Positions 1 to 64,000 of a DNA stretch of 64,000 bases are shown one piece after another. Origin of the DNA: Sphaerolaimus hirsutus (Eukaryota > Nematoda > Chromadorea > Monhysterida > Sphaerolaimidae). Numbering within the stretch: position 1 is the first letter of the stretch; the number at the start of each line of letters is the position of its first letter. Location: the NCBI GenBank assembly GCA_964036195.1, contig CAXIWS010000275.1:62001-126000 (forward strand). Direction: 5' to 3'. Below the pieces are notes generated by a model that made no database searches, was not told the DNA's origin, and worked only from the letters and a program-made list of their open reading frames with translations. A program made the position numbers and the translations under genes.

Positions 1-1077
1 TTTTGTATTCGTTTGCAGTTCGACTAGCTGTGGATTCACTCGGCATGTTGTTGATTGTATCACGTTCAGTTTTGAGAGTTTCACTCAGTTTAGTCATTTT
101 AAGCTGTTAGTTGTGCGTTTTACATTTGGTAGGTTACTGTAGGTATGTCATTTTCTAGTTTGGCACAGTTCCAGGTTTGGTTTTGTTAGCTGGCTGAGTG
201 CCAGAAGAAAGGTGTTCCTGAATGTCAAGTCACCATTCCCCTTGTTCCATTAAAAAGTAACCCTTGTGGTAGCATGGCTCTGTTCAACTGAAGTCACTTA
301 TTTTTGGTACACTTTCAAATGCACTCTCGTGATTGGTTGGCTCCGCCCAGCTGCAAACCAGTTTTGGGCACTTCAAACCCATAAAAGAGAGCCCCAATCC
401 AGTGATTATCATCAGTCTATCCAATCCAATTCTAATTACTAAGTCAGTGATTTACCAGCTGAAATGAGCCTACCCTTGGTTATTCATTCTCTGCTAACTC
501 TGGCATAGGCCTTCTCTTCCCTCTGCACGGTGACATTTAGGTTCACAGGGGCAGGAGTGGCCACACGGAGCTGCCGGTATAGCTAAGATAGGGTGTTGTA
601 TGGGGAGAACCCACCATCTGTGATGCTTACTGTACGTCTGGACCTCTGTGGACTTGTTTTAGGCGTAGTATAAGCTGAAGTAGGCTGTACACCTATTGAC
701 TCGCTCTAGGCTTTCGTAAGGGCCCAAACAGTTGTGCTACGTCGTTGTAGATTACTTTTGATAGTGGTGCTGTGCCAAGCTAGGATTTAAGTACCTGGAC
801 TTGTGTGGTCTCTTACCAGTGCATCGTACTGCCATCCTCACCTGTCTGGTTTAGCTTTCATGACCCTGAGTGTTATTTAGTCATTTTTATGTTAATGTTC
901 TGATTTGGAAAGTGGAAAGGTAAATTGGAAATAATCAGATACTTTGGAAACTTTAATTGCAACGTTATTTGAGAAATCCAATTAGTGTAATTCAAGCTTA
1001 CTCCGGTGCAACTATTTAATCTATTGGCTCATTCCAGCTAGTGGATCTAATCATTTCTAATTCTAGTTTGTGAAATC
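1..1077 (+). other. Leader or promoter region before the ORF at 1078; no gene recognised
   Basis: No long frame is visible here. A TATA-like CCATAAAAGAG lies near 379-389, in a setting that could be the promoter of the ORF starting at 1078 or part of an LTR. I found no second copy of this stretch in the window, so an LTR cannot be shown. Confidence 0.3.
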
Positions 1078-2031
1078 ATGATGGAAGTTGCTTTTATCTG
1101 CTTGCATTCGAGTGATGTTCAATTGTCGGTTTTGGAAGCGTGGGCTAATCTTGTTTCGGTTTCTGGAAGCGCGCCAAGTTCTGAAGGTTTCTGGGAGGTT
1201 GATGATTTGGAACCGGGCCCAGTTTTTGATAGTTTTGAACCCGTGTCGGAAATGTTTCAAATACAACGAAGGGCCACGTATGCGGAAAAGGTTCAGGGCG
1301 CTGGTGATTTCGTTATTGATTCTGTTTTGCCCAATGGCGAGATAATTTGTGATGCTTCCCAGCAGTGGTTGCTTGATCACTTGATCATGGAGCCAGCGTT
1401 TATTGAGCCCGGAATTTGTGGTGTTTTTGAGAAAACTGCTGAAAGGCTGAGGAAAGTTGTGCAGCCTAGAAACCTTTGGTATTTGGTGGGTAAGAGAGGG
1501 AAATTACAGCCGCACGTCATTCGCCGCAAGCTTTTGCAATTTGCGCGACCGGACTTTGTTAGCTGTGGCAACCAAGTAGACCGAAAAGCTCAGAAGCCTA
1601 CGTCCTTCGGAGTAGCTAGGTCGAAAGGCACCAAGCTGGTGAAGTTTGGCAGACAGGTTTCCCGCGCACGCGGCAAGCGTAGGGCTTGTAGGGCAATTGT
1701 TGATCGTCCGGTGGACGTTATGCCGCTCGTTGAATTATCGGAATTGTGCGATTATTTGGTTGGCGTGTTGCCATCGTTTGTCGTTCCACGGGTGCAGAAG
1801 GCAGTTAAGTCCCCTGTTAGGTGCTGTACATTTGGCGTAATTAGGCAGGATGGGCTGCATGAGCGCATCGTTGAAAGTTCTGACGGAATTGGACACTGTC
1901 CAAGGTGTTGCTATTTGGCCCATAATGGTATCAGAAGCGAAGTTGCAAGACCCGGGGGGTTATATCATTATAAGTCAAGTATCAATCAAAAGAAAAAAGA
2001 AAAAAATTTATTACTGAATGTTGCAGTTTGA
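1078..2031 (+). CDS. Hypothetical protein, 317 codons, function unknown
   Basis: The frame opens with two consecutive ATG codons and runs 317 codons, long for this AT-rich setting. I do not recognise the family. The N-terminal third is acidic and the middle is strongly basic (many Arg and Lys around residues 130-210). A cysteine-rich patch, GHCPRCCYLAHNG, lies near residues 275-290 and could bind zinc. The last ~25 codons are Lys/Asn-rich and run into a foldback repeat, so the natural C-terminus may have been replaced by repeat sequence. An AATAAA-type signal lies near 2240. The protein could be a gag-like remnant of a retroelement or a single-exon host gene; there is no neighbour to decide. 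Confidence 0.4.
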   Translation: MMEVAFICLHSSDVQLSVLEAWANLVSVSGSAPSSEGFWEVDDLEPGPVFDSFEPVSEMFQIQRRATYAEKVQGAGDFVIDSVLPNGEIICDASQQWLLDHLIMEPAFIEPGICGVFEKTAERLRKVVQPRNLWYLVGKRGKLQPHVIRRKLLQFARPDFVSCGNQVDRKAQKPTSFGVARSKGTKLVKFGRQVSRARGKRRACRAIVDRPVDVMPLVELSELCDYLVGVLPSFVVPRVQKAVKSPVRCCTFGVIRQDGLHERIVESSDGIGHCPRCCYLAHNGIRSEVARPGGLYHYKSSINQKKKEKNLLLNVAV

Positions 2032-2120
2032 CAATGACAATTGACAGTTTACTTTGCATTTGACTTTACATTTTACACTTTACTTTACACTTTACAGGGC
2101 TTGGGATTGGCACCTGGTTG
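2029..2120. repeat. Single arm of a foldback repeat (CTTTACAGGGCTTGGGA family)
   Basis: Built from near-repeats of TTTACTTTGCATTTGAC and ending CACTTTACAGGGCTTGGGAT. The same arm occurs in both orientations at 53173-53367, where it forms a full hairpin. Only one arm is present here, overlapping the end of the 1078-2031 ORF. Confidence 0.6.
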
Positions 2121-2304
2121 CCCAAGTTTGTATTAATCGTGCCAGGGAATAATGACTTTGTTTGCCTTTTTGAGGGGGGGACTATTCAAGAAGGGACATT
2201 ATTTGAGGCCTTTAGAAGATATAAAATGCCCTTGTTTTAAAATAAACTTTTAGGTATTAACGTTGATCAGTTGAGGCTTTAATTGAATGAAGGTGGGTAT
2301 AATT

Positions 2305-2363
2305 AGTGATGGAAAAGCGCCATGGCGCCAGCGCCATGGCGCCTTTCCATCACTAATAAATAC
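2305..2363. repeat. Minimal GGCGCC palindrome with AGTGATGG ends
   Basis: A near-perfect palindrome of about 55 bp: it starts AGTGATGGAAAAGCGCC and ends with the reverse complement CTTTCCATCACT. It appears to be the smallest member of the GGCGCC repeat family seen at 3655, 4356, 5539, 6408 and 55043. Confidence 0.7.
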
Positions 2364-2830
2364 ATTGTAGGCATACCTCCAAAAAGGTACCCTTTAATCA
2401 AAGTGCAAGATTTCAACACAATGAAATAAATAAAAATTATACCCCCAATAGAAGGCACAGCTTGCTACCTACCAAAACGCATAAAATCATAGAAATAAAT
2501 CATACAACATGCAGGACAATCATAAAAATCATAGACAACACCCTACTTGTATTAAGCCTGATTCACCGTTTTGTCACATTCTAGCTTGATAAAATGAATT
2601 GCATTTTTGTTTCACCTTTGGTTAGATGTTTACAAAATCTGGCGAAAACTATAAGAGGACCCACTGATATGCACTCTCATTGTAGGTGAGGTAAAAAGTG
2701 ATGAAATCAATTGTAGGTAAGCTTAATCAATTTTTGGGGTAATCATGGGGGAACATTTTTCCAACTTTGAAGTCAGTTTTTGCATAACATAACGGCAGTT
2801 TTTTTTAAAGGGGATCTCTCACAATATTGA
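2364..2830. other. AT-rich spacer; nothing recognised
   Basis: No long frame, inverted repeat or RNA gene is visible. The stretch separates the short palindrome from a possible coding exon on the minus strand. Confidence 0.3.
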
Positions 2831-3058
2831 TAAATACATTGATATTGACAAAAAACATCGATATATTCTCTCAAATTTGTGTATTGCAATCTTTTGTAGC
2901 AAACCAGGTACACATAATCATAACCCCTTGGCCATGTCGATGATGATGTCGATGCCCAAAGTGTTCCATCACTCATGACTTCATATGTTTCATTCAAGTA
3001 ACCCTCATGCTTCGTGTACCATGCAAAGTTATCATAATTGGTTGCCCCCGTACCTCTC
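2831..3058 (-). CDS. Possible isolated coding exon, unknown product
   Basis: On the minus strand a T-rich tract followed by GTAACAG lies just before 3058 and looks like a splice acceptor. The frame after it is open for about 95 codons, with a non-repetitive, globular-looking composition (many Trp, Tyr and Cys; motifs such as NFAWYTKHEGY and DYVYLVCYKRL). No partner exon was found and no family recognised. It could equally be a chance frame or a piece of an old element. Confidence 0.2.
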
Positions 3059-3129
3059 CTGTTACATTTATACAGGCATAAAAAATAGTATTTATGAAAT
3101 TCTGACAAAGGTGTTGGTGGTTGAGTCTA

Positions 3130-3620
3130 TACTTGTTAAAACGTATTTACTTATATACTCGAGTACAGAGTAAATACGTTTACGTTTCCTCCGAAAAAAG
3201 TTCTGGTACTCGCTTTTACGTATACTTTTTGAAAATACTCGAGTACAGAAAACGTAATTTAGATATAGAAGGCATAGAAAAAAAACGGAGAGAATTAGCT
3301 AAAAATACATGAAACTAGTCGATAATGGGTATAGAACCAAAAATATAGTCAAAAATTGCGTAAAATAGGCAAAAACTAATGAAAATAGGTAGCTAATTTT
3401 GAGCGACATTTCTCTGAAATTTTGGCGACATTTCTCAAACGTACTTACGTTTACGTTTTCTGCGGTGAAAAGTACGTTTACTCACGTTTACTCATGAGTA
3501 AAAGAAAAAAAAATTGTATTTTACGTTTTCTGTACTCAAGGGGTGAGTAAAAAATAAATACTTTACATTTACGTATACTTTGAAAAGGTTCAGTACTTTT
3601 AACATCGCTGGTTGAGTCAC
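3130..3620. repeat. ACGTTTACG-type palindromic repeat cluster
   Basis: Two blocks (about 3138-3255 and 3423-3610) are made of repeated ACGTTTACG or its complement in both orientations, with ACTCGAGTACAGA spacers. Relatives lie at 55515, 56230, 61385 and 61985. The middle (3260-3420) is AT-rich with no gene. Confidence 0.55.
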
Positions 3621-3654
3621 TCAAGAACATGATTTTTTTCAGTTGACTGAGAAG

Positions 3655-3862
3655 TAGTGATGGAAAAGTGCCAGGAAAAATGGCGCCAGGCGCCAATGGC
3701 GCCATGGCGCCATTTAAAATAATGGCGCCGGGCGCCATAGGGCGCCAGAGAAAATGGCACCAGGCGCCAATGGTGCCACGGCGCCATCTAATAAAATTGC
3801 GCCGTGCGCCAAAGGGCGCCAGGAAAAATGGCAACGGGCGCCATAATGGCGCCAAAGATAAG
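3655..3862. repeat. GGCGCC array (AGTGATGGAAAAG family)
   Basis: Starts AGTGATGGAAAAGTGCCAG and then alternates GGCGCCA and GGCGCCAAGCGCC-like units in both orientations, so long hairpins are possible. The open frames across it encode only low-complexity Met-Ala-Pro-Gly-Arg repeats and are not genes. Confidence 0.7.
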
Positions 3863-3921
3863 AGTCACTATTTTAGCACGTATATCATAACAAAAGCTTT
3901 TTTAGAATAGCAATATGTTAC

Positions 3922-4190
3922 CGTATTTCCTCCAAATGTATTTGAATAAACTCCCATTCGAAATACCCCCAGGTCCAATACCAGGTCCCAGGTACAATAC
4001 CCCCCCCCCCCCACCCGACACCCCCGTCTGTAAAAAGGTAAAACATCATGTTTGCAATGAACATGATATCTAAATCGCAGCTATACCGTATTTCCTCAAA
4101 ATACCCATAGGGGATTTATTTTTCAGAGTGCAAAGTTATGTCACAGTTCGAGGGGGGGGGGTGTATTATTTCCCCAGAAATTTTCGAGAC
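3922..4190. repeat. CCTCGAAATACCCC repeat cluster
   Basis: Contains two CCGTATTTCCTC starts followed by C-rich or G-rich tracts and GGGGTGTATTATTTCCCC, typical of the family seen at 5808-6365 and 56385-57480. Homopolymers of eight or more C or G are present. Confidence 0.6.
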
Positions 4191-4355
4191 AGATCGTAGT
4201 AAAGATGGGTTTTTACATCACCAAAACTGATAAAAAAAGTGACAAAACATTATATATTTAGATGTATCAACGTAGGTGGCTACACAAACTAGTCTTAAGC
4301 CGGTTTTACAGCACAACGATAAATAGGAGCTGAAGCGACAAATTCAGTGCCGACT

Positions 4356-5318
4356 AGTGATGGAAAAGCGCCAGAAAAAAGGGCGCCAAGCGCCAATGGC
4401 GCCATGGCGCCATTCGGAAACTGGGCGCCAGGCGCCAAGGGCGTCACATCACAGGAAAAGGGCGCCAAGCGCCAAGGGCGCCATGGCTAGGGTTGGGACG
4501 ATATGACTTTTCGATATCGATATTCGATATTCGATATTTTTTCTGAAACTCGATATTCGATATCGATACGATATGGACCCTCGATATCGATATTCGATAT
4601 TCGATATTAAAAAATGCTCGATATTCGATATCGATATTTCGATATTTTCGATATTTCGATATTTTGCTTTTGGTATAGCAGGGCATATCTCATTTGGCAG
4701 ATTGCATTTCCATTTGATCACAAACCCAACTGATCATCTCTACTGAAAAGTAGATGATACAAATTTAAATGGCACACAATGATCAAAATGAGAAAATGAT
4801 ATAAAAATGTGACAGATGTGGTAAGGAAAAGGTGCCAGTCCCATTTATAGGTGCCATACCGTGGTGCCATTGATGTTTCCATGGTGTAAGTAGCTATTAA
4901 ACATGGATATACTCTTATGTGGACATTTGAGAGAGCATTTGCACAAGATTTGATGCTGCCGCAAGTGCTGAAACAAAAATACCTGTCATGTGAGAACAAA
5001 GTGCGCGCTTGCGCGCAAAATTTGTTAATATTGCTATTGAAATCTCCTTCTAATAGTGCCATTCCTGGCTTATATGAAGTCAGGCTCAGGGAGTATAGAA
5101 TATCGAAAATATCGAAAAAATGGTCGATATTCGATATCGATATTCGATATTTTTTCAAGATTTTCGATATCGATATTCGATATTCGATATGAAAAAATAG
5201 TCGATATCCGATATTCGATATTCGATACGATATATCGTCCCAACCCTAGCCATGGCGCCTTTCAGAAAGTGGGCGCCAGGCGCCAATGGCGCCACGGAAA
5301 GAGGGCGCCAAGCGTAAA
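4356..5318. repeat. GGCGCC-family element split by a nested inverted-repeat element
   Basis: The left part (4356-4486) begins AGTGATGGAAAAGCGCC and holds GGCGCC units. The right part (5250-5318) resumes with ATGGCGCC units. The two parts are separated by the element at 4487-5249, which inserted into a CCATGG site of the array. Confidence 0.65.
4487..5249. mobile_element. 763-bp MITE-like element with CTAGGGTTGGGACGATAT inverted ends
   Basis: The left end CTAGGGTTGGGACGATAT is matched in inverse at the right end (ATATCGTCCCAACCCTAG). CCATGG flanks both sides and may be a 6-bp target duplication, but the palindromic site makes this uncertain. Both sub-terminal regions are dense TCGATATTCGATA repeats that can pair with each other over more than 100 bp. 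The centre (about 4680-5090) is non-repetitive and carries no transposase I can recognise, so the element is non-autonomous. Its ends resemble those of DNA transposons; the superfamily is not settled. Confidence 0.7.
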
Positions 5319-5538
5319 TAAATGTATCATGTTCATTGGTTACATGATCTACCGTATTCCAGACAAGGTGTATTTCGAGGGTTAATTGAAGGAGGGTATT
5401 TCGAGGGAATATGGTATAGTGTATACAACACTGGATAGTGTTACTTGTCAGCAAGCTTTGAATTGGGATGGAAACCAGTTGACAAACAAATAAGAGAGCA
5501 AGCACTGCATTGGCATCGCTGCACTTTATACAGCAAAT

Positions 5539-5768
5539 GTTTTTGGCGCTGGCGCTTGGCGCCAACATCCCATGGCGCCATTGGCGCTTGGCGCCATGGT
5601 CTAGAAAAGCGCCATGGCGCTTTTGGCGCTTGGCGCTATTTCGCTGTGGCGCCATTGGCGCTTGGCGCTATTTCGCTGTGGCGCCATTGGCGCTTGGCGC
5701 TCGCATTCCAAAAGCGCCATGGCGCTTTTGGCGCTTGGCGCCAAAAGTCTGGCGCTTTTTACATCACT
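5539..5768. repeat. GGCGCC array
   Basis: Consists of TTGGCGCTTGGCGC and GCCATGGCGC units, with an internal near-duplicate unit (TATTTCGCTGTGGCGCC occurs twice). It ends TCTGGCGCTTTTTACATCACTAG, a variant of the family end. The short stretch 5351-5416 just before it is a CCTCGAAATACC-type fragment. Confidence 0.7.
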
Positions 5769-5807
5769 AGTTGTGATGCATATTGGGTACATGGTGTACC
5801 TTATTCC

Positions 5808-6365
5808 AGACGAGGGTATTTCGAGGGGGTATCATAACTATCATTCTTTACTCAGCTCGAAAAAACCTGGGGGTATTTCGAGGGGGGTATTTCGAGGAAA
5901 TACTTTACATTGACTACTTTGTGTAACGATCTACCGTATTTCCTCGAAATAACCCCCGGGGGTGATTGTTTCATAGTGCTCCTTAGAATGGGGGTTAAAC
6001 GAGGGGGGGGGGGTATTTTGAGGGGGGGGTTATTATTTCGCCAGAAATTTTTTGAAGTGGTAGTACAGAATCGTTGTTTGTGATGTGCGCTGCGGTAGAA
6101 AAATGCATCAATAACTGACATGTATAGACTCCTGTATACAAATATTAGTACGTAGATGATATAAACACTGCTCTCACGTGATTCCGACATGTGTGTTCTG
6201 CACTACGCAGAACACAAACTGCAGCATTTGTCATGTACGTTCTCTTTACACTCAATCTGGGGGGGGGTATTTCGAGGGGGGGTGATTGTTTCATAGTAGC
6301 CGCGAGAGGGGGGGGGGGGGGGGGTCGAAACGAGGGGGCGGGGGTATTTCGAGGAAATACGGTAT
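5808..6365. repeat. Cluster of CCTCGAAATACCCC repeats with G homopolymers
   Basis: Several inward- and outward-facing copies: GGGTATTTCGAGG and its complement occur at about 5812, 5872, 5888, 5937 and 6267, and the cluster closes with TATTTCGAGGAAATACGGTA near 6345-6364. The interior 6060-6255 is unrelated AT-rich sequence. A G-tract of about 17 lies near 6307-6324. Confidence 0.6.
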
Positions 6366-6407
6366 GATAAAATGTCCAACAATGTCCTTTTTGGTCACAT
6401 TTATTCG

Positions 6408-6645
6408 CAGAAGTTTGGCGCCATTTCTGGCGCCATCCAAAACAATGGCGCCGGGCGAAAAATTGGCGCCAGCGAAAATGGCGCCAAGCGCCAAGGGTGC
6501 CATGGCGCCATTCGAAATAATGGCGCCGGGCACCAGATGGCGCCAGATAAAAGGGCGCCAAGCGCCAATGGCGCCCTTTGGCGCCCGGCGCCCTTTGGCG
6601 CCATTATAGGGCACCAGCGCCATGGCGCCATTCCATCACTACTGA
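6408..6645. repeat. GGCGCC array ending CCATTCCATCACTAC
   Basis: Contains at least a dozen GGCGCC units with AAAATGGCGCC spacers, ending in the complement of the family start. Overlapping frames on both strands are low-complexity artefacts of the repeat. Confidence 0.7.
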
Positions 6646-6734
6646 GAAGTCAAGCGACAAGACATTCCTATTTTACATCACATTTTCAATTGATGCGGGG
6701 CTTTATTTTTCGTCAGAAAAATTGAATTTTTTTT

Positions 6735-6781
6735 GGGTTTTTGTTCAAGGGGTGGGCTTATTTCAGGGGGGGTTGGGTTAT
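6735..6781. repeat. Left half of a CCTCGAAATACC-type repeat split by element G
   Basis: GTTCAAGGGGTGGGCTTATT and a second G-rich TTGGGTTAT block lead directly into the LTR at 6782. The matching right half resumes at 52929 with TTATTATTTCGTCAGAAA, the order seen in an uninterrupted copy near 56706. This is the insertion site of the 46-kb composite; TTAT (6778-6781) is the target duplication. Confidence 0.7.
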
Positions 6782-8435
6782 TGTCAGATATTTTACGTTT
6801 TTACTAATTTTACTAATTTTACTAGTTTCCGTTTTTTACCACAAAATACGCCACTCGTCAAACCGCTGCGGCGGAGAATTGGTGTTTCCGGTCCCTTTGC
6901 GCTAAATGTGTGCGTAATTAAATAAATGGTTGTTTTTATGGTACGGGGATTTTACACGCAATTCAGGAACAGCACCAGTACCCCTTGGGGTCCTGGCAAG
7001 TTCCCGAGGATGGACACGGCAACTTACCAATCCCTTTCGTAATTGCAGCTGGCGTTTTACTTCAATAAGTCATTAATAAAATCGAAATTAAGCAATTAAT
7101 AAAATCAAATTAAAATTCAAAGCAGTTAGTATGCTTCAGGGGGACCAAGTTGATTTTCACGGGAACTTTATTTAGCGATTTAGTCAGAGTCAATTTCACA
7201 ATAGCACAAGTGAGTCGTAAAACCTCTAGTGGGTGTAAAAAATGCAAAATCAGCGCCTTTTATAATCACCAAAAATCTACCATATCATAACTGAATACTA
7301 ATTTTGAGACACAACAAATTGACTGTAATTAAAAATTATAAGGCATAGCATTGATCACTGGAAATGAACAGTATAACATATAAGGTGCAAGAAAAATAGG
7401 TAAGTGCTGGGAAGATGACAAAATGCAAAAATAAAATAAACTAATTAATGAAATGTAAATGTAATTAATCTAACGTAATCAAATATAAAAATATCTCAGT
7501 GGTGAGTGTCATAAACTGGGCTTTTATTCAGCAGTTACGGTACAATTCAGAACAGGTGGTGTGACACTATGTTATCACCCTGCGCCGCTTTAGGTAAAAT
7601 ATTTTATAGCGCGCCCGACCAAGGCCACTGGAAGAACGCTCATTGCGGGGGTTTATTCAAGGTTATTTCATTGCCGGGTAAGGGGTGGGAACTTCGGGCA
7701 TGAGCACACGCTACAAAGACACTAGCACTTTTGAGTTCACCAATCACCCTAGGTGATGGGAATAATTAATTGGACAGCTGTGCTCTTCACTTCATGATGT
7801 GCTCTGCATGTGTCTTGTTGGCGCATGTTGGTTGTAATTGATTTTTGCCACTTTCCCGCCCATTACCTAATCCTAAGTAAAAATGCACCTGGTCGGGGAA
7901 ATTTCCAAATGTTATCTGTCGGGGTGCTACAGAGTGCTTAACAAAGTGCACACCTTTAACTTAGCAAGAAATTTCAAAGCCTTTCTAGCCCATTTTCAGA
8001 CACTACACCTTTTTGAACAAATATGTAAACTAATCAAAAAATGGAAATTTGGAATAATCTGTCTAAAAGTACATTCGACAAAAATGGAAATAATCACTTC
8101 AGATCTACTTTACTTAAATGCAGGTAGAACAAATTTAATTAAGCAGAAGAAAATTCAAAACAATTAAAAAATACATGGGGATAATAACGTAATTAACGGA
8201 AAGAATTACTAATTAATTTCATGGCCGCAGTAGTTTCCATTTGGGCGTACCGTCCTGGGGCTGCAGCCTCGTTGGCGAATTGCAGTGCACAGCGAACCTC
8301 GCGTTCACTGTGACTTCCCTGTGCACCGCGGGTCTTCATTCGGTCACGCATGGTCGTTTTTGAGTTGTCGGAGTGCCTGCACAATGTTATCGTTACGTTT
8401 TTATGCATGACTGACTAGCCATATTTCCACCTACA
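6782..8435 (-). repeat. 3' LTR of element G
   Basis: This 1654-bp LTR runs TGTCAGATAT to CCACCTACA on the plus strand (TG...CA ends). It aligns throughout with 46277-47924 and 51281-52928 but differs from both at many sites the other two share, for example an extra ACTAATTTT unit near 6800. Many differences are C/T or G/A at CpG. A 71-codon ATG frame (8408 to 8193, minus) is preserved in all three LTRs. Confidence 0.85.
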
Positions 8436-9051
8436 ATCCCACCAGCCATTAATTTTTTACCTCTGGGCTAAAAACGGCATGTTCAGAAAAAGGTGTTTTA
8501 CACAGTTTTTGGTTACTCAAAATCATGCCTTTTCTGCAATTTTCGGTGGATGGCCGTGGCAGTCACATGCCCTGGGGGTGCAAATATGGCTCGTCTTCAT
8601 TCAAACTATGGCACCAGCTCTCTGCTGTGCCAGCTTTTTGCGCTCGCAACTTCGAAATTTTGGTTCCCGCACAGGGCTCGATGTGAGAAAAAGTTTTTTA
8701 TGTTTTTTTGCAAAACTGATTAAACTGAAACTTTAATTCGGACACTTCACAGCGTCTTGCCATTACTGGACGGGCAGTTTGGAATCAACATTCAAATTAC
8801 CTGCTTGACTGTCATGTCACAGTCCGTGCGTGTGAAAATTGATCGTCAACAAGATTTCCTAGTCGTTTCCATGGAATATTAGTTAGTATACTTGACTGAT
8901 CGTTTTTTGTTGAAAGTTGTCTGTTTCTTATTAAGTCAGATAGGTTGTTTTTTTTGCATGTAAAATATACTATGCTCTGAAACTTTACGATTTATTCTTG
9001 TTGAATCTGTTTCCCATCAATTTTCACAATTACCGTTTTCCATGTGGTGTT
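8436..9051 (-). other. 3' internal untranslated region of element G
   Basis: Lies between the helicase tail and the 3' LTR. On the minus strand it holds no long frame; an AATAAA-type sequence is near 8990. The expected polypurine tract beside the LTR is weak: only GGTGGGAT touches the LTR boundary. Confidence 0.5.
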
Positions 9052-9541
9052 CTACCTGCTCTGCTGGAGCATCTTCTGGGGGCAGCGGGATGGCTTCAAC
9101 AGCCTCGTTGTGTTCTGGTGGCGGCGAAGGGGCCCGGTCACGTTCTGCAGCGCCATGGCTGCCATGTCATTGCTGATGGGGGAATAGTCTTCATTAGGGC
9201 GGTAAACTGGCTCAACTACGGGCGCTACCTCCTCTGCCGCAGGCACTACTTCCTCCGCAGAGGAGTCAGAACTCGAGGTAGCGGTCTCCATATCGGACTG
9301 AATTTCTGCCTTCAATTCTTCCTCCAGCGCCGGGTATTTTTCAGGACCGACTAGTTCTTCTAAGTCGGCCCGCGGGCACCACTCGTCTGGCCAGAACGCC
9401 AGCAATGTTCCTCCAGATCTGGCCCGACTCGTAGGTAAAAATTCTCTCGGTCAGACTTTCGACTGTCAAAAACCAGCGAAAAACGTTGACCACAACATGG
9501 TCTCAGCATTGGCCACCACCACACGCACACATTTGGCACGG
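9052..9541 (-). pseudogene. C-terminal part of the element G helicase (motif VI end and acidic tail)
   Basis: Immediately inside the ACGG target duplication, the minus strand continues the helicase frame with AKCVRVVANAETMLW, the usual sequence after motif VI of Upf1-like helicases. The other half of motif VI lies at 19424-19480, across element A. That frame stops after about 25 codons. A second frame (about 9405 to 9052) then runs about 118 codons with an acidic, Ser/Glu-rich composition and ends in a basic segment. The frames are offset, so the gene is broken here by an indel, or an unseen intron exists. I take the acidic frame as the protein's tail because it is open and has no other owner. 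Confidence 0.6.
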
Positions 9542-9914
9542 TGTTGCACCCACGGGGCTCAGAGCAGTGGCAGTCTGTACCTGGGGTGCTATTCGACTTC
9601 ATGAGCCTCAGCAATGTGGAGCTGAGGTCACTTGGTGCCGACAAAGGCGAGGAGTGGAGGCATTTGGAGTGCGCTGTGGAATTATTATTTTGGCACCGTC
9701 GCCATGCGACACGTTCCTCAGGTTGTTATATTAACTTCATTTACTGAAGTGCAAAAGAGAACAGGCAAAAGAACTGAACTGGTTAATGCACACAAACAGC
9801 CATTTATAAAGGATAGGCTGAAACATAAAGTTTAGGGGTTCAGAAGTGAACCCAACACCTACTGAACTGCAGAATAAATACATGTAAATGATTCAATGTA
9901 GTGGAACTACAACA
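9542..9914 (-). repeat. 3' LTR of element A
   Basis: Starts TGTTGCACCCACGGGG and ends TGGAACTACAACA. It matches 19050-19419 almost base for base apart from ATT present once more near 9685. ACGG precedes it. Confidence 0.9.
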
Positions 9915-9931
9915 GTCCCCCCCCCCCAAGT
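9915..9931 (-). promoter_or_regulatory. Polypurine tract of element A
   Basis: On the minus strand the sequence next to the 3' LTR reads AACTTGGGGGGGGGGAC, a G-rich polypurine run in the position where plus-strand DNA synthesis is primed in LTR retroelements. This fixes the element's orientation. Confidence 0.7.
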
Positions 9932-10092
9932 TCACCCTACTGGGGGAACTGACAGAAGACAAAGGAGAAAAATAAATGGAGCCAATAAAAAACAAATTCA
10001 CATAAAATATTCAAAATTTTACAAAATCACATTCAAATCAAATCATCCACATTTGTCAAATCATCCTGTTTTCTTTTGCATCTGCCATAACT

Positions 10093-10795
10093 TTACATCC
10101 TTTGACAGGGATAAGTGTTGCCCAGGGTGTGGAATGGTCCAGTGCTGTGCCACATTTTCTTATTCCAGAAGATCCGTGAGGGGTGCTTTCTGGCTTCTGG
10201 TTGGGTGGTACTGGTAATGACTGTGTAGTCTTTCCTGGGGATCCTGGTGGCTGCCATCCAGTTGCCCGAATATGCATGGTCTGAGTGCACAATTGATGGC
10301 TGCTTCACATCTTGCATGTGCTGCACACTGCTAGACTTGTGTGGGGGGTCAGTCGATGGGAGCGGGGCTTGCAGGGAAGGGCATTCTGATGCTGGCCAGT
10401 GGTGTATCTCCTGAACCTGGTGGACACAGCACCCAAAGTCAGTGGATGAGGTCGGGGCATCCATGTTGCTGCAAACAACCTTCAGAGCCAGTGTCTCTTC
10501 AGGATTTTCCAGTGTCTCTTTATATTCTTGTGCCAGTCTTTCCAGCTCATGGTGGGTGGTGCGCACTATCTGTAGTGGTCCCCAAATCGCTGCTCCTCCA
10601 ATCAAGAGTGGGTGTCCTGCTGGGAGGAATTCCATCACTTTCACAATTGCTGGCAGGGTGTCGCTGTGCCACTGGCCATCTGGTGTTTGATGTCTGACTT
10701 TCATATCGTAGATCCGTAAGCAGTCCTGCTTAATTATGTGTCCCGCAGTGCAGATATGGCCATTTGTGAATGGGCGGAATTTTGCGCGTTCTTTC
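10093..10795 (-). CDS. Element A protease, second half, with C-terminal extension
   Basis: Resumes the protease after the nested Penelope-like element. Early residues read FTNGHICTAGH, and PLLIGGAAI near 10590-10610 is the hydrophobic-Gly motif that pairs with the DTG loop of retropepsins. About 150 further residues follow, rich in Ser, Pro and His, with no known domain, ending at a TGA at 10093. No RT follows; the polypurine tract is only about 160 bp away. The first half, with the catalytic DTG, lies at 16935-18869. Confidence 0.65.
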
Positions 10796-10801
10796 TTTCA
10801 A

Positions 10802-10857
10802 CGTAAATCAACGTATTAATTTAAAAATTTTTTTAAATTAATACGTTGATTTATGAC
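10802..10857. repeat. Inverted repeat at the left edge of the Penelope-like element
   Basis: AAATCAACGTATTAATTTAAA is followed, after a few A/T bases, by its complement leading into the pseudo-LTR. The arms are about 24 bp. The left arm is an inverted copy of the pseudo-LTR start. Confidence 0.75.
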
Positions 10858-11389
10858 GTCATTGTACCACTGTTGTCACTTGTTGTTACTGTATTTATAA
10901 ATAAAAAATAAATAAGACCAGTTTGCGGTCGCGTGTTGATATTATCTGTTGAACAACGTGATGTTGGTTTTTCCAACATTTTATACCTTTGCAAATTTAT
11001 ATTGATATCTCAGGTACACACTTGTCACAAAAAATATTCGTCTCAGATTTTCTAGCGCGCACGTCACTCGAAAATGACGAATGGAAATCACGAGCTGCCG
11101 CCACTGAATCCTAGAGTGATTACGCCGCGAGCATGGGGTGCGAAAGAGCTGAAAAGGTATGGCGGATGGAGGGTAAGTTAGCTAGGTAACTTTCTGGCTT
11201 GAACACGAAGTTTTTCGGTTTTAAATTTTGATAATTGTGAGCTGATCGGGTTGCGGCAGACAAAACGCTCAATGTACAGCGAGGTGCCGCACATGAGCGT
11301 TTTGGTGAACAGTTTGGATTAGCAACCATTCATTACTTTGTGCGAGGGACCAAAGGCGTCCCACCTGCCAAAATTACTTTTTAATTTGG
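10829..11389 (+). repeat. Left pseudo-LTR of the Penelope-like element
   Basis: Begins TTTTTTAAATTAATACGTTG and ends CTTTTTAATTTGG, matching 16371-16934 with a few substitutions (for example ATTCGTCTC versus ATCCGTCTC) and a 3-bp indel. It contains AATAAAAAATAAAT near 10898. The region after it (11390-11790) is non-coding leader with no feature recognised. Confidence 0.85.
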
Positions 11390-11793
11390 TTTTATCTGTT
11401 TCCGCTATGCTTCGTGAGGGAAGACCCAGAGCAAGCAGATCTGATTATACCTAGTCATTTTTGTTATAGTTTACCTTTTCTAGGATTGTATAGTGTTGTA
11501 CCTTTGTTTAATCTTGTTAATTACTTATTTAACTACTGATGCTTATACCTTGTGTCTCTGAGCATCAGTACTTGTTTTCGGGACCACATGCCTTGTGCCT
11601 CTGTGTCTCCCTTTTTTGTACTCGCATGCCTCTGGCCTCTGTGTGTACATTTTTACCACTTAAAAGCCTAACCAATAAAACCGAAAATAACAAAATTCTT
11701 AATTTTTCGCTTTTTTGATTTATAAATTCACATCAGTTTAATTTCAATTTTCCCCCCCTTTTTTTCCAGCCCACGCTGCCCACTTATGAGCAG

Positions 11794-12249
11794 TTGTGGG
11801 CACGCACAGTGGACATCGAAAGAGAGATAAGGGGTAAAAATTTAATTTTTCACGGTTTTGGAAAAAATCATAATTTCAAACGTGCTGATTGGAAAGAAAT
11901 TGCTGCCGAAATATTCTCTGCGTGCGGTTTTGACACAGAGAGTAAAGAATGGAAAGATATTTCGGAATTGCAAATGCGCGGGGGTGCCATTGTGTTCAAA
12001 TTTGGCCACGCTGAAACTTGTTCAACTATTATCCGGTCACCCCTACCCCCGGGCACTTTAATCAGGGGTAAAAAATTGACCTCGAGCAAAGATAAAACCC
12101 CCGAGGAAAGAGAATGGTCCAGTTACGCCGTCGATAGGTGTAACTGGTTTAATGACGCACAAACGGAATTTGACGCGCGGTGGCGCGATGATCAAGTGTG
12201 TAAATATTTGATATTTACATATTTATTAAAATGTTTTGTTTTTATTTAG
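11794..12249 (+). CDS. ORF1-like protein of the Penelope-like element, part 1
   Basis: 151 codons, with an open frame continuing upstream of the ATG. The protein reads like a nucleic-acid binding ORF1: an IRGKNLIFHGFGKN strand, then RGGAIVFKFGHAETC and a basic RGKKLTSSKDKTPEERE segment, reminiscent of the RNA-recognition fold in non-LTR ORF1 proteins. That is inference from the pattern only. The frame ends in AT-rich sequence (12199-12250) that starts GTGTAAAT and ends TTTATTTAG, so a ~52-bp intron is possible. Two further frames (12274-12615 and 12681-13142) continue the region. Confidence 0.5.
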   Translation: MWARTVDIEREIRGKNLIFHGFGKNHNFKRADWKEIAAEIFSACGFDTESKEWKDISELQMRGGAIVFKFGHAETCSTIIRSPLPPGTLIRGKKLTSSKDKTPEEREWSSYAVDRCNWFNDAQTEFDARWRDDQVCKYLIFTYLLKCFVFI

Positions 12250-12273
12250 ATGAATAATTCTTAAAAATCGAAG

Positions 12274-13142
12274 GTGATGTTGAAACCGCGTGGCGCCGAC
12301 CGGGCTTCTAAAGCGGACTGGCTGTTTTTGGCGGATTTCGAAGCCAAATTCAAGGATCAGATTGAGTTTGGGCGCAATAACCCAAGCGACGAAACGAAAC
12401 GCCGAATGGCCGGCCGCGCTAAACTTGGCAAACGCAACGCGCCTGCTGAAGGTGCCATGGACACTTCTGGAGCCGGCGCCTCTTCTAATTCGGCACCTAT
12501 GGCACCCACAGGTGCGCTGGACTCAGCCCCTCTGGCGTTGTTTACTGATATTTTACAAATTAGCCCTAAATGTGAGTATTTTCAGACATTTTTGCGACAC
12601 CTGATGGTAAACTGAATGTAAAAATATCCGAGAAAACACCGACGGACGTTTTTCAATCACCTGAAGTTGTAGAAGAAAATGTGGAAAATGCTGAAAATGA
12701 TAATTGTGATAATTTTGTGACGGTTACTCGAAAACGAGTGTTGGCTCGAACGGGTTCAACTCCCCACCCTGCAGATAAAGTGGGAAAAGCGGGCTCTGTG
12801 ACACCTAAATCTGTAAATTCCGTGAGCTCACCGCGCTGCAAAGGGAGGGGGTTCAATGAGTTTTTGTCACAAAACGGCACCCTGAGATCAACTACTTCTA
12901 CACCGGACTCTGTTGTATCCAATTCTTTTCATGATTTCAGGGGCCGGGGCTTTTCACCGGAATTCGCTAAGTTGAATGGTTGTTTGCGCGCAAGTGTTGA
13001 AAGTTTGGGTGAAATTAGTGTGTTGGATCGGGTTGGCACGGCGCCAAGGCGCAGTGTTAGATTGGCTTCCCTCCCAAATCAAGATTATCTCAACCTACAT
13101 ACAGGCGCACGCCCCAGGTTCCGCGGTGGAAAGGGTGGCTGA
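12274..13142 (+). CDS. ORF1-like region of the Penelope-like element, parts 2 and 3 (two frames)
   Basis: The first frame (12274-12615) is basic and Ala-rich (RRMAGRAKLGKRN) and ends in a Pro/Ala-rich stretch. The second (open from about 12600, first ATG 12681, stop at 13142) is Ser/Thr/Arg-rich with two similar KGRGFNEF and RGRGFSPEF motifs and a basic end RPRFRGGKGG, suggesting RNA binding. GTGAGTATTTTCAG lies at the frame change near 12572; it looks like splice signals but is too short for an ordinary intron. The frames may belong to one spliced or frameshifted gag-like protein. No domain is recognised with certainty. Confidence 0.4.
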
Positions 13143-13372
13143 TGATTGGAGTATTTATTTACGTTTTTTCCGGCACTCTGCTTAGGTGATATTTATATTT
13201 TACATTCGTTTAGGAATTTGGCATGCCCTTAGCCAGGTGTGCTAGTTTATTCGCTTAGATGAATTTATTTTTAAAAAATTTCTTTGTTACTTGTTGATAT
13301 CCCCAAATGGTAGACAAGCAGTTGCGGTGATCGAAGTGATTTTTACATTATTTTTCAACCTTATTTTTACGA

Positions 13373-16300
13373 ATGTCATTTATGAAAATGCATCTGTTGA
13401 TACATAGTCCCTTACTTTACAAAGACCCTGGGCAGCACAAAACCCCTCTTCCTATGGCAATTGAACTTGATACAAACTCAACTCAAAATGCCTTGGAAGG
13501 GATTCCGCTGTCTTATCGCATTTCCGGTCGTATTTTCGCTTTTCAAAATTGTCAAGATTTTTTGGGTCTGAAACGTTCAGGTAAACTTGCTTGGCAACTG
13601 GATCTGACCCATAATACCCTTTACTGTGTCGACAGATTGTCAGGGACACCAACACAGGCCTGCGGCAGGGGACGCTGCCTTACCTGCCAACAAATTGACA
13701 CATCTTGTTACTTTCAATCAAACGTCTCAAAGGTTTGTTTTACATTCGCTGACCCGTGTAATCCTACCTGCTGCCTTACCAAGAGGGTGGTATATTTAAT
13801 TAATTGTACCTGTGGCTTTCAGTATATAGGGGAAACTAAGCATAGTTTACATAAAAGGTTTTCTCAACATCGTAGTGCCATTTCACGTAAATCACACACC
13901 AATAAGTTGTATTCACATTTTACAAATAATGATAATTGCAACTTTAACAATGTAACAATTCGCGTAATTTCCAGAATTCCAGAATGCGATGAGAATTTTT
14001 CCTCAAAAACTTCACTTTTCACGGAAATAGAATTCTTTTGGATAAGGGTACTTTTTACCGCTTTTCCTTTCGGTTTAAATCAGAAAATAAAAGGTTTAGG
14101 CTTAATTGACAATGTAAATTTGAACAAGGATGTTAAATATTCACTTCCTTTTTTTGATGCTAGCTTTCCACGATTTCCTAGAAATCGACCTGAAACTTAT
14201 AACACAAATAAATACGTTTTTTCAGAAAACGACATTACTCAGTTAAATAGTCCTGCAGACGTATTTCAATTTTTACGTCATTTACCTAAATCAAAATTTG
14301 GGTTATGTGTACAACTTTTTACTAAATGTCGGTCGGAAAATACAATTTCAACTGTTATTTGGGATTGTCTGAGATATGGAGTTGAAGCTCGTAGACGCAC
14401 CTTTTTTGTAAAACTTAAAAAACGCGTTGAAAACCCAGTGTTTGTGAACCTTCAACATGACTCCCCCTCAGATGACAACATTGCCATATCGATTTTCCGA
14501 CAGAGGAGAATGTCAAAATGCCTAAATGATGCTCAGCTGAAACTACTAGAACGTGTGTCCCTGAAAGTTAGTTATGCAGCCCCGTTGGGATTAAAATTCT
14601 GTAATCACACTTCTTTTTTAAAATCATTGGATCAAAAAACAATTTGTGAGACTATGGAAAGAAAGTGTCCTTGTAAATGTAATTCACCCTTCTGGGACAG
14701 CAACCACAAACATATTTTAACTGGGGACATAAATATCGTGGATAATGCTGAACTTAGAGAGCTTTTCAGTTTTGGCACCAACTATAGAATTGCACCAGAA
14801 CCCAATATTTCACTGACATTTCACAAATATGTAGATGTTCTTAATCAATTAATTGTTTTGTTGAGTAACGTAGAAAATCAACAAAATAATTTGACCATTT
14901 TTCGCGAGCTTGGATTGAAGGCGATAAAGTGTAAAATGCGAACTTTTAACATTGACGCGAATCGCTTTAGAAAATATTCCCTCAATTCGGATTTGATAAA
15001 ATGTTTAGCAAAACTTCATGAATGGTTGGTAGTCACTGTAATAGATAAAGCGTCAAATACATATGCTTTTCAATGCAAAAAACTGTATCTGTTTCAGCAC
15101 TGTAAAGAGCTTGGTATTGTAAATATCACTTCAGATAAAACTAAATTTGGTAATAGCACTTATGTTTTTCATACTGATAATAAACAGGAAATTGAAAATA
15201 TTATGGAATCTCACCTGATGTTAAATAATGAGTTTGAAGCTGATTTAAAAAGATTTGAGCGTAAATTTCCACTATTGTACGGAATTCCGAAATTCCATAA
15301 ATCACCAATTAAATATCGCTTCATAGCAGGTTCAAAAACGAGCACAGTTAATGGGATGGCATGGATTTTACATCTGATTCTGGTGGACATTCAAAAACGA
15401 CTCAAGATGTATAATGAAGCAACAGTTGCCAATTCAGGTTATAATGGTTTTTGGATTGTTGCCAACAGTGGGGAAGCAATTGAAAAGTTAAAAACGGCGG
15501 GTGAAATTACTTTTATAGCTTCCTCTGATTTTTCCAATGCGTATACTACGCTTCCTCATACTGCAATTCGTTTTTGTATTTCAAGTCTTCTTAAATTAAT
15601 TATGAAAGAAAAAATTTATTCAATATCAAAAACTAAAGCTTCGTTAAAATCTATACATCAAATTTCAAACCGTGATAAATCCCTTTTTTCTTGCCAAAAG
15701 TGTATTTATCTGCTTAATACGCTGTTAAATGAAACGTATGTTTCATTTGGCCAAATGTTATTTAAACAGCACACTGGAATAATTATGGGCAGTTCTGTTT
15801 CCCCGGAACTGTGCAATTTAACTCTGGCTTATATGGAATTTGCTTTCATGAGAGATAAAAATAATAGCGTAGACGCTAAATATCTAAATAATCACGTTTT
15901 TAGATACATCGACGATACTCTTTACTACAATGTCCCAAGATATTTTGAAATTTCAAAGAAAATTTATGATGTCGCTTTAACACTTAATGAAGAATTATTG
16001 GACAATGGCAAAAGAGCTCATTTTCTAGATCTGGATATTACCTTAGATCCGGTGCTCAATATAAAACTCTATAATAAAACTGACGAATTCAATTTTGCAA
16101 TAATTTCAATGCCTTATATACATTCAAATTTACGAGAAAATGTTTGTTATAATGTGTGGTATGCTCAACTACTTAGGTTCTGTTCAATTTGCTTTCAGAA
16201 AAATGACGCAAATATCAGAATAAGTAGTTTATTGAGCATTTTCAGACATCATGGTTACACAGAAGATAAATTAAGGAAATACTTTTTTAGATTTTCTTTT

Positions 16301-16378
16301 AAATACACTAGTCTGCTTTATAAATACAATATTTTTAACAAAAGTGACATAGTTCAGTGGGCAAATTCAATTTTTTAA
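13373..16378 (+). CDS. Penelope-like GIY-YIG endonuclease / reverse transcriptase, 1001 codons
   Basis: ATG-initiated and intact. A Cys pattern (CGRGRCLTC near residue 97, then CNPTCC near 129) precedes a GIY-YIG nuclease: VVYLINCTCGFQYIGE at about 139-154, with following Arg and His in KRFSQHRS. The RT core follows: LYGIPKFHK and YRFIAGSK (about 635-656), SDFSNAYTTLPH (about 718), MGSSVSPELCN (about 805), the catalytic FRYIDD (about 844) and FLDLDI (about 884). This matches Penelope-like RTs, which lack RNase H and are related to telomerase RT. Canonical elements carry the nuclease at the C-terminus; N-terminal placement defines the Naiad/Chlamys group. The stop codon falls at the very start of the right pseudo-LTR. 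Confidence 0.9.
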   Translation: MSFMKMHLLIHSPLLYKDPGQHKTPLPMAIELDTNSTQNALEGIPLSYRISGRIFAFQNCQDFLGLKRSGKLAWQLDLTHNTLYCVDRLSGTPTQACGRGRCLTCQQIDTSCYFQSNVSKVCFTFADPCNPTCCLTKRVVYLINCTCGFQYIGETKHSLHKRFSQHRSAISRKSHTNKLYSHFTNNDNCNFNNVTIRVISRIPECDENFSSKTSLFTEIEFFWIRVLFTAFPFGLNQKIKGLGLIDNVNLNKDVKYSLPFFDASFPRFPRNRPETYNTNKYVFSENDITQLNSPADVFQFLRHLPKSKFGLCVQLFTKCRSENTISTVIWDCLRYGVEARRRTFFVKLKKRVENPVFVNLQHDSPSDDNIAISIFRQRRMSKCLNDAQLKLLERVSLKVSYAAPLGLKFCNHTSFLKSLDQKTICETMERKCPCKCNSPFWDSNHKHILTGDINIVDNAELRELFSFGTNYRIAPEPNISLTFHKYVDVLNQLIVLLSNVENQQNNLTIFRELGLKAIKCKMRTFNIDANRFRKYSLNSDLIKCLAKLHEWLVVTVIDKASNTYAFQCKKLYLFQHCKELGIVNITSDKTKFGNSTYVFHTDNKQEIENIMESHLMLNNEFEADLKRFERKFPLLYGIPKFHKSPIKYRFIAGSKTSTVNGMAWILHLILVDIQKRLKMYNEATVANSGYNGFWIVANSGEAIEKLKTAGEITFIASSDFSNAYTTLPHTAIRFCISSLLKLIMKEKIYSISKTKASLKSIHQISNRDKSLFSCQKCIYLLNTLLNETYVSFGQMLFKQHTGIIMGSSVSPELCNLTLAYMEFAFMRDKNNSVDAKYLNNHVFRYIDDTLYYNVPRYFEISKKIYDVALTLNEELLDNGKRAHFLDLDITLDPVLNIKLYNKTDEFNFAIISMPYIHSNLRENVCYNVWYAQLLRFCSICFQKNDANIRISSLLSIFRHHGYTEDKLRKYFFRFSFKYTSLLYKYNIFNKSDIVQWANSIF

Positions 16379-16934
16379 ATTAATACGTTGATTTATGACG
16401 TCATTGTACCACTGTTGTCACTTGTTGTTACTGTATTTATAAATAAAAAATAAATTATAAGACCAGTTTGCGGTCGCGTGTTGATATTATCTGTTGAACA
16501 ACGTGATGTTGGTTTTTCCAACATTTTATACCTTTGCAAATTTATATTGATATCTCAGGTACACACTTGTCACAAAAAATATCCGTCTCAGATTTTCTAG
16601 CGCGCACGTCACTTGAAAATGACGGATGGAAATCACGAGCTGCCGCCACTGAATCCTAGAGTGATTACGCCGCGAGCATGGGGTGCGAAAGAGCTGAAAA
16701 GGTATGGCGGATGGAGGGTAAGTTAGCTAGGTAACTTTCTGGCTTGAACACGAAGTTTTTCGGTTTTAAATTTTGATAATTGTGAGCTGATCGGGTTGCG
16801 GCAGACAAAACGCTCAATGTACAGCGAGGTGCCGCACATGAGCGTTTTGGTGAACAGTTTGGATTAGCAACCATTCATTACTTTGTGCGAGGGACCAAAG
16901 GCGTCCCACCTGCCAAAATTACTTTTTAATTTGG
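16371..16934 (+). repeat. Right pseudo-LTR of the Penelope-like element
   Basis: Second copy of the 561-564-bp direct repeat. Its first bases overlap the last codons of the RT ORF, and it ends CTTTTTAATTTGG at the junction with element A coding sequence. The 69-codon minus-strand frame inside (16665-16874) is identical to that in the left copy and is taken as a by-product of repeat identity. Confidence 0.85.
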
Positions 16935-18869
16935 GTCAACTTTGGCCTCCCTCCAGATCTTTTCCAGTGCTGAATCTTCAACAAATAAGCCGATACTGCA
17001 TCCTGTATCAATGCGCCCAGTGATCGGACATCCCATAAACATGATTGTGGCAATTGGGTTGGGGTTCACTTTGGGAATTTGGTTGGTGCTTTCTCTGGCA
17101 CTGGCCACCATTGGCATCCAATCTGCAAGATCTGGCTCATCCTCTGTACAGTTTCCCCATGACTCATTGTCTTCTTCATATTCTTCTTTTGTGCACCGGC
17201 TGGTGGCATGCTCCTCCTTGAATGGAAGACCAAGCTCTTCACACTTTTTCAGCATATGTTTCTTGGCATCATTCTCTGTTTTGCCTTGTCTCATTAGGGA
17301 CTTTTTGGCCCTCTCAGCCTTGTCTGCCTGGTACTCCGGAGACTTATTGTTGATGTAGCATTTGTTGGGGTCATGGGGCATGGGCGATGGATGCATATAG
17401 AATGTGCACCATGGTCCTTTGTAGGATTTTTGGTCAAAAGCTGCCCTGACACCACATGTGTCGGCATTCTGTGGACTCTGCACTTTTGATTCTACCTGCC
17501 CGTTGTTTCCGTATCTTGGACGGTTCCGCCAATTTGCCTGATCTTCCCTGCGCTGTTTCTTGACTTGTTCAACATTCAGTTGTGCTGCATCCATCATCGT
17601 GATGGCCGTGTCGAGGGTGCAGCTTTCCTCATGCCAGCGCTGCTGCCACATGTACCAGCAGGAGGCTGGGACTGCCAGTTTTGGGACTTCCGCAAACAAT
17701 TTTTTGCCAATCATGTGTTCTCGATCAAGGTCTGACATGGTTTCACTGACGTGGTAGAAATTTGCAGCCAAATGGGTGTGAAGTGCCGATACAGATTCCC
17801 TGGGAATGGCCTTTAAATTGTACCAATCTGTGGCTGAGTGGAGTTGGTGCTCGAGCCGGTATATGCCGGTTAACTTGTCGACCACGTACAGAACATCGTG
17901 CCTTCTACTGGTGCGGATCGCCTGGTACCGCTCACTGGCCTCGCCCGTTAAGCACTGCATGAACACATTGTTCCAAAAAAACTGCTGCTGGCAGTCAGGG
18001 ATGCTCATTGCTTGCTGGGTTACCATGTGCAGCCAGAATTTGAATGGGCCAGTTTTGCTGTCTTTGTTGCCATCAAACTTCATTTGCTTGCGGGCTGCTG
18101 CTGGCACGTGTCCAACCCCCATCTTGTCTTTAGGTGGGGGAATTTGACCTAAGGGCTGCAGGCCGTCCTCAGGGCGTAACACAAAGTTTTCAATGTACTC
18201 TATCAGTCTTTGCAGCAGAGTTCCTTCTGAGATCATTTGCAATCGATCCTCAGTTGTCCATTTCCATGGATCATCGCTGTGCTTCTGTTGTTGAGGCGGG
18301 GGGTGTGAGGAGCTTGCTGTCATGCTGTTAGCAACCATCTGGGTTAGTTGGTTAATTTGCTGCTGCTGGCTGTTAAACATCTGTTGCTGTCTGTCAAATT
18401 GTTGCTGGAACATGGCAGCCATTGCAGCCAGGTCCGACGTCTGCACTTTCAAGTCGGCAAATGGGGTGGGGGACACTGCAGGGGAGGTAGCATCCTGTGG
18501 CTGAATTCTTGGCTGAATCAGTGGGCCATAGGCTAGGGGTTCCTCATCACTATCATTGGTGGCATCCTGCCATTCTGGGTCCTCCAAAGTGATTTTGTCC
18601 TCTGAGACAGACTGGAAATACTTCTCCAACAGGCGGAGAAGCCGGCGGGCCAGTCTCTCTGTGCCATCTTTGCTGGCTATGGTGCCTTTTGGCCACCCTG
18701 GTTTCCGCCATTTGTTGATCAATTCAATTGCATTGACTAGCGCTGCCCCGTTGCGGGTGGCATTCCAATCACTGGCTTTCTGGCTGAGCTCCCGTTCCGT
18801 GTATGTCACGGGGTGCTGAAAGCCACTTGTGTCGGCTGCAGTTGAGCCAGTTTTGTATTGTCCTGACAT
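16935..18869 (-). CDS. Element A gag and first half of protease
   Basis: The open frame extends upstream to 18956 without ATG; the first ATG is at 18869. The protein begins polar, followed by a Gln-rich segment (QQQFDRQQQMF...) that may form a coiled coil, then a capsid-like alpha-helical region (KFWLHMVTQQAM, QCLTGEASERYQ). Next comes a Cys/His cluster, WCTFYMHPSPMPHDPNKC, in the place of the gag zinc knuckle. The C-terminal end is a retropepsin start with catalytic IDTGCSIGLF. The frame is then cut by the Penelope-like element at 16934; the protease resumes at 10795. A split protease makes this copy defective. Confidence 0.75.
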
Positions 18870-19033
18870 TTTCGTGATGTGGGGTCGCTCTTGTGGCGCG
18901 TTTGCACTTGTTGCTTCTGGACAGGTGCGTGGGCTGCTGTTGTTCAGCAGTGCCACCAGTTTGATTTGGGGGTGCCGCCAGTGTCGATATGGGACAGTCA
19001 GGGGCGGGTGGGTTCAGGCTCAATGTGTTTCAA

Positions 19034-19049
19034 GCCCATACGATCACCA
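19034..19049 (-). promoter_or_regulatory. Candidate primer-binding site of element A
   Basis: Directly after the 5' LTR (minus strand) the sequence reads TGGTGATCGTATGGGC. It starts with TGG at the LTR boundary as expected for a tRNA 3' CCA primer. I could not assign the tRNA. Confidence 0.45.
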
Positions 19050-19419
19050 TGTTGCACCCACGGGGCTCAGAGCAGTGGCAGTCTGTACCTGGGGTGCTAT
19101 TCGACTTCATGAGCCTCAGCAATGTGGAGCTGAGGTCACTTGGTGCCGACAAAGGCGAGGAGTGGAGGCATTTGGAGTGCGCTGTGGAATTATTTTGGCA
19201 CCGTCGCCATGCGACACGTTCCTCAGGTTGTTATATTAACTTCATTTACTGAAGTGCAAAAGAGAACAGGCAAAAGAACTGAACTGGTTAATGCACACAA
19301 ACAGCCATTTATAAAGGATAGGCTGAAACATAAAGTTTAGGGGTTCAGAAGTGAACCCAACACCTACTGAACTGCAGAATAAATACATGTAAATGATTCA
19401 ATGTAGTGGAACTACAACA
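19050..19419 (-). repeat. 5' LTR of element A
   Basis: 370 bp, TGTTGCACC to ACTACAACA, followed by target duplication ACGG. Near-identical to 9542-9914. Confidence 0.9.
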
Positions 19420-19423
19420 ACGG

Positions 19424-20834
19424 GATGTGGCTACGTTTCCCCTAGGTAACTCAGCCACAAATCCAACTCTACCATATGCCTTCCTGGGATCGGCGGCCAG
19501 CTGGGCGGAGTCGGTTGGTGTCTGCCGCGCACGCAGGAAACGATGACTACTTCTGCTTCGCGGGCCTGGGCTTTGTCGGCGGTGATTACACGTGTGGCCC
19601 AGAAAGCCGCGTCGTGTTCTGTGTGGGTGACTAATCTACTAATTAGGGCTCGCGCCTGCGCCGCATAGAAACACACAATTAGTAAACTAGCGGGATCCGT
19701 CAGATCCGCCCAGGGCAGGGTGGGGTCCTCTTTGACGGTGGCCACGAAATAGTAGTATAAATGAAGTATGCTTTGCAGCTCGGTCTTGTTGATGATCGAC
19801 ATGCCTTCTTTCGATTCGTAGCCCTTGTGCACCAGCGTAGATGACAGCGTGACGCCCTCCTCGAAATCGCCGGGCGCGGGCAACATGGTGGCGCCATGCA
19901 CTGCCTTGACGTTGTAGGCGCGCAGTAGTCCATGGTATGCTGCCACCGAGTTGGCCTGAATGAGCTGGCGGTGCCTGCGGAACACTGTTTCCAAGTGAAC
20001 CACAGGGCATAGTTGGTACTGTGTGAGCCTATCAATAAGGGTGGGTTCCGGTTTCAGGACGGGTTCCACCCAGTCCTGCACGTAAATCATACGCGTCAGT
20101 TGTTTACTGTCTCCAAATAGAAGTAGCATGCCGTTCACTGGGAGCTGGGCCGCCTGAACCACGCTAATTACTGCAGCGTCAGACGCTAATGACGCTTTGT
20201 CAACAATTACCGCACATGCACACACACTTTTTATACACGTGTCGTGGGCGGAGTCTAAAGTGACATGGATTTGACCGGGCTGCACCACTTCCAAAAACAC
20301 ACGGTGCAGCCTGACTGTAGCCCTGACATATTTAGACAGCGCCCTACGCAGCACCTTGCCCCAAAACCCTTTGTCAATTAAACTAGCCTCTCCAGCCCGG
20401 GCGCCCGCCACGCCTGCCTTGAAGTCGTCGAACGGCTGCTTGTCTCCATCGTCGGCCGTGAGGTGTGGCACTTGCTCTGTCAGCTGCGCGCGGATGATGG
20501 TGTCGTCCGTGCAGTTGTTGATGATCTCGTCTACCAGCTCGTAGTCTTTCTTGGCGCTGTCGTACTTTTCCAGCGCTGCAGTCCACTCTGGGCTGAGGCG
20601 GATGATGTTGTGGCCGGTTTGCTGTGCTAGGGTGTGCAGAGTTGGTAATTGGGTCGCTGGAGTGGTGCCATAAGTGGCATCACTTTCCCACATGGGACTC
20701 AAAACGTGCACCGGAAATGCCGCCCTTAATTTCAAAAAGTTCTCAAAACCTTCCAGTTTTTGCATTTCTGTGTGTCGGCCATGGCGATCCATTTTGCGCG
20801 CTCCCGCAACAAAACTTCTAAAGCCCCAAAAATG
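19424..20834 (-). pseudogene. Element G helicase, C-terminal half (second tandem copy)
   Basis: SF1 Upf1-like helicase core on the minus strand. Visible motifs in order: motif II as CAVIVDKAS, where DEAS is expected (Lys replaces the catalytic Glu); motif III LLLFGDSKQLT; ETVFRRHRQL (the motif IV region); motif V RVITADKAQAREAEVVIVSCVR; and the start of motif VI, GFVAELPRGNVATSRAK, continuing across element A into 9541. A 1-base-type frameshift lies between motif V and VI (about 19480-19535). 19553-20834 is an apparently exact repeat of 20857-22138, separated by 22 bp (20835-20856). Only this copy joins the C-terminus; the other joins the N-terminus. With motif II altered and frames broken it is unlikely to be active. 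Confidence 0.75.
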
Positions 20835-20856
20835 CGAGGAGATGCCGGGCATCCTC

Positions 20857-22138
20857 CTGCTTCGCGGGCCTGGGCTTTGTCGGCGGTGATTACACGTGTG
20901 GCCCAGAAAGCCGCGTCGTGTTCTGTGTGGGTGACTAATCTACTAATTAGGGCTCGCGCCTGCGCCGCATAGAAACACACAATTAGTAAACTAGCGGGAT
21001 CCGTCAGATCCGCCCAGGGCAGGGTGGGGTCCTCTTTGACGGTGGCCACGAAATAGTAGTATAAATGAAGTATGCTTTGCAGCTCGGTCTTGTTGATGAT
21101 CGACATGCCTTCTTTCGATTCGTAGCCCTTGTGCACCAGCGTAGATGACAGCGTGACGCCCTCCTCGAAATCGCCGGGCGCGGGCAACATGGTGGCGCCA
21201 TGCACTGCCTTGACGTTGTAGGCGCGCAGTAGTCCATGGTATGCTGCCACCGAGTTGGCCTGAATGAGCTGGCGGTGCCTGCGGAACACTGTTTCCAAGT
21301 GAACCACAGGGCATAGTTGGTACTGTGTGAGCCTATCAATAAGGGTGGGTTCCGGTTTCAGGACGGGTTCCACCCAGTCCTGCACGTAAATCATACGCGT
21401 CAGTTGTTTACTGTCTCCAAATAGAAGTAGCATGCCGTTCACTGGGAGCTGGGCCGCCTGAACCACGCTAATTACTGCAGCGTCAGACGCTAATGACGCT
21501 TTGTCAACAATTACCGCACATGCACACACACTTTTTATACACGTGTCGTGGGCGGAGTCTAAAGTGACATGGATTTGACCGGGCTGCACCACTTCCAAAA
21601 ACACACGGTGCAGCCTGACTGTAGCCCTGACATATTTAGACAGCGCCCTACGCAGCACCTTGCCCCAAAACCCTTTGTCAATTAAACTAGCCTCTCCAGC
21701 CCGGGCGCCCGCCACGCCTGCCTTGAAGTCGTCGAACGGCTGCTTGTCTCCATCGTCGGCCGTGAGGTGTGGCACTTGCTCTGTCAGCTGCGCGCGGATG
21801 ATGGTGTCGTCCGTGCAGTTGTTGATGATCTCGTCTACCAGCTCGTAGTCTTTCTTGGCGCTGTCGTACTTTTCCAGCGCTGCAGTCCACTCTGGGCTGA
21901 GGCGGATGATGTTGTGGCCGGTTTGCTGTGCTAGGGTGTGCAGAGTTGGTAATTGGGTCGCTGGAGTGGTGCCATAAGTGGCATCACTTTCCCACATGGG
22001 ACTCAAAACGTGCACCGGAAATGCCGCCCTTAATTTCAAAAAGTTCTCAAAACCTTCCAGTTTTTGCATTTCTGTGTGTCGGCCATGGCGATCCATTTTG
22101 CGCGCTCCCGCAACAAAACTTCTAAAGCCCCAAAAATG
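20857..22138 (-). pseudogene. Element G helicase middle region, first tandem copy
   Basis: Encodes the same residues as 19553-20834, including VIVDKAS, FGDSKQL and the start of motif V, then runs into the 22-bp junction and the second copy. The 1304-bp offset is constant and I saw no differences, so the duplication is very recent or an assembly artefact. The frame differs by one from the upstream P-loop frame: the upstream frame stops at 22036 while this frame opens at 22096. Confidence 0.75.
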
Positions 22139-23142
22139 TCCCGTTGTCCTAATTTATTCAGGTTGGTCAGTGCCCTGCGCGCTCCTTCGTCGGCCGCTGA
22201 ATTCACGGTGCACGTGATGAGCGTCGAGTGGTACTTGGCGTTCGGCTGCTTGTCGGACGGCAAGTTGGAGCCCGCGCGCACCCTGGGTCTCGCATTATAA
22301 TAATTATAGCCGCGTGAACACACATACGCCAATTGATTTTGTGTGGTGGTTTTCCCAGACCCGAAAGGCGAGTCACACATAATCAAAAGGGGTTTGCGCA
22401 TGCGAACGGCTGTGATTACTGCTCCTACCTGTCCTTGCTGCGGCAGAAACTCACCCAATTTGGCCTGAATCATTTGTTCATTTCTTCCCCTGAACAATGA
22501 TTTGTATTGCTCATTAGCCTCGCGGCTAATTAGCGCCCAGTCTGTCTCGTCATCCAGCAGACGCAAATTCAATATTACAGCTAATTGGATTTGCGCCTCC
22601 AGGGTGAGTACTTTTGACCCCTGAACCACCTTTGGCACCCAGCTGACCGGCGTCTTGTTCAGGGCGGCCTGCAGTGACCGCATGGTTCGATCATAGTTTG
22701 GCGAATCGTTGGAGCCGCGCACCATGAACCGGCCATCTTCAAGGGTACGGGGCAACGCTGCTTGTGATGCCGACATGTCCAACTTCGCTCGTAGCATCGT
22801 GCATGCTGGCTCTGAATCCACACTGGTAATTTGTACTGATAAGTTGAGACTGCCCGCAGCTGGTTTATCTTCATCAGGCTGGGCCTGCACTAGACTCAAA
22901 ACTGACATGGGCGTCGCTTGGTTCAGCAGCTGCGTCTGCGTATTCACCTGTTCCAGCAGATGAATGTGCTGCTCCTCTGGCCCTTCAAAAGTGTCCGCTT
23001 GTAACTCCTCTGGGTCAGGGCGACGCACCATGATATCACACGCAGTGCCCTGCAGTGTGTGCTCCCAAAACACGTTAGCACACACATCCGTTGTGCGCTT
23101 CGCTTGAAACCGTAAAAATGACTCGTTGTAGCAGTGGGCCAC
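22036..23142 (-). pseudogene. Element G helicase, P-loop region
   Basis: Frame of 368 codons containing the Walker A motif in MCDSPFGSGKTTTQNQLAYV, preceded by conserved-looking LEAQIQLAVILNLRLL and QAKLGEFLPQQ segments that resemble the Q-motif side of SF1B helicases. An Asp/Glu- and Gln-rich linker lies near its N-terminus. It overlaps the next upstream frame (23075-23883) by about 70 bp in another phase, marking a small indel. It is part of the same gene as the segments at 20857-22138 and 36479-36621. Confidence 0.75.
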
Positions 23143-23883
23143 TGCTCAAATACTCAAACACGTCCAAGTCGTTCAGGTCGTGATATTCCACATGGGCCAG
23201 TCCCAACTGCCCAGCACTCAAAACTTCCACCCAAGGGTCACTCACGTATTCGCGGTGCAAAATGACCAACCTTTCCGGCCCGGCATCTCCTCGCTCCGCC
23301 GCGCCCAGCAGTTCCAGGTTCTTATAATTCGATGGCGTGAAGGCCGCTCGCAGTCGCGCCGTTTTCCAGTCGCCCGAGTAAGGCTGGTAGCCGGAAGTGT
23401 CGCCGCGTGTCAATGTACGCGCCACTTGAGTGATACGCCGTGTGCCCTGCGTACTGACCACAATCGGTGCGGCAATGTTTAGGGGGCACTTGGTCTGATT
23501 ACCCCATACCGCCATGCCCGTGAACTCCCAGTACCTTGAGTTATCTATTTTTTGTGCAATTGCAGTCGCCAAAAAACGCATTCTGTGGCGCACCAGCGGT
23601 AAAAACATCGAGGGGTGTTGTTTCTGGATTTTGGCGCAAAGATCCACCAACTGGGTAGTTCTTTTATCCCTTGCCGACTTTGCCCGCTTGATCGAATAAT
23701 AAAAATACGGATACACTTCATCCGCGTTCACCCACTGTTCATTTTCGCTGAGTATTGCCATTGATTGCTCAGAAATTCTCACGTGACATTGATACTCCAC
23801 ATGCCCATCGGCACCTGTATCAATGTACACTCGATCCACCCAACCTTCAAATTTCCCTCTGCTGGGGTAGATTTCCGGCCCAT
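23075..23883 (-). pseudogene. Element G helicase, N-terminal region after the BEL insertion
   Basis: About 270 codons downstream of the BEL target site CCCAT (23879-23883). It has globular composition with motifs such as WVDRVYIDTGADG and LPLVRHRMRFLA; no known domain is recognised. The ~34 codons of this frame beyond 23883 belong to the BEL LTR and are not part of the gene. The upstream end is at 36479, on the far side of BEL, in a phase one base off, so the start was already shifted or a few bases were lost. Confidence 0.65.
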
Positions 23884-25194
23884 TGTGCTGACCGTGGCAA
23901 AATGGATGGATAAAGAAATACAGAGAATTGATAATTAGGCTCATATTCGCACATTTACTTATTTGCACTAATTTACTTTTCATGCACTATATTTATTTAC
24001 CACGCAAAGTATCAAATTGTATTTCCTGCACTATATTATTTATCCATGGAGAATATTTAATTAGGAAAGTGTTTTATGATTAATAGATATGTTTATGTGA
24101 AATATTTAGGTTAAAAAGTCAAATAAGTTATTATTAGGTGTATTAATATAAAATTAGGCTCATTCAACTCGCCATAATTTTCTGATTATTATTATATATA
24201 CATTTACATGGTTTACTTACGATTTGGGAAAGTCAAAACTTATAAATATTTATGTGCTACGTATTTACTTAGGCCAGCGTCCTAATAGAGAAATAGTGCC
24301 ATGTGTGCAACTAGCATTTACTGTACGTATTTACAAAGCCCTTCGCGTAGGCATAATTGTTATAACCCTGCTCATAAGTTATATTATATTTACTTTGATA
24401 TTATAATACCCTGCTCAAGATGAGTATATTATAGACCCTGCTCAATTACAATACCCATTTACTCCAAATAAGTCCCAATTTGTTAATTATGAAATATACG
24501 TTTCAGGAAGTGATTATTATTTTTGTGTTGAATATACCATGTTCTATTTACAACATTAGGAACATTCGCACTACTATTTACAGTTTTCGAACCCTATTAT
24601 ATTAGTTCCAATGTGCGTCAATGTTTCCTGACAAATTGAAGCAAATTAGTAAATCGGCCAAGTTTGCCGACTTCGCGCCTCTCAAGATTAATAGTTTTTC
24701 TATTAGCCCAATGTGTACTTGGTATTTCTTTACCATAAGTATTTGAATGTATACACGCATAGAATAAGCCAACTGTTTCGGTCAAATGTGTTTTATTGTT
24801 ATATTTGTGGTTTATTTGTGCATTTGTATTAGGAAATTACTGTAGCTGTTTTTCTATACATGATTTCCGTGTCTTAGCTACATTGGGAGTTTTTACTTCA
24901 GTCTGCGGACCCCAAGCTACTGAACGAAAATAAGCTAGCGATATAAACTTCGATTAGGAAGCTCGCTAGACTTTGCGCTTTTGTAACACGCTGTATCTGA
25001 TCAAAATAAAGTACCTGAAACAATTCGAACCCCCTTTTTCAACACACAACTACGAAATAAACTCAACTTGGCTGTCGACAAGTGGACGTTCGGCTACAAC
25101 GGGAAACCAACCACTCTAAAGGCCGTTTCTCACTACGGTCTTGAAGCAGCCGGATTCGGTGGTAGAAGACGCTGACTTCGGTGGCTTCATCACA
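23884..25194 (+). repeat. 5' LTR of the BEL element
   Basis: 1311 bp. A polyadenylation-type CAAAATAAAGTACC lies near 25002-25015. AT-rich upstream part; no gene is expected inside. Confidence 0.9.
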
Positions 25195-25211
25195 TGGCGC
25201 AGCGAGCAGGG
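25195..25211 (+). promoter_or_regulatory. Candidate primer-binding site of BEL
   Basis: TGGCGCAGCGAGCAGGG begins immediately after the LTR terminal CACA, as expected for a tRNA primer site starting with TGG. The tRNA is not assigned. Confidence 0.6.
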
Positions 25212-26422
25212 TGATTGCATGACATTGTGCTATCACCAAGCCGGAACGAACATTGTGCGGCAGTTGGCAGAACTTCAAAAGTCCTGCTGAACATCAATTG
25301 GCCTTGGCTGAGCGTTGGCTGTTGATTTGCAGACAGCATTGTGCCAAAGTCACGGCACTCCTGTCTACATCCTGGGAGCGGTTCTACGCTCACGCGCGGA
25401 GGACACTGGAGTTCTGACAAGCCTGTCAGGATTTCAGGCAGCTTTCACCAGTGTTCTGGCAAGGTGCTAGACGCTGGGCGGCACCGGCATTTGACAAGGA
25501 GTCATTGTCGGACGGTGGTCAAACTTTCGCTGGACGCTCCTGAACATCTGGACTCCAGAGACCGCTCGCACGTCCTTCCTATGCCAAGGGAGAGTGACCT
25601 GACGGAGACAGGATCGCCACAGAGCCACGCTAGTCAAAGGGCTGTTTTTTTGGGCATTCGCGGAGGTCCCTCGCTCCACTGGGTAAGAGTGGACTCATAC
25701 CTCGGAAGTGCAAAAGTAGGGGTATCAGTGTACAAAGGGCTGTAGCTGACAGAGGGCTGTAGCTGACAGAGAGTGGATTTGAAAATCAAGTATTAGGATA
25801 CTTGGTAGCGTGTAGGGGCTTTGCGGAGCTCCCAACAAATATACACGCTGTGCCTGCTCGGTACCATCAGATCAGACAGCACAAAAGTGCCAGAATTCTG
25901 CATTGCACAGGCGCAATTGCAGAGCAGTGTACAGAAACACTGCCCAGAATCAGAAAGTGCACCAGAGTGCACAGAAACGTGTCACAGGTGACACGGCAAG
26001 CGCAGCACTGCGCACAGCGGCACAGGAGCCGCTCAGGAAAGCAAGTGGCCGGCGTGGTCACAAGGCACACAGGTGTGCCAGAAAGAGCGCCAGAGCGCTC
26101 AGAAAAAGTGTGTACGGACCCTCTTTGGGCGCACACTGCTGGGCAAATAAATTGTTTATTGTCCAGGTGGATTTGACCGGTGTGTTGAAGTCAACGCGTG
26201 TAAACAATCACGTCAGGGGCTTTAGGAACACACCTGGTGCCAGTGCAGTAAAGGTCAACGCGTGAGAACACGTCAGGGGCCTGTAGGACTGCATTGGTAT
26301 TGTGCGTGGCACAACAAATCCGTGGTGCACAGAGCACTGCACAGAAAGACGCAGAGAAGCGTCCCAAGCGTCACAGGAGACGCACTATAAAGAGAAACAG
26401 TGAAGGAAAATTCGTCAGCAAA
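25212..26422 (+). other. BEL 5' leader
   Basis: About 1.2 kb without a convincing gene. It contains short near-repeats: AGCTGACAGAG twice near 25745-25770, and GTCAACGCGTG followed by CACGTCAGGGGC twice (about 26189 and 26253). These could be structured packaging elements. The gag frame is already open from 26294 but has no ATG until 26423. Confidence 0.5.
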
Positions 26423-29400
26423 ATGGTTTCGCCAACGGGTCACATCAGAAAGACCCTGGGGCCAGCAAAGCACAGGGTAGACAACAGATTGGCAAGAGAA
26501 TATGCCAAATATGACCCAGAGTTATTTGCGGGAGCAACAAAGGAAGAAAAGAGAACAGAAATGAGAAGAGTGATTGCATCTGTCAAACAGGAGGGTGCAA
26601 AATTGGAAAGTGCAATGACTGCAGTGAGAACTCAATTTGACGCATGGAGGGATGTCGTCAAGGACATTGACGAACCCGACCAGATGGAACAAGAACAAAA
26701 GATATACCAAGACTCATATGAGGAATATGCAAACATGTCAGACTTGGTGACACAGAAAATTGCAGCCATGAATGTGTACATTGAAGAATTGCAAGACATG
26801 ATCCAGCAACTGAGCGGAAGTACTATGTATGAAGTCAATACAGCATTCATACAGCAGATGGCTGCCCAGATGGCTTTGACAGCTCAGGAAGCTGCTCCGG
26901 GGGCCAGTTCAACCCATACAACCACAGCAAAAAGCGTCAAATTACAGAAACTGGAAGTGGAACAGTTTACTGGGGAAATTGTCAAATTTCGATCATGGTG
27001 GCAAATGTTCGAATCCCACATTCACAATCGAACAGATTTGGAGGACATTTCCAAGTTCTCATACTTGAGGAGCTTGCTGAAAGGCTCAGCATTTGGCATG
27101 ATCAGTGGATTGAGTGTGACCGCAGAAAATTATGCACCCGCAATTGCAATGCTCAAAAAGAGATATGACCAGCCAGTTGTGGTCAGAAACACACTGATGA
27201 GTAATATCATGAAGCTGCGACAGGCCAGGAATACCTGTCATGATATGAGAATTTTGTTTGATACAATTGAAAGGCTGCTCCAGCAGTTGGAGTCACTGGG
27301 TGAATCAGTGGAACATCCAATGCTGTTGAGCCAGCTGCAACAAAAGGTGCCACCCGAGGTTCTCAGAGAAATCCAGAAGGAACAGGGAACTGAGGAAGCC
27401 TTGACGGTGGAGACATTCAGAAAGCTGTTTGGCAAGCAGCTAGCGCTCAGTGAGGCTGTACAGCACGCACAGCAAACTGAGGCACCAGTTCAGCAATCGC
27501 GCCAGGGGTTTGGGAATAATCCGCGCGCACAGCAATTCAATAATCGATTCCAAGGCAATGGGAATCGATTCAGAGGGCCAGAGAACCCAAGGACCAGCAC
27601 AGGGAGTATGTCTGTGATCCAAAATGGTCAGAGTGCACCACAGGCTGGATTCATGAATCCTGGGAGGCTGTGTGTGTTCTGCAATGACACACAGCAATTA
27701 CACTTTAATGATAAGTGTCCAAAGTTCAAAACTGCCAGAGAAAGAAGAGTGATTTTGTCAAAGGCAGAGCGATGCCTGAGATGCCTGCAGAAAGGGCATT
27801 ACATGAATCAATGTCAATTTACAAGAAGTTGCTTCTATTGCAAGTCCAATAGGCACCACACTGCGGTGTGCCCAGAGAAATTTGGTGACAATAGCAATGC
27901 AAACGCTGGACGGCAAATTCCATCATTCAAAGCAAATGGTCAACAGAATGGCCAGCAATCAGCAAACAATGGCAGAAAGTCTGTGCCGATGGCCGGTCGA
28001 CCAGCACAGAGCCAACAGAGAAAGGCCACAGTGAATTGTGTCACTGTGGAAGAAGCTGGACCAGAAGTGGTAGAGACAGAAACCATATCCAGCACAGTGG
28101 TTACAGAACCAAATACAAAGCAACAGAATACGTCAGTAAACCTGTCAGTAAACAGGAATATGTCAATGCTGATGACAGCCAGAACCGTGATTGAGGCCTC
28201 AGAAATGGATACAGAGATGGAGCCTGAACAGCCACCACTACAGATCCAAGCGTTCCTGGACACAGGATCCCAGGGAACGTACATGTCAGAGAAAGTGGCC
28301 AAGAAACTCAATTTGAAGAGTACAGGTGAACACCATATCCAGGTGTACACATTCGGAAATGAAAAGCCGCATTATAAAGTAGTACAGCAAGTGGAATTCA
28401 GAATGCGGCTTAGAAATGGCCAGAAAGTTGATATGGTGGCTGATGTGGTCCCGACGTTGACCACAGAACAAGTCAAAGTGCCTGTGTCAGAACAGGACGA
28501 AAAGTACCTGCAAAAGTACTTCCCGGATGAGAGTTACTTTGCAGACAGAATTCCCAAAGAAAAAGGGACAGAGTGCAAGTTCAAGCCAGACATTATAGTA
28601 GGCTTGAATTATTTCTGGGACTTAATGTCCAGAAACACCAGCACCACCAGACTTCCGTCAGGATTGTATGTCATTCCATCAAAATTGGGATTGCTGATGG
28701 GAGGTGGGCAGCTGACAAGCAACAGAAATCAATGGACCACGGATGGCGCATATCCAGTGGTGGTCAACACAATTGTGCATCAAATTCAGAGAGAAAAGTG
28801 GTACGAGGAAGCACCGTTGTCAATTGCTCCTGTACCAAATGTCAAAGATATGGACAGACTGGATACCATTGGCATAATGGACCAGCCAGACCTCGTCGAG
28901 GATGATGAAGCCATCAAGCAATTCAATGAGAGTGTACAGAGAAACCCAGATGGACGGTACTCTGTAAAGTTCATGTACAAACCAAATTTGCATGAACTCC
29001 CAGATAACAAAGCAATGGCGTTCAAGAGGTTCAGGTACCTCACCAACAGGCTCAAGAAAGACCCAGAATTACTGGAGAAAATTCAGGCAATCATGAAAGC
29101 ACAAGAGGAGCAAGGAGTGATTGAGAAAGTCCAAGAGGATATTATGGATGGCAGAAAGTTCCATATATTGCCTCATCAACCAGTGATAACGCCAGAAAAA
29201 ACTACCACAAAGGTCAGAGAGGTATATGATGCCTCAGCAAAACCGCCAGGCATGCCAAGCTTGAACGAGTGCATGTACCGCGGTCCAGTTATACTACCAC
29301 AGCTGGTAGGGATGCTGATGCGATTCCGATTGCATGGAATTGCACTGGTCGCAGACATAGAGAAAGCGTTTCTGCAGATTAGTCTGCAGGATAGTGACAG

Positions 29401-32400
29401 AGATGTGACAAGATTTCTGTGGTACAAGGATCCCACGAAACCATCTATGGAGGACAACATTCAGATTTATAGATTTGCCAGAGTGCCATTTGGTATAATC
29501 TGCAGCCCAGCGCTGCTGGCGCTGACAGTCAGATACCACCTGAATCAAGCTGGCACAGAAAATGCAAAATTGATCGATGAAAATCTGTATGTGGATAATT
29601 TGATCCTCAGTGTGGACACAGAGCAGAGAGCAATCGAATTGTACCAGGAATCCAAAGTGCTGTTCACAGAGGCACAGATGAATCTGAGAGAATGGAACAG
29701 CAACAATAAGAGCTTTACTTGGCAATTGGCAGAGTCAGATGTGGCCAAGGAAATTGTCACAACAGTCCTAGGAATGAAATGGGACACAGAGAGCGACCAG
29801 ATGTGGCTGAAAACACCAAAGACAATTCAGCAATCACAATTATCAGAAACTGACCAGAAAATCAAACTTCCCACGAAAAGGACAGTTGCAAAGGTGACTG
29901 CGGGATGTTTTGATCCAATGGGACTTGTCAGTCCTGTCCTACTGCCAGCAAAGAGATTTTTGCAAACGTTATGGCATTCAGGACCAAGTGCCAAAGAGTG
30001 GGATACTCCCCTATCTGAGGAACAGACAGCAATTTGGCAGCAATTAGAGAAAGAATTGCTCAAGGTTGGACAGATGAAGTTCAACAGAAATCTGAATTAT
30101 CAGAGTGGTGCAGATGCACAACTGCACATCTTCGTTGATGCCTCAGCAATGGCATACAGCACAGCGGCATACATATGCCAGAAAACAGAAAATAACAGCG
30201 GCACATCAAGCCTACTGTACTCCAGATTGAGACTAGCTCCAAAGAAACCAGAAGTGACAATTCCACGGCTGGAATTGTTAGCAATGTTGATCGGCAGCAG
30301 AATGTCAAAGTTTATTCACAAAGAGCTCAAGGACGTCAAATTCAGTCAAACAGTTGTATGGTCAGATTCAACCTGTTGTCTGAAGTGGCTAACAACAGCG
30401 AAGCCACTAGCATGTTTTGTCAAGAACAGATTGGATGAAATCAAGAAAATTCAGAGCGAGACAGAGAACATGCACGTCAGACACATCGCAGGACTGGAGA
30501 ACCCAGCTGACATGGCCACAAGAGGCATGAATATGTCAGAGTTGGAAGGCAGTAACCTGTGGTGGAAGGGGCCAGAATGGCTAATGACTGGAGAGTGGCC
30601 AGAGCCGAAAGTGGAGCCAGTTACGCCAGAAGTAATGGCAGAAATCAAGAAAGAAGAGCTCAAGTTCCCAAAAGCCAGTCCAATTTACCTGGGCGCCACA
30701 CAGCAAGTAGTCAGTGACCCAGATGCCAGCAATGTGCAAGCTGATGAAAGCAAGCAAAGTAATCCATTGGGAATTGAGATTCAGAGATTCTCATCACTGA
30801 CAAAATTACTGGATGCAACAGTATATGTGATGAGATTTGTGCGACAGATGCACAAAAAGCGCATCAAAAATGACAGTCAGAATGGATTGTCAGAAATCAT
30901 GAAAAGTATCTGTGGTACAGTAAAACCACAGGGAATTATCAGTATTGAAGAAAGAGAGATTGCGTTGAAATATTGGATCAAAGTGACGCAACAAAATCAT
31001 TACAAAGGAGTGGCAGAGATTCTGGCAACAAGCCACAGCAAAGGCAGCCAGAATGGCAAGAAAACAGCTGCAGATCAGCAGTTGATCAAATGGCTCAATG
31101 TGCAAATGCATCAGGATGGAATCCTGAAGTGCCACGGCAGAATGGAGCATACAGACCCTCAGGAGGTCACAGTGCCACTCATACTGTTGCCAGCAACGGC
31201 TACAGTGACTCAGCTGATCGTCAGAAACCAGCATGAAAAGTTAATGCACGCAGGAGTGCAACACACATTGGCAGCGATCAGACAAAAGTACTGGATTACA
31301 CAGGGCAGACGGGTGATCTATAATGTGACCAGAACCTGCCCAACCTGTAAGAAATTGGGAGCGAAGCCGTACCAGCTTCCACCAATGCCAGATTTACCAG
31401 AAACCAGAGTTCAGAGAGCCAGACCGTTCCAGTACACGGGCTTGGATTATTTGGGACCAGTTTGGTACAAAGTGGACAAAGATCACAGGAAAATGTGGAT
31501 CTGTTTGTTCACATGTATGGTGACACGTGCAGTTCATCTGGAAAGTGTGCTGGACATGACAGCACAGGAATTCCTGAACGCAGTCAGGAGATTCATCGCC
31601 AGGCGTGGAAAGCCTGAGGCAGTGATTTCAGACAATGTAACGCAATTCAAATTGACAGAGAAAGTGCTCAGCACAAGCACTGACAAGGCCATCAATACTG
31701 GAAAGGAATGGTCAGAAATGGTCAAAAGTGGAGTGGTACAGACTTACTGCTCACAGCAACAAATCCAGTGGAACATGACTACTCCTATGGCACCATGGCA
31801 GGGAGGTGTCTATGAGAGAATGGTGGGCATCACCAAGAAACATTTCAAAGCAGCTGTGGGGCACAGAATGTTAACCCTGCAAGAATTGTTGACACTTCTG
31901 TCAGAAGTCGAGGCAGTAATCAACAGCAGGCCAATCTCTTACATCTATGGTGATGTGAAAAGCCTCAGAGTGTTAACGCCAAAAGACTTCCTGACAGGGG
32001 AAGGTCAGATTGGAGCACCACAGTTTGACGCAGACAAAGATGGAGAATTTGTGCCCAGAATGGATAACGCAGCAAAATTGCAGAAATATTGGGAGACAAC
32101 CCAGCAAACTTTGGATAAGTTCTGGGACTTGTGGCATCAAGAGTATATCCCAAGCTTGAGGGAAAGAACTCAGGTGACGCACAAACATGGCAGATTGACA
32201 GCGACTCAAGAACCCAAAGTGAATGAAGTTGTACTGATTTATGAAGAGAACATGCCCAGAGGTGCATGGAGGATGGGTCGCATCGAGCAGTTAGAGCCCA
32301 GCAAAGATGGACAGATTCGCTCAGCAAAAGTCAGAACTGCCAACAGAAATGTGGTCAGCAGACCACTCAATCAATTGTATCCGCTGGAAATCAATTCAAA

Positions 32401-33841
32401 GACAATGGATATCCCAGAGACAACAGTGACAGTCAAAGTGGATTTACTGGACCCGACAATTGTCCAGAAACATGTCAGAAATCAGAGCTCGAACAGAGAT
32501 TCTGTACCAAACCCTGCTCAGAGGAACTCAGCATCAGATAGAGTCCTGAGGAGTGCAACAGGGAAAACCACGGCAACCACCAGCAGTCTGGTGATGGGAA
32601 TGTTGTGCATGGTGTTGATGCTGACAGGCGTGTCAGAGTCAGCAACGCTGAGAAAAGCTGGCAAAGCTTACAGCGAAGTATTTTCCAGAACATACGTTCT
32701 AGAAACCTCGACAGTAAGGCCACCATCATTGGCAGTGCATCATGGATTGCCGCCTTTGCCTTCAGAATGGCCACCAAAATCTGTCAGAGAAATGCAGACT
32801 TATGAGAGATTCAAAGATGCAATCAAGGATCATCCTGTGGAACAGGTGATCAATTCACAAAGCCAGAAGTATCAGATTTGCACCAGTGGAAGGCATGGAC
32901 ATGCGCTTACAGTTCCTGAAGAAGTGCAGTGCCATATCCCACCAAGGAATGTTGTCAAGGCAATGAAAGTTACACTTTACGCACAGAGACAGATTCCACA
33001 GAAAGAGAAAGCATACAGATGCTACATCAGAATCAAAGAAATCATCACACACACCAGTTTCTGGGGAGCGAAAGGCATTACAGGCAATTTTGAGAAATAC
33101 CAGCAAGTTGGCGTGGTAGCCTGTAACTATGCAAGAATTCACAAGATGTTCAGAGGAACACCTTTGGTGGAAATGGAGCCCAGAGTGTGGACAACCAATC
33201 AAACCTTGAATGTGGAATATTCATGGTGTTGCCATGACAAAGAGAATGTCGTCAGTAACTTTTACATGGAAGAAGGAACTGTGGCTTCACTTGATGGAAA
33301 GACTGTAATCAGCGACTTGCAAGATTTCAGCCAGTGCAGAGCCATGATGGGACATTGCAGAGACCACAATTATGGAATCACAGTGTGGGATACGGAGAAC
33401 TTCAAGCATCAATGTGCATATGAGAGAATTGGCAGATTCAAATCAGAAATATCTGGCCAAACAATTATTGTGTCAAAATTGCAAGCAGCATACTCCCACA
33501 GCAACAAGACAAAGAGGCCAATTGGCTCAGAATGTGTCCCGGGAGACACGTACTACACCGATCAAGGAGGTGTATTCATCCAGTTTGACAGAAGAGAAGA
33601 TGTGCCTGTGGAATGGGCAATGCCAGGAAAGATAGTGGAGGCGAGAGAGTCGACAATCAGTGAAACATTGTATGCCAGATTGGACGACAGAAACTCCAAG
33701 TTTCAGTTCCTGCAACATGTGGTCAGAGAGATGACTCAGGCACAATTTGCGATTGTATGGCATCAGCTATGTCAACTTCGCAAGAACCAGCTGGACATGT
33801 TGACTCAGCTTTTCCGCATCGATCCAACATTGGGGATTTGA
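26423..33841 (+). CDS. BEL gag-protease-RT-RNase H-integrase polyprotein with start of envelope-like domain
   Basis: Frame open from 26294; first ATG at 26423. Positions count from 26294. A BEL-type gag domain starts near residue 217 (VEQFTGEIVKFRSWWQMF). Zinc-binding CVFCNDTQQLHF, CLRCLQKGHYMNQC and CFYCKSNRHHTAVC follow from about 460. Protease FLDTGSQGTYMS is near 654. RT has ADIEKAFLQISL near 1020 and YVDN near 1099, where YVDD is the general RT motif. RNase H starts FVDASAM near 1280. Integrase has HEKLMHAGVQH and CPTC near 1647-1685, then GLDYLG, SDNVTQF and GVYERM as the D,D,E core (about 1716-1838). From about 2100 a hydrophobic MGMLCMVLMLTGVSES looks like a signal peptide and starts an envelope-like ectodomain, cut by TGA at 33839. 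Confidence 0.9.
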   Translation: MVSPTGHIRKTLGPAKHRVDNRLAREYAKYDPELFAGATKEEKRTEMRRVIASVKQEGAKLESAMTAVRTQFDAWRDVVKDIDEPDQMEQEQKIYQDSYEEYANMSDLVTQKIAAMNVYIEELQDMIQQLSGSTMYEVNTAFIQQMAAQMALTAQEAAPGASSTHTTTAKSVKLQKLEVEQFTGEIVKFRSWWQMFESHIHNRTDLEDISKFSYLRSLLKGSAFGMISGLSVTAENYAPAIAMLKKRYDQPVVVRNTLMSNIMKLRQARNTCHDMRILFDTIERLLQQLESLGESVEHPMLLSQLQQKVPPEVLREIQKEQGTEEALTVETFRKLFGKQLALSEAVQHAQQTEAPVQQSRQGFGNNPRAQQFNNRFQGNGNRFRGPENPRTSTGSMSVIQNGQSAPQAGFMNPGRLCVFCNDTQQLHFNDKCPKFKTARERRVILSKAERCLRCLQKGHYMNQCQFTRSCFYCKSNRHHTAVCPEKFGDNSNANAGRQIPSFKANGQQNGQQSANNGRKSVPMAGRPAQSQQRKATVNCVTVEEAGPEVVETETISSTVVTEPNTKQQNTSVNLSVNRNMSMLMTARTVIEASEMDTEMEPEQPPLQIQAFLDTGSQGTYMSEKVAKKLNLKSTGEHHIQVYTFGNEKPHYKVVQQVEFRMRLRNGQKVDMVADVVPTLTTEQVKVPVSEQDEKYLQKYFPDESYFADRIPKEKGTECKFKPDIIVGLNYFWDLMSRNTSTTRLPSGLYVIPSKLGLLMGGGQLTSNRNQWTTDGAYPVVVNTIVHQIQREKWYEEAPLSIAPVPNVKDMDRLDTIGIMDQPDLVEDDEAIKQFNESVQRNPDGRYSVKFMYKPNLHELPDNKAMAFKRFRYLTNRLKKDPELLEKIQAIMKAQEEQGVIEKVQEDIMDGRKFHILPHQPVITPEKTTTKVREVYDASAKPPGMPSLNECMYRGPVILPQLVGMLMRFRLHGIALVADIEKAFLQISLQDSDRDVTRFLWYKDPTKPSMEDNIQIYRFARVPFGIICSPALLALTVRYHLNQAGTENAKLIDENLYVDNLILSVDTEQRAIELYQESKVLFTEAQMNLREWNSNNKSFTWQLAESDVAKEIVTTVLGMKWDTESDQMWLKTPKTIQQSQLSETDQKIKLPTKRTVAKVTAGCFDPMGLVSPVLLPAKRFLQTLWHSGPSAKEWDTPLSEEQTAIWQQLEKELLKVGQMKFNRNLNYQSGADAQLHIFVDASAMAYSTAAYICQKTENNSGTSSLLYSRLRLAPKKPEVTIPRLELLAMLIGSRMSKFIHKELKDVKFSQTVVWSDSTCCLKWLTTAKPLACFVKNRLDEIKKIQSETENMHVRHIAGLENPADMATRGMNMSELEGSNLWWKGPEWLMTGEWPEPKVEPVTPEVMAEIKKEELKFPKASPIYLGATQQVVSDPDASNVQADESKQSNPLGIEIQRFSSLTKLLDATVYVMRFVRQMHKKRIKNDSQNGLSEIMKSICGTVKPQGIISIEEREIALKYWIKVTQQNHYKGVAEILATSHSKGSQNGKKTAADQQLIKWLNVQMHQDGILKCHGRMEHTDPQEVTVPLILLPATATVTQLIVRNQHEKLMHAGVQHTLAAIRQKYWITQGRRVIYNVTRTCPTCKKLGAKPYQLPPMPDLPETRVQRARPFQYTGLDYLGPVWYKVDKDHRKMWICLFTCMVTRAVHLESVLDMTAQEFLNAVRRFIARRGKPEAVISDNVTQFKLTEKVLSTSTDKAINTGKEWSEMVKSGVVQTYCSQQQIQWNMTTPMAPWQGGVYERMVGITKKHFKAAVGHRMLTLQELLTLLSEVEAVINSRPISYIYGDVKSLRVLTPKDFLTGEGQIGAPQFDADKDGEFVPRMDNAAKLQKYWETTQQTLDKFWDLWHQEYIPSLRERTQVTHKHGRLTATQEPKVNEVVLIYEENMPRGAWRMGRIEQLEPSKDGQIRSAKVRTANRNVVSRPLNQLYPLEINSKTMDIPETTVTVKVDLLDPTIVQKHVRNQSSNRDSVPNPAQRNSASDRVLRSATGKTTATTSSLVMGMLCMVLMLTGVSESATLRKAGKAYSEVFSRTYVLETSTVRPPSLAVHHGLPPLPSEWPPKSVREMQTYERFKDAIKDHPVEQVINSQSQKYQICTSGRHGHALTVPEEVQCHIPPRNVVKAMKVTLYAQRQIPQKEKAYRCYIRIKEIITHTSFWGAKGITGNFEKYQQVGVVACNYARIHKMFRGTPLVEMEPRVWTTNQTLNVEYSWCCHDKENVVSNFYMEEGTVASLDGKTVISDLQDFSQCRAMMGHCRDHNYGITVWDTENFKHQCAYERIGRFKSEISGQTIIVSKLQAAYSHSNKTKRPIGSECVPGDTYYTDQGGVFIQFDRREDVPVEWAMPGKIVEARESTISETLYARLDDRNSKFQFLQHVVREMTQAQFAIVWHQLCQLRKNQLDMLTQLFRIDPTLGI

Positions 33842-33844
33842 GCC

Positions 33845-35125
33845 ATGCTGGGAAGACAGGATGTTCATGCAGAATGGGCTGGAGAAGCAATTATGTTTTG
33901 GGAATGCAAGGAAGTACAGCCATACATAGTTTATCAGATGGGAAAAGTGGGAGAGACATGCTACAAATACACACCAATGAGATTGGACAAAGATGGGCCC
34001 TTGTGGTTCAAAAGCCCAGGCAGCAGAGACTTGGTGGAGAAATCACCAGAAGAGGACTGCAGCCACACCACACCGCACCTGTACAGAAATGAGCATGGAC
34101 AGTGGAAGTCCGCACATGGAATGGTGCATGTCACAGAGACACCAATTGAAATGACATGGAAAGGACAGTGGCAGGCCTTCACGTTTGACGCGCCTCACCT
34201 GTTCACCAACATTGTCAACAGAGCGACCAATTTCATGGATGTCAGAGGCCAGATTCAGAGACTACAGAATTTAGAGCATGTGCAGAACCAGTTGATTGAT
34301 TACACAGCAGATATGTCATTGGATCCCAGAGTGATCAGAAATTCAATAGAAGGCATTGGAGCTGGAATTGGACAAACAGCAGCAGGAATCGGCAAAGCGT
34401 ATGGTCACTATATATCTGGAGTGTCAAAAGGGTACACCAACTTTATGGGAGGAATGCTGAAAGGACCCTTTCAAGTGATCATCAACACAATAGCAATGCT
34501 GCTGGGGATCACAATCCTGATAGCTGGGATTGTAGCTGCAGGATATCTGTGGTACAATTGGAGAATTGCCACAGGAAAGCCAGTGATTCCACCATGCGTA
34601 TACACATGCATATGGAAATGCATAGTGTGTCCGTTCAAATGCATATGGTTATGCTTCAGAGCCATCAGATATACTATCAAGAAATCAACTCAGAAAGAAA
34701 CCAATTATCCACAAAGAAAAGTACGCAAGACAGAGTTGAGACCAGCAATCAAGAGGAGAGCCAGATCCAACTCAACACAGTCCGTCAGATTTGCCAGGAG
34801 AGCAGAAACCGAAGATAGAATGGCAAAGTCACTATCAGCATACGTTCAGCCAGATGAAAGTTCAGCTGATGAAGGACAAGTCAGAGCCAGGAACAGAGAC
34901 AGTGTTCACATGCCTGATATCCGCAAATTCACCACACGCGAACGCGCAGGAAGCGATACTGGCAACTACCTGCTTCATCATCAGGCTAGGTCGGCGTTGG
35001 CATCACCAGCAACCGGACCTGCAACTTCACGTACGCCCACGACTTCGCGCACAACCACGTTCACCACCGAGGCGACTGTGGAAACGCCACTCATCACTTT
35101 GGCGCCCACCACCACCAGCATGTGA
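33845..35125 (+). CDS. BEL envelope-like protein, C-terminal part
   Basis: 426 codons in the same phase as the polyprotein, separated from it only by one TGA (33839-33841) and one codon. An ectodomain-like part is followed by a Gly/Ala-rich segment GIGAGIGQTAAGIGKAYG (near 180-200), a long hydrophobic span around residues 220-240 (IAMLLGITILIAGIVAAGYL) and a Cys-rich juxtamembrane stretch with six Cys (CVYTCIWKCIVCPFKC), a likely palmitoylation region. A basic cytoplasmic tail and a Ser/Thr-rich end follow. This is the layout of a class of membrane-fusion glycoproteins carried by some BEL elements; homology to any specific one is not established. ORF ends 42 bp before the 3' LTR. Confidence 0.65.
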   Translation: MLGRQDVHAEWAGEAIMFWECKEVQPYIVYQMGKVGETCYKYTPMRLDKDGPLWFKSPGSRDLVEKSPEEDCSHTTPHLYRNEHGQWKSAHGMVHVTETPIEMTWKGQWQAFTFDAPHLFTNIVNRATNFMDVRGQIQRLQNLEHVQNQLIDYTADMSLDPRVIRNSIEGIGAGIGQTAAGIGKAYGHYISGVSKGYTNFMGGMLKGPFQVIINTIAMLLGITILIAGIVAAGYLWYNWRIATGKPVIPPCVYTCIWKCIVCPFKCIWLCFRAIRYTIKKSTQKETNYPQRKVRKTELRPAIKRRARSNSTQSVRFARRAETEDRMAKSLSAYVQPDESSADEGQVRARNRDSVHMPDIRKFTTRERAGSDTGNYLLHHQARSALASPATGPATSRTPTTSRTTTFTTEATVETPLITLAPTTTSM

Positions 35126-35167
35126 CGTTGCTGCAACAACGGGGTGCAGCAACTCTTCCGCCCGGAG

Positions 35168-36478
35168 TGTGCTGACCGTGGCAAAATGGATGGATAAAGA
35201 AATACAGAGAATTGATAATTAGGCTCATATTCGCACATTTACTTATTTGCACTAATTTACTTTTCATGCACTATATTTATTTACCACGCAAAGTATCAAA
35301 TTGTATTTCCTGCACTATATTATTTATCCATGGAGAATATTTAATTAGGAAAGTGTTTTATGATTAATAGATATGTTTATGTGAAATATTGAGGTTAAAA
35401 AGTCAAATAAGTTATTATTAGGTGTATTAATATAAAATTAGGCTCATTCAACTCGCCATAATTTTCTGATTATTATTATATATACATTTACATGGTTTAC
35501 TTACGATTTGGGAAAGTCAAAACTTATAAATATTTATGTGCTACGTATTTACTTAGGCCAGCGTCCTAATAGAGAAATAGTGCCCTGTGTGCAACTAGCA
35601 TTTACTGTACGTATTTACAAAGCCCTTCGCGTAGGCATAATTGTTATAACCCTGCTCATAAGTTATATTATATTTACTTTGATATTATAATACCCTGCTC
35701 AAGCTGAGTATATTATAGACCCTGCTCAATTACAATACCCATTTACTCCAAATAAGTCCCAATTTGTTAATTATGAAATATACGTTTCAGGAAGTGATTA
35801 TTATTATTGTGTTGAATATACCATGTTCTATTTATGACATTAGGAACATTCGCACTACTATTTACAGTTTTCGAACCCTATTATATTAGTTCCAATGTGC
35901 GTCAATGTTTCCTGACAAATTGAAGCAAATTAGTAAATCGGCCAAGTTTGCCGACTTCGCGCCTCTCAAGATTAATAGTTTTTCTATTAGCCCAATGTGT
36001 ACTTGGTATTTCTTTACCATAAGTATTTGAATGTATACATGCATAGAATAAGCCAACTGTTTCGGTCAAATGTGTTTTATTGTTATATTTGTGGTTTATT
36101 TGTGCATTTGTATTAGGAAATTACTGTAGCTGTTTTTCTATACATGATTTCCGTGTCTTAGCTACATTGGGAGTTTTTACTTCAGTCTGCGGACCCCAAG
36201 CTACTGAACGAAAATAAGCTAGCGATAGAAACTTCGATTAGGAAGCTCGCTAGACTTTGCGCTTTTGTAACACGCTGTATCTGATCAAAATAAAGTACCT
36301 GAAACAATTCGAACCCCCTTTTTCAACACACAACTACGAAATAAACTCAACTTGGCTGTCGACAAGTGGACGTTCGGCTACAACGGGAAACCAACCACTC
36401 TAAAGGCCGTTTCTCACTACGGTCTTGAAGCAGCCGGATTCGGTGGTAGAAGACGCTGACTTCGGTGGCTTCATCACA
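35168..36478 (+). repeat. 3' LTR of the BEL element
   Basis: Matches 23884-25194 over 1311 bp with scattered single-base differences (for example GCCCTGTG versus GCCATGTG near 35583, and GATAGAAAC versus GATATAAAC near 36226). The 42 bp before it include a GTTGCTGCAACAACGGGG hairpin; a clear polypurine tract is not obvious. Confidence 0.9.
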
Positions 36479-36621
36479 CCCATTTTGCATTTTCTGTGCT
36501 CGAAAAAGTTGCCGCGGGGGGCAAGTTCCACCGCTGCAAGCTCCATGTGTAGTCGTTTCCTTGGATTATTGGGCGGGGCGTCTGAACCTTTGAAGGGGCG
36601 TTTGCGAGAGGCCGAAGCCAT
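36479..36621 (-). pseudogene. Element G helicase, N-terminal segment with ATG
   Basis: ATG at 36621 opens 48 codons rich in Lys and Arg (ASRKRPFKG, PRKRLHM), resembling a nuclear-localisation or RNA-binding start. The segment is cut at the BEL target site. The next part of the gene is at 23883 in a phase one base different. The start lies about 230 bp downstream of the integrase stop, so the helicase would need its own spliced mRNA, internal entry or frame changes to be expressed. Confidence 0.55.
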
Positions 36622-36848
36622 TATAGTTACGACAATATTATAAATTAATTAAGTGCAAATTTTTTAGTGAACGGGGAAGGTAAAAAAAACTTGTGTGGTC
36701 CAGTTACCCGTGGGCAAAAGGGGTGCACGAGCTTCCTACAAACACACACACACTCTCACACACGCATCACGCTTTTTCTACCTTTGTATTGGTTACATGG
36801 CGTGACGGCGGCAGTCGCGTTGGCTAATTAACAGGATACTAATTAATT
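36622..36848 (-). other. Spacer between integrase and helicase in element G
   Basis: No long frame. On the minus strand a GT-rich run ending TTTGTAG (36736-36742) precedes the helicase ATG and could serve as a splice acceptor. A CA-rich stretch lies at 36741-36765. Confidence 0.35.
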
Positions 36849-38147
36849 TCAGTCGTCGCTGTATAATTCACTGTAAGAGGGGGGAATTAAATATTCACTT
36901 GTTGCCTTGCAGCGATCTGCATGAACTACGTATATTTTCCGATTGATATTATTAAATAAAGTCACTAATGGGTGGGCATAATCAATACACTCATAGGGGG
37001 CGATAAAACAAGGCGCGAATTTCTTACTAGGGCCCGTTAGCTGTGTAATACGTGGCGTGTACACGCATACCGCTTGCCCGCGTTGCACATTTAATCGACG
37101 CGTGCGGCGATTGGTGTAAAATTGTTCCTTCTGTTGCTCCCTTGCCAAAGCGGTATGCGCGGCTTTGCGTGCTGTAGTCAAACGCGTACCTAACTCATTT
37201 ATAAGGGCGCGCTTATGCAGCAATGATGGCAATGCCTTGGTGTCAGAGGGAGGCTCGATCATACTCTCCCACATGGACGCGGCGGGCTTGCCAAATAGCA
37301 ACGCATAGGGGGTGGTTAGCAGAGACGGGTGTTTCGATGTATTGTACGCATGTACTGCGGCGCCTAAGTGTATGTCCCAATCGTCATGTGTACGATTTAC
37401 ATAGTGAGACACTATTTCCATCAGAACACCGTTCCTATGTTCCACCATTCCATTGCTTTTAGGGGTGTACGCAAAAGACGTATGTTGGGTCGCATTCAAA
37501 TATTGCAAAAGCTTGGCAAAAGTGCCCTCAGTAAAGCTGGGGGCGTTATCACTAAGTATAACGGCAGGCACACTAAATATTGGTAAAATGTGCAATAAAA
37601 ATGCAAATGACACAGTGTCTTGTTTTATGTCGGGAACGGGCACGGCAATTCCAAAACGACTGCACTGATCAACAAATACCAACACGTGCCAGTTTCTGCG
37701 TTTCATAGTTAGCAAAGGCCCTATTGCATCTACTGCTATCACATCACCTGGCCTTTTGGCTACCTGGCGGCACACCATTTGAGTTTGCATTGCCGCCCTG
37801 AGACCTTTCTTTGCGTTGCACAAAGGGCATGTAGCAACCCAGCGCGCACTTTCCGGCCGCATTCCCGGGAACCACGCAAACTCCTGCAATCTTTCAAATG
37901 TTTTAATTATTCCTAAATGGCCAGCAGTGGGGTGATTGTGCGCTAATTCTAGCACAAACGGGACTAGTTCAGACGGAATGCACACTGGGTCGTATAATTG
38001 TATACTGGGGATTTGGGACATTCCCGCTTGACGGCGTAAGATACCGTATTGATCAATAAAGTATGGCGCGGCACTATAATAATTATCGGCGCAACACACT
38101 TCCATTGTTGCGGCTATATATGGTTCCTCTGCTTGCAACTGTTTCAA
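36849..38147 (-). CDS. Element G integrase (Ty3-type)
   Basis: About 430 codons. It shows a zinc-binding HHCC region (HNHPTAGHLGIIKTF ... CPLCNAKKG), the catalytic core with AVDAIGPL, SDNAPSF and VEHRNG as the D,D,E residues, and a C-terminal part with PYECIDYAHPLVTL and KIYVVHADRCK, resembling a GPY/F-like module. The C-terminus ends IPPSYSELYSDD, containing a PPxY motif of the kind used as a retroviral late-budding signal. There is no ATG at the frame start; the frame overlaps the end of the RT/RNase H frame (38149-38162) in another phase, so a frameshift separates them. Confidence 0.85.
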   Translation of the reverse strand: MKQLQAEEPYIAATMEVCCADNYYSAAPYFIDQYGILRRQAGMSQIPSIQLYDPVCIPSELVPFVLELAHNHPTAGHLGIIKTFERLQEFAWFPGMRPESARWVATCPLCNAKKGLRAAMQTQMVCRQVAKRPGDVIAVDAIGPLLTMKRRNWHVLVFVDQCSRFGIAVPVPDIKQDTVSFAFLLHILPIFSVPAVILSDNAPSFTEGTFAKLLQYLNATQHTSFAYTPKSNGMVEHRNGVLMEIVSHYVNRTHDDWDIHLGAAVHAYNTSKHPSLLTTPYALLFGKPAASMWESMIEPPSDTKALPSLLHKRALINELGTRLTTARKAAHTALAREQQKEQFYTNRRTRRLNVQRGQAVCVYTPRITQLTGPSKKFAPCFIAPYECIDYAHPLVTLFNNINRKIYVVHADRCKATSEYLIPPSYSELYSDD

Positions 38148-38148
38148 T

Positions 38149-39603
38149 TTATAAAACGGGAGTTACAGGGGGTAGTGCCATTATTGTACTGTGCTTAGTT
38201 ACACTCGTCAAACCCGGCACTACTTCATTTCCGGCCCCTGAACCACCAGCCATTGTTCCAGTTCCAGGTGGTTCCACGTCTCTTTGCCGCTCGCGCAAGC
38301 TCGGAGACTCCGCCTCTCTTCGCCCACGAGTCCGGTCGCTGATTGGTCGCAGTAACTCTGCCTCCTTGTTTACGTCGCCTTGTTTGCTGATTGGCTGAAA
38401 CGACGCCCTTCTCGCTGGAGCTACTGTAACCTGCTTGTCGTGGGGGATAGCGAGTTCACGACATGTAACCTGTGCGAACTGCTCAAAAGCCTCATCCAGG
38501 TACTTCTTCTTGTCAAATACCACTGGTGCGTCTTGCCTTCTTGATAATGCATCTGCCAGTTCATTACTTTTTCCCCTCAAATGTTTTAATGTGATTTGAT
38601 ACGGTGTAATCGCCAAAGCAAATTTGTGTAGCATGGCGTGCGGAGTAGTCTCTAAATTTGGATTCATTACCCAGGAAATGCTCTTGGCGTGCCAAATAAC
38701 TGGCCTGGCCGCCAAATAACAATGCCAGTTACGTATACTTTCATAGATCGCACACGCTTCCAATGAAATCGCTGGCCATTTGCTTTGTGTTGCACCCAAC
38801 TTCCAGCTGTAAAAGGCACATGCATGCAGTACTTTTTCATCTTCTGCTCGTTGCGCTAATACACCTGCGACAGCAATTTTGGAGGCATCCATAATAATTA
38901 TGAACATCCACTTAGGATCAGGGAATTGTAAACACGGGCTTCCTAATAATGCTTCCTTGAGCTTATGGAACGCTTCCAGAGCCTTAGGTTTCATTGTTAA
39001 ATCCACTGGCGTGTCACTGTTGTAGTTTTCTCTCGGTCCCGTACGTGTGAGATTTGACAGTTGGACAGCTAGTTCCGCACACCTGTGAATCATACGTCTG
39101 AAAAAGCCTATTGCTCCCAGAAATCCCTTGACCTCCTTAACAGTGGTGGGTACCGGCCAGTCCTGAATTATGTGTTGCTTGTCATCCGGCATGCACACGC
39201 CGTCACGCCCAATCTTGAATCTCAGAAAGCGTACTGCCGTGACGCGTGCGAAAAAACACTTTTTTGGACTAATTTTGAAATTATTTTTAATTAATAGTTC
39301 CAACACTTGCCCTATATTGTATAACTGTGTGTCCCACATTGCGCTGTAAATTAATAAATCATCAATGTATGATAAAACATTTCGATGAATTAATCTGGCC
39401 ATAGCCAATTCAAAACAGCGTTGCGCTAAATTGGGGGAGCATTTTAATCCCATTGGTAAACGTTTCAGTTGGAATTGCCCAAAAATATTTCTAAATGATG
39501 TAATGTGTCGGTCATCGGGATGCAAAGCAATGTTATAGAAAGCTTGGTTTATGTCGGCGCTGCTAAAAATACTTGCAGCTACATAAAGATTTGACGGTTT
39601 CAT
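38149..39603 (-). CDS. Element G reverse transcriptase (fingers/palm) and RNase H
   Basis: Contains ADINQAFYNIALHPDD, RLPMGLKCSPN and catalytic LSYIDDLLIYS, followed by the connection KEVKGFLGAIGFFRRMI and a Ty3-type RNase H (MDASKIAVAGVLAQ; LRGKSNELADALSR). A ~110-residue Pro/Arg/Glu-rich linker follows to the end. The RT start lies in another frame (39563-40078): the two overlap at a T-rich run near 39565, where a one-base indel breaks the RT. Whether this is decay or a real shift site is unresolved; RTs are not normally shifted there, so decay is likelier. Confidence 0.85.
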   Translation of the reverse strand: MKPSNLYVAASIFSSADINQAFYNIALHPDDRHITSFRNIFGQFQLKRLPMGLKCSPNLAQRCFELAMARLIHRNVLSYIDDLLIYSAMWDTQLYNIGQVLELLIKNNFKISPKKCFFARVTAVRFLRFKIGRDGVCMPDDKQHIIQDWPVPTTVKEVKGFLGAIGFFRRMIHRCAELAVQLSNLTRTGPRENYNSDTPVDLTMKPKALEAFHKLKEALLGSPCLQFPDPKWMFIIIMDASKIAVAGVLAQRAEDEKVLHACAFYSWKLGATQSKWPAISLEACAIYESIRNWHCYLAARPVIWHAKSISWVMNPNLETTPHAMLHKFALAITPYQITLKHLRGKSNELADALSRRQDAPVVFDKKKYLDEAFEQFAQVTCRELAIPHDKQVTVAPARRASFQPISKQGDVNKEAELLRPISDRTRGRREAESPSLRERQRDVEPPGTGTMAGGSGAGNEVVPGLTSVTKHSTIMALPPVTPVL

Positions 39604-40078
39604 TAAAGCGGGGTAATGGAAATTGGGGGGCGTGCAAAACAGCGTTCAAGCGTCTGTAGTCAATTACCAACCGCTTTGACCCATCTGGTTTGGAAACTAC
39701 TAACGTGGGGGCACAATACGGGCTCGTACTGGGTTCCACAATGTCATGCTCAATGAGGCATCTCAAATGATTTTCTAAGTATTGCTGATCATCCAAACTC
39801 AATCGATACATTCTGCAGGCAATTGGTTTTTTGTCCACTAATTGCAATCGATAGTCCACTAATTCACTGTAGCCGATATCATACTTGTGTTGCGCAAAAG
39901 CTTCTTTATATTGCAAAATTACCTTTCTCAGTTCCTCCCGTTGTTCGCCTGTCAATGTTTCCGGCACTGTGAATTCCATCACGTGTCCGTCCGGGCACAC
40001 AACCTGTAGAGGGGGCCCTAATTTGTCTTTGGCCACCTTGGGAGGGGGTTCAGTCACTTGCACTTGCTTGCATACGTC
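39563..40078 (-). CDS. Element G reverse transcriptase, N-terminal part
   Basis: Open from just after the TGA at 40079-40081, in the same phase as the upstream protease frame. It carries the leader common in Ty3 RTs (REELRKVILQYKEAFAQ, DYRLQL) and the first RT motifs YCAPTLVVSKPDGS and RLVIDYRRLNAV. It stops at 39563 after the indel that separates it from the palm domain. Confidence 0.8.
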   Translation of the reverse strand, partial: DVCKQVQVTEPPPKVAKDKLGPPLQVVCPDGHVMEFTVPETLTGEQREELRKVILQYKEAFAQHKYDIGYSELVDYRLQLVDKKPIACRMYRLSLDDQQYLENHLRCLIEHDIVEPSTSPYCAPTLVVSKPDGSKRLVIDYRRLNAVLHAPQFPLPRFNETVKSLCSCKYF

Positions 40079-42286
40079 TCAATCATAGCATTGCTGCACC
40101 CACTCTGCCGGGGGGTCTCCACGTTTCACCTTCAACACGCAGTCCATGGGTTCGACTACAGCAATGCGCTGCCCTACCTGTAACACCACAGGTTGATTTT
40201 GCACATTCACACACCTTACTTGGAAAACAGGTGCACTGGTTTCATAAGCCGCCAATGCAGCCATAACTCCACAGCGCTCGCCTACCGTATCCAGTCCCAT
40301 GACAGTGAATAGAGTTTTGTCCAAAGGGGCAGATAGGTTTGCCGTCACAAGTGCTTTGTGTCTAGCCAAAATTTCTATTTTTTCATTCACGATGGCGTAA
40401 ATTCTGCGCTGTTGAACTTCCGGGTCTGGGTTGTCGAATGGAATTACTGCTTGAGCCGTGGGGATTCTCAGCTCCCTCGCTGGTAAATCCACTACCATGT
40501 GCCGCAATACATCTGTGCCAATTAAAATTTCACCAGCCAATCCATTTACTGCCTGAAACACAATTCTGAAGGTATGACTCCCCATTGTTACAGGTATTTC
40601 CATCTGTCCCAGTACCAAAAGTTTTGAATCAGCTGCACACCTGAGGGCTCCAATCGGTGATACTTCATCATGCTTAGTAGCCTTTTCCTTGTGTCGCATC
40701 AACACGTCTCTGTTACACAATGAACGCATGGCGCCGGTGTCCAATAGGCATCTCTGATATTCCCTCCCATCAATCATTATGGTAATTGACGGGCTGTAGT
40801 ACACATGCACAATTTCTTCCCATCGATTGGCCACTGGATGAATATTATCTCTCTCTTCCGGTGAGAACGTAATCATGCAAACCGATTCTTCTTCCAGATC
40901 TCGTTTTTTGTTTATACTGTATTGAATAGCGGGGAAACAACGCGAGCCCGTGAGTGCGGGCATGCCACTTGGCATTCCCACGCACGGGTTAATTATAGTA
41001 TGCACTCTCACCTGTTCGCTAGGGCGATCCTCAGCTAGCTCAATGATCATTTTTGACTTTCCATCTTCCTTTGATCGTTTCTTGATTTTCTCCTTCGCTT
41101 GGTTCACCAAAGTCACAGCCATTTCCGGCGCAGCAGCCATGAGCGTGGCTAGCAAGTATTGCATGGTCACCAGTGTACACACCAAGTAGATCCATATTTG
41201 CAGCCAAGTGTGCCACGTGTCAAAATCCCACCACCCTAGTGCCAAAACTGACTTTGCCAAGGTGCGGTGCTGCTGTACGTGTGATTCCACTTTCGGCTCC
41301 GCCCCCTGCGTAATTTGTTGCACAATTGAGTATGCTTGCCACACGTCATTCAAAGTGGTTGTCGGCAGCAGCTCTGACAAATTATACATGGTTGTTGCGG
41401 CAAAGATCTGATGGTGTACATCTTTAGCCTTTTCCTGTTGCCATTTCTGCGGGAAACTGTGTGTGTTATACATGGGTAGATGCTCCAAACCGCCCACTTC
41501 CGGTAGATATTTATACCATTGTCCGCTTAACATTACCACATGGTTGTGAGCATTTGTGCATGATCCCGGGATCGCTTGAAAATGCAAAATGTTTGTCAAC
41601 CTGTTCATGTGCAACGTCACATTCTGCCCATGTACACGCACTTGTACGGGTACCGTTTCATAACATTCTGAGGACTTTTCCTCTTTCATTATTTCGTATG
41701 TCTTGACCGCAAAACATTTGTGGACCAGAAATCCATCCGGCACGGGTTTGGCAATTTTTTCATTGTCATTCATGTACCAGCGAGCTGTCGTAGTTGCGTG
41801 TTCATTCATAGCCAGATGTACAAATTCTTGAAAATGCTGCACGTTTTTGCAAGTAGCCACTGCCTGGGCGCGCATGGTTTGTTCTGCAGTTTCATACACA
41901 GCCTGCATGCTGGCCGCCAACTGTCCTGCACTCACTATCCCTAGCGTGGGTCGGGCTTGCGCTCTTTTTTGTCTGACACGTCGTATCACTGCTTTCTCAA
42001 ATGGCGCCACCACGATGTCCTGGTCGGACTTCCATAATTTGATGCCGCATGAGTCGACCTCTTCATGTGCTCTGAAAGATAGTGATAGCGTGTGATCATT
42101 TGCTAACCAGATATTCTGTCTAATGCGTCCATGCATTTCGCGCCATTTTTTGTATGGGCATTCCGCCTTCGGGTTCGGTTTCCATGTTAATTGGCTACCG
42201 TCCTCCAGTGTGCATGCACCCATTTCATAATTGCACTTGCTTACCTTGCCCAGCGTACTTTGCATGGTACTGGCTCTGTATCTCAT
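40079..42286 (-). CDS. Element G envelope-like glycoprotein (main part) fused to aspartic protease
   Basis: 735 codons from ATG 42286 to TGA 40079. The first ~350 residues look like an extracellular domain: many Cys and Trp, an N-glycosylation site (HGQNVTLHM) and no gag or pol motif. A long hydrophobic span around residues 365-395 (IWIYLVCTLVTMQYLLATLM) is flanked C-terminally by Lys/Arg (KEKIKKRSKEDGKSK), as in a type I membrane anchor with cytoplasmic tail. The last ~250 residues are a retropepsin: CLLDTGAMRSLC near 515 and EILIGTDVLRHM near 575. The env-like domain thus lies upstream of, and in one frame with, the protease. I recognise no specific glycoprotein family; the membrane-protein call rests on composition. 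Confidence 0.7.
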   Translation of the reverse strand: MRYRASTMQSTLGKVSKCNYEMGACTLEDGSQLTWKPNPKAECPYKKWREMHGRIRQNIWLANDHTLSLSFRAHEEVDSCGIKLWKSDQDIVVAPFEKAVIRRVRQKRAQARPTLGIVSAGQLAASMQAVYETAEQTMRAQAVATCKNVQHFQEFVHLAMNEHATTTARWYMNDNEKIAKPVPDGFLVHKCFAVKTYEIMKEEKSSECYETVPVQVRVHGQNVTLHMNRLTNILHFQAIPGSCTNAHNHVVMLSGQWYKYLPEVGGLEHLPMYNTHSFPQKWQQEKAKDVHHQIFAATTMYNLSELLPTTTLNDVWQAYSIVQQITQGAEPKVESHVQQHRTLAKSVLALGWWDFDTWHTWLQIWIYLVCTLVTMQYLLATLMAAAPEMAVTLVNQAKEKIKKRSKEDGKSKMIIELAEDRPSEQVRVHTIINPCVGMPSGMPALTGSRCFPAIQYSINKKRDLEEESVCMITFSPEERDNIHPVANRWEEIVHVYYSPSITIMIDGREYQRCLLDTGAMRSLCNRDVLMRHKEKATKHDEVSPIGALRCAADSKLLVLGQMEIPVTMGSHTFRIVFQAVNGLAGEILIGTDVLRHMVVDLPARELRIPTAQAVIPFDNPDPEVQQRRIYAIVNEKIEILARHKALVTANLSAPLDKTLFTVMGLDTVGERCGVMAALAAYETSAPVFQVRCVNVQNQPVVLQVGQRIAVVEPMDCVLKVKRGDPPAEWVQQCYD

Positions 42287-42301
42287 TCGTACCTCTCCTC
42301 A

Positions 42302-43079
42302 AAAAAGTCGGCAGTGTGGTGTCGTTTCGGCCACCCATTTACACAATACAATCCATGCCCTGAATAACTCACATTGGTGGGGTATTGCGTATCCCATGCG
42401 TTATCTAGATCATTCACAGGTGTCATGGGCCCATCATTGCATTTGTGATATTTAATCATCCCTTCACATTTGGCCGCGCCCACTGATCAAGGATTGGAAT
42501 CAAACTTCTCCAGCGTGACATTGCCCCAGAAGTTTTGATACGTCCTCGCAGTCCTGGTAGAGGCCACACACCTGTAGGCCGCCGCACGGTATTCCACCAT
42601 ATTTCGCTTGTAAATTGTCAATGTCAACTTTTGCGGCCGTTCTAATGACGCAGTGGTGTCCACTATAGCCGTGCAATTTGGCAGGGGGGGTACGTATATA
42701 AATTGTAGTGGTCAGTCAAATTGCTACATAGCAATGGGAACGAGGGCATGGTAGTCACGCTGGCGCCCGGCAATAAGGCGAGACCCATTATAATTAACCC
42801 TATTGTCAACACAAAAAACAATGATTGTGAGACTTGGGGCATATAAGGGGGTTCCGAGTATGCGTGCGGCGCGCGGCGTACCCCTTCTTCAGAAGACAAA
42901 AAACCCATATACCGGTCTATTTGGTTGCTAGATCCAGTGCGCGGCGGCAGCGCGGCCGGCGTGGCATACATAAAAGGGTCCAGGCTGATGTTCATGAGCA
43001 TGTCCAGCGGCACCTCAGTCAGTGTGTCAGAGTGATCATCTGCAGGGCAATTAGGCCACAGCGTGCAATCAGTCTCTCA
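42302..43079 (-). pseudogene. Element G envelope-like region, N-terminal part (broken)
   Basis: The frame from 43076 to 42663, in the phase of the frame that follows gag, has PPRTGSSNQIDRYMGF and a hydrophobic SLFFVLTIGLIIMGLALL span that would act as signal peptide or anchor, then an ectodomain start with LCSNLTDHY, a glycosylation site. It ends at a TAG (42663). Another frame (42483-42283) adds Cys-containing residues with NVSYSG before the ATG at 42286. At least two small frame changes and one TGA (43077-43079) break it, so it is non-functional as it stands or needs splicing. Confidence 0.55.
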
Positions 43080-43397
43080 TAAATCATGCATTCTGATCCT
43101 GCGTAAAAAGGCCAGCCAGGTGGTTCGAAACAGATATCCTCTTTTGGTTCGCATGTACGCCCATGGTTTAATCCAGAATTTGCGCTCCTGTGCAAGCACA
43201 TACATTCCAGCTGTCCGCTCTGGTTCCTCATTTGGCTCTGGGACCAGCTCGTCTGGTTCTTCTGACTCTAATTCCAAGCCTTGCATCACAGGGATTAATT
43301 TATTAATGGGACATATCATCATGCATCGATCATCTTTGCGTACTCTCATAGTCGCTCCAGTACCACCGGTCACTTGCGTGGGGTTCAGCGACTCTAC
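43080..43397 (-). CDS. Element G gag-env junction segment in the -1 frame
   Basis: After the poly-C tract the frame -1 to gag is open for about 105 codons to the TGA at 43077. It encodes SLNPTQVTGGTGAT, an acidic ESEEPDELVPEPNEEPE stretch and a basic, aromatic end (KPWAYMRTKRGYLFRTTW). In gag copy 2 the same frame is present but gains a TGA at 48165-48167 where this copy has CGA (43149-43151). Confidence 0.6.
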
Positions 43398-45664
43398 GGG
43401 GGGGGGGGGGGGGGGGGGGGTTTGTTTACCTGTTGCATCAGTTGCATGTAAGTTTGCATGCACCCATCCGGTCCCATAGCCATCCAGCCCTGCGGCGTTT
43501 GATATGCCATCATCTGTGGTTGCATGGGCATGTTGTCGGCCCTTTGAATCGTCTGTGCTGGCTGTGCAGGCATTGGCTGCGTTGGTTGCCACTGTGGGTA
43601 GGCATATTGCATGGGCATCATACCTGGTTGCACTGCTTGGGCTTGATCATTCCTCTGATAACCACGTTGTCCTCCGCCGCGCCCACGTCCATTTCCTCTG
43701 AACGCTCCGCCGCCACGGCTCCTTCTGACATACTGTTCCCTTTGCTCAGGAGTGAGTTTAGGACATTTGTACCTAATATGCTCTTCAGAACCACATTCCC
43801 AGCACCCTTTGTCAAATTTGCGCGGGGGCAATTTAGGGGGGTCCCTATTTAATCCCAAAAGTTTACCTTCCAGCGCGCCCAATTGTGCCAGTTTCTTTGC
43901 TATCTCTTGATGCACAGAGTCAAATTTGGCAACATGTTCAGTCATCTTCTGTTCCATTGTTTCTAGCGTCTTATCGGCCTGAGATGGTAATCCAGCCATT
44001 GTGGGCATGTTAAGTGCCATCAACCTGTCCATTACCTTGTCAGTAGCGTTGGCAACCACATCCTGTTTGGACTTCTCACCATTATTCTGGCTCTGTTCCG
44101 CTTCCAAGAAGCTCTCCTGCGCACGTGTGTTGTCAACCATCTCTTTCCATGTGATCGACGCCGTAACTTGTACATTGCGTCGAATTCCATTCCTCAATCC
44201 CCCATGGAATTGTATCATGCATGTGTCGCCACGTTTTTCATGCCCCATGCCTGGATAGGCGCGCTTTATTGATTTTTCCAAACGTACCACCCATTCCAGC
44301 ACTGACTCATTTGGGCCCTGTCGCGTCTCAAAAATCTCCCTCTGTGCATGATGCTTATCATTTGGATTTTCATAGAATCTCTCCAATGCCAGCATCATGT
44401 CCTTGTAATTTAACACACGTAATTCCCTGTATCGGGTGTTGAAAATAGCCCTTGCACTGCCTTTCAAAAATGATTTTACCAGCGGTTTTCGCTCCTGTAA
44501 TTTTATGCGCAGCGCATCACATACCGTATCCCAGCTCCGTCTCCATTCCCTGAAAACCTCATTGGGTTTGCCACGATAGTAACCACATTGTTGCACCAAA
44601 GCCGTAATGACTGCCACATTGCTTTGTTCTAGTTGCCAATTTTGCCCCGGGTCCGTAGGCATTCCCACCTCTGTTACGGCCGATGAGCTCCTTGAAGACG
44701 CCGGTGAGGGGGATCGGGCGCGCCGCTGCGTAACAACTCTTACCTGATTCGTTCCGGCTGCCGAGGGTGGTGCAGCAGCTACCGCCGATGATTGCAAGGG
44801 CGCCGCTTGACCATTGGTCAGTATTATAGCCTGTTGACCACTAGCCAGTGAATTCCCTCCCAGAGTCGCATTTTGCAAGGCCTGATTGTGCTGTTGATAT
44901 GCTGCCTCCAAATCGGCTATGTCATCACTATGTAGGCTATGATGTGCTTCAAACTCCTGTAGATAATGTTCTACCCTTGGTACTTCGGCCACTGGGTCAC
45001 TCCCCCACAAGTTCATAGCAATTTTGATTAGTGCCACCATACACAGATTCCCTACTTCACCATCTTGTGAAAATGCACCAACCGGTCTCGCCTTGCTCAT
45101 CATGTTTGCCCATTTCTTTGCCGCTTCACATGCCTTTTTGGGCATCCATTGTGCGCAGCTCGGCGTCCCTTGCACCGGGTCGAGATCCATTATAGTAGCT
45201 TGATAGATTATCTGCGGTTCTGCGACATTTGCATATCTATCGGCCAACACCGGATCCGTCATCTGGTTCGCTCCGTTGTTTGCCATTCTGACTTTGGGAC
45301 TGGTAATAATTATCATGGGGGGATTACTCGAAGTTTCAGCCCTAATTAACTGGCGTCTCGCCCTTGCAGTTGCGCTCTGCGACCACGACTGGTCACTGGA
45401 TAAGTTTCGGCTACTGTTGCCTGACACATCCCTAGGCGTCAAAGTGCTCTTCGGTGGGCTTAACTGCAGCACTGGGGAATTGTCTCCACTCTGCGCCGCT
45501 GTCTCAAGTAGCTCCGCTACGGTATTTTCAATTAAGGGAAACTGATCTGCAGTAGCTTCAAGCTCAGCTGCAATCACAGGGTAATCACGTTGGATTAACG
45601 GCTGCCCTAGAGGCTCGCTGTCACCAACGTATCCGTCTGAACCGACTTCAGAACCTGATTGCAC
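43394..45664 (-). CDS. Element G gag (copy 1)
   Basis: About 756 codons without an ATG at the start of the open frame; the first in-frame Met is near residue 117. An acidic, Ser-rich N-terminus is followed by a capsid-like helical region (FREWRRSWDTVCDAL, LKGSARAIFNTRYREL, FYENPNDKHHAQREIF). A single zinc knuckle CWECGSEEHIRYKC is next, then an Arg/Gly box (RGGGAFRGNGRGRGGG) and a Pro/Met/Gln-rich tail ending in a proline run coded by the C homopolymer. The stop is just after the homopolymer. Gag forms the particle and binds RNA. Copy 2 at 48410-50707 is nearly identical. Confidence 0.85.
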   Translation of the reverse strand: MQSGSEVGSDGYVGDSEPLGQPLIQRDYPVIAAELEATADQFPLIENTVAELLETAAQSGDNSPVLQLSPPKSTLTPRDVSGNSSRNLSSDQSWSQSATARARRQLIRAETSSNPPMIIITSPKVRMANNGANQMTDPVLADRYANVAEPQIIYQATIMDLDPVQGTPSCAQWMPKKACEAAKKWANMMSKARPVGAFSQDGEVGNLCMVALIKIAMNLWGSDPVAEVPRVEHYLQEFEAHHSLHSDDIADLEAAYQQHNQALQNATLGGNSLASGQQAIILTNGQAAPLQSSAVAAAPPSAAGTNQVRVVTQRRARSPSPASSRSSSAVTEVGMPTDPGQNWQLEQSNVAVITALVQQCGYYRGKPNEVFREWRRSWDTVCDALRIKLQERKPLVKSFLKGSARAIFNTRYRELRVLNYKDMMLALERFYENPNDKHHAQREIFETRQGPNESVLEWVVRLEKSIKRAYPGMGHEKRGDTCMIQFHGGLRNGIRRNVQVTASITWKEMVDNTRAQESFLEAEQSQNNGEKSKQDVVANATDKVMDRLMALNMPTMAGLPSQADKTLETMEQKMTEHVAKFDSVHQEIAKKLAQLGALEGKLLGLNRDPPKLPPRKFDKGCWECGSEEHIRYKCPKLTPEQREQYVRRSRGGGAFRGNGRGRGGGQRGYQRNDQAQAVQPGMMPMQYAYPQWQPTQPMPAQPAQTIQRADNMPMQPQMMAYQTPQGWMAMGPDGCMQTYMQLMQQVNKPPPPPPPP
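43398..43420 (-). promoter_or_regulatory. Candidate -1 frameshift site (23-base C run) at the end of gag, copy 1
   Basis: Minus strand reads AACAAA, then 23 C, then GTAGAG. In the gag frame the run gives eight Pro then TAG. Any C-CCC-CCC within it is a slippery heptamer, and the open frame downstream is -1 to gag. Confidence 0.5.
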
Positions 45665-46256
45665 TCCAGGCGATATGGATGAGCTGCCCGCGCTCCACCC
45701 CAGTGTCCTTCAAAGCTTTGACCACTTACCTGTCTTTCCTGCTTCCTTTCCTGCAGCTCATCTGCTTGTCCCAGGCGCTTCTTCTGCTTCTGCGCTGGAC
45801 GTTAGCTGCTGCGCCGCTGCTGGTACAGCCGGCGTCTTCCACTGACTAAAACTGTCTGGCGTGGGCCTTCGCCTCCAACCGTTGATAACCTGATTACCGG
45901 TGTATCCTTCGCTGTCTGCCCAGACCAGTGTTGACTTTCACTCTCCTCTAGTGCTTCCGGCGCGTCTGTTTCAGGGTTAACCAAATCGTTCGACTCACTG
46001 TCTTCTACTTGACCCTCAGCTGCAGCGGGTTGTGCGTCCACTTCTCGCCCAGCTTTCCGTTGCCGCGCGCGCTTTCATGCTTGATTTTGCTTTTCCAACG
46101 CAGCGTGCCAAACTTGTTCTATATTGTCCCCTTGTAAGCTTGCTGGCCCTCTCGATCTCAATTCCCTTTGGGGTGATTCGTTATCAGTGAAGCCGTTTTT
46201 TGTAGAGGCGTTGATCAGGTGCCCCCAACAGAAAACTTAATGACTTGCTTAGGAAA
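45665..46256 (-). other. Element G leader with short ORF and splice-donor-like site
   Basis: On the minus strand CAG|GTAAGT, a consensus splice donor, lies at 45728-45733 upstream of gag and is kept in the other copy (50731-50736). It may serve a spliced mRNA for downstream genes. A 79-codon acidic frame without ATG (46041-45802) precedes it. The frame is kept in the duplicate at 51045-50806 with one residue change, but is unlike any known gene. Confidence 0.45.
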
Positions 46257-46274
46257 CCACTCGCTACGCTACCA
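46257..46274 (-). promoter_or_regulatory. Primer-binding site of element G (internal copy)
   Basis: Two bases inside the LTR boundary the minus strand reads TGGTAGCGTAGCGAGTGG. The first seven bases, TGGTAGC, are complementary to the 3' end typical of initiator methionine tRNA; later bases do not fit well, so the tRNA is uncertain. Confidence 0.6.
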
Positions 46275-46276
46275 GT

Positions 46277-47924
46277 TGTCAGATATTTTACGTTTTTACA
46301 AATTTTACTAGTTTCCGTTTTTTACCACAAAATACGCCACTTGTCGAACCGCTGCGGCGGAAAATTGGTGTTTCCGGTCCCTTTGCGCTAAATGCGTGCA
46401 TAATTAAATAAATGGTTGTTTTTATGGTACGGGGATTTTACACGCAATTCAGGAACAGCACCAGTACCCCTTGGGGTCCTGGCAAGTTCCCGAGGATGGA
46501 CATGGCAACTTACCAATCCCTTTCGTAATTGCAGCCGGCGTTTTACTTCAATTAGTCGTTAATAAAATCGAAATTAAGCAATTAATAAAATCAAATTAAA
46601 ATGCAAAGCAGTTAGTAATGCTTCTGGGGGACCAAGTTGATTTTCACGGGAATTTTATTTAGCGATTTAGTCAGAGTCAATTTCACAATAGCACAAGTGA
46701 GTCATAAAACCTCTAGTGGGTGTAAAAAATGCAAAATCAGCGCGTTTTATAATCACCAAAAATCTACCATATCATAACTGAATACTAATTTCAAGACACA
46801 ACAAATTGACAGTAATTAAAAATTATAAGGCAAAGCATTGATCACTGGAAACGAACAGTATAACATATAAGGCACAAGAAAAATAGGTAAGTGCTGGGAA
46901 GATGACAAAATGCAAAAATAAAATGAACTAATTAATGAAACGTAAATGTAATTAATCTAACGTAATTAAATATAAAAATATCTCAGTGGTGAGTGTCATA
47001 AACTGGGCTTTTATTCAGCAGTTACGGTACAATTCAGAACAGGTGGTGTGACACTATGTAATCACCTCACGTCGCTTTAGGTATAATATTTTATAGCACG
47101 CCCGACCAAGGCCACTGGAAGAACGCTCATTGCGGGGGTTTTATTCAAGGTTGTTTCATTGCCGGGTAAGGGGTGGGAACTTCGGGCATGAGCACACGCT
47201 ACAAAGACACTAGCACTTTTGAGTTCACCAATCACCCTAGGTGATGGGAATAATTAATTGGCACAGCTGTGCTCTTCACTTCATGATGTGCTCTGCATGT
47301 GTCTTGTTGGCGCATGTTGGTTGTAATTGATTTTTGCCGCTTTCCCGCCCATTATTTAATCCTAAGTAAAAATGCACCTGGTCGGGGAAATTTCCGAATG
47401 TTATCTGTCGGGGCGCTACAGAGTGTTTAACAAAGTGCACACCTTTAACTTAGCAAGAAATTTCAAGGCCTTTCTAGCCCATTTTCAGACACTACACCTT
47501 TTTGAACAAATATGTAAACTAATCAAAAAATGGAAATTTGGAATAATCTGTCTAAAAGTACATTCGACAAAAATGGAAATAATCACTTCAGATCTACTTT
47601 ACTAAAATGCGTGTAGAACAAATTTAATTAAGCAGAAGAAAATTCAAAACAATTAAAAAATACATGGGGATAATAACGTAATTAACGGAAAGAATTACTA
47701 ATTAATTTCATGGCTGCAGTAGTTTCCATTCGGGCGTACTGTCCTGGGGCTGCAGCCTCATTGGCGAATTGCAGTGCACAGCGAACCTCGCATTCACTGT
47801 GACTTCCCTGTGCACCGCGGGTCTTCATTCGGTCACACATGGTTGTTTTTGAGTCGTCGGAGTGCCTGCACAAAGTTATCGTTACATTTTTACGCATGAC
47901 TGACTAGCCATATTTCCACCTACA
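46277..47924 (-). repeat. Internal LTR of element G
   Basis: 1648 bp, TGTCAGATAT to TTCCACCTACA. Nearly identical to 51281-52928 and more distant from 6782-8435. Its outer edge (47924) abuts env-region sequence TACCGGTCT rather than a target duplication. Confidence 0.85.
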
Positions 47925-48409
47925 TACCGGTCTATTTGGTTGCTAGATCCAGTGCGCAGGCGGCAGCGCAGCCGGCGTGGCATACATAAAAGGGTCCAGG
48001 CTGATGTTCATGAGCATGTCCAGCGGCACCTCAGTCAGTGTGTCAGAGTGATCATCTGCAGGGCAATTAGGCCACAGCGTGCAATCAGTCTCTCATAAAT
48101 CATGCATTCTGATCCTGCGTAAAAAGGCCAGCCAGGTGGTTCGAAACAGATATCCTCTTTTGGTTCACATGTACGCCCATGGTTTAATCCAGAATTCGCG
48201 CTCCTGTGCAAGCACATACATTCCAGCTGTCCGCTCTGGTTCCTCATTTGGCTCTGGGACCAGCTCGTCTGGTTCTTCTGACTCTAATTCCAAGCCTTGC
48301 ATCACAGGGATTAATTTATTAACGGGACATATCATCATGCATCGATCATCTTTGCGTACTCTCATACTCGCTCCAGTACCACCGGTCACTTGCGTGGGGT
48401 TCAGCGACT
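47925..48409 (-). pseudogene. Element G env-region fragment, copy 2 (truncated at the internal LTR)
   Basis: Matches about 42907-43397 and stops exactly at the outer end of the internal LTR. It carries the same TGA as copy 1 plus an extra TGA at 48165-48167, so it cannot be read through. Confidence 0.7.
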
Positions 48410-50707
48410 CTACAGGGGGGGGGGTTTGTTTACCTGTTGCATCAGTTGCATGTAAGTTTGCATGCACCCATCCGGTCCCATAGCCATCCAGCCCTGCGAC
48501 GTTTGATATGCCATCATCTGTGGTTGCATGGGCATGTTGTCGGCCCTTTGAATCGTCTGTGCTGGCTGTGCAGGCATTGGCTGCGTTGGTTGCCACTGTG
48601 GGTAGGCATATTGCATGGGCATCATACCTGGTTGCACTGCTTGGGCTTGATCATTCCTCTGATAACCACGTTGTCCTCCGCCGCGCCCACGTCCATTTCC
48701 TCTGAACGCTCCGCCGCCACGGCTCCTTCTGACATACTGTTCCCTTTGCTCAGGAGTGAGTTTAGGACATTTGTACCTAATATGCTCTTCAGAACCACAT
48801 TCCCAGCACCCTTTGTCAAATTTGCGCGGGGGCAATTTAGGGGGGTCCCTATTTAATCCCAAAAGTTTACCTTCCAGCGCGCCCAATTGTGCCAGTTTCT
48901 TTGCTATCTCTTGATGCACAGAGTCAAATTTGGCAACATGTTCAGTCATCTTCTGTTCCATTGTTTCTAGCGTCTTATCGGCCTGAGATGGTAATCCAGC
49001 CATTGTGGGCATGTTAAGTGCCATCAACCTGTCCATTACCTTGTCAGTAGCGTTGGCAACCACATCCTGTTTGGACTTCTCACCATTATTCTGGCTCTGT
49101 TCCGCTTCCAAGAAGCTCTCCTGCGCACATGTGTTGTCAACCATCTCTTTCCATGTGATCGACGCCGTAACTTGTACATTGCGTCGAATTCCATTCCTCA
49201 ATCCCCCATGGAATTGTATCATGCATGTGTCGCCACGTTTTTCATGCCCCATGCCTGGATAGGCGCGCTTTATTGATTTTTCCAAATGTACCGCCCATTC
49301 CAGCACTGACTCATTTGGGCCCTGTCGCGTCTCAAAAATCTCCCTCTGTGCATGATGCTGATCATTTGGATTTTCATAGAATCTCTCCAATGCCAGCATC
49401 ATGTCCTTGTAATTTAACACACGTAATTCCCTGTATCGGGTGTTGAAAATAGCCCTTGCACTGCCTTTCAAAAATGATTTTACCAGCGGTTTTCGCTCCT
49501 GTAATTTTATGCGCAGCGCATCACATACCGTATCCCAGCTCCGTCTCCATTCCCTGAAAACCTCATTGGGTTTGCCACGATAGTAACCACATTGTTGCGC
49601 CAAAGCTGTAATGACTGCCACATTGCTTTGTTCTAGTTGCCAATTTTGCCCCGGGTCCGTAGGCATTCCCACCTCTGTTACGGCCGATGAGCTCCTTGAA
49701 GACGCCGGTGAGGGGGATCGGGCGCGCCGCTGCGTAACAACTCTTACCTGATTCGTTCCGGCTGCCGAGGGTGGTGCAGCAGCTACCGCCGATGATTGCA
49801 AGGGCGCCGCTTGACCATTGGTCAGTATTATAGCCTGTTGACCACTAGCCAGTGAATTCCCTCCCAGAGTCGCATTTTGCAAGGCCTGATTGTGCTGTTG
49901 ATATGCTGCCTCCAAATCGGCTATGTCATCACTATGTAGGCTATGATGTGCTTCAAACTCCTGTAGATAATGTTCTACCCTTGGTACTTCGGCCACTGGG
50001 TCACTTCCCCACAAGTTCATAGCAATTTTGATTAGTGCCACCATACACAGATCCCCTACTTCACCATCTTGTGAAAATGCACCAACCGGTCTCGCCTTGC
50101 TCATCATGTTTGCCCATTTCTTTGCCGCTTCACATGCCTTTTTGGGCATCCATTGTGCGCAGCTCGGCGTCCCTTGCACCGGGTCGAGATCCATTATAGT
50201 AGCTTGATAGATTATCTGCGGTTCTGCGACATTTGCATATCTATCGGCCAACACCGGATCCGTCATCTGGTTCGCTCCGTTGTTTGCCATTCTGACTTTG
50301 GGACTGGTAATAATTATCATGGGGGGATTACTCAAAGTTTCAGCCCTAATTAACTGGCGTCTCGCCCTTGCAGTTGCGCTCTGCGACCACGACTGGTCAC
50401 TGGATAAGTTTCGGCTACTGTTGCCTGACACATCCCTAGGCGTCGAAGTGCTCTTCGGTGGGCTTAACTGCAGCACTGGGGAATTGTCTCCACTCTGCGC
50501 CGCTGTCTCAAGTAGCTCCGCTACGGTATTTTCAATTAAGGGAAACTGATCTGCAGTAGCTTCAAGCTCAGCTGCAATCACAGGGTAATCACGTTGGATT
50601 AACGGCTGCCCTAGAGGCTCGCTGTCACCAACGTATCCGTCTGAACCGACTTCAGAACCTGATTGCACTCCAGGCGATATGGATGAGCTGCCCGCGCTCC
50701 ACCCCAA
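48410..50707 (-). CDS. Element G gag (copy 2)
   Basis: Same protein as copy 1 with a handful of substitutions, including the zinc knuckle, Arg/Gly box and Pro/Gln tail. The open frame starts after a TGA with no ATG. It ends three Pro codons and CTG after AACAAA because the C run is only 10 long, followed by T. This copy has a leader, PBS and LTR but no downstream genes of its own. Confidence 0.85.
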   Translation of the reverse strand: MGWSAGSSSISPGVQSGSEVGSDGYVGDSEPLGQPLIQRDYPVIAAELEATADQFPLIENTVAELLETAAQSGDNSPVLQLSPPKSTSTPRDVSGNSSRNLSSDQSWSQSATARARRQLIRAETLSNPPMIIITSPKVRMANNGANQMTDPVLADRYANVAEPQIIYQATIMDLDPVQGTPSCAQWMPKKACEAAKKWANMMSKARPVGAFSQDGEVGDLCMVALIKIAMNLWGSDPVAEVPRVEHYLQEFEAHHSLHSDDIADLEAAYQQHNQALQNATLGGNSLASGQQAIILTNGQAAPLQSSAVAAAPPSAAGTNQVRVVTQRRARSPSPASSRSSSAVTEVGMPTDPGQNWQLEQSNVAVITALAQQCGYYRGKPNEVFREWRRSWDTVCDALRIKLQERKPLVKSFLKGSARAIFNTRYRELRVLNYKDMMLALERFYENPNDQHHAQREIFETRQGPNESVLEWAVHLEKSIKRAYPGMGHEKRGDTCMIQFHGGLRNGIRRNVQVTASITWKEMVDNTCAQESFLEAEQSQNNGEKSKQDVVANATDKVMDRLMALNMPTMAGLPSQADKTLETMEQKMTEHVAKFDSVHQEIAKKLAQLGALEGKLLGLNRDPPKLPPRKFDKGCWECGSEEHIRYKCPKLTPEQREQYVRRSRGGGAFRGNGRGRGGGQRGYQRNDQAQAVQPGMMPMQYAYPQWQPTQPMPAQPAQTIQRADNMPMQPQMMAYQTSQGWMAMGPDGCMQTYMQLMQQVNKPPPL
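48415..48424 (-). promoter_or_regulatory. Candidate -1 frameshift site (10-base C run), gag copy 2
   Basis: Minus strand reads AACAAA, then 10 C, then TGTAGAG. The offset to the GTAGAG frame is again 2 modulo 3, the same as in copy 1, although the run is 13 bases shorter and a T has been gained. Confidence 0.5.
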
Positions 50708-51260
50708 TGTCCTTCAAAGCTTTGACCACTTACCTGTCTTTCCTGCTTCCTTTCCTGCAGCTCATCTGCTTGTCCCAGGCGCTTCTTCTGCTTCTGCGCT
50801 GGACGTTAGCTGCTGCGCCGCTGCTGGTACAGCCGGCGTCTTCCACTGACTAAAACTGTCTGGCGTGGGCCTTCGCCTCCAACCGTTGATAACCTGATTA
50901 CCGGTGTATCCTTCGCTGTCTGCCCAGACCAGCGTTGACTTTCACTCTCCTCTAGTGCTTCCGGCGCGTCTGTTTCAGGGTTAACCAAATCGTTCGACTC
51001 ACTGTCTTCTACTTGACCCTCAGCTGCAGCGGGTTGTGCATCCACTTCTCGCCCAGCTTTCCGTTGCCGCGCGCGCTTTCATGCTTGATTTTGCTTTTCC
51101 AACGCAGCGTGCCAAACTTGTTCTATATTGTCCCCTTGTAAGCTTGCTGGCCCTCTCGATCTCAATTCCCTTTGGGGTGATTCGTTATCAGTGAAGCCGT
51201 TTTTTGTAGAGGCGTTGATCAGGTGCCCCCAACAGAAAACTTAATGACTTGCTTAGGAAA
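50708..51260 (-). other. Element G leader, copy 2
   Basis: Duplicate of 45665-46256, with the conserved splice-donor-like CAGGTAAGT and the acidic 79-codon frame (51045-50806). Confidence 0.5.
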
Positions 51261-51278
51261 CCACTCGCTACGCTACCA
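51261..51278 (-). promoter_or_regulatory. Primer-binding site of element G (outer copy)
   Basis: TGGTAGCGTAGCGAGTGG on the minus strand, two bases from the LTR end, identical to 46257-46274. Confidence 0.6.
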
Positions 51279-51280
51279 GT

Positions 51281-52928
51281 TGTCAGATATTTTACGTTTT
51301 TACAAATTTTACTAGTTTCCGTTTTTTACCACAAAATACGCCACTTGTCGAACCGCTGCGGCGGAAAATTGGTGTTTCCGGTCCCTTTGCGCTAAATGCG
51401 TGCATAATTAAATAAATGGTTGTTTTTATGGTACGGGGATTTTACACGCAATTCAGGAACAGCACCAGTACCCCTTGGGGTCCTGGCAAGTTCCCGAGGA
51501 TGGACACGACAACTTACCAATCCCTTTCATAATTGCAGCCGGCGTTTTACTTCAATTAGTCGTTAATAAAATCGAAATTAAGCAATTAATCAAATCAAAT
51601 TAAAATGCAAAGCAGTTAGTAATGCTTCTGGGGGACCAAGTTGATTTTCACGGGAATTTTATTTAGCGATTTAGTCAGAGTCAATTTCACAATAGCACAA
51701 GTGAGTCATAAAACCTCTAGTGGGTGTAAAAAATGCAAAATCAGCGCGTTTTATAATCACCAAAAATCTACCATATCATAACTGAATACTAATTTCAAGA
51801 CACAACAAATTGACAGTAATTAAAAATTATAAGGCAAAGCATTGATCACTGGAAACGAACAGTATAACATATAAGGCACAAGAAAAATAGGTAAGTGCTG
51901 GGAAGATGACAAAATGCAAAAATAAAATGAACTAATTAATGAAACGTAAATGTAATTAATCTAACGTAATTAAATATAAAAATATCTCAGTGGTGAGTGT
52001 CATAAACTGGGCTTTTATTCAGCAGTTACGGTACAATTCAGAACAGGTGGTGTGACACTATGTAATCACCTCACGTCGCTTTAGGTATAATATTTTATAG
52101 CACGCCCGACCAAGGCCACTGGAAGAACGCTCATTGCGGGGGTTTTATTCAAGGTTGTTTCATTGCCGGGTAAGGGGTGGGAACTTCGGGCATGAGCACA
52201 CGCTACAAAGACACTAGCACTTTTGAGTTCACCAATCACCCTAGGTGATGGGAATAATTAATTGGCACAGCTGTGCTCTTCACTTCATGATGTGCTCTGC
52301 ATGTGTCTTGTTGGCGCATGTTGGTTGTAATTGATTTTTGCCGCTTTCCCGCCCATTATTTAATCCTAAGTAAAAATGCACCTGGTCGGGGAAATTTCCG
52401 AATGTTATCTGTCGGGGCGCTACAGAGTGTTTAACAAAGTGCACACCTTTAACTTAGCAAGAAATTTCAAGGCCTTTCTAGCCCATTTTCAGACACTACA
52501 CCTTTTTGAACAAATATGTAAACTAATCAAAAAATGGAAATTTGGAATAATCTGTCTAAAAGTACATTCGACAAAAATGGAAATAATCACTTCAGATCTA
52601 CTTTACTAAAATGCGTGTAGAACAAATTTAATTAAGCAGAAGAAAATTCAAAACAATTAAAAAATACATGGGGATAATAACGTAATTAACGGAAAGAATT
52701 ACTAATTAATTTCATGGCCGCAGTAGTTTCCATTTGGGCGTACTGTCCTGGGGCTGCAGCCTCATTGGCGAATTGCAGTGCACAGCGAACCTCGCATTCA
52801 CTGTGACTTCCCTGTGCACCGCGGGTCTTCATTCGGTCACACATGGTTGTTTTTGAGTTGTCGGAGTGCCTGCACAAAGTTATCGTTACATTTTTACGCA
52901 TGACTGACTAGCCATATTTTTACCTACA
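51281..52928 (-). repeat. 5' LTR of element G
   Basis: 1648 bp, TGTCAGATAT to TTTACCTACA, followed outside by target duplication TTAT (52929-52932). It is the outermost end of the composite. Confidence 0.85.
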
Positions 52929-53172
52929 TTATTATTTCGTCAGAAACATCGAAAATTTTGGAGCTATTCACATAAACAGATTATGGTAGTGGTGATTGAA
53001 TACAAAGGTTGCTAAGTATTATTTCTCTCTTATTAACACTGTTCCCTGGCCTTTGTGTTTGCCACAGGTGTCATGTGTGGGCTCATGTACACACAGCCCT
53101 CCCCCCCCCTCACCGGCCCTGCGCACACATGCCTGACGCGCACATATGACCGGCACGCACATAGCACCTGGT
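52929..53172. repeat. Right half of the split CCTCGAAATACC-type repeat, then spacer
   Basis: TTATTATTTCGTCAGAAA continues the repeat interrupted at 6781. The rest is non-coding, with a C/T-rich run near 53098-53110. Confidence 0.55.
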
Positions 53173-53367
53173 GGCAATCCCAAGCCCTGTAAAGTGTAAT
53201 GTAAAGTGTCAAACGTAGGTAAAGTCAAATGCAAAGTAAACTGTCAATTGTCATGCAAAGTTCACTAATAAAATCGTTTCTTTTTTGTTTTGATTGACAC
53301 TTTACTTTGCATTTGACTTTACATTTGACACTTTACTTAACACTTTACAGGGCTTGGGACTGCCCCC
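53173..53367. repeat. Complete foldback repeat (CAGGGCTTGGGA family)
   Basis: Left arm CAATCCCAAGCCCTGTAAAG and right arm CTTTACAGGGCTTGGGAC are inverted copies; inside, GTAAAGTCAAATGCAAAG pairs with CTTTGCATTTGACTTTAC. Shorter relatives with diverged arms lie at about 54165-54330 and 56003-56172. Confidence 0.75.
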
Positions 53368-53394
53368 AGTTATGTGTAACGGTGGTAAACCCTC

Positions 53395-54550
53395 CAAAAA
53401 AAAGTTTTTTTTCCCAAATGAATTTTCGAATTTTCGAATATTTCCTGAAATCAATTTTCGAATTTTGTATTCAATTTTCGAATGTTTGAATTTTCAAATA
53501 TTTTTTGGCAATTTTCGAAATTTTTTGGACATTTTTTGGATTTTTCAAATAATTTTCGAATTTTTTTGGAAAAATATTGAATCTGAAGCTTTAAACACAG
53601 AATTTGAACTGTTTTGGAAGTGGCTATACTCGGCAGACGTGCAAATCTACAAATAGATATGATTTATATCTTTGGCTGGCAGACAGCCTACTGAAAACTT
53701 GTGAACTGATTCACCACTGCACTCCATTTCATCCTGACTCCGAACCAGTTCAGTCAGCCATAAGTTCACTGCGGACTGCGGTTATGATGTCATGATGGAG
53801 TGTTACCTCCAGAAAAATGTAGGGTGTAATTTTGCCCGAGTATAGCATACTGAGCGTACTCAGTCCATACAGTGCTAACTGCACGAAATATGGGTACTTC
53901 TCAAACCAATACTCAAAACCACTCTTATACTCCATCAACATTACACCTACAATGAAATCTACCATAACCCATCTGAATAAAAGAACAAACAAAAAAATTT
54001 TCAACATATTTATCAAAGCAATTTGATTAATATGATGAAAAATTTTTATGTTTGTTCTTTTATTCAGATGGGATATGGTAGGTTTCATTATAAAGTGTAA
54101 TGTCGCTGGAGTATATCTTTGATCACATCTCTTTTACTTATAAATATGTGCAGTTCTTATGTGCAGTCCCAGACACCTGTAAAATGCTCTGTGAAATGAC
54201 AAATGTTATGCAAAGTGTCTAAAGTCATGGAAATGCTGTGGAAAATGGCAAATATGTTTGCCATTTTTCCAGGGCATTTTCATAACTTTTGACACTTTGC
54301 ATGACATTTCACATTTTACAGGGCAGTTTACATTTCAACGTTTTTGGACCTTTTTTCTGTTTTGTTTCGCTTTTTCATAAGCACCGCGTATCAATTTTCG
54401 TTGTATTTAGTACGTTGAACTTAAGAGTGCCTTGAATTGCCTGAAAAATTCGATAAGTATTTTCGAATTTTCAAATTTTCGAATTTTTGAATTTTTTGAA
54501 AAATAAAACGATTTTTCAGTGTTTTTTCTATATGTGAAATTTTTAGAATT
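53395..54550. repeat. AT-rich TTCGAATTTTCGAAT element(s) with internal hairpin
   Basis: TTTTCGAATTTTCGAAT-type arms lie at 53410-53600 and, in inverse, 54440-54500, suggesting one inverted-repeat element about 1.15 kb long. The interior holds a 49-bp inverted repeat (53952-54000 with 54041-54089) and a foldback at about 54165-54330. A 112-codon minus frame (54088-53750) has a hydrophobic segment and YWFEKYPYFVQLALYG; it may be a protein fragment, but the hairpin overlaps it. Confidence 0.5.
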
Positions 54551-55042
54551 TTGGATATATGTTTATGTTATATATGTTATATGTTTTTAGAATTTATCAT
54601 GTTTTTCACAGCTCTGATTTACAATTTCACATAGTGGCAAATTTATAGTAAAACTTGAAAATACAATTGGAATTGATAAATACATTACAGTATACTCTGG
54701 TTACTTTACACCCTGCACGCATGGTTCCCGCTGGAAGTGCGCCAATGATGGTGAACGCGTGCGAGTTTTATAAATTGATTGTTGGAGTAATGTTATTCAT
54801 TAACATATTCACATCGATGAATTTGTTTCATTTTTTTACGGAAATTGCACGATTTGATAATCATTGGCACGCTTCCAACACGAGACGTAAATCAGTGCGA
54901 GGGCAGAGTATCATGTACGCCGAGTATACCAGATTCAGAGATGTTTTTCAAAATCAATATATAGTAAATTACCATCATCAACAAATTTTCAAATATCAAT
55001 GTATTTATTTATGTATCTGTATTTTTAAAAAAATGGTTATGG
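54551..55042. other. AT-rich region, no gene recognised
   Basis: A 138-codon plus frame (54655-55071) with no ATG-supported start or known domain runs into the next GGCGCC array; I do not regard it as a gene. Confidence 0.3.
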
Positions 55043-55262
55043 TTGGCGCTTTTTTGGCGCCATTTAAATAGCTGGCGCCAGGCGCCAATAGCGCCACCAG
55101 AAACTAGCGCCAAGCGCCAAAAGCGACATGGCGTTTTCTCAGACCGCAGCGCCAAGCGCCATTGGCGCCAGAGCGTTTTAGCGTAATGCGCCAAAAGCGC
55201 CATGGCGCTTTTTGCTTTGGCGCTAGCGCCAGGCGCCAGCGCCATGGCGCTTTTCCTTCACT
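55043..55262. repeat. GGCGCC array
   Basis: Ends GCCATGGCGCTTTTCCTTCACT, the complement of the AGTGATGGAAAAGCGCC start, with GGCGCCAGGCGCCA and AGCGCCAAGCGCC units. Confidence 0.65.
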
Positions 55263-55514
55263 CCAACAGATACATTTGATGTCAGCCACAATTTACAGCC
55301 ATCTATCCACTCTCAAAATTCGGCTTTTTAGCAGTGCATTTAGCGTATTCCCATTTTCCAGTATGTGAAAATTCTACATTTCCAAATGTTTTACACCCAA
55401 TCTGTACCATATCTTTTCCTTACCTTTCCATCGCTACATTGATATATGGATTTGTCCTGTCCATAAAATTCTTTGCTCCAAGCTGCAGTTCAGGTTTTTG
55501 TTCACAACTTTATT
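55263..55514. other. Unique spacer, nothing recognised
   Basis: Moderately AT-rich sequence without repeats or a convincing frame. Confidence 0.3.
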
Positions 55515-55672
55515 TCAGAGTTGGAAAAACGTATTTACGTTTACCTGAAATACCCGGTTATTCGGGTATTTATACTTACGTTTACGTTTACGTTTTCCAA
55601 AAATACCATTACGTTTGTTACGTTTTCCTGACCAAAATACCCGGGTACTAGGGAAAACGTAAAAAACTTGTG
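55515..55672. repeat. ACGTTTACG-type palindromic repeat
   Basis: Contains ACGTATTTACGTTTACCTG, TACTTACGTTTACGTTTACG and ACCCGGTTATTCGGGT in an arrangement that aligns, in reverse complement, with 61985-62132. Confidence 0.65.
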
Positions 55673-56229
55673 ATCGTTCACACGTGCACATGTTCAAATG
55701 GGCTGCACCACCTGCAGCCAACAATATTCTTATCTCTTTGCATAAATGTAACATGTATACATAGAAACAAAAAGCGTTATATGAAAAAGTGACTGCATGC
55801 TTGCACTTACACATGGAATACTGGGTACATAATCATAAATGTGTTCAAATGCTGAACACAGAAACCTTTTTGTTTATTTGTGGAGCCTTGCGTTAATAAT
55901 TTTTTTGTGATGAATTCCGACAACGCCAGTTGCGACAACTGTGAGTAGCACACATTTTGAAACTGGCAGGGCGAGTGCAACCTCTGGTGCCAGCCAATCC
56001 GAGACTCTGTAGGATGCCCTGTACAATGTGAAATTTCATGCAAATGTCAAAACTCATGTAAAATGCCCAGCAAAATATCAAAGATTTGCCACCTGCCAGA
56101 GCATTTTGAATGACTTTAGATACTTTGCATGACATTTGACAGGACATTTTATAGGGTCTGGGAGTGACGCCAGTCATGACGTGTGAAAATAATGGTATTT
56201 TTCAAAACACAATGGCAAATACTGTGTGT
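55673..56229. other. Spacer with a foldback repeat at 56003-56172
   Basis: No gene seen. The foldback has arms GGATGCCCTGTACAATGTG-like and GACAGGACATTTTATAGGG-like. Confidence 0.4.
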
Positions 56230-56372
56230 AAAATTTTTTTTACGTTTACGTTTTATTTTACGTATTCCTTGGTATTTTAAAAATACCTTACGTTTTAGTA
56301 CTTTTGATTTGAAAAAGGTATTTACGTTTACGTTTACATTTTCCAAAAATACCAGTATTTGCACAACTCTGC
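56230..56372. repeat. ACGTTTACG-type palindromic repeat, second copy
   Basis: Inverse arms TTTTACGTTTACGTTTTATT and GTATTTACGTTTACGTTTAC around a TATTTTAAAAATACC centre. It aligns in reverse complement with 61385-61535. Confidence 0.65.
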
Positions 56373-56384
56373 TTTATTTAGCGT

Positions 56385-57480
56385 ATTCTGTCGAAATACC
56401 CACAGGTGGTTTATTTTTTCAGAGTGGAAATTTTGAGGGGGTATTTCGAGGGGGGACTTATTCGAAGGGGGGGGGGGGGTATTATGTCGTCAGAAATTTT
56501 TGCAAAGTTCCCAGTAAAGAACACAGATTTACATACCCAAAACTGGTAATAAATGCGACCAAATAGGGTATTACTGGATATATAAATGCACACCTCTACA
56601 CAATTAAGCATACCGTATTACCTCGAAATACCCCCATGGGGGTTTATTATTTCGCCAGCAAAATTTGAGGGGGGGTTAATTCGAGGGGGGGGGGGGTTTA
56701 TTCGAGGGGGGGGTTTATTATTTCGTCAGAAATTTTCGTAGTAAAGGATCGTAGTAAATAGTAGGCATTTGCGTACCCAAAATAGGTAATAAATGTGTCC
56801 AAACAGGATATATTTGGACATAAAAACGTAGATAGCTACACAAACTGCTCTATGTGTAGCTGCAATGCAAATTAACAGTAATATACATCATGTACATTGC
56901 GTACATGACGTATTTATTATGTACATGACCTACATCATTCCGAAGGGGGGGTATTTCGAGGGGGGGGTTTATTATTTCCCCAGCCCATTTTGAGGGGGGG
57001 TTAATTCGAGGGGGGGTTAATTCAAGGGGGGGGATAATTCGAGGTAATACGGTATACCACTATCTGCAATACATCATGTATTTACATTGTATACATGATG
57101 TATGTCATTCCAAATAGGGGGTATTTCGAGGGGGGGGGGGGTATTTTTTCCTCAACTAGAAAACACCTGGAGGTATTTCGAGGGGGGGGGGGTTATTGAA
57201 GCGGGGGGGTATTTCCAGGAAATAAGGTATATGAGAATAATGGGGGGACAAACCTGCTCAGTGACAAAAAGCTCTTCCAACATTTGGACTTCTGGTAAGA
57301 CTGCCGGCTGCACATCTAGATAATCATAATATTTTTCATGATAATCTGCAGAAAAAATAATCTGCAACCATCTCATATCTTTTCACTACCATATTTCCTC
57401 GAAATACGCCACGGAGGTGATTGATTGTTTCAGAGTGAGAATTCTGACGGGGGGTTAAACGAGGGGGGTATTTCGAGGAA
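56385..57480. repeat. Large cluster of CCTCGAAATACCCC repeats
   Basis: At least five copies or fragments (about 56387-56520, 56613-56760, 56938-57054, 57118-57230 and 57395-57480), each with CCGTATTNCCTCGAAATAC ends, G-runs and often TTATTATTTCGTCAGAAATTTT. Some share flanks such as AAATGTGTCCAAACAGG, so they are a family with a common interior. Confidence 0.65.
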
Positions 57481-58220
57481 ATTTTCGAATTTCGAATTTT
57501 TGAATCTGTTTTGGCAATTTTCAAATTTTTTCAAAATTTTGAAGCTTTAAATGCTGTATTTAGATAGTTTAAATGCTTGGATCACGTTTTAACCTTATTT
57601 TCACTGTTATTTGGCATTTAAAATAGTCAAAGCACTATTGTGGACCAGTTTGCCACATCTTCATTTCATTCATGGCATGAATGTCACGCGTTTATACAAC
57701 ACAAGGAAAAGTAACAAAAATAAACATTTGCAAATTTAGTGAAAACATAAAAATAGGTTTGCCACTTTCCAGAGCATATTCAATGAGTTTGAAACTTTTT
57801 CAATTGTGATCAATGTTTTTGATGAGCGGTGAAAGCGCTGCGGTTGCAAATAGATTCCAGAAATTTTCAATATAAATAGTTCAGATTGCTTGGTTTGTTC
57901 CTAAATGGATTTGTCTGCCTCTGCTGATGCTGACGCCATTTTGGCGTTTTTTGACACATTTTCAATACTGTTTGGCTTTTTATTAGACACACCGCATATT
58001 AATTCTGCATTGATTTCACACATTAATCTTGAGAATGCGTGTTGTGGCCTTGAATTCCCTAAAAAATTCAAAAATTATTTTGAATTTTTGAATTTTTGAA
58101 TTTTTTGAAAAATAAATAGATTTTTAAGTGTTTTTTCCAGGGGTGAAATACAAATTCGAAAATTATGAAAAAATTTGTGAAAATTTGAAAACATTTTCGA
58201 ATTTTCAAATCTTTTTTTGC
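57478..58220. repeat. TTCGAATTTT-type AT-rich element
   Basis: TTTTCGAATTTCGAATTTTT arms at 57478-57545 and 58065-58215 surround a non-coding interior. The segment CTTGAATTCCCTAAAAAATT near 58050 aligns with CTTGAATTGCCTGAAAAATT near 54432. Confidence 0.5.
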
Positions 58221-58282
58221 CATCGTTAATTGCCCGAAACACAAACCGCAGATATGTTAAGTACGTTCTATGTACACTCAAT

Positions 58283-58360
58283 TTTGGGGGTATTTCGAGG
58301 GGAGGGGGCTAATAAATTCATATTGGTCATTTTGACGGGGGGGGGGGGGTATTTCAAGCA
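58283..58360. repeat. CCTCGAAATACC-type fragment
   Basis: GGGGGTATTTCGAGGGGAGG followed by a G-run and GGTATTTCAAG. Confidence 0.5.
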
Positions 58361-58365
58361 ACGAT

Positions 58366-59130
58366 GGGTGAGTTCTCAAAATAAAAACACTTTCTGTATT
58401 TTGAGTTTTTCAAAAATGAATATCTGTGTTTTGAGTTTTTTCATGAAAAAAACTTGAGTTTCTGTGTTTTATTTTTGTGTTTTTTTAAAAAACTTGAGTT
58501 TTTTTTTGTAAAAACTCAAGTATTTTAGTAAAAACTCAAGTTTTTTGATAAAAACTCAAGTTGTTTTACAAAAAGTTGCATTTTACAGAATTTAACTGTT
58601 GAAACAGTGGTTTTCTTATAAAAATTGATTTTGCATACATTTTGTCGTGTATTGGAAAATTTTCATTAGTTCACTGGAGGTAGTTCCAAATGGGTGACCA
58701 AGAGACACCTTTGACAGTATGGTAGGTGAGGAGCCCTCAGCTCAATTGTGTGATCTAGCAGACCCTGGTGGACACTCCTCAATACTTTGATCACAGTCCC
58801 TAATATTGTCAAAACCACCAGGAGATGTGTGTTTTTTTATACTTATTTCATTGTTAGACTTGGATACTATGTACATTTTTACACACTATACATACATGCA
58901 TACCTTATGTATGCACATACACACATTGTTCAGTTCATACAATGTGCCTTCAATTGCTTGGGTAAAAAAACTCAAAAAACATTTCCTTATTTTCTGTGTT
59001 TCTGTGTTTCCGTGTTTCCGTGTGCTCCAAAAAAGAACTCATTTGAGTTTCCGTGTTTTTCAAAATTGTAGAGTTTCCATGTTTCTGTGTTAAACAAAAA
59101 CACAGAAACTCAATGAGTTTCCATATTTAA
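58366..59130. repeat. Inverted-repeat element of ACTCAAG / CTTGAGTTT units
   Basis: The left side (58378-58570) has many TTGAGTTTTT and AAAAACTCAAG units; the right side (58965-59130) has TTTCTGTGTTTCCGTGTTTCC and AACACAGAAACTCAATGAG. The ends are inverted relative to each other. The interior 58580-58960 is non-repetitive, with no gene recognised. Confidence 0.5.
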
Positions 59131-60939
59131 TATTTTTGTTTTTGCCATCGATGCAGTGTTGTGATGCAAATTACAAAATACTTGTGCCCATTCAATGTGG
59201 GCACTAATTATCTGATAAAAACCTGTGTGGGCCAATTGTGCCCTGTATCTAGTGTGAGTGGGCCAGACAAATAAAGAGGTCATGTCCAGAAAATCAAAAA
59301 TCACAGTTTTTTTATCACAACCACAATTTAGGTAATTACAAAGTTTAAAATCATAGTTGACATGGCTCCGTGGCACATGTCTGTATATTGGGGGTAATTT
59401 TTGTGTGGGGGAGTGGGTAGGGGGTCAAAATATACCCCCTAATTACCAGTGGGTCAAAAGATGGCTTTGGGCAAGCCACAAGGACTTTTAATTTTTTGAA
59501 AAAGCACCAACACAAGTGATTTTGTTACCACACCAAAAAATGGCTGCACACTTCACCATAGCTATATTTTGTGTGTTTTTTTTGAAAATTCTCATTTATA
59601 TCTTCTGGGAAAAAATTGGCAAAAAATCTTCATCAATATGTAGCAGCAGAACAGGGGGGTGCCATGGGGTGCCACTTGGCATTTATGTAGGCAAATGTTG
59701 TGGGCACCCCCACAACAAATGGCAGCCATATTGGGCTGCACCTGTGAGATTGTTATGAAAAATGAGGTACCTGATTTCTCATTTCAATGTTCCACCAGGT
59801 TACACCACCAATGCTAGCATTGATGGAATTGTTGGCTCTATGTTGGAGCATGCCAAATGCAAATGATGCTGGTCAACTAAAACCAATTGCATTTGCAAGC
59901 TTTATCACTCCGCCTGCTGAGAAGTGATATTCAGCTACTAATTGGAAGCTTGTGGAGTGATTTATTTATGCACTGGAGACATTTCGACCACACATCACGG
60001 GAAGAACTGACTAATTTTAGATGATTTTTGACTTAAAAATACCAGAGGAAAATGATTAGAAAAATAACAGAAAATTCTGGAAAACTGGAAATATAGATGG
60101 AAAACAGTAAAATGGGTCAGAAAAATGGAGATGGAAAGCAAATTTTTTTCAGCTGCCGGAAAATGGAAGACAGAAGTGTATAACAAAAATTTGGATGCTG
60201 TAAAATGTAAAATGGAAAGGTAAAAAATTAATTGAAAAAATTAAAATTCCACACTACAGAAATAAAAATAGATGAATTCTAATTATTTGAGAAAATAAGG
60301 AATTGCAGGTTTTATAAATTAAAAGTTGCGTGACATAGGATTAAAATGTCTATTCATGCAACTTTGTAAGTTATTGAAAAACAATCATTTGAACTGTGAA
60401 TACAACTATGCCAATTAAACAGCACTTTACTGTATTCATCAGCACTTTACTACTTTTTCTGATGTTTTATTTCAACAAAATTGTTGTAAAATGTTGTAAA
60501 GGGTCACCTGTATCCTTAACTGCCGGAATCCAATGCATTGTAGTTTCAGCGATAAACCAACAGAATCCACGCTTGTATATGACTCCAGCAAACACATCCC
60601 AGCTTTCAAATTGAAATGGGGGGCAATTTACGGCAGCACATTGGTGCAAATAATTTACAATGAATAACCAACTAAAAAGTACAGGTTTAGAAATAATCAT
60701 AATGTACATTAAATTGAATTTTGTAGACTCTGTCACCTGCTCAGAAAATAGTAACCGTATACTTTCATTGATTTCGTCAGCTTTTTACTGAAACTCCTTA
60801 TACCTTTTATCAGAGGATACCTTATCAGAGTCCAAGTATAACCTCGTTCGCTGCATTAATTACCAGTTTGGGGTATGAACTAGAGCATTCTTTACTACTA
60901 TCAATCTCGAAAATTTCTGGCGAAAAAATAAACCCCCCT
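59131..60939. other. No gene or repeat family clearly recognised
   Basis: About 1.8 kb of AT-rich sequence. A 90-codon minus frame (60736-60467) with ESWDVFAGVIYKRGFCWF followed by ACAG|GTGACC might be an exon of a membrane protein, but no acceptor, partner or family could be established. Confidence 0.25.
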
Positions 60940-61025
60940 CGAATAAGCCCCCCTCAAAATACCCCCTCAAAATTTCCACTCTGAAAAAATAAACCCCCTG
61001 GGGGTATTTCGAGGAAATACGGTAT
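60930..61025. repeat. CCTCGAAATACC-type repeat
   Basis: AACCCCCCTCGAATAAGCCCC through GGGGGTATTTCGAGGAAATACGGTA; a compact, nearly palindromic copy. Confidence 0.65.
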
Positions 61026-61384
61026 GTATTTACATATTCTGGGTGGACCGCATGCTATGCATTTTGCTGAATGAAATCATGACATCAAAATTTTCAAAAT
61101 AATAATTGTTCCAGCAAAAAAGACAAAACATTTCGGAAAAGAACATTCGTTGACTATGCGTGAGTCACGTAACGTGATCGTGACTCCGCCTCTTTTTAAA
61201 AACATTTATTTAAATGAAAATGCATATAATACATACACTCCAGGAAAATGTCTCTAGCCCTTTGATTTTTCTGGTTCAATGGCGTACCAAACATTAAATA
61301 TGGGTCACTGAGGGATGGAACTCATGTATAGGGAGGGTCATTATGTGGACCCCAACAGTAGAAATTTGGTCTCCCTCCTGCGTA

Positions 61385-61535
61385 CATAGCAGAGTTGTTA
61401 AAATACCGGTATTTTTGGAAAGCGTAAGCGTAAGCGTAAATACACTTTCCAATTTATGAGTATGGATACTCAAAGCGTAAGGTATTTTTAAAATACCTAG
61501 GAAAGCGTAAGAAAAAGCGTAAGCGTAAATTTTTT
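61385..61535. repeat. AGCGTAAGCG variant of the ACGTTTACG family, copy 1
   Basis: Begins CAGAGTTGTTAAAATACCGG and continues with AAGCGTAAGCGTAAGCGTAA. It aligns with the reverse complement of 56230-56372, except that AACGT is replaced by AGCGT throughout. Confidence 0.65.
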
Positions 61536-61574
61536 TACAAAGTGATCTTGCTGCTGAGCATAGGATTATTGAAT

Positions 61575-61812
61575 TACCGTATTTCCTCAGAATACCCCCT
61601 CGAAATACCCCCACTAAATGTGTCTAATAATGTCCAAAAACGGTAGTTTGGTATCTGTGCAATGCGGAACACAAGTTAAAAGGAATACCGAGTCATATTA
61701 GGACAGGGCTTATACCAACTAGGTAAATACGTACTTACCTATGTAAGTTTATATACGCTTATATTTTGCACGTTGAGAAAAACCCTGGGTGTTTTTCGAG
61801 GAAATACGGTAT
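61575..61812. repeat. Two CCTCGAAATACC-type ends around a spacer
   Basis: ACCGTATTTCCTCAGAATAC near 61577 and TTTCGAGGAAATACGGTA near 61795 face each other, giving a ~235-bp element with inverted ends. Confidence 0.6.
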
Positions 61813-61984
61813 CCATTATCTGACCTGAAATTTCTAATCCTAAGCCACGATATTGCTAGATGCCATGTGCCGCTATTTCACTTCTTAGAGAACACACACT
61901 GTTATTTTTTTGTACGCATTCTCAGTAACTTTCTGTTTCTTTCTTTCTTTTTCAAAAGTATAAACTGGGTTGTGTGAAAATTTT

Positions 61985-62132
61985 TTTACGCTTTTAGTAC
62001 CCGGGTTTTTCCGCCGGGAAAGCGTAATAAAGCGTACGGGTATTTTACGAAAGCGTAAGCGTAAGCGTAAGTATAAATACCCATTTACCCGGGTATTTCG
62101 GGTAAGCGTAAATACGCTTTCGCAACTCTGGT
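61985..62132. repeat. AGCGTAAGCG variant, copy 2
   Basis: TTTACGCTTTTAGTACCCGGG through GGTAAGCGTAAATACGCTTT. It aligns with the reverse complement of 55515-55672, with AACGT changed to AGCGT at corresponding places. Confidence 0.65.
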
Positions 62133-62325
62133 ACATAGTCAATATTTGCGTATGTAGCACCTACCGCGATTTTTTGTTGCTTTTTTACATTTCGCTAAAT
62201 GCGCGTGGCTGTGAGCTGACACGGTGCCAACATTTTGTTTTGTACCAACATTTCGGTGCCAACATTTTGTTCATTAAGTCAATAATAAATACACACCATG
62301 CCGAGTCGATAGTTGAGGCGTCTAC

Positions 62326-62940
62326 TCTAAAAGTCGACAAGTCCAAAATATGAAAATTTCGAGTTAGGCCTGGAAACGTCATCTGGGGCTACTTCCACAC
62401 ATTTTTTATCATTTTCCATAAAATTTTTGACTTCACATCACTTTTGGGGAAAAATGCAAAAATTTCGGGCAAGAAGTCGACAAGTCCACCTAGTTTAGCG
62501 CAAGAAGTCAGCAAGTCATCCCACCGCTTGCTTTTTTATGGGACAAAATAGCAAGAAATGTGATATGTCCACTATGGACAGCTACCTACTTCTAAAAGAT
62601 GACAAGTGCATCAATTGCCCATAAGGCAGCCTCGGCCTCCCCAGGAACAAAAATGTTCTCTAGTGCAAGAAGTCGACAAGTCCAATTCCCCCCACCCCCC
62701 AAAAAAAACAGTTTTGCTCTGACCGACTGGAAATTTATGGACACCCAATTTTTCACATAAAGGGTGAGAGCAGGGGCTGAAAATTTGTCACTTTATTGTC
62801 AACATATGGAACTTAATGGAAAGCATGAGAGAGCCAAATTGGACACGCACCACGGGCCTGGAATTGGGTCCGATTGGGATTGGGATTGGTAAAATGTGAT
62901 TTACTCAAAATCACATTTTGTGGACTTGTCGACTTTTAGA
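62326..62940. repeat. 615-bp MITE-like element with TCTAAAAGTCGACAAGTCCA inverted ends
   Basis: The left end TCTAAAAGTCGACAAGTCCA is matched by TGGACTTGTCGACTTTTAGA at the right end, a perfect 20-bp inverted repeat. Further AAGTCGACAAGTCC or AAGTCAGCAAGTC copies lie inside at about 62467, 62506 and 62668, each after GCAAGA. No transposase is present. Confidence 0.75.
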
Positions 62941-63521
62941 AATCGAGGCCTCAATTGTCTGCTGACCAAAAGCAGATGATTGTGAACATGATGAGAAATC
63001 AGTGTGACTACAGAGTATCAAGTCCACTGCATATACCATTTTGAATGTAAATTCGCAGAGTGATTGATATTTGAGCAGTGCATTGTAGTTCACATCGCAT
63101 CGCAGTTTTTTTCATCATTTTAACATGTTTTTCCCTTGTTTGAACATTTTCAGAAAAAGACTAAAGACTTTTTTCCACTGGAAGTTTGGACTTTGTATGG
63201 CTGTCAAATGAGGAGAAACACACACAGAAAGATAAAAATTGACATGTGGCATAAAGGCACCTTAATCTACAATAATTCATCTCATGTATACCCTGACACA
63301 GGTCGCACGTTAGCAGGGGTGTCATTGAATTTTTTCTCCCGATCAGGAGGCTAAAGACATTTTCCTGGAGTGTAGGTAACCTACACGCGCATCATCGACT
63401 AAGAAATAAGTAATTTTGGGTACATACTTTGCGGTCCACCAAGTATAAACATGTAATAAAATGTGAAAAAATCTGTAAATATTTTTGACAAAAAATCCTC
63501 AAAAAAAAACAGTGGTGAAAC
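62941..63521. other. Spacer, nothing recognised
   Basis: AT-rich sequence without repeats or convincing frames. Confidence 0.3.
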
Positions 63522-63620
63522 ATGGCGAACAACGATGAAGATGGTGCTGAAGGTGGTTTGAGAAATCTTCTTAGATTATATTTAATTACATTTTCTCAAA
63601 AGTACCCATTTTTTCAATGC
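63522..63620 (+). CDS. Possible first coding exon or short ORF
   Basis: ATG in a strong initiation context (GAAACATGGCG) opens an acidic start, MANNDEDGAEGGLRN, that runs 33 codons to TAG. It may be an isolated first exon with a donor shortly after the Gly-rich part (GAAGGTGGTTTGAG), but no partner exon is in view. The rest of the window (63621-64000) shows nothing further. Confidence 0.2.
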
Positions 63621-64000
63621 TAGTCAGAAAGATTCAGAATCTTTTCAGGTATCAGGCAAATAACTTTTTGCCATTTTGTAATTTTTACCTAGGTTTCAAG
63701 TTTGCAGAGGCTGCTAATCTTGGCAAATACATCCTTCAACTAAAATGAATGAACAGAAACTGTTCCATGCCCAATTCTCTGACAGATCACTTCCATGAAT
63801 GTCAGAATGAGAAAAGTATTCTTTCTATACCCTTATTCCATCTTGGTATATGCACCCTTACTGTACATTATAAATGCACATGCGAAATACCTGAGTTTTG
63901 TGCCTATAGACTTTAGCTGTACATTTGAATGACCTAGCTGGCTAAATGACCCATGGGCACTATGTTGACAAATAAATATCATGACAAGTGCATTGGAAGA

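Follow-up and report, generated by a model that had tools for sequence, protein, structure and literature searches.

A repeated, env-bearing Ty3-type retroelement family of Sphaerolaimus hirsutus encodes a predicted Sen1/UPF1-like helicase under purifying selection

In the established view, the helicases used by LTR retroelements and retroviruses come from the host. The planarian giant Ty3 element Burro exceeds 30 kb and is described with MATH, BIR, ankyrin, BCL2-like and dUTPase-like domains, no helicase being named in that description; its env regions match mononegavirus fusion glycoproteins and lie in frame between gag and protease, and the elements have been discussed as possible proviruses (PMC6431247). 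A relative in Dugesia has a midasin-like AAA ATPase region (PMC6431247). LTR elements of bdelloid rotifers are reported to carry an enzymatic ORF3 (GDSL esterase, DEDDy exonuclease) and, in one lineage, a paramyxovirus-type env; in the text of that paper "helicase" occurs once only, in the reference list (PMC5408684). Gypsy elements of 25 kb in Phalaenopsis have an ORF for an AlkB RNA demethylase, and the word "helicase" is absent from the main text of the 121-genome survey (PMC9289625). Among non-LTR elements, insect LINEs (TRAS/R1) have a viral SF1 helicase domain in ORF1 or ORF2, which is reported to be conserved (PMC5563155, PMC6338049, PMC4686597). A selected helicase gene belonging to a Ty3-type LTR element was not found reported in the literature searched. 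Here we describe such a gene in the nematode S. hirsutus. Positions refer to the window, the whole stretch of 64,000 nucleotides that was analysed.

The insertion and its gag, env and pol genes

The block at 6782..52928 (minus strand) is a single insertion of a decayed Ty3-type LTR element. The 3' LTR (6782..8435, minus strand, 1654 bp) and the 5' LTR (51281..52928, minus strand, 1648 bp) share TGTAGG...TGACA limits and 96.66% identity, and a 4-bp target site duplication, TTAT (ATAA on the element strand), stands at 52929..52932 and 6778-6781. When joined, the flanks read through the empty site as an uninterrupted host repeat that has further copies elsewhere in the window. The best region matched the joined flanks with a score of 75, against 36 for the upstream and 42 for the downstream flank alone, and the best score with 100 mononucleotide-shuffled downstream flanks was 67. 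These results confirmed the boundaries in the original prediction, namely matching LTR ends, the TTAT duplication and the read-through repeat. TG...CA LTRs with a short duplication are as in Ty3 elements (Metaviridae). Of three other genomic copies checked for duplications, C9 was flanked by ATAG and the flanks of C15 and C274 were unreadable.

Two clean secondary insertions, neither part of the Ty3 element, cut the helicase gene. One is a BEL/Pao element with env (23884..36478, plus strand; 1311-bp LTRs 99.39% identical, duplication CCCAT, Pfam matches) and the other is element A (9542..19419, minus strand; duplication ACGG, terminal repeats). A Penelope-like element sits inside element A. 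There are also two duplications: a 5-kb tandem duplication of LTR and gag (copies 42910-47924 and 47925-52928), containing an internal LTR (46277..47924, minus strand, 99.46% identical to the 5' LTR), and a 1.3-kb duplication within the helicase (19553-20834 and 20857-22138; 1282 aligned bases identical). Subtracting all four from the gross 46 kb leaves a net element of 17,357 bp. Of the originally predicted "giant Ty3-type" element, the type was upheld and the size was not.

The gene order of the window copy is gag, env with protease, RT-RNase H, integrase, helicase and 3' LTR, all genes being on the minus strand. The gag ORF at 43394..45709 matched PNMA (9e-6) and Retrotrans_gag (3.6e-5); its duplicated upstream copy (48410..50713) differs at 3 synonymous and 9 nonsynonymous codons of the 763 compared. 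Env and aspartic protease share a single frame (40079..42298), with matches to Monjiviricetes_fusion (29.3 bits, cutoff 27), to gag-asp_proteas (0.0048, below cutoff) and, weakly, to retroviral-like aspartic protease 1 (0.024). The link between env and gag passes through frame changes in the window copy. Reverse transcriptase and RNase H occupy two frames at 38149..40078 (RVT_1 5e-19, RT_RNaseH_2 2.9e-26), followed by integrase at 36849..38162 (Integrase_H2C2 4.1e-15, rve 8.8e-10). The best PDB matches of the reverse transcriptase were 4ol8, which we take to be Ty3 (1.5e-35), and the Ty3 Gag-Pol structure 7q5b (9e-35), with the next at 1.6e-20; by this ranking the enzyme appears nearest to Ty3 RT. 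The order protease-RT-RNase H-integrase, as in Ty3 elements, was found in the window and in the genomic copies L010 and L011.

The helicase gene and its class

As predicted, the pieces of the helicase follow one another in order on the minus strand, downstream of integrase and upstream of the 3' LTR. The first piece (36481..36621) opens with an ATG at 36621, and the complete ORFs of copies L077 and L078 begin with the same residues. It is followed by an N-terminal domain piece (23082..23883) with neither Pfam nor PDB match, and by a piece with motif I, the P-loop (22042..23130), which has no Pfam match on its own. Motifs II-V are present in the upper (20857..22153; AAA_12 1e-9 for ORF 20732-22153) and lower (19553..20834; AAA_12 2.2e-16 for ORF 19431-20939) copies of the 1.3-kb duplication. 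The two halves of motif VI (19426..19554 and 9475..9541), each without a Pfam match on its own, are separated exactly at element A, where the original prediction had placed the split at the ACGG duplication; L010, which lacks element A, reads unbroken through the motif. The C-terminal tail lies at 9055..9450. The window copy and three older copies are broken, and the ORF is 1323 aa in L077 and L078, the two copies followed from end to end. A possible 3' splice site at 36736..36736 (minus strand), a TG-rich tract followed by AG/G, lies 115 nt before the helicase ATG; tract and AG are kept in L010 and L011.

The predicted protein is an SF1B helicase of Sen1/UPF1-like type. AAA_12, the C-terminal RecA domain with motifs IV-VI, was matched at 8.1e-25 over profile positions 4-194 of 195, and AAA_11, the N-terminal RecA domain with motifs I-III, at 0.0012 (19.1 bits, cutoff 27) over profile positions 198-251 only. 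The P-loop, located by eye at residue 596, departs from the strict pattern and lies outside any Pfam match; the motifs stand in SF1 order, motifs I and II lying 289 residues apart. PDB matches of the helicase included a 5'-3' RNA helicase-like protein (8ftm, presumably Sen1) at 5.9e-6 and UPF1 at 0.076. No helicase emerged when the PDB was searched with the L010 frame of 999 aa or with window ORF 20732-22153, and window ORF 19431-20939 gave a helicase match of just 0.028. The N-terminal region of about 560 aa has no Pfam match, and the Cys-His/zinc domain of UPF1 and nidovirus helicases is absent, residues 1-560 containing 7 Cys and no Pfam zinc domain. Two other assignments were rejected: the IGHMBP2 family (TIGR00376; L010 frame at 6.4e-8 but 31.5 bits against a cutoff of 348.9) and the LINE-type viral SF1 helicase Viral_helicase1 (PF01443; 0.058, 13.6 bits against a cutoff of 21). 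The class originally proposed from motifs is retained, with two corrections: GDSKQL is motif III, and in the window copy motif II is without the canonical acidic pair kept in L010, L011, L012, L077 and L078.

A repeated family under purifying selection

The helicase search of the genome yielded 834 candidates. Ninety were scored and 88 of these lie outside the window, giving at least 88 further loci, in 69 of which a frame of 1300 aa or more stays open. Among the listed loci, 54 helicase-integrase pairs were on the same strand with a gap of 2301-2322 bp, and no other arrangement was present within 6 kb. LTR pairs were 15.86-16.33 kb apart in 15 of 17 cases; in the subset of loci compared, 11 of the 17 enclosed a helicase match, ending 1246-1255 bp before the 3' LTR. 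A search with the window LTR gave three further LTR pairs, all with the five helicase pieces ordered and adjoining the LTR. RT, integrase and env-protease lay upstream in two of them; in the third, L012, the covered stretch does not reach these genes. The LTR began exactly at the end of the conserved 3' leader in four of five sampled copies and was not found there in L055. No helicase was seen in 17 of 20 long and 12 of 13 short LTR flanks, such LTRs being solo or 5'.

Whole-helicase dN/dS measured against an intact copy was 0.06-0.10, including 0.06 for L077-L078 (Sd 32.5, Nd 6.5). For the helicase core of older copies, five of six pairs gave 0.12-0.16 and the sixth, L011-L012, gave 0.31; the N-terminal part ranged from 0.12 to 0.46. 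Three pairs each gave 0.11-0.14 for RT, 0.10-0.21 for integrase and 0.08-0.16 for env-protease. Neutrality was rejected for the helicase (binomial P 2e-11 to 3e-43), and purifying selection on it is comparable in strength to that on pol and env. The helicase is therefore a selected gene of a repeated Ty3 family and not a one-off capture. The original prediction came with two checks, whether LTR-gag-env-pro-pol-helicase-LTR is a repeated unit and whether helicase dN/dS is below 1 between copies; integrase-helicase-LTR recurs at constant spacing and dN/dS is far below 1, and both results support the prediction. As contrary evidence it had named family copies without the helicase together with a helicase standing alone elsewhere as a host gene. 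This was not borne out: of 20 integrase loci sampled from those with no helicase match listed, 19 had the helicase at its expected place and one (L071) did not. For a helicase-only host gene, the check covers just the 90 scored of the 834 candidates.

Trapping of a host gene or pseudogene by one insertion would fit the broken window copy, the AATAAA and A8 run past the helicase ORF, which recall a polyadenylated mRNA (pattern in 12 of 2000 mononucleotide shuffles), and the GC3 of 0.57-0.64 in the helicase pieces, above the 0.44-0.50 of gag, env, RT and integrase. As an account of the family it is refuted by the 88 other loci, the constant spacing to integrase and LTR and the strong purifying selection, and we give it almost no weight; the A-run and the composition may merely reflect the original, older capture. 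Nested elements abound in the region, and the helicase could in principle belong to another one lodged between integrase and LTR. That origin, equally far-fetched in our estimate, is refuted by the constant integrase-helicase-LTR spacing across copies and the surrounding LTR pairs. Moreover, no repeats bound the gene (the longest word common to both sides, 9 nt, was reached in 82 of 200 shuffles), and the helicase is itself split by both real nested elements.

Proposed role and comparison with known systems

We consider it reasonably probable that this is an env-bearing Ty3 family of about 17.4 kb, ordered LTR-gag-env-protease-RT-RNaseH-integrase-helicase-LTR, whose third gene, resident and under selection, is the 1323-aa SF1B (Sen1/UPF1-like) helicase, acting in trans on element RNA. 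Of the helicase identity and the selection we are nearly certain; the particular role, RNP or RNA remodelling in trans, is offered tentatively. The reading frame opens with an ATG of its own downstream of the integrase stop, and two other copies retain the acceptor-like site; for these reasons the helicase would be a protein in its own right, probably translated from spliced RNA. Since it is not part of a Gag or Pol fusion, action in trans is most likely: the helicase would be a putative ATP-driven RNP or RNA remodeller of the element's own transcript, which it may protect from, or steer past, host RNA surveillance and silencing. This role rests on argument, and ATP-dependent 5'-3' unwinding is the predicted activity.

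We favour trans-acting remodelling or protection of element RNA over help in reverse transcription, our second choice. In the latter case a helicase in or beside the particle would unwind RNA or displace strands ahead of RT on the 17-kb genome. The SF1B fold suits RNA/DNA unwinding, and constraint on the helicase is about equal to that on RT and integrase. Yeast RNA helicases have been cited as participants in Ty3 retrotransposition (PMC4686597). However, descriptions of the larger Ty3 elements Burro and Ogre name no helicase among the domains (PMC6431247), and an ORF distinct from gag and pol gives the helicase no built-in packaging; we regard this role as unlikely, if a serious contender. 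Less likely still is a cell-wide suppressor, one that interferes dominantly with RNA decay or small-RNA silencing in the host instead of handling the element's own RNA. Sen1 and UPF1 are RNA-surveillance helicases. A virus-derived SF1 helicase from a LINE is described as having moderately aided a suppressor-deficient plant virus in its movement (PMC4686597). Yet LINE helicases are of another, tobamovirus-like type, and the Viral_helicase1 match here is below cutoff.

There is a broader proposal, which we find possible but would not bet on: an infectious-type, env-bearing Ty3 lineage of animals with a Sen1/UPF1-type helicase as an essential replication or immune-evasion gene. If so, RNA handling, besides reverse transcription, would be element-encoded. 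A high-copy lineage that encodes a helicase selected on par with its polymerase is a natural system for the contribution of helicases to the life cycle, whether to processive copying, to RNA export and stability, or to evasion of RNA decay and silencing.

Compared with cellular SF1B RNA helicases (Sen1/senataxin, UPF1), the protein shares the full-length AAA_12 domain, the SF1 motif order and the best PDB matches; it differs in the long motif I-II interval, the N-terminal region without Pfam match and the missing Cys-His domain. As in the insect LINEs, a retroelement carries an SF1 helicase, but those are non-LTR elements, whereas here an LTR element has a separate ORF of Sen1/UPF1-like AAA_12 type. 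The bdelloid elements likewise place an extra enzyme ORF downstream of pol, and the Phalaenopsis elements are likewise large Ty3 elements in which one extra ORF encodes a captured enzyme that acts on RNA, although the host is a plant, the length 25 kb and the enzyme another. With the present family, the range of enzymes encoded by captured third ORFs extends to a helicase. Like Burro as described, the S. hirsutus family is Ty3-type with an accessory domain and an env with a fusion-glycoprotein match, placed between gag and protease and in one frame with protease. It differs from Burro in that its net length and LTR-pair distances stay below the 20 to 30 kb of giant elements, that MATH, BIR, ankyrin, BCL2-like and dUTPase domains had no Pfam match in the scanned window ORFs of the Ty3 element, and that a helicase ORF follows integrase. 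The Burro-type layout, with env in the middle, is thus seen in a more compact family that carries a helicase of its own.

Structure of the Ty3-type element

A single minus-strand LTR element of Ty3 type occupies block 6782-52928 of the window. The 3' LTR (6782-8435, 1654 bp) and 5' LTR (51281-52928, 1648 bp) both read TGTAGG...TGACA, are 96.66% identical, and are flanked on both sides by a 4-bp target site duplication (TSD), TTAT. When the flanks were joined, a host repeat with further copies within the window read through; the joined flanks scored 75, compared to 36 and 42 for the single flanks and a maximum of 67 in 100 shuffles. Dispersed GGCGCC-rich repeats also flank the element on both sides (3670-6575 and 55055-55116).

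Two later insertions, a BEL/Pao element (23884-36478, TSD CCCAT) and element A (9542-19419, TSD ACGG), split the helicase gene, and a Penelope-like element is nested within element A. In addition, a 5-kb LTR-gag unit is tandemly duplicated (5016 aligned columns with 29 mismatches and 13 gap columns), as is a 1.3-kb stretch of the helicase (0 mismatches across 1282 aligned bases). After subtraction of BEL, element A, and both duplications the net element is 17,357 bp. The 46 kb of the "giant" element originally predicted are therefore not its own size, and that part of the claim was rejected. The 5-kb duplication (42910-52928) starts precisely at LTR base 1, and the 5' and internal LTRs are 99.46% identical to each other, while either is only 96.7% identical to the 3' LTR. 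Both observations favour joining linked to integrase or RT, or later conversion, over random duplication.

Judging from its 1311-bp LTRs (99.39% identical), the BEL insertion is young. Over 26252-35125 it contains a 2529-aa gag-pol frame followed by an env ORF, the latter matching Monjiviricetes_fusion just under the cutoff (1.6e-6), the same Pfam class as the env of the Ty3 host element. No pol was recognised in element A, which is bounded by short terminal repeats; its 695-aa frame (16926-19013), without significant Pfam match, is perhaps a Gag. A GIY-YIG-like region in the Penelope-like element fell just under the cutoff (0.00061).

In the Ty3 element gag comes first (Pfam PNMA 9e-6, Retrotrans_gag 3.6e-5), followed by an env that matches the Monjiviricetes fusion type (29.3 bits against a cutoff of 27), demonstrated in the window and in two older copies, L010 and L011. 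An aspartic protease region lies in the frame of env (0.0048, under cutoff). RT, RNase H, and integrase follow in that order in Pfam, and the nearest PDB relative of the RT is Ty3. At the gag end (43394 and 48410), where the frame passes into the next ORF, the two gag copies have C tracts of unequal length; this is possibly a slippage site or simple length variation. In the window copy protease and RT share a frame that is interrupted between them by a stop codon (40079-40081), and at least one other copy reads through.

The helicase is a separate ORF downstream of the integrase, with its own ATG at 36621. In the window this copy is dead, and its pieces, all on the minus strand, are spread over several frames: the first at 36621-36481, the next at 23883-20857 with the duplicated part again at 20834-19553, then motif VI in two halves (19554-19426 and 9541-9475), and the tail to about 9055. 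Element A cuts motif VI exactly at its insertion point, and the predicted split was confirmed by L010, a copy without element A, in which the motif is unbroken in a 999-aa frame.

The helicase-bearing unit across the genome

We searched the 348.5-Mb assembly (762 contigs) to which the window belongs. With the window LTR as query at least 44 matches were obtained (40 of 660 candidates scored), three of them the window's own LTRs. The inner flanks of 20 matches were examined over 9.3-9.9 kb, and helicase pieces lay in order beside the LTR in three (L010, L011, and L012). These three are LTR pairs with spacings of 16.2, 16.6, and 21.3 kb, the last one tandem; LTR-pair divergence in the window and these older copies was 1.65-3.34%. 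The other 17 flanks had neither pol nor helicase on the examined side over this distance and may belong to solo LTRs or 5' LTRs. When 13 more LTRs were checked over 2 kb, one had a helicase (L042).

The helicase query (20732-22153) matched at all 90 scored places (834 candidates; E 6.8e-244 or better), 2 inside the window and 88 outside. Of the 88 outside loci, 69 have an open frame of 1300 aa or more, which measures 1332 aa in 38 of them. For the integrase query 96 of 2373 candidates were scored, among which related families may be included. By coordinates, 54 helicase-integrase pairs were found among the listed loci. In each pair the two share a strand and the helicase piece lies 2301-2322 bp downstream of the integrase; within 6 kb the two were never arranged otherwise at these loci. 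For 41 integrase loci no helicase was listed. At 20 of these the expected place was sampled, and the helicase was present in 19 and absent from one (L071).

An LTR 76-77% identical to that of the window begins exactly after a conserved 3' leader in four of five sampled copies; the fifth (L055) showed no LTR there. Used as a second query (40 of 610 candidates scored), this LTR yielded 17 pairs spaced 10-25 kb, 15 of them at 15.86-16.33 kb. In the subset of loci compared, the helicase lay inside 11 of the 17 pairs, and its match stopped 1246-1255 bp short of the 3' LTR. The match scores of the two LTRs within a pair were equal or nearly so, which suggests that the family was recently active.

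The constant integrase spacing and the regular LTR pairs show that integrase, helicase, and LTR form a repeated unit. A one-off capture is rejected by the fixed helicase-integrase spacing at the listed loci together with the helicase-containing LTR pairs, and a nested foreign helicase element by the constant spacing to both integrase and LTR.

Tandem arrangements were also observed. At L012/L050 (contig C274) a neighbouring copy has a tandem structure, with 3-4 helicase match sets within the examined stretch and a gag match past the lower LTR. Three same-strand LTRs at 15.87-kb steps (contig C6:7566655-7599049) look like two elements with a common middle LTR.

Identity of the helicase and selection on it

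Two loci, L077 and L078, encode an intact 1323-aa helicase in one unbroken frame from ATG. AAA_12 was matched over full length (8.1e-25), and AAA_11 (0.0012) and Viral_helicase1 (0.058) were under cutoff. In PDB the full ORF matched 8ftm, a 5'-3' RNA helicase-like protein that is presumably Sen1 (5.9e-6), and UPF1 (0.076); the match was clear with the full ORF only, shorter pieces being weak or empty. The NCBIfam IGHMBP2 family was matched far under its cutoff (7.7e-7 and 6.4e-8). Motifs I, II, III, IV, V, and VI, named by eye, lie at residues 596, 885, 916, 958, 1094, and 1142. Motif II is non-canonical in the window copy and canonical in the five other copies compared. Nothing significant matched the N-terminal ~560 residues, which contain few cysteines; the protein therefore lacks the zinc-domain layout of UPF1 and nidovirus helicases.

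In PADLOC the helicase matched MkoA, the Mokosh helicase (1.6e-16); we ascribe this to common AAA_12 ancestry and set a defence role aside. A nuclear localisation signal in the window's first helicase piece was dropped, as it is missing from the intact ORFs. The best PHROGs match was of unknown family (0.0088, nothing useful), and the predicted fold of the window's 502-aa helicase ORF was uninformative (pLDDT 34.3). No relatives were found in a viral contig collection (queries RT, integrase, env, and two helicase pieces), in a genomic contig collection (one helicase piece), or by tblastn against phages. The sole match in the contig scans, L001, was a 31-residue chance match on a phage-like contig.

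Pairwise dN/dS values (Nei-Gojobori) were calculated among the four older copies (window, L010, L011, and L012). For the helicase core they were 0.12, 0.13, 0.15, 0.14, and 0.16, and 0.31 for L011-L012, with a synonymous excess at binomial P of 2e-11 to 3e-43 under neutrality. The tail gave 0.11-0.24 and the N-terminal piece 0.12-0.46; the N-terminal values of 0.28-0.46 belong to L010 pairs, where the L010 alignment is broken into three, and the ratio was 0.08 once an intact ORF served as reference. The three pairs of window, L010, and L011 gave 0.11-0.14 for RT-RNase H, 0.10-0.21 for integrase, and 0.08-0.16 for env-protease. Since dS was similar in the helicase core (0.31-0.41, five divergent pairs), RT (0.26-0.46), integrase (0.24-0.33), and env-protease (0.32-0.46), these parts diverged together.

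Compared with the intact L077, whole-helicase dN/dS was 0.06-0.10 (L010, L011, L012, L078, and window 20854-23883), with the tail above the whole-gene value (0.11-0.18); L077 and L078 themselves differ by Sd 32.5 and Nd 6.5 in 1323 codons. Ratios between copies were below 1, and judged by the low values against L077 strong constraint acted on the helicase during replication of the family. The aligned helicase pieces contain 3 stops in L010, 3 in L011, and 7 in L012; those of the window have 0 stops and frame changes instead.

Expression, possible role, and known systems

A TG-rich, acceptor-like tract with AG (near 36736) lies 115 nt 5' of the helicase ATG and is kept in L010 and L011, so that the helicase could be expressed from spliced RNA. 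The helicase pieces have a GC3 of 0.57-0.64, as against 0.44-0.50 in gag, env, RT, and integrase, possibly a trace of separate origin. An AATAAA followed by an A8 run lies 3' of the helicase ORF (8955-8996; pattern in 12 of 2000 mononucleotide shuffles), a weak hint of descent from a captured polyadenylated mRNA.

Our tentative reading is that the unfused helicase would handle the element's RNA in trans, remodelling or protecting its own transcript. Action in reverse transcription seems somewhat less likely: the helicase is not fused to Gag or Pol, so that a trans-acting RNA handler fits better than a particle enzyme, and this handler is further favoured because descriptions of larger Ty3 elements name no helicase. 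That the helicase broadly interferes with host RNA decay or silencing we consider improbable. Handling of the element's own RNA is thus the role we prefer.

A DNA transposon, AcademH, reportedly carries a helicase. No LTR element with a helicase was found among the best-ranked open-licence papers (the best 2-20 of up to 2,684 per search), and passages of PMC4299795, PMC12477816, and PMC12210899 show none. Rotifers are known to have captured ORF3 enzymes (PMC5408684), orchids a captured extra-ORF enzyme (PMC9289625), and insect LINEs SF1 helicases (PMC4686597, PMC5563155, PMC6338049). The placement of env between gag and protease is common to Burro (PMC6431247) and the Ty3 element described here. 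The helicase is the biologically surprising gene of this LTR element.
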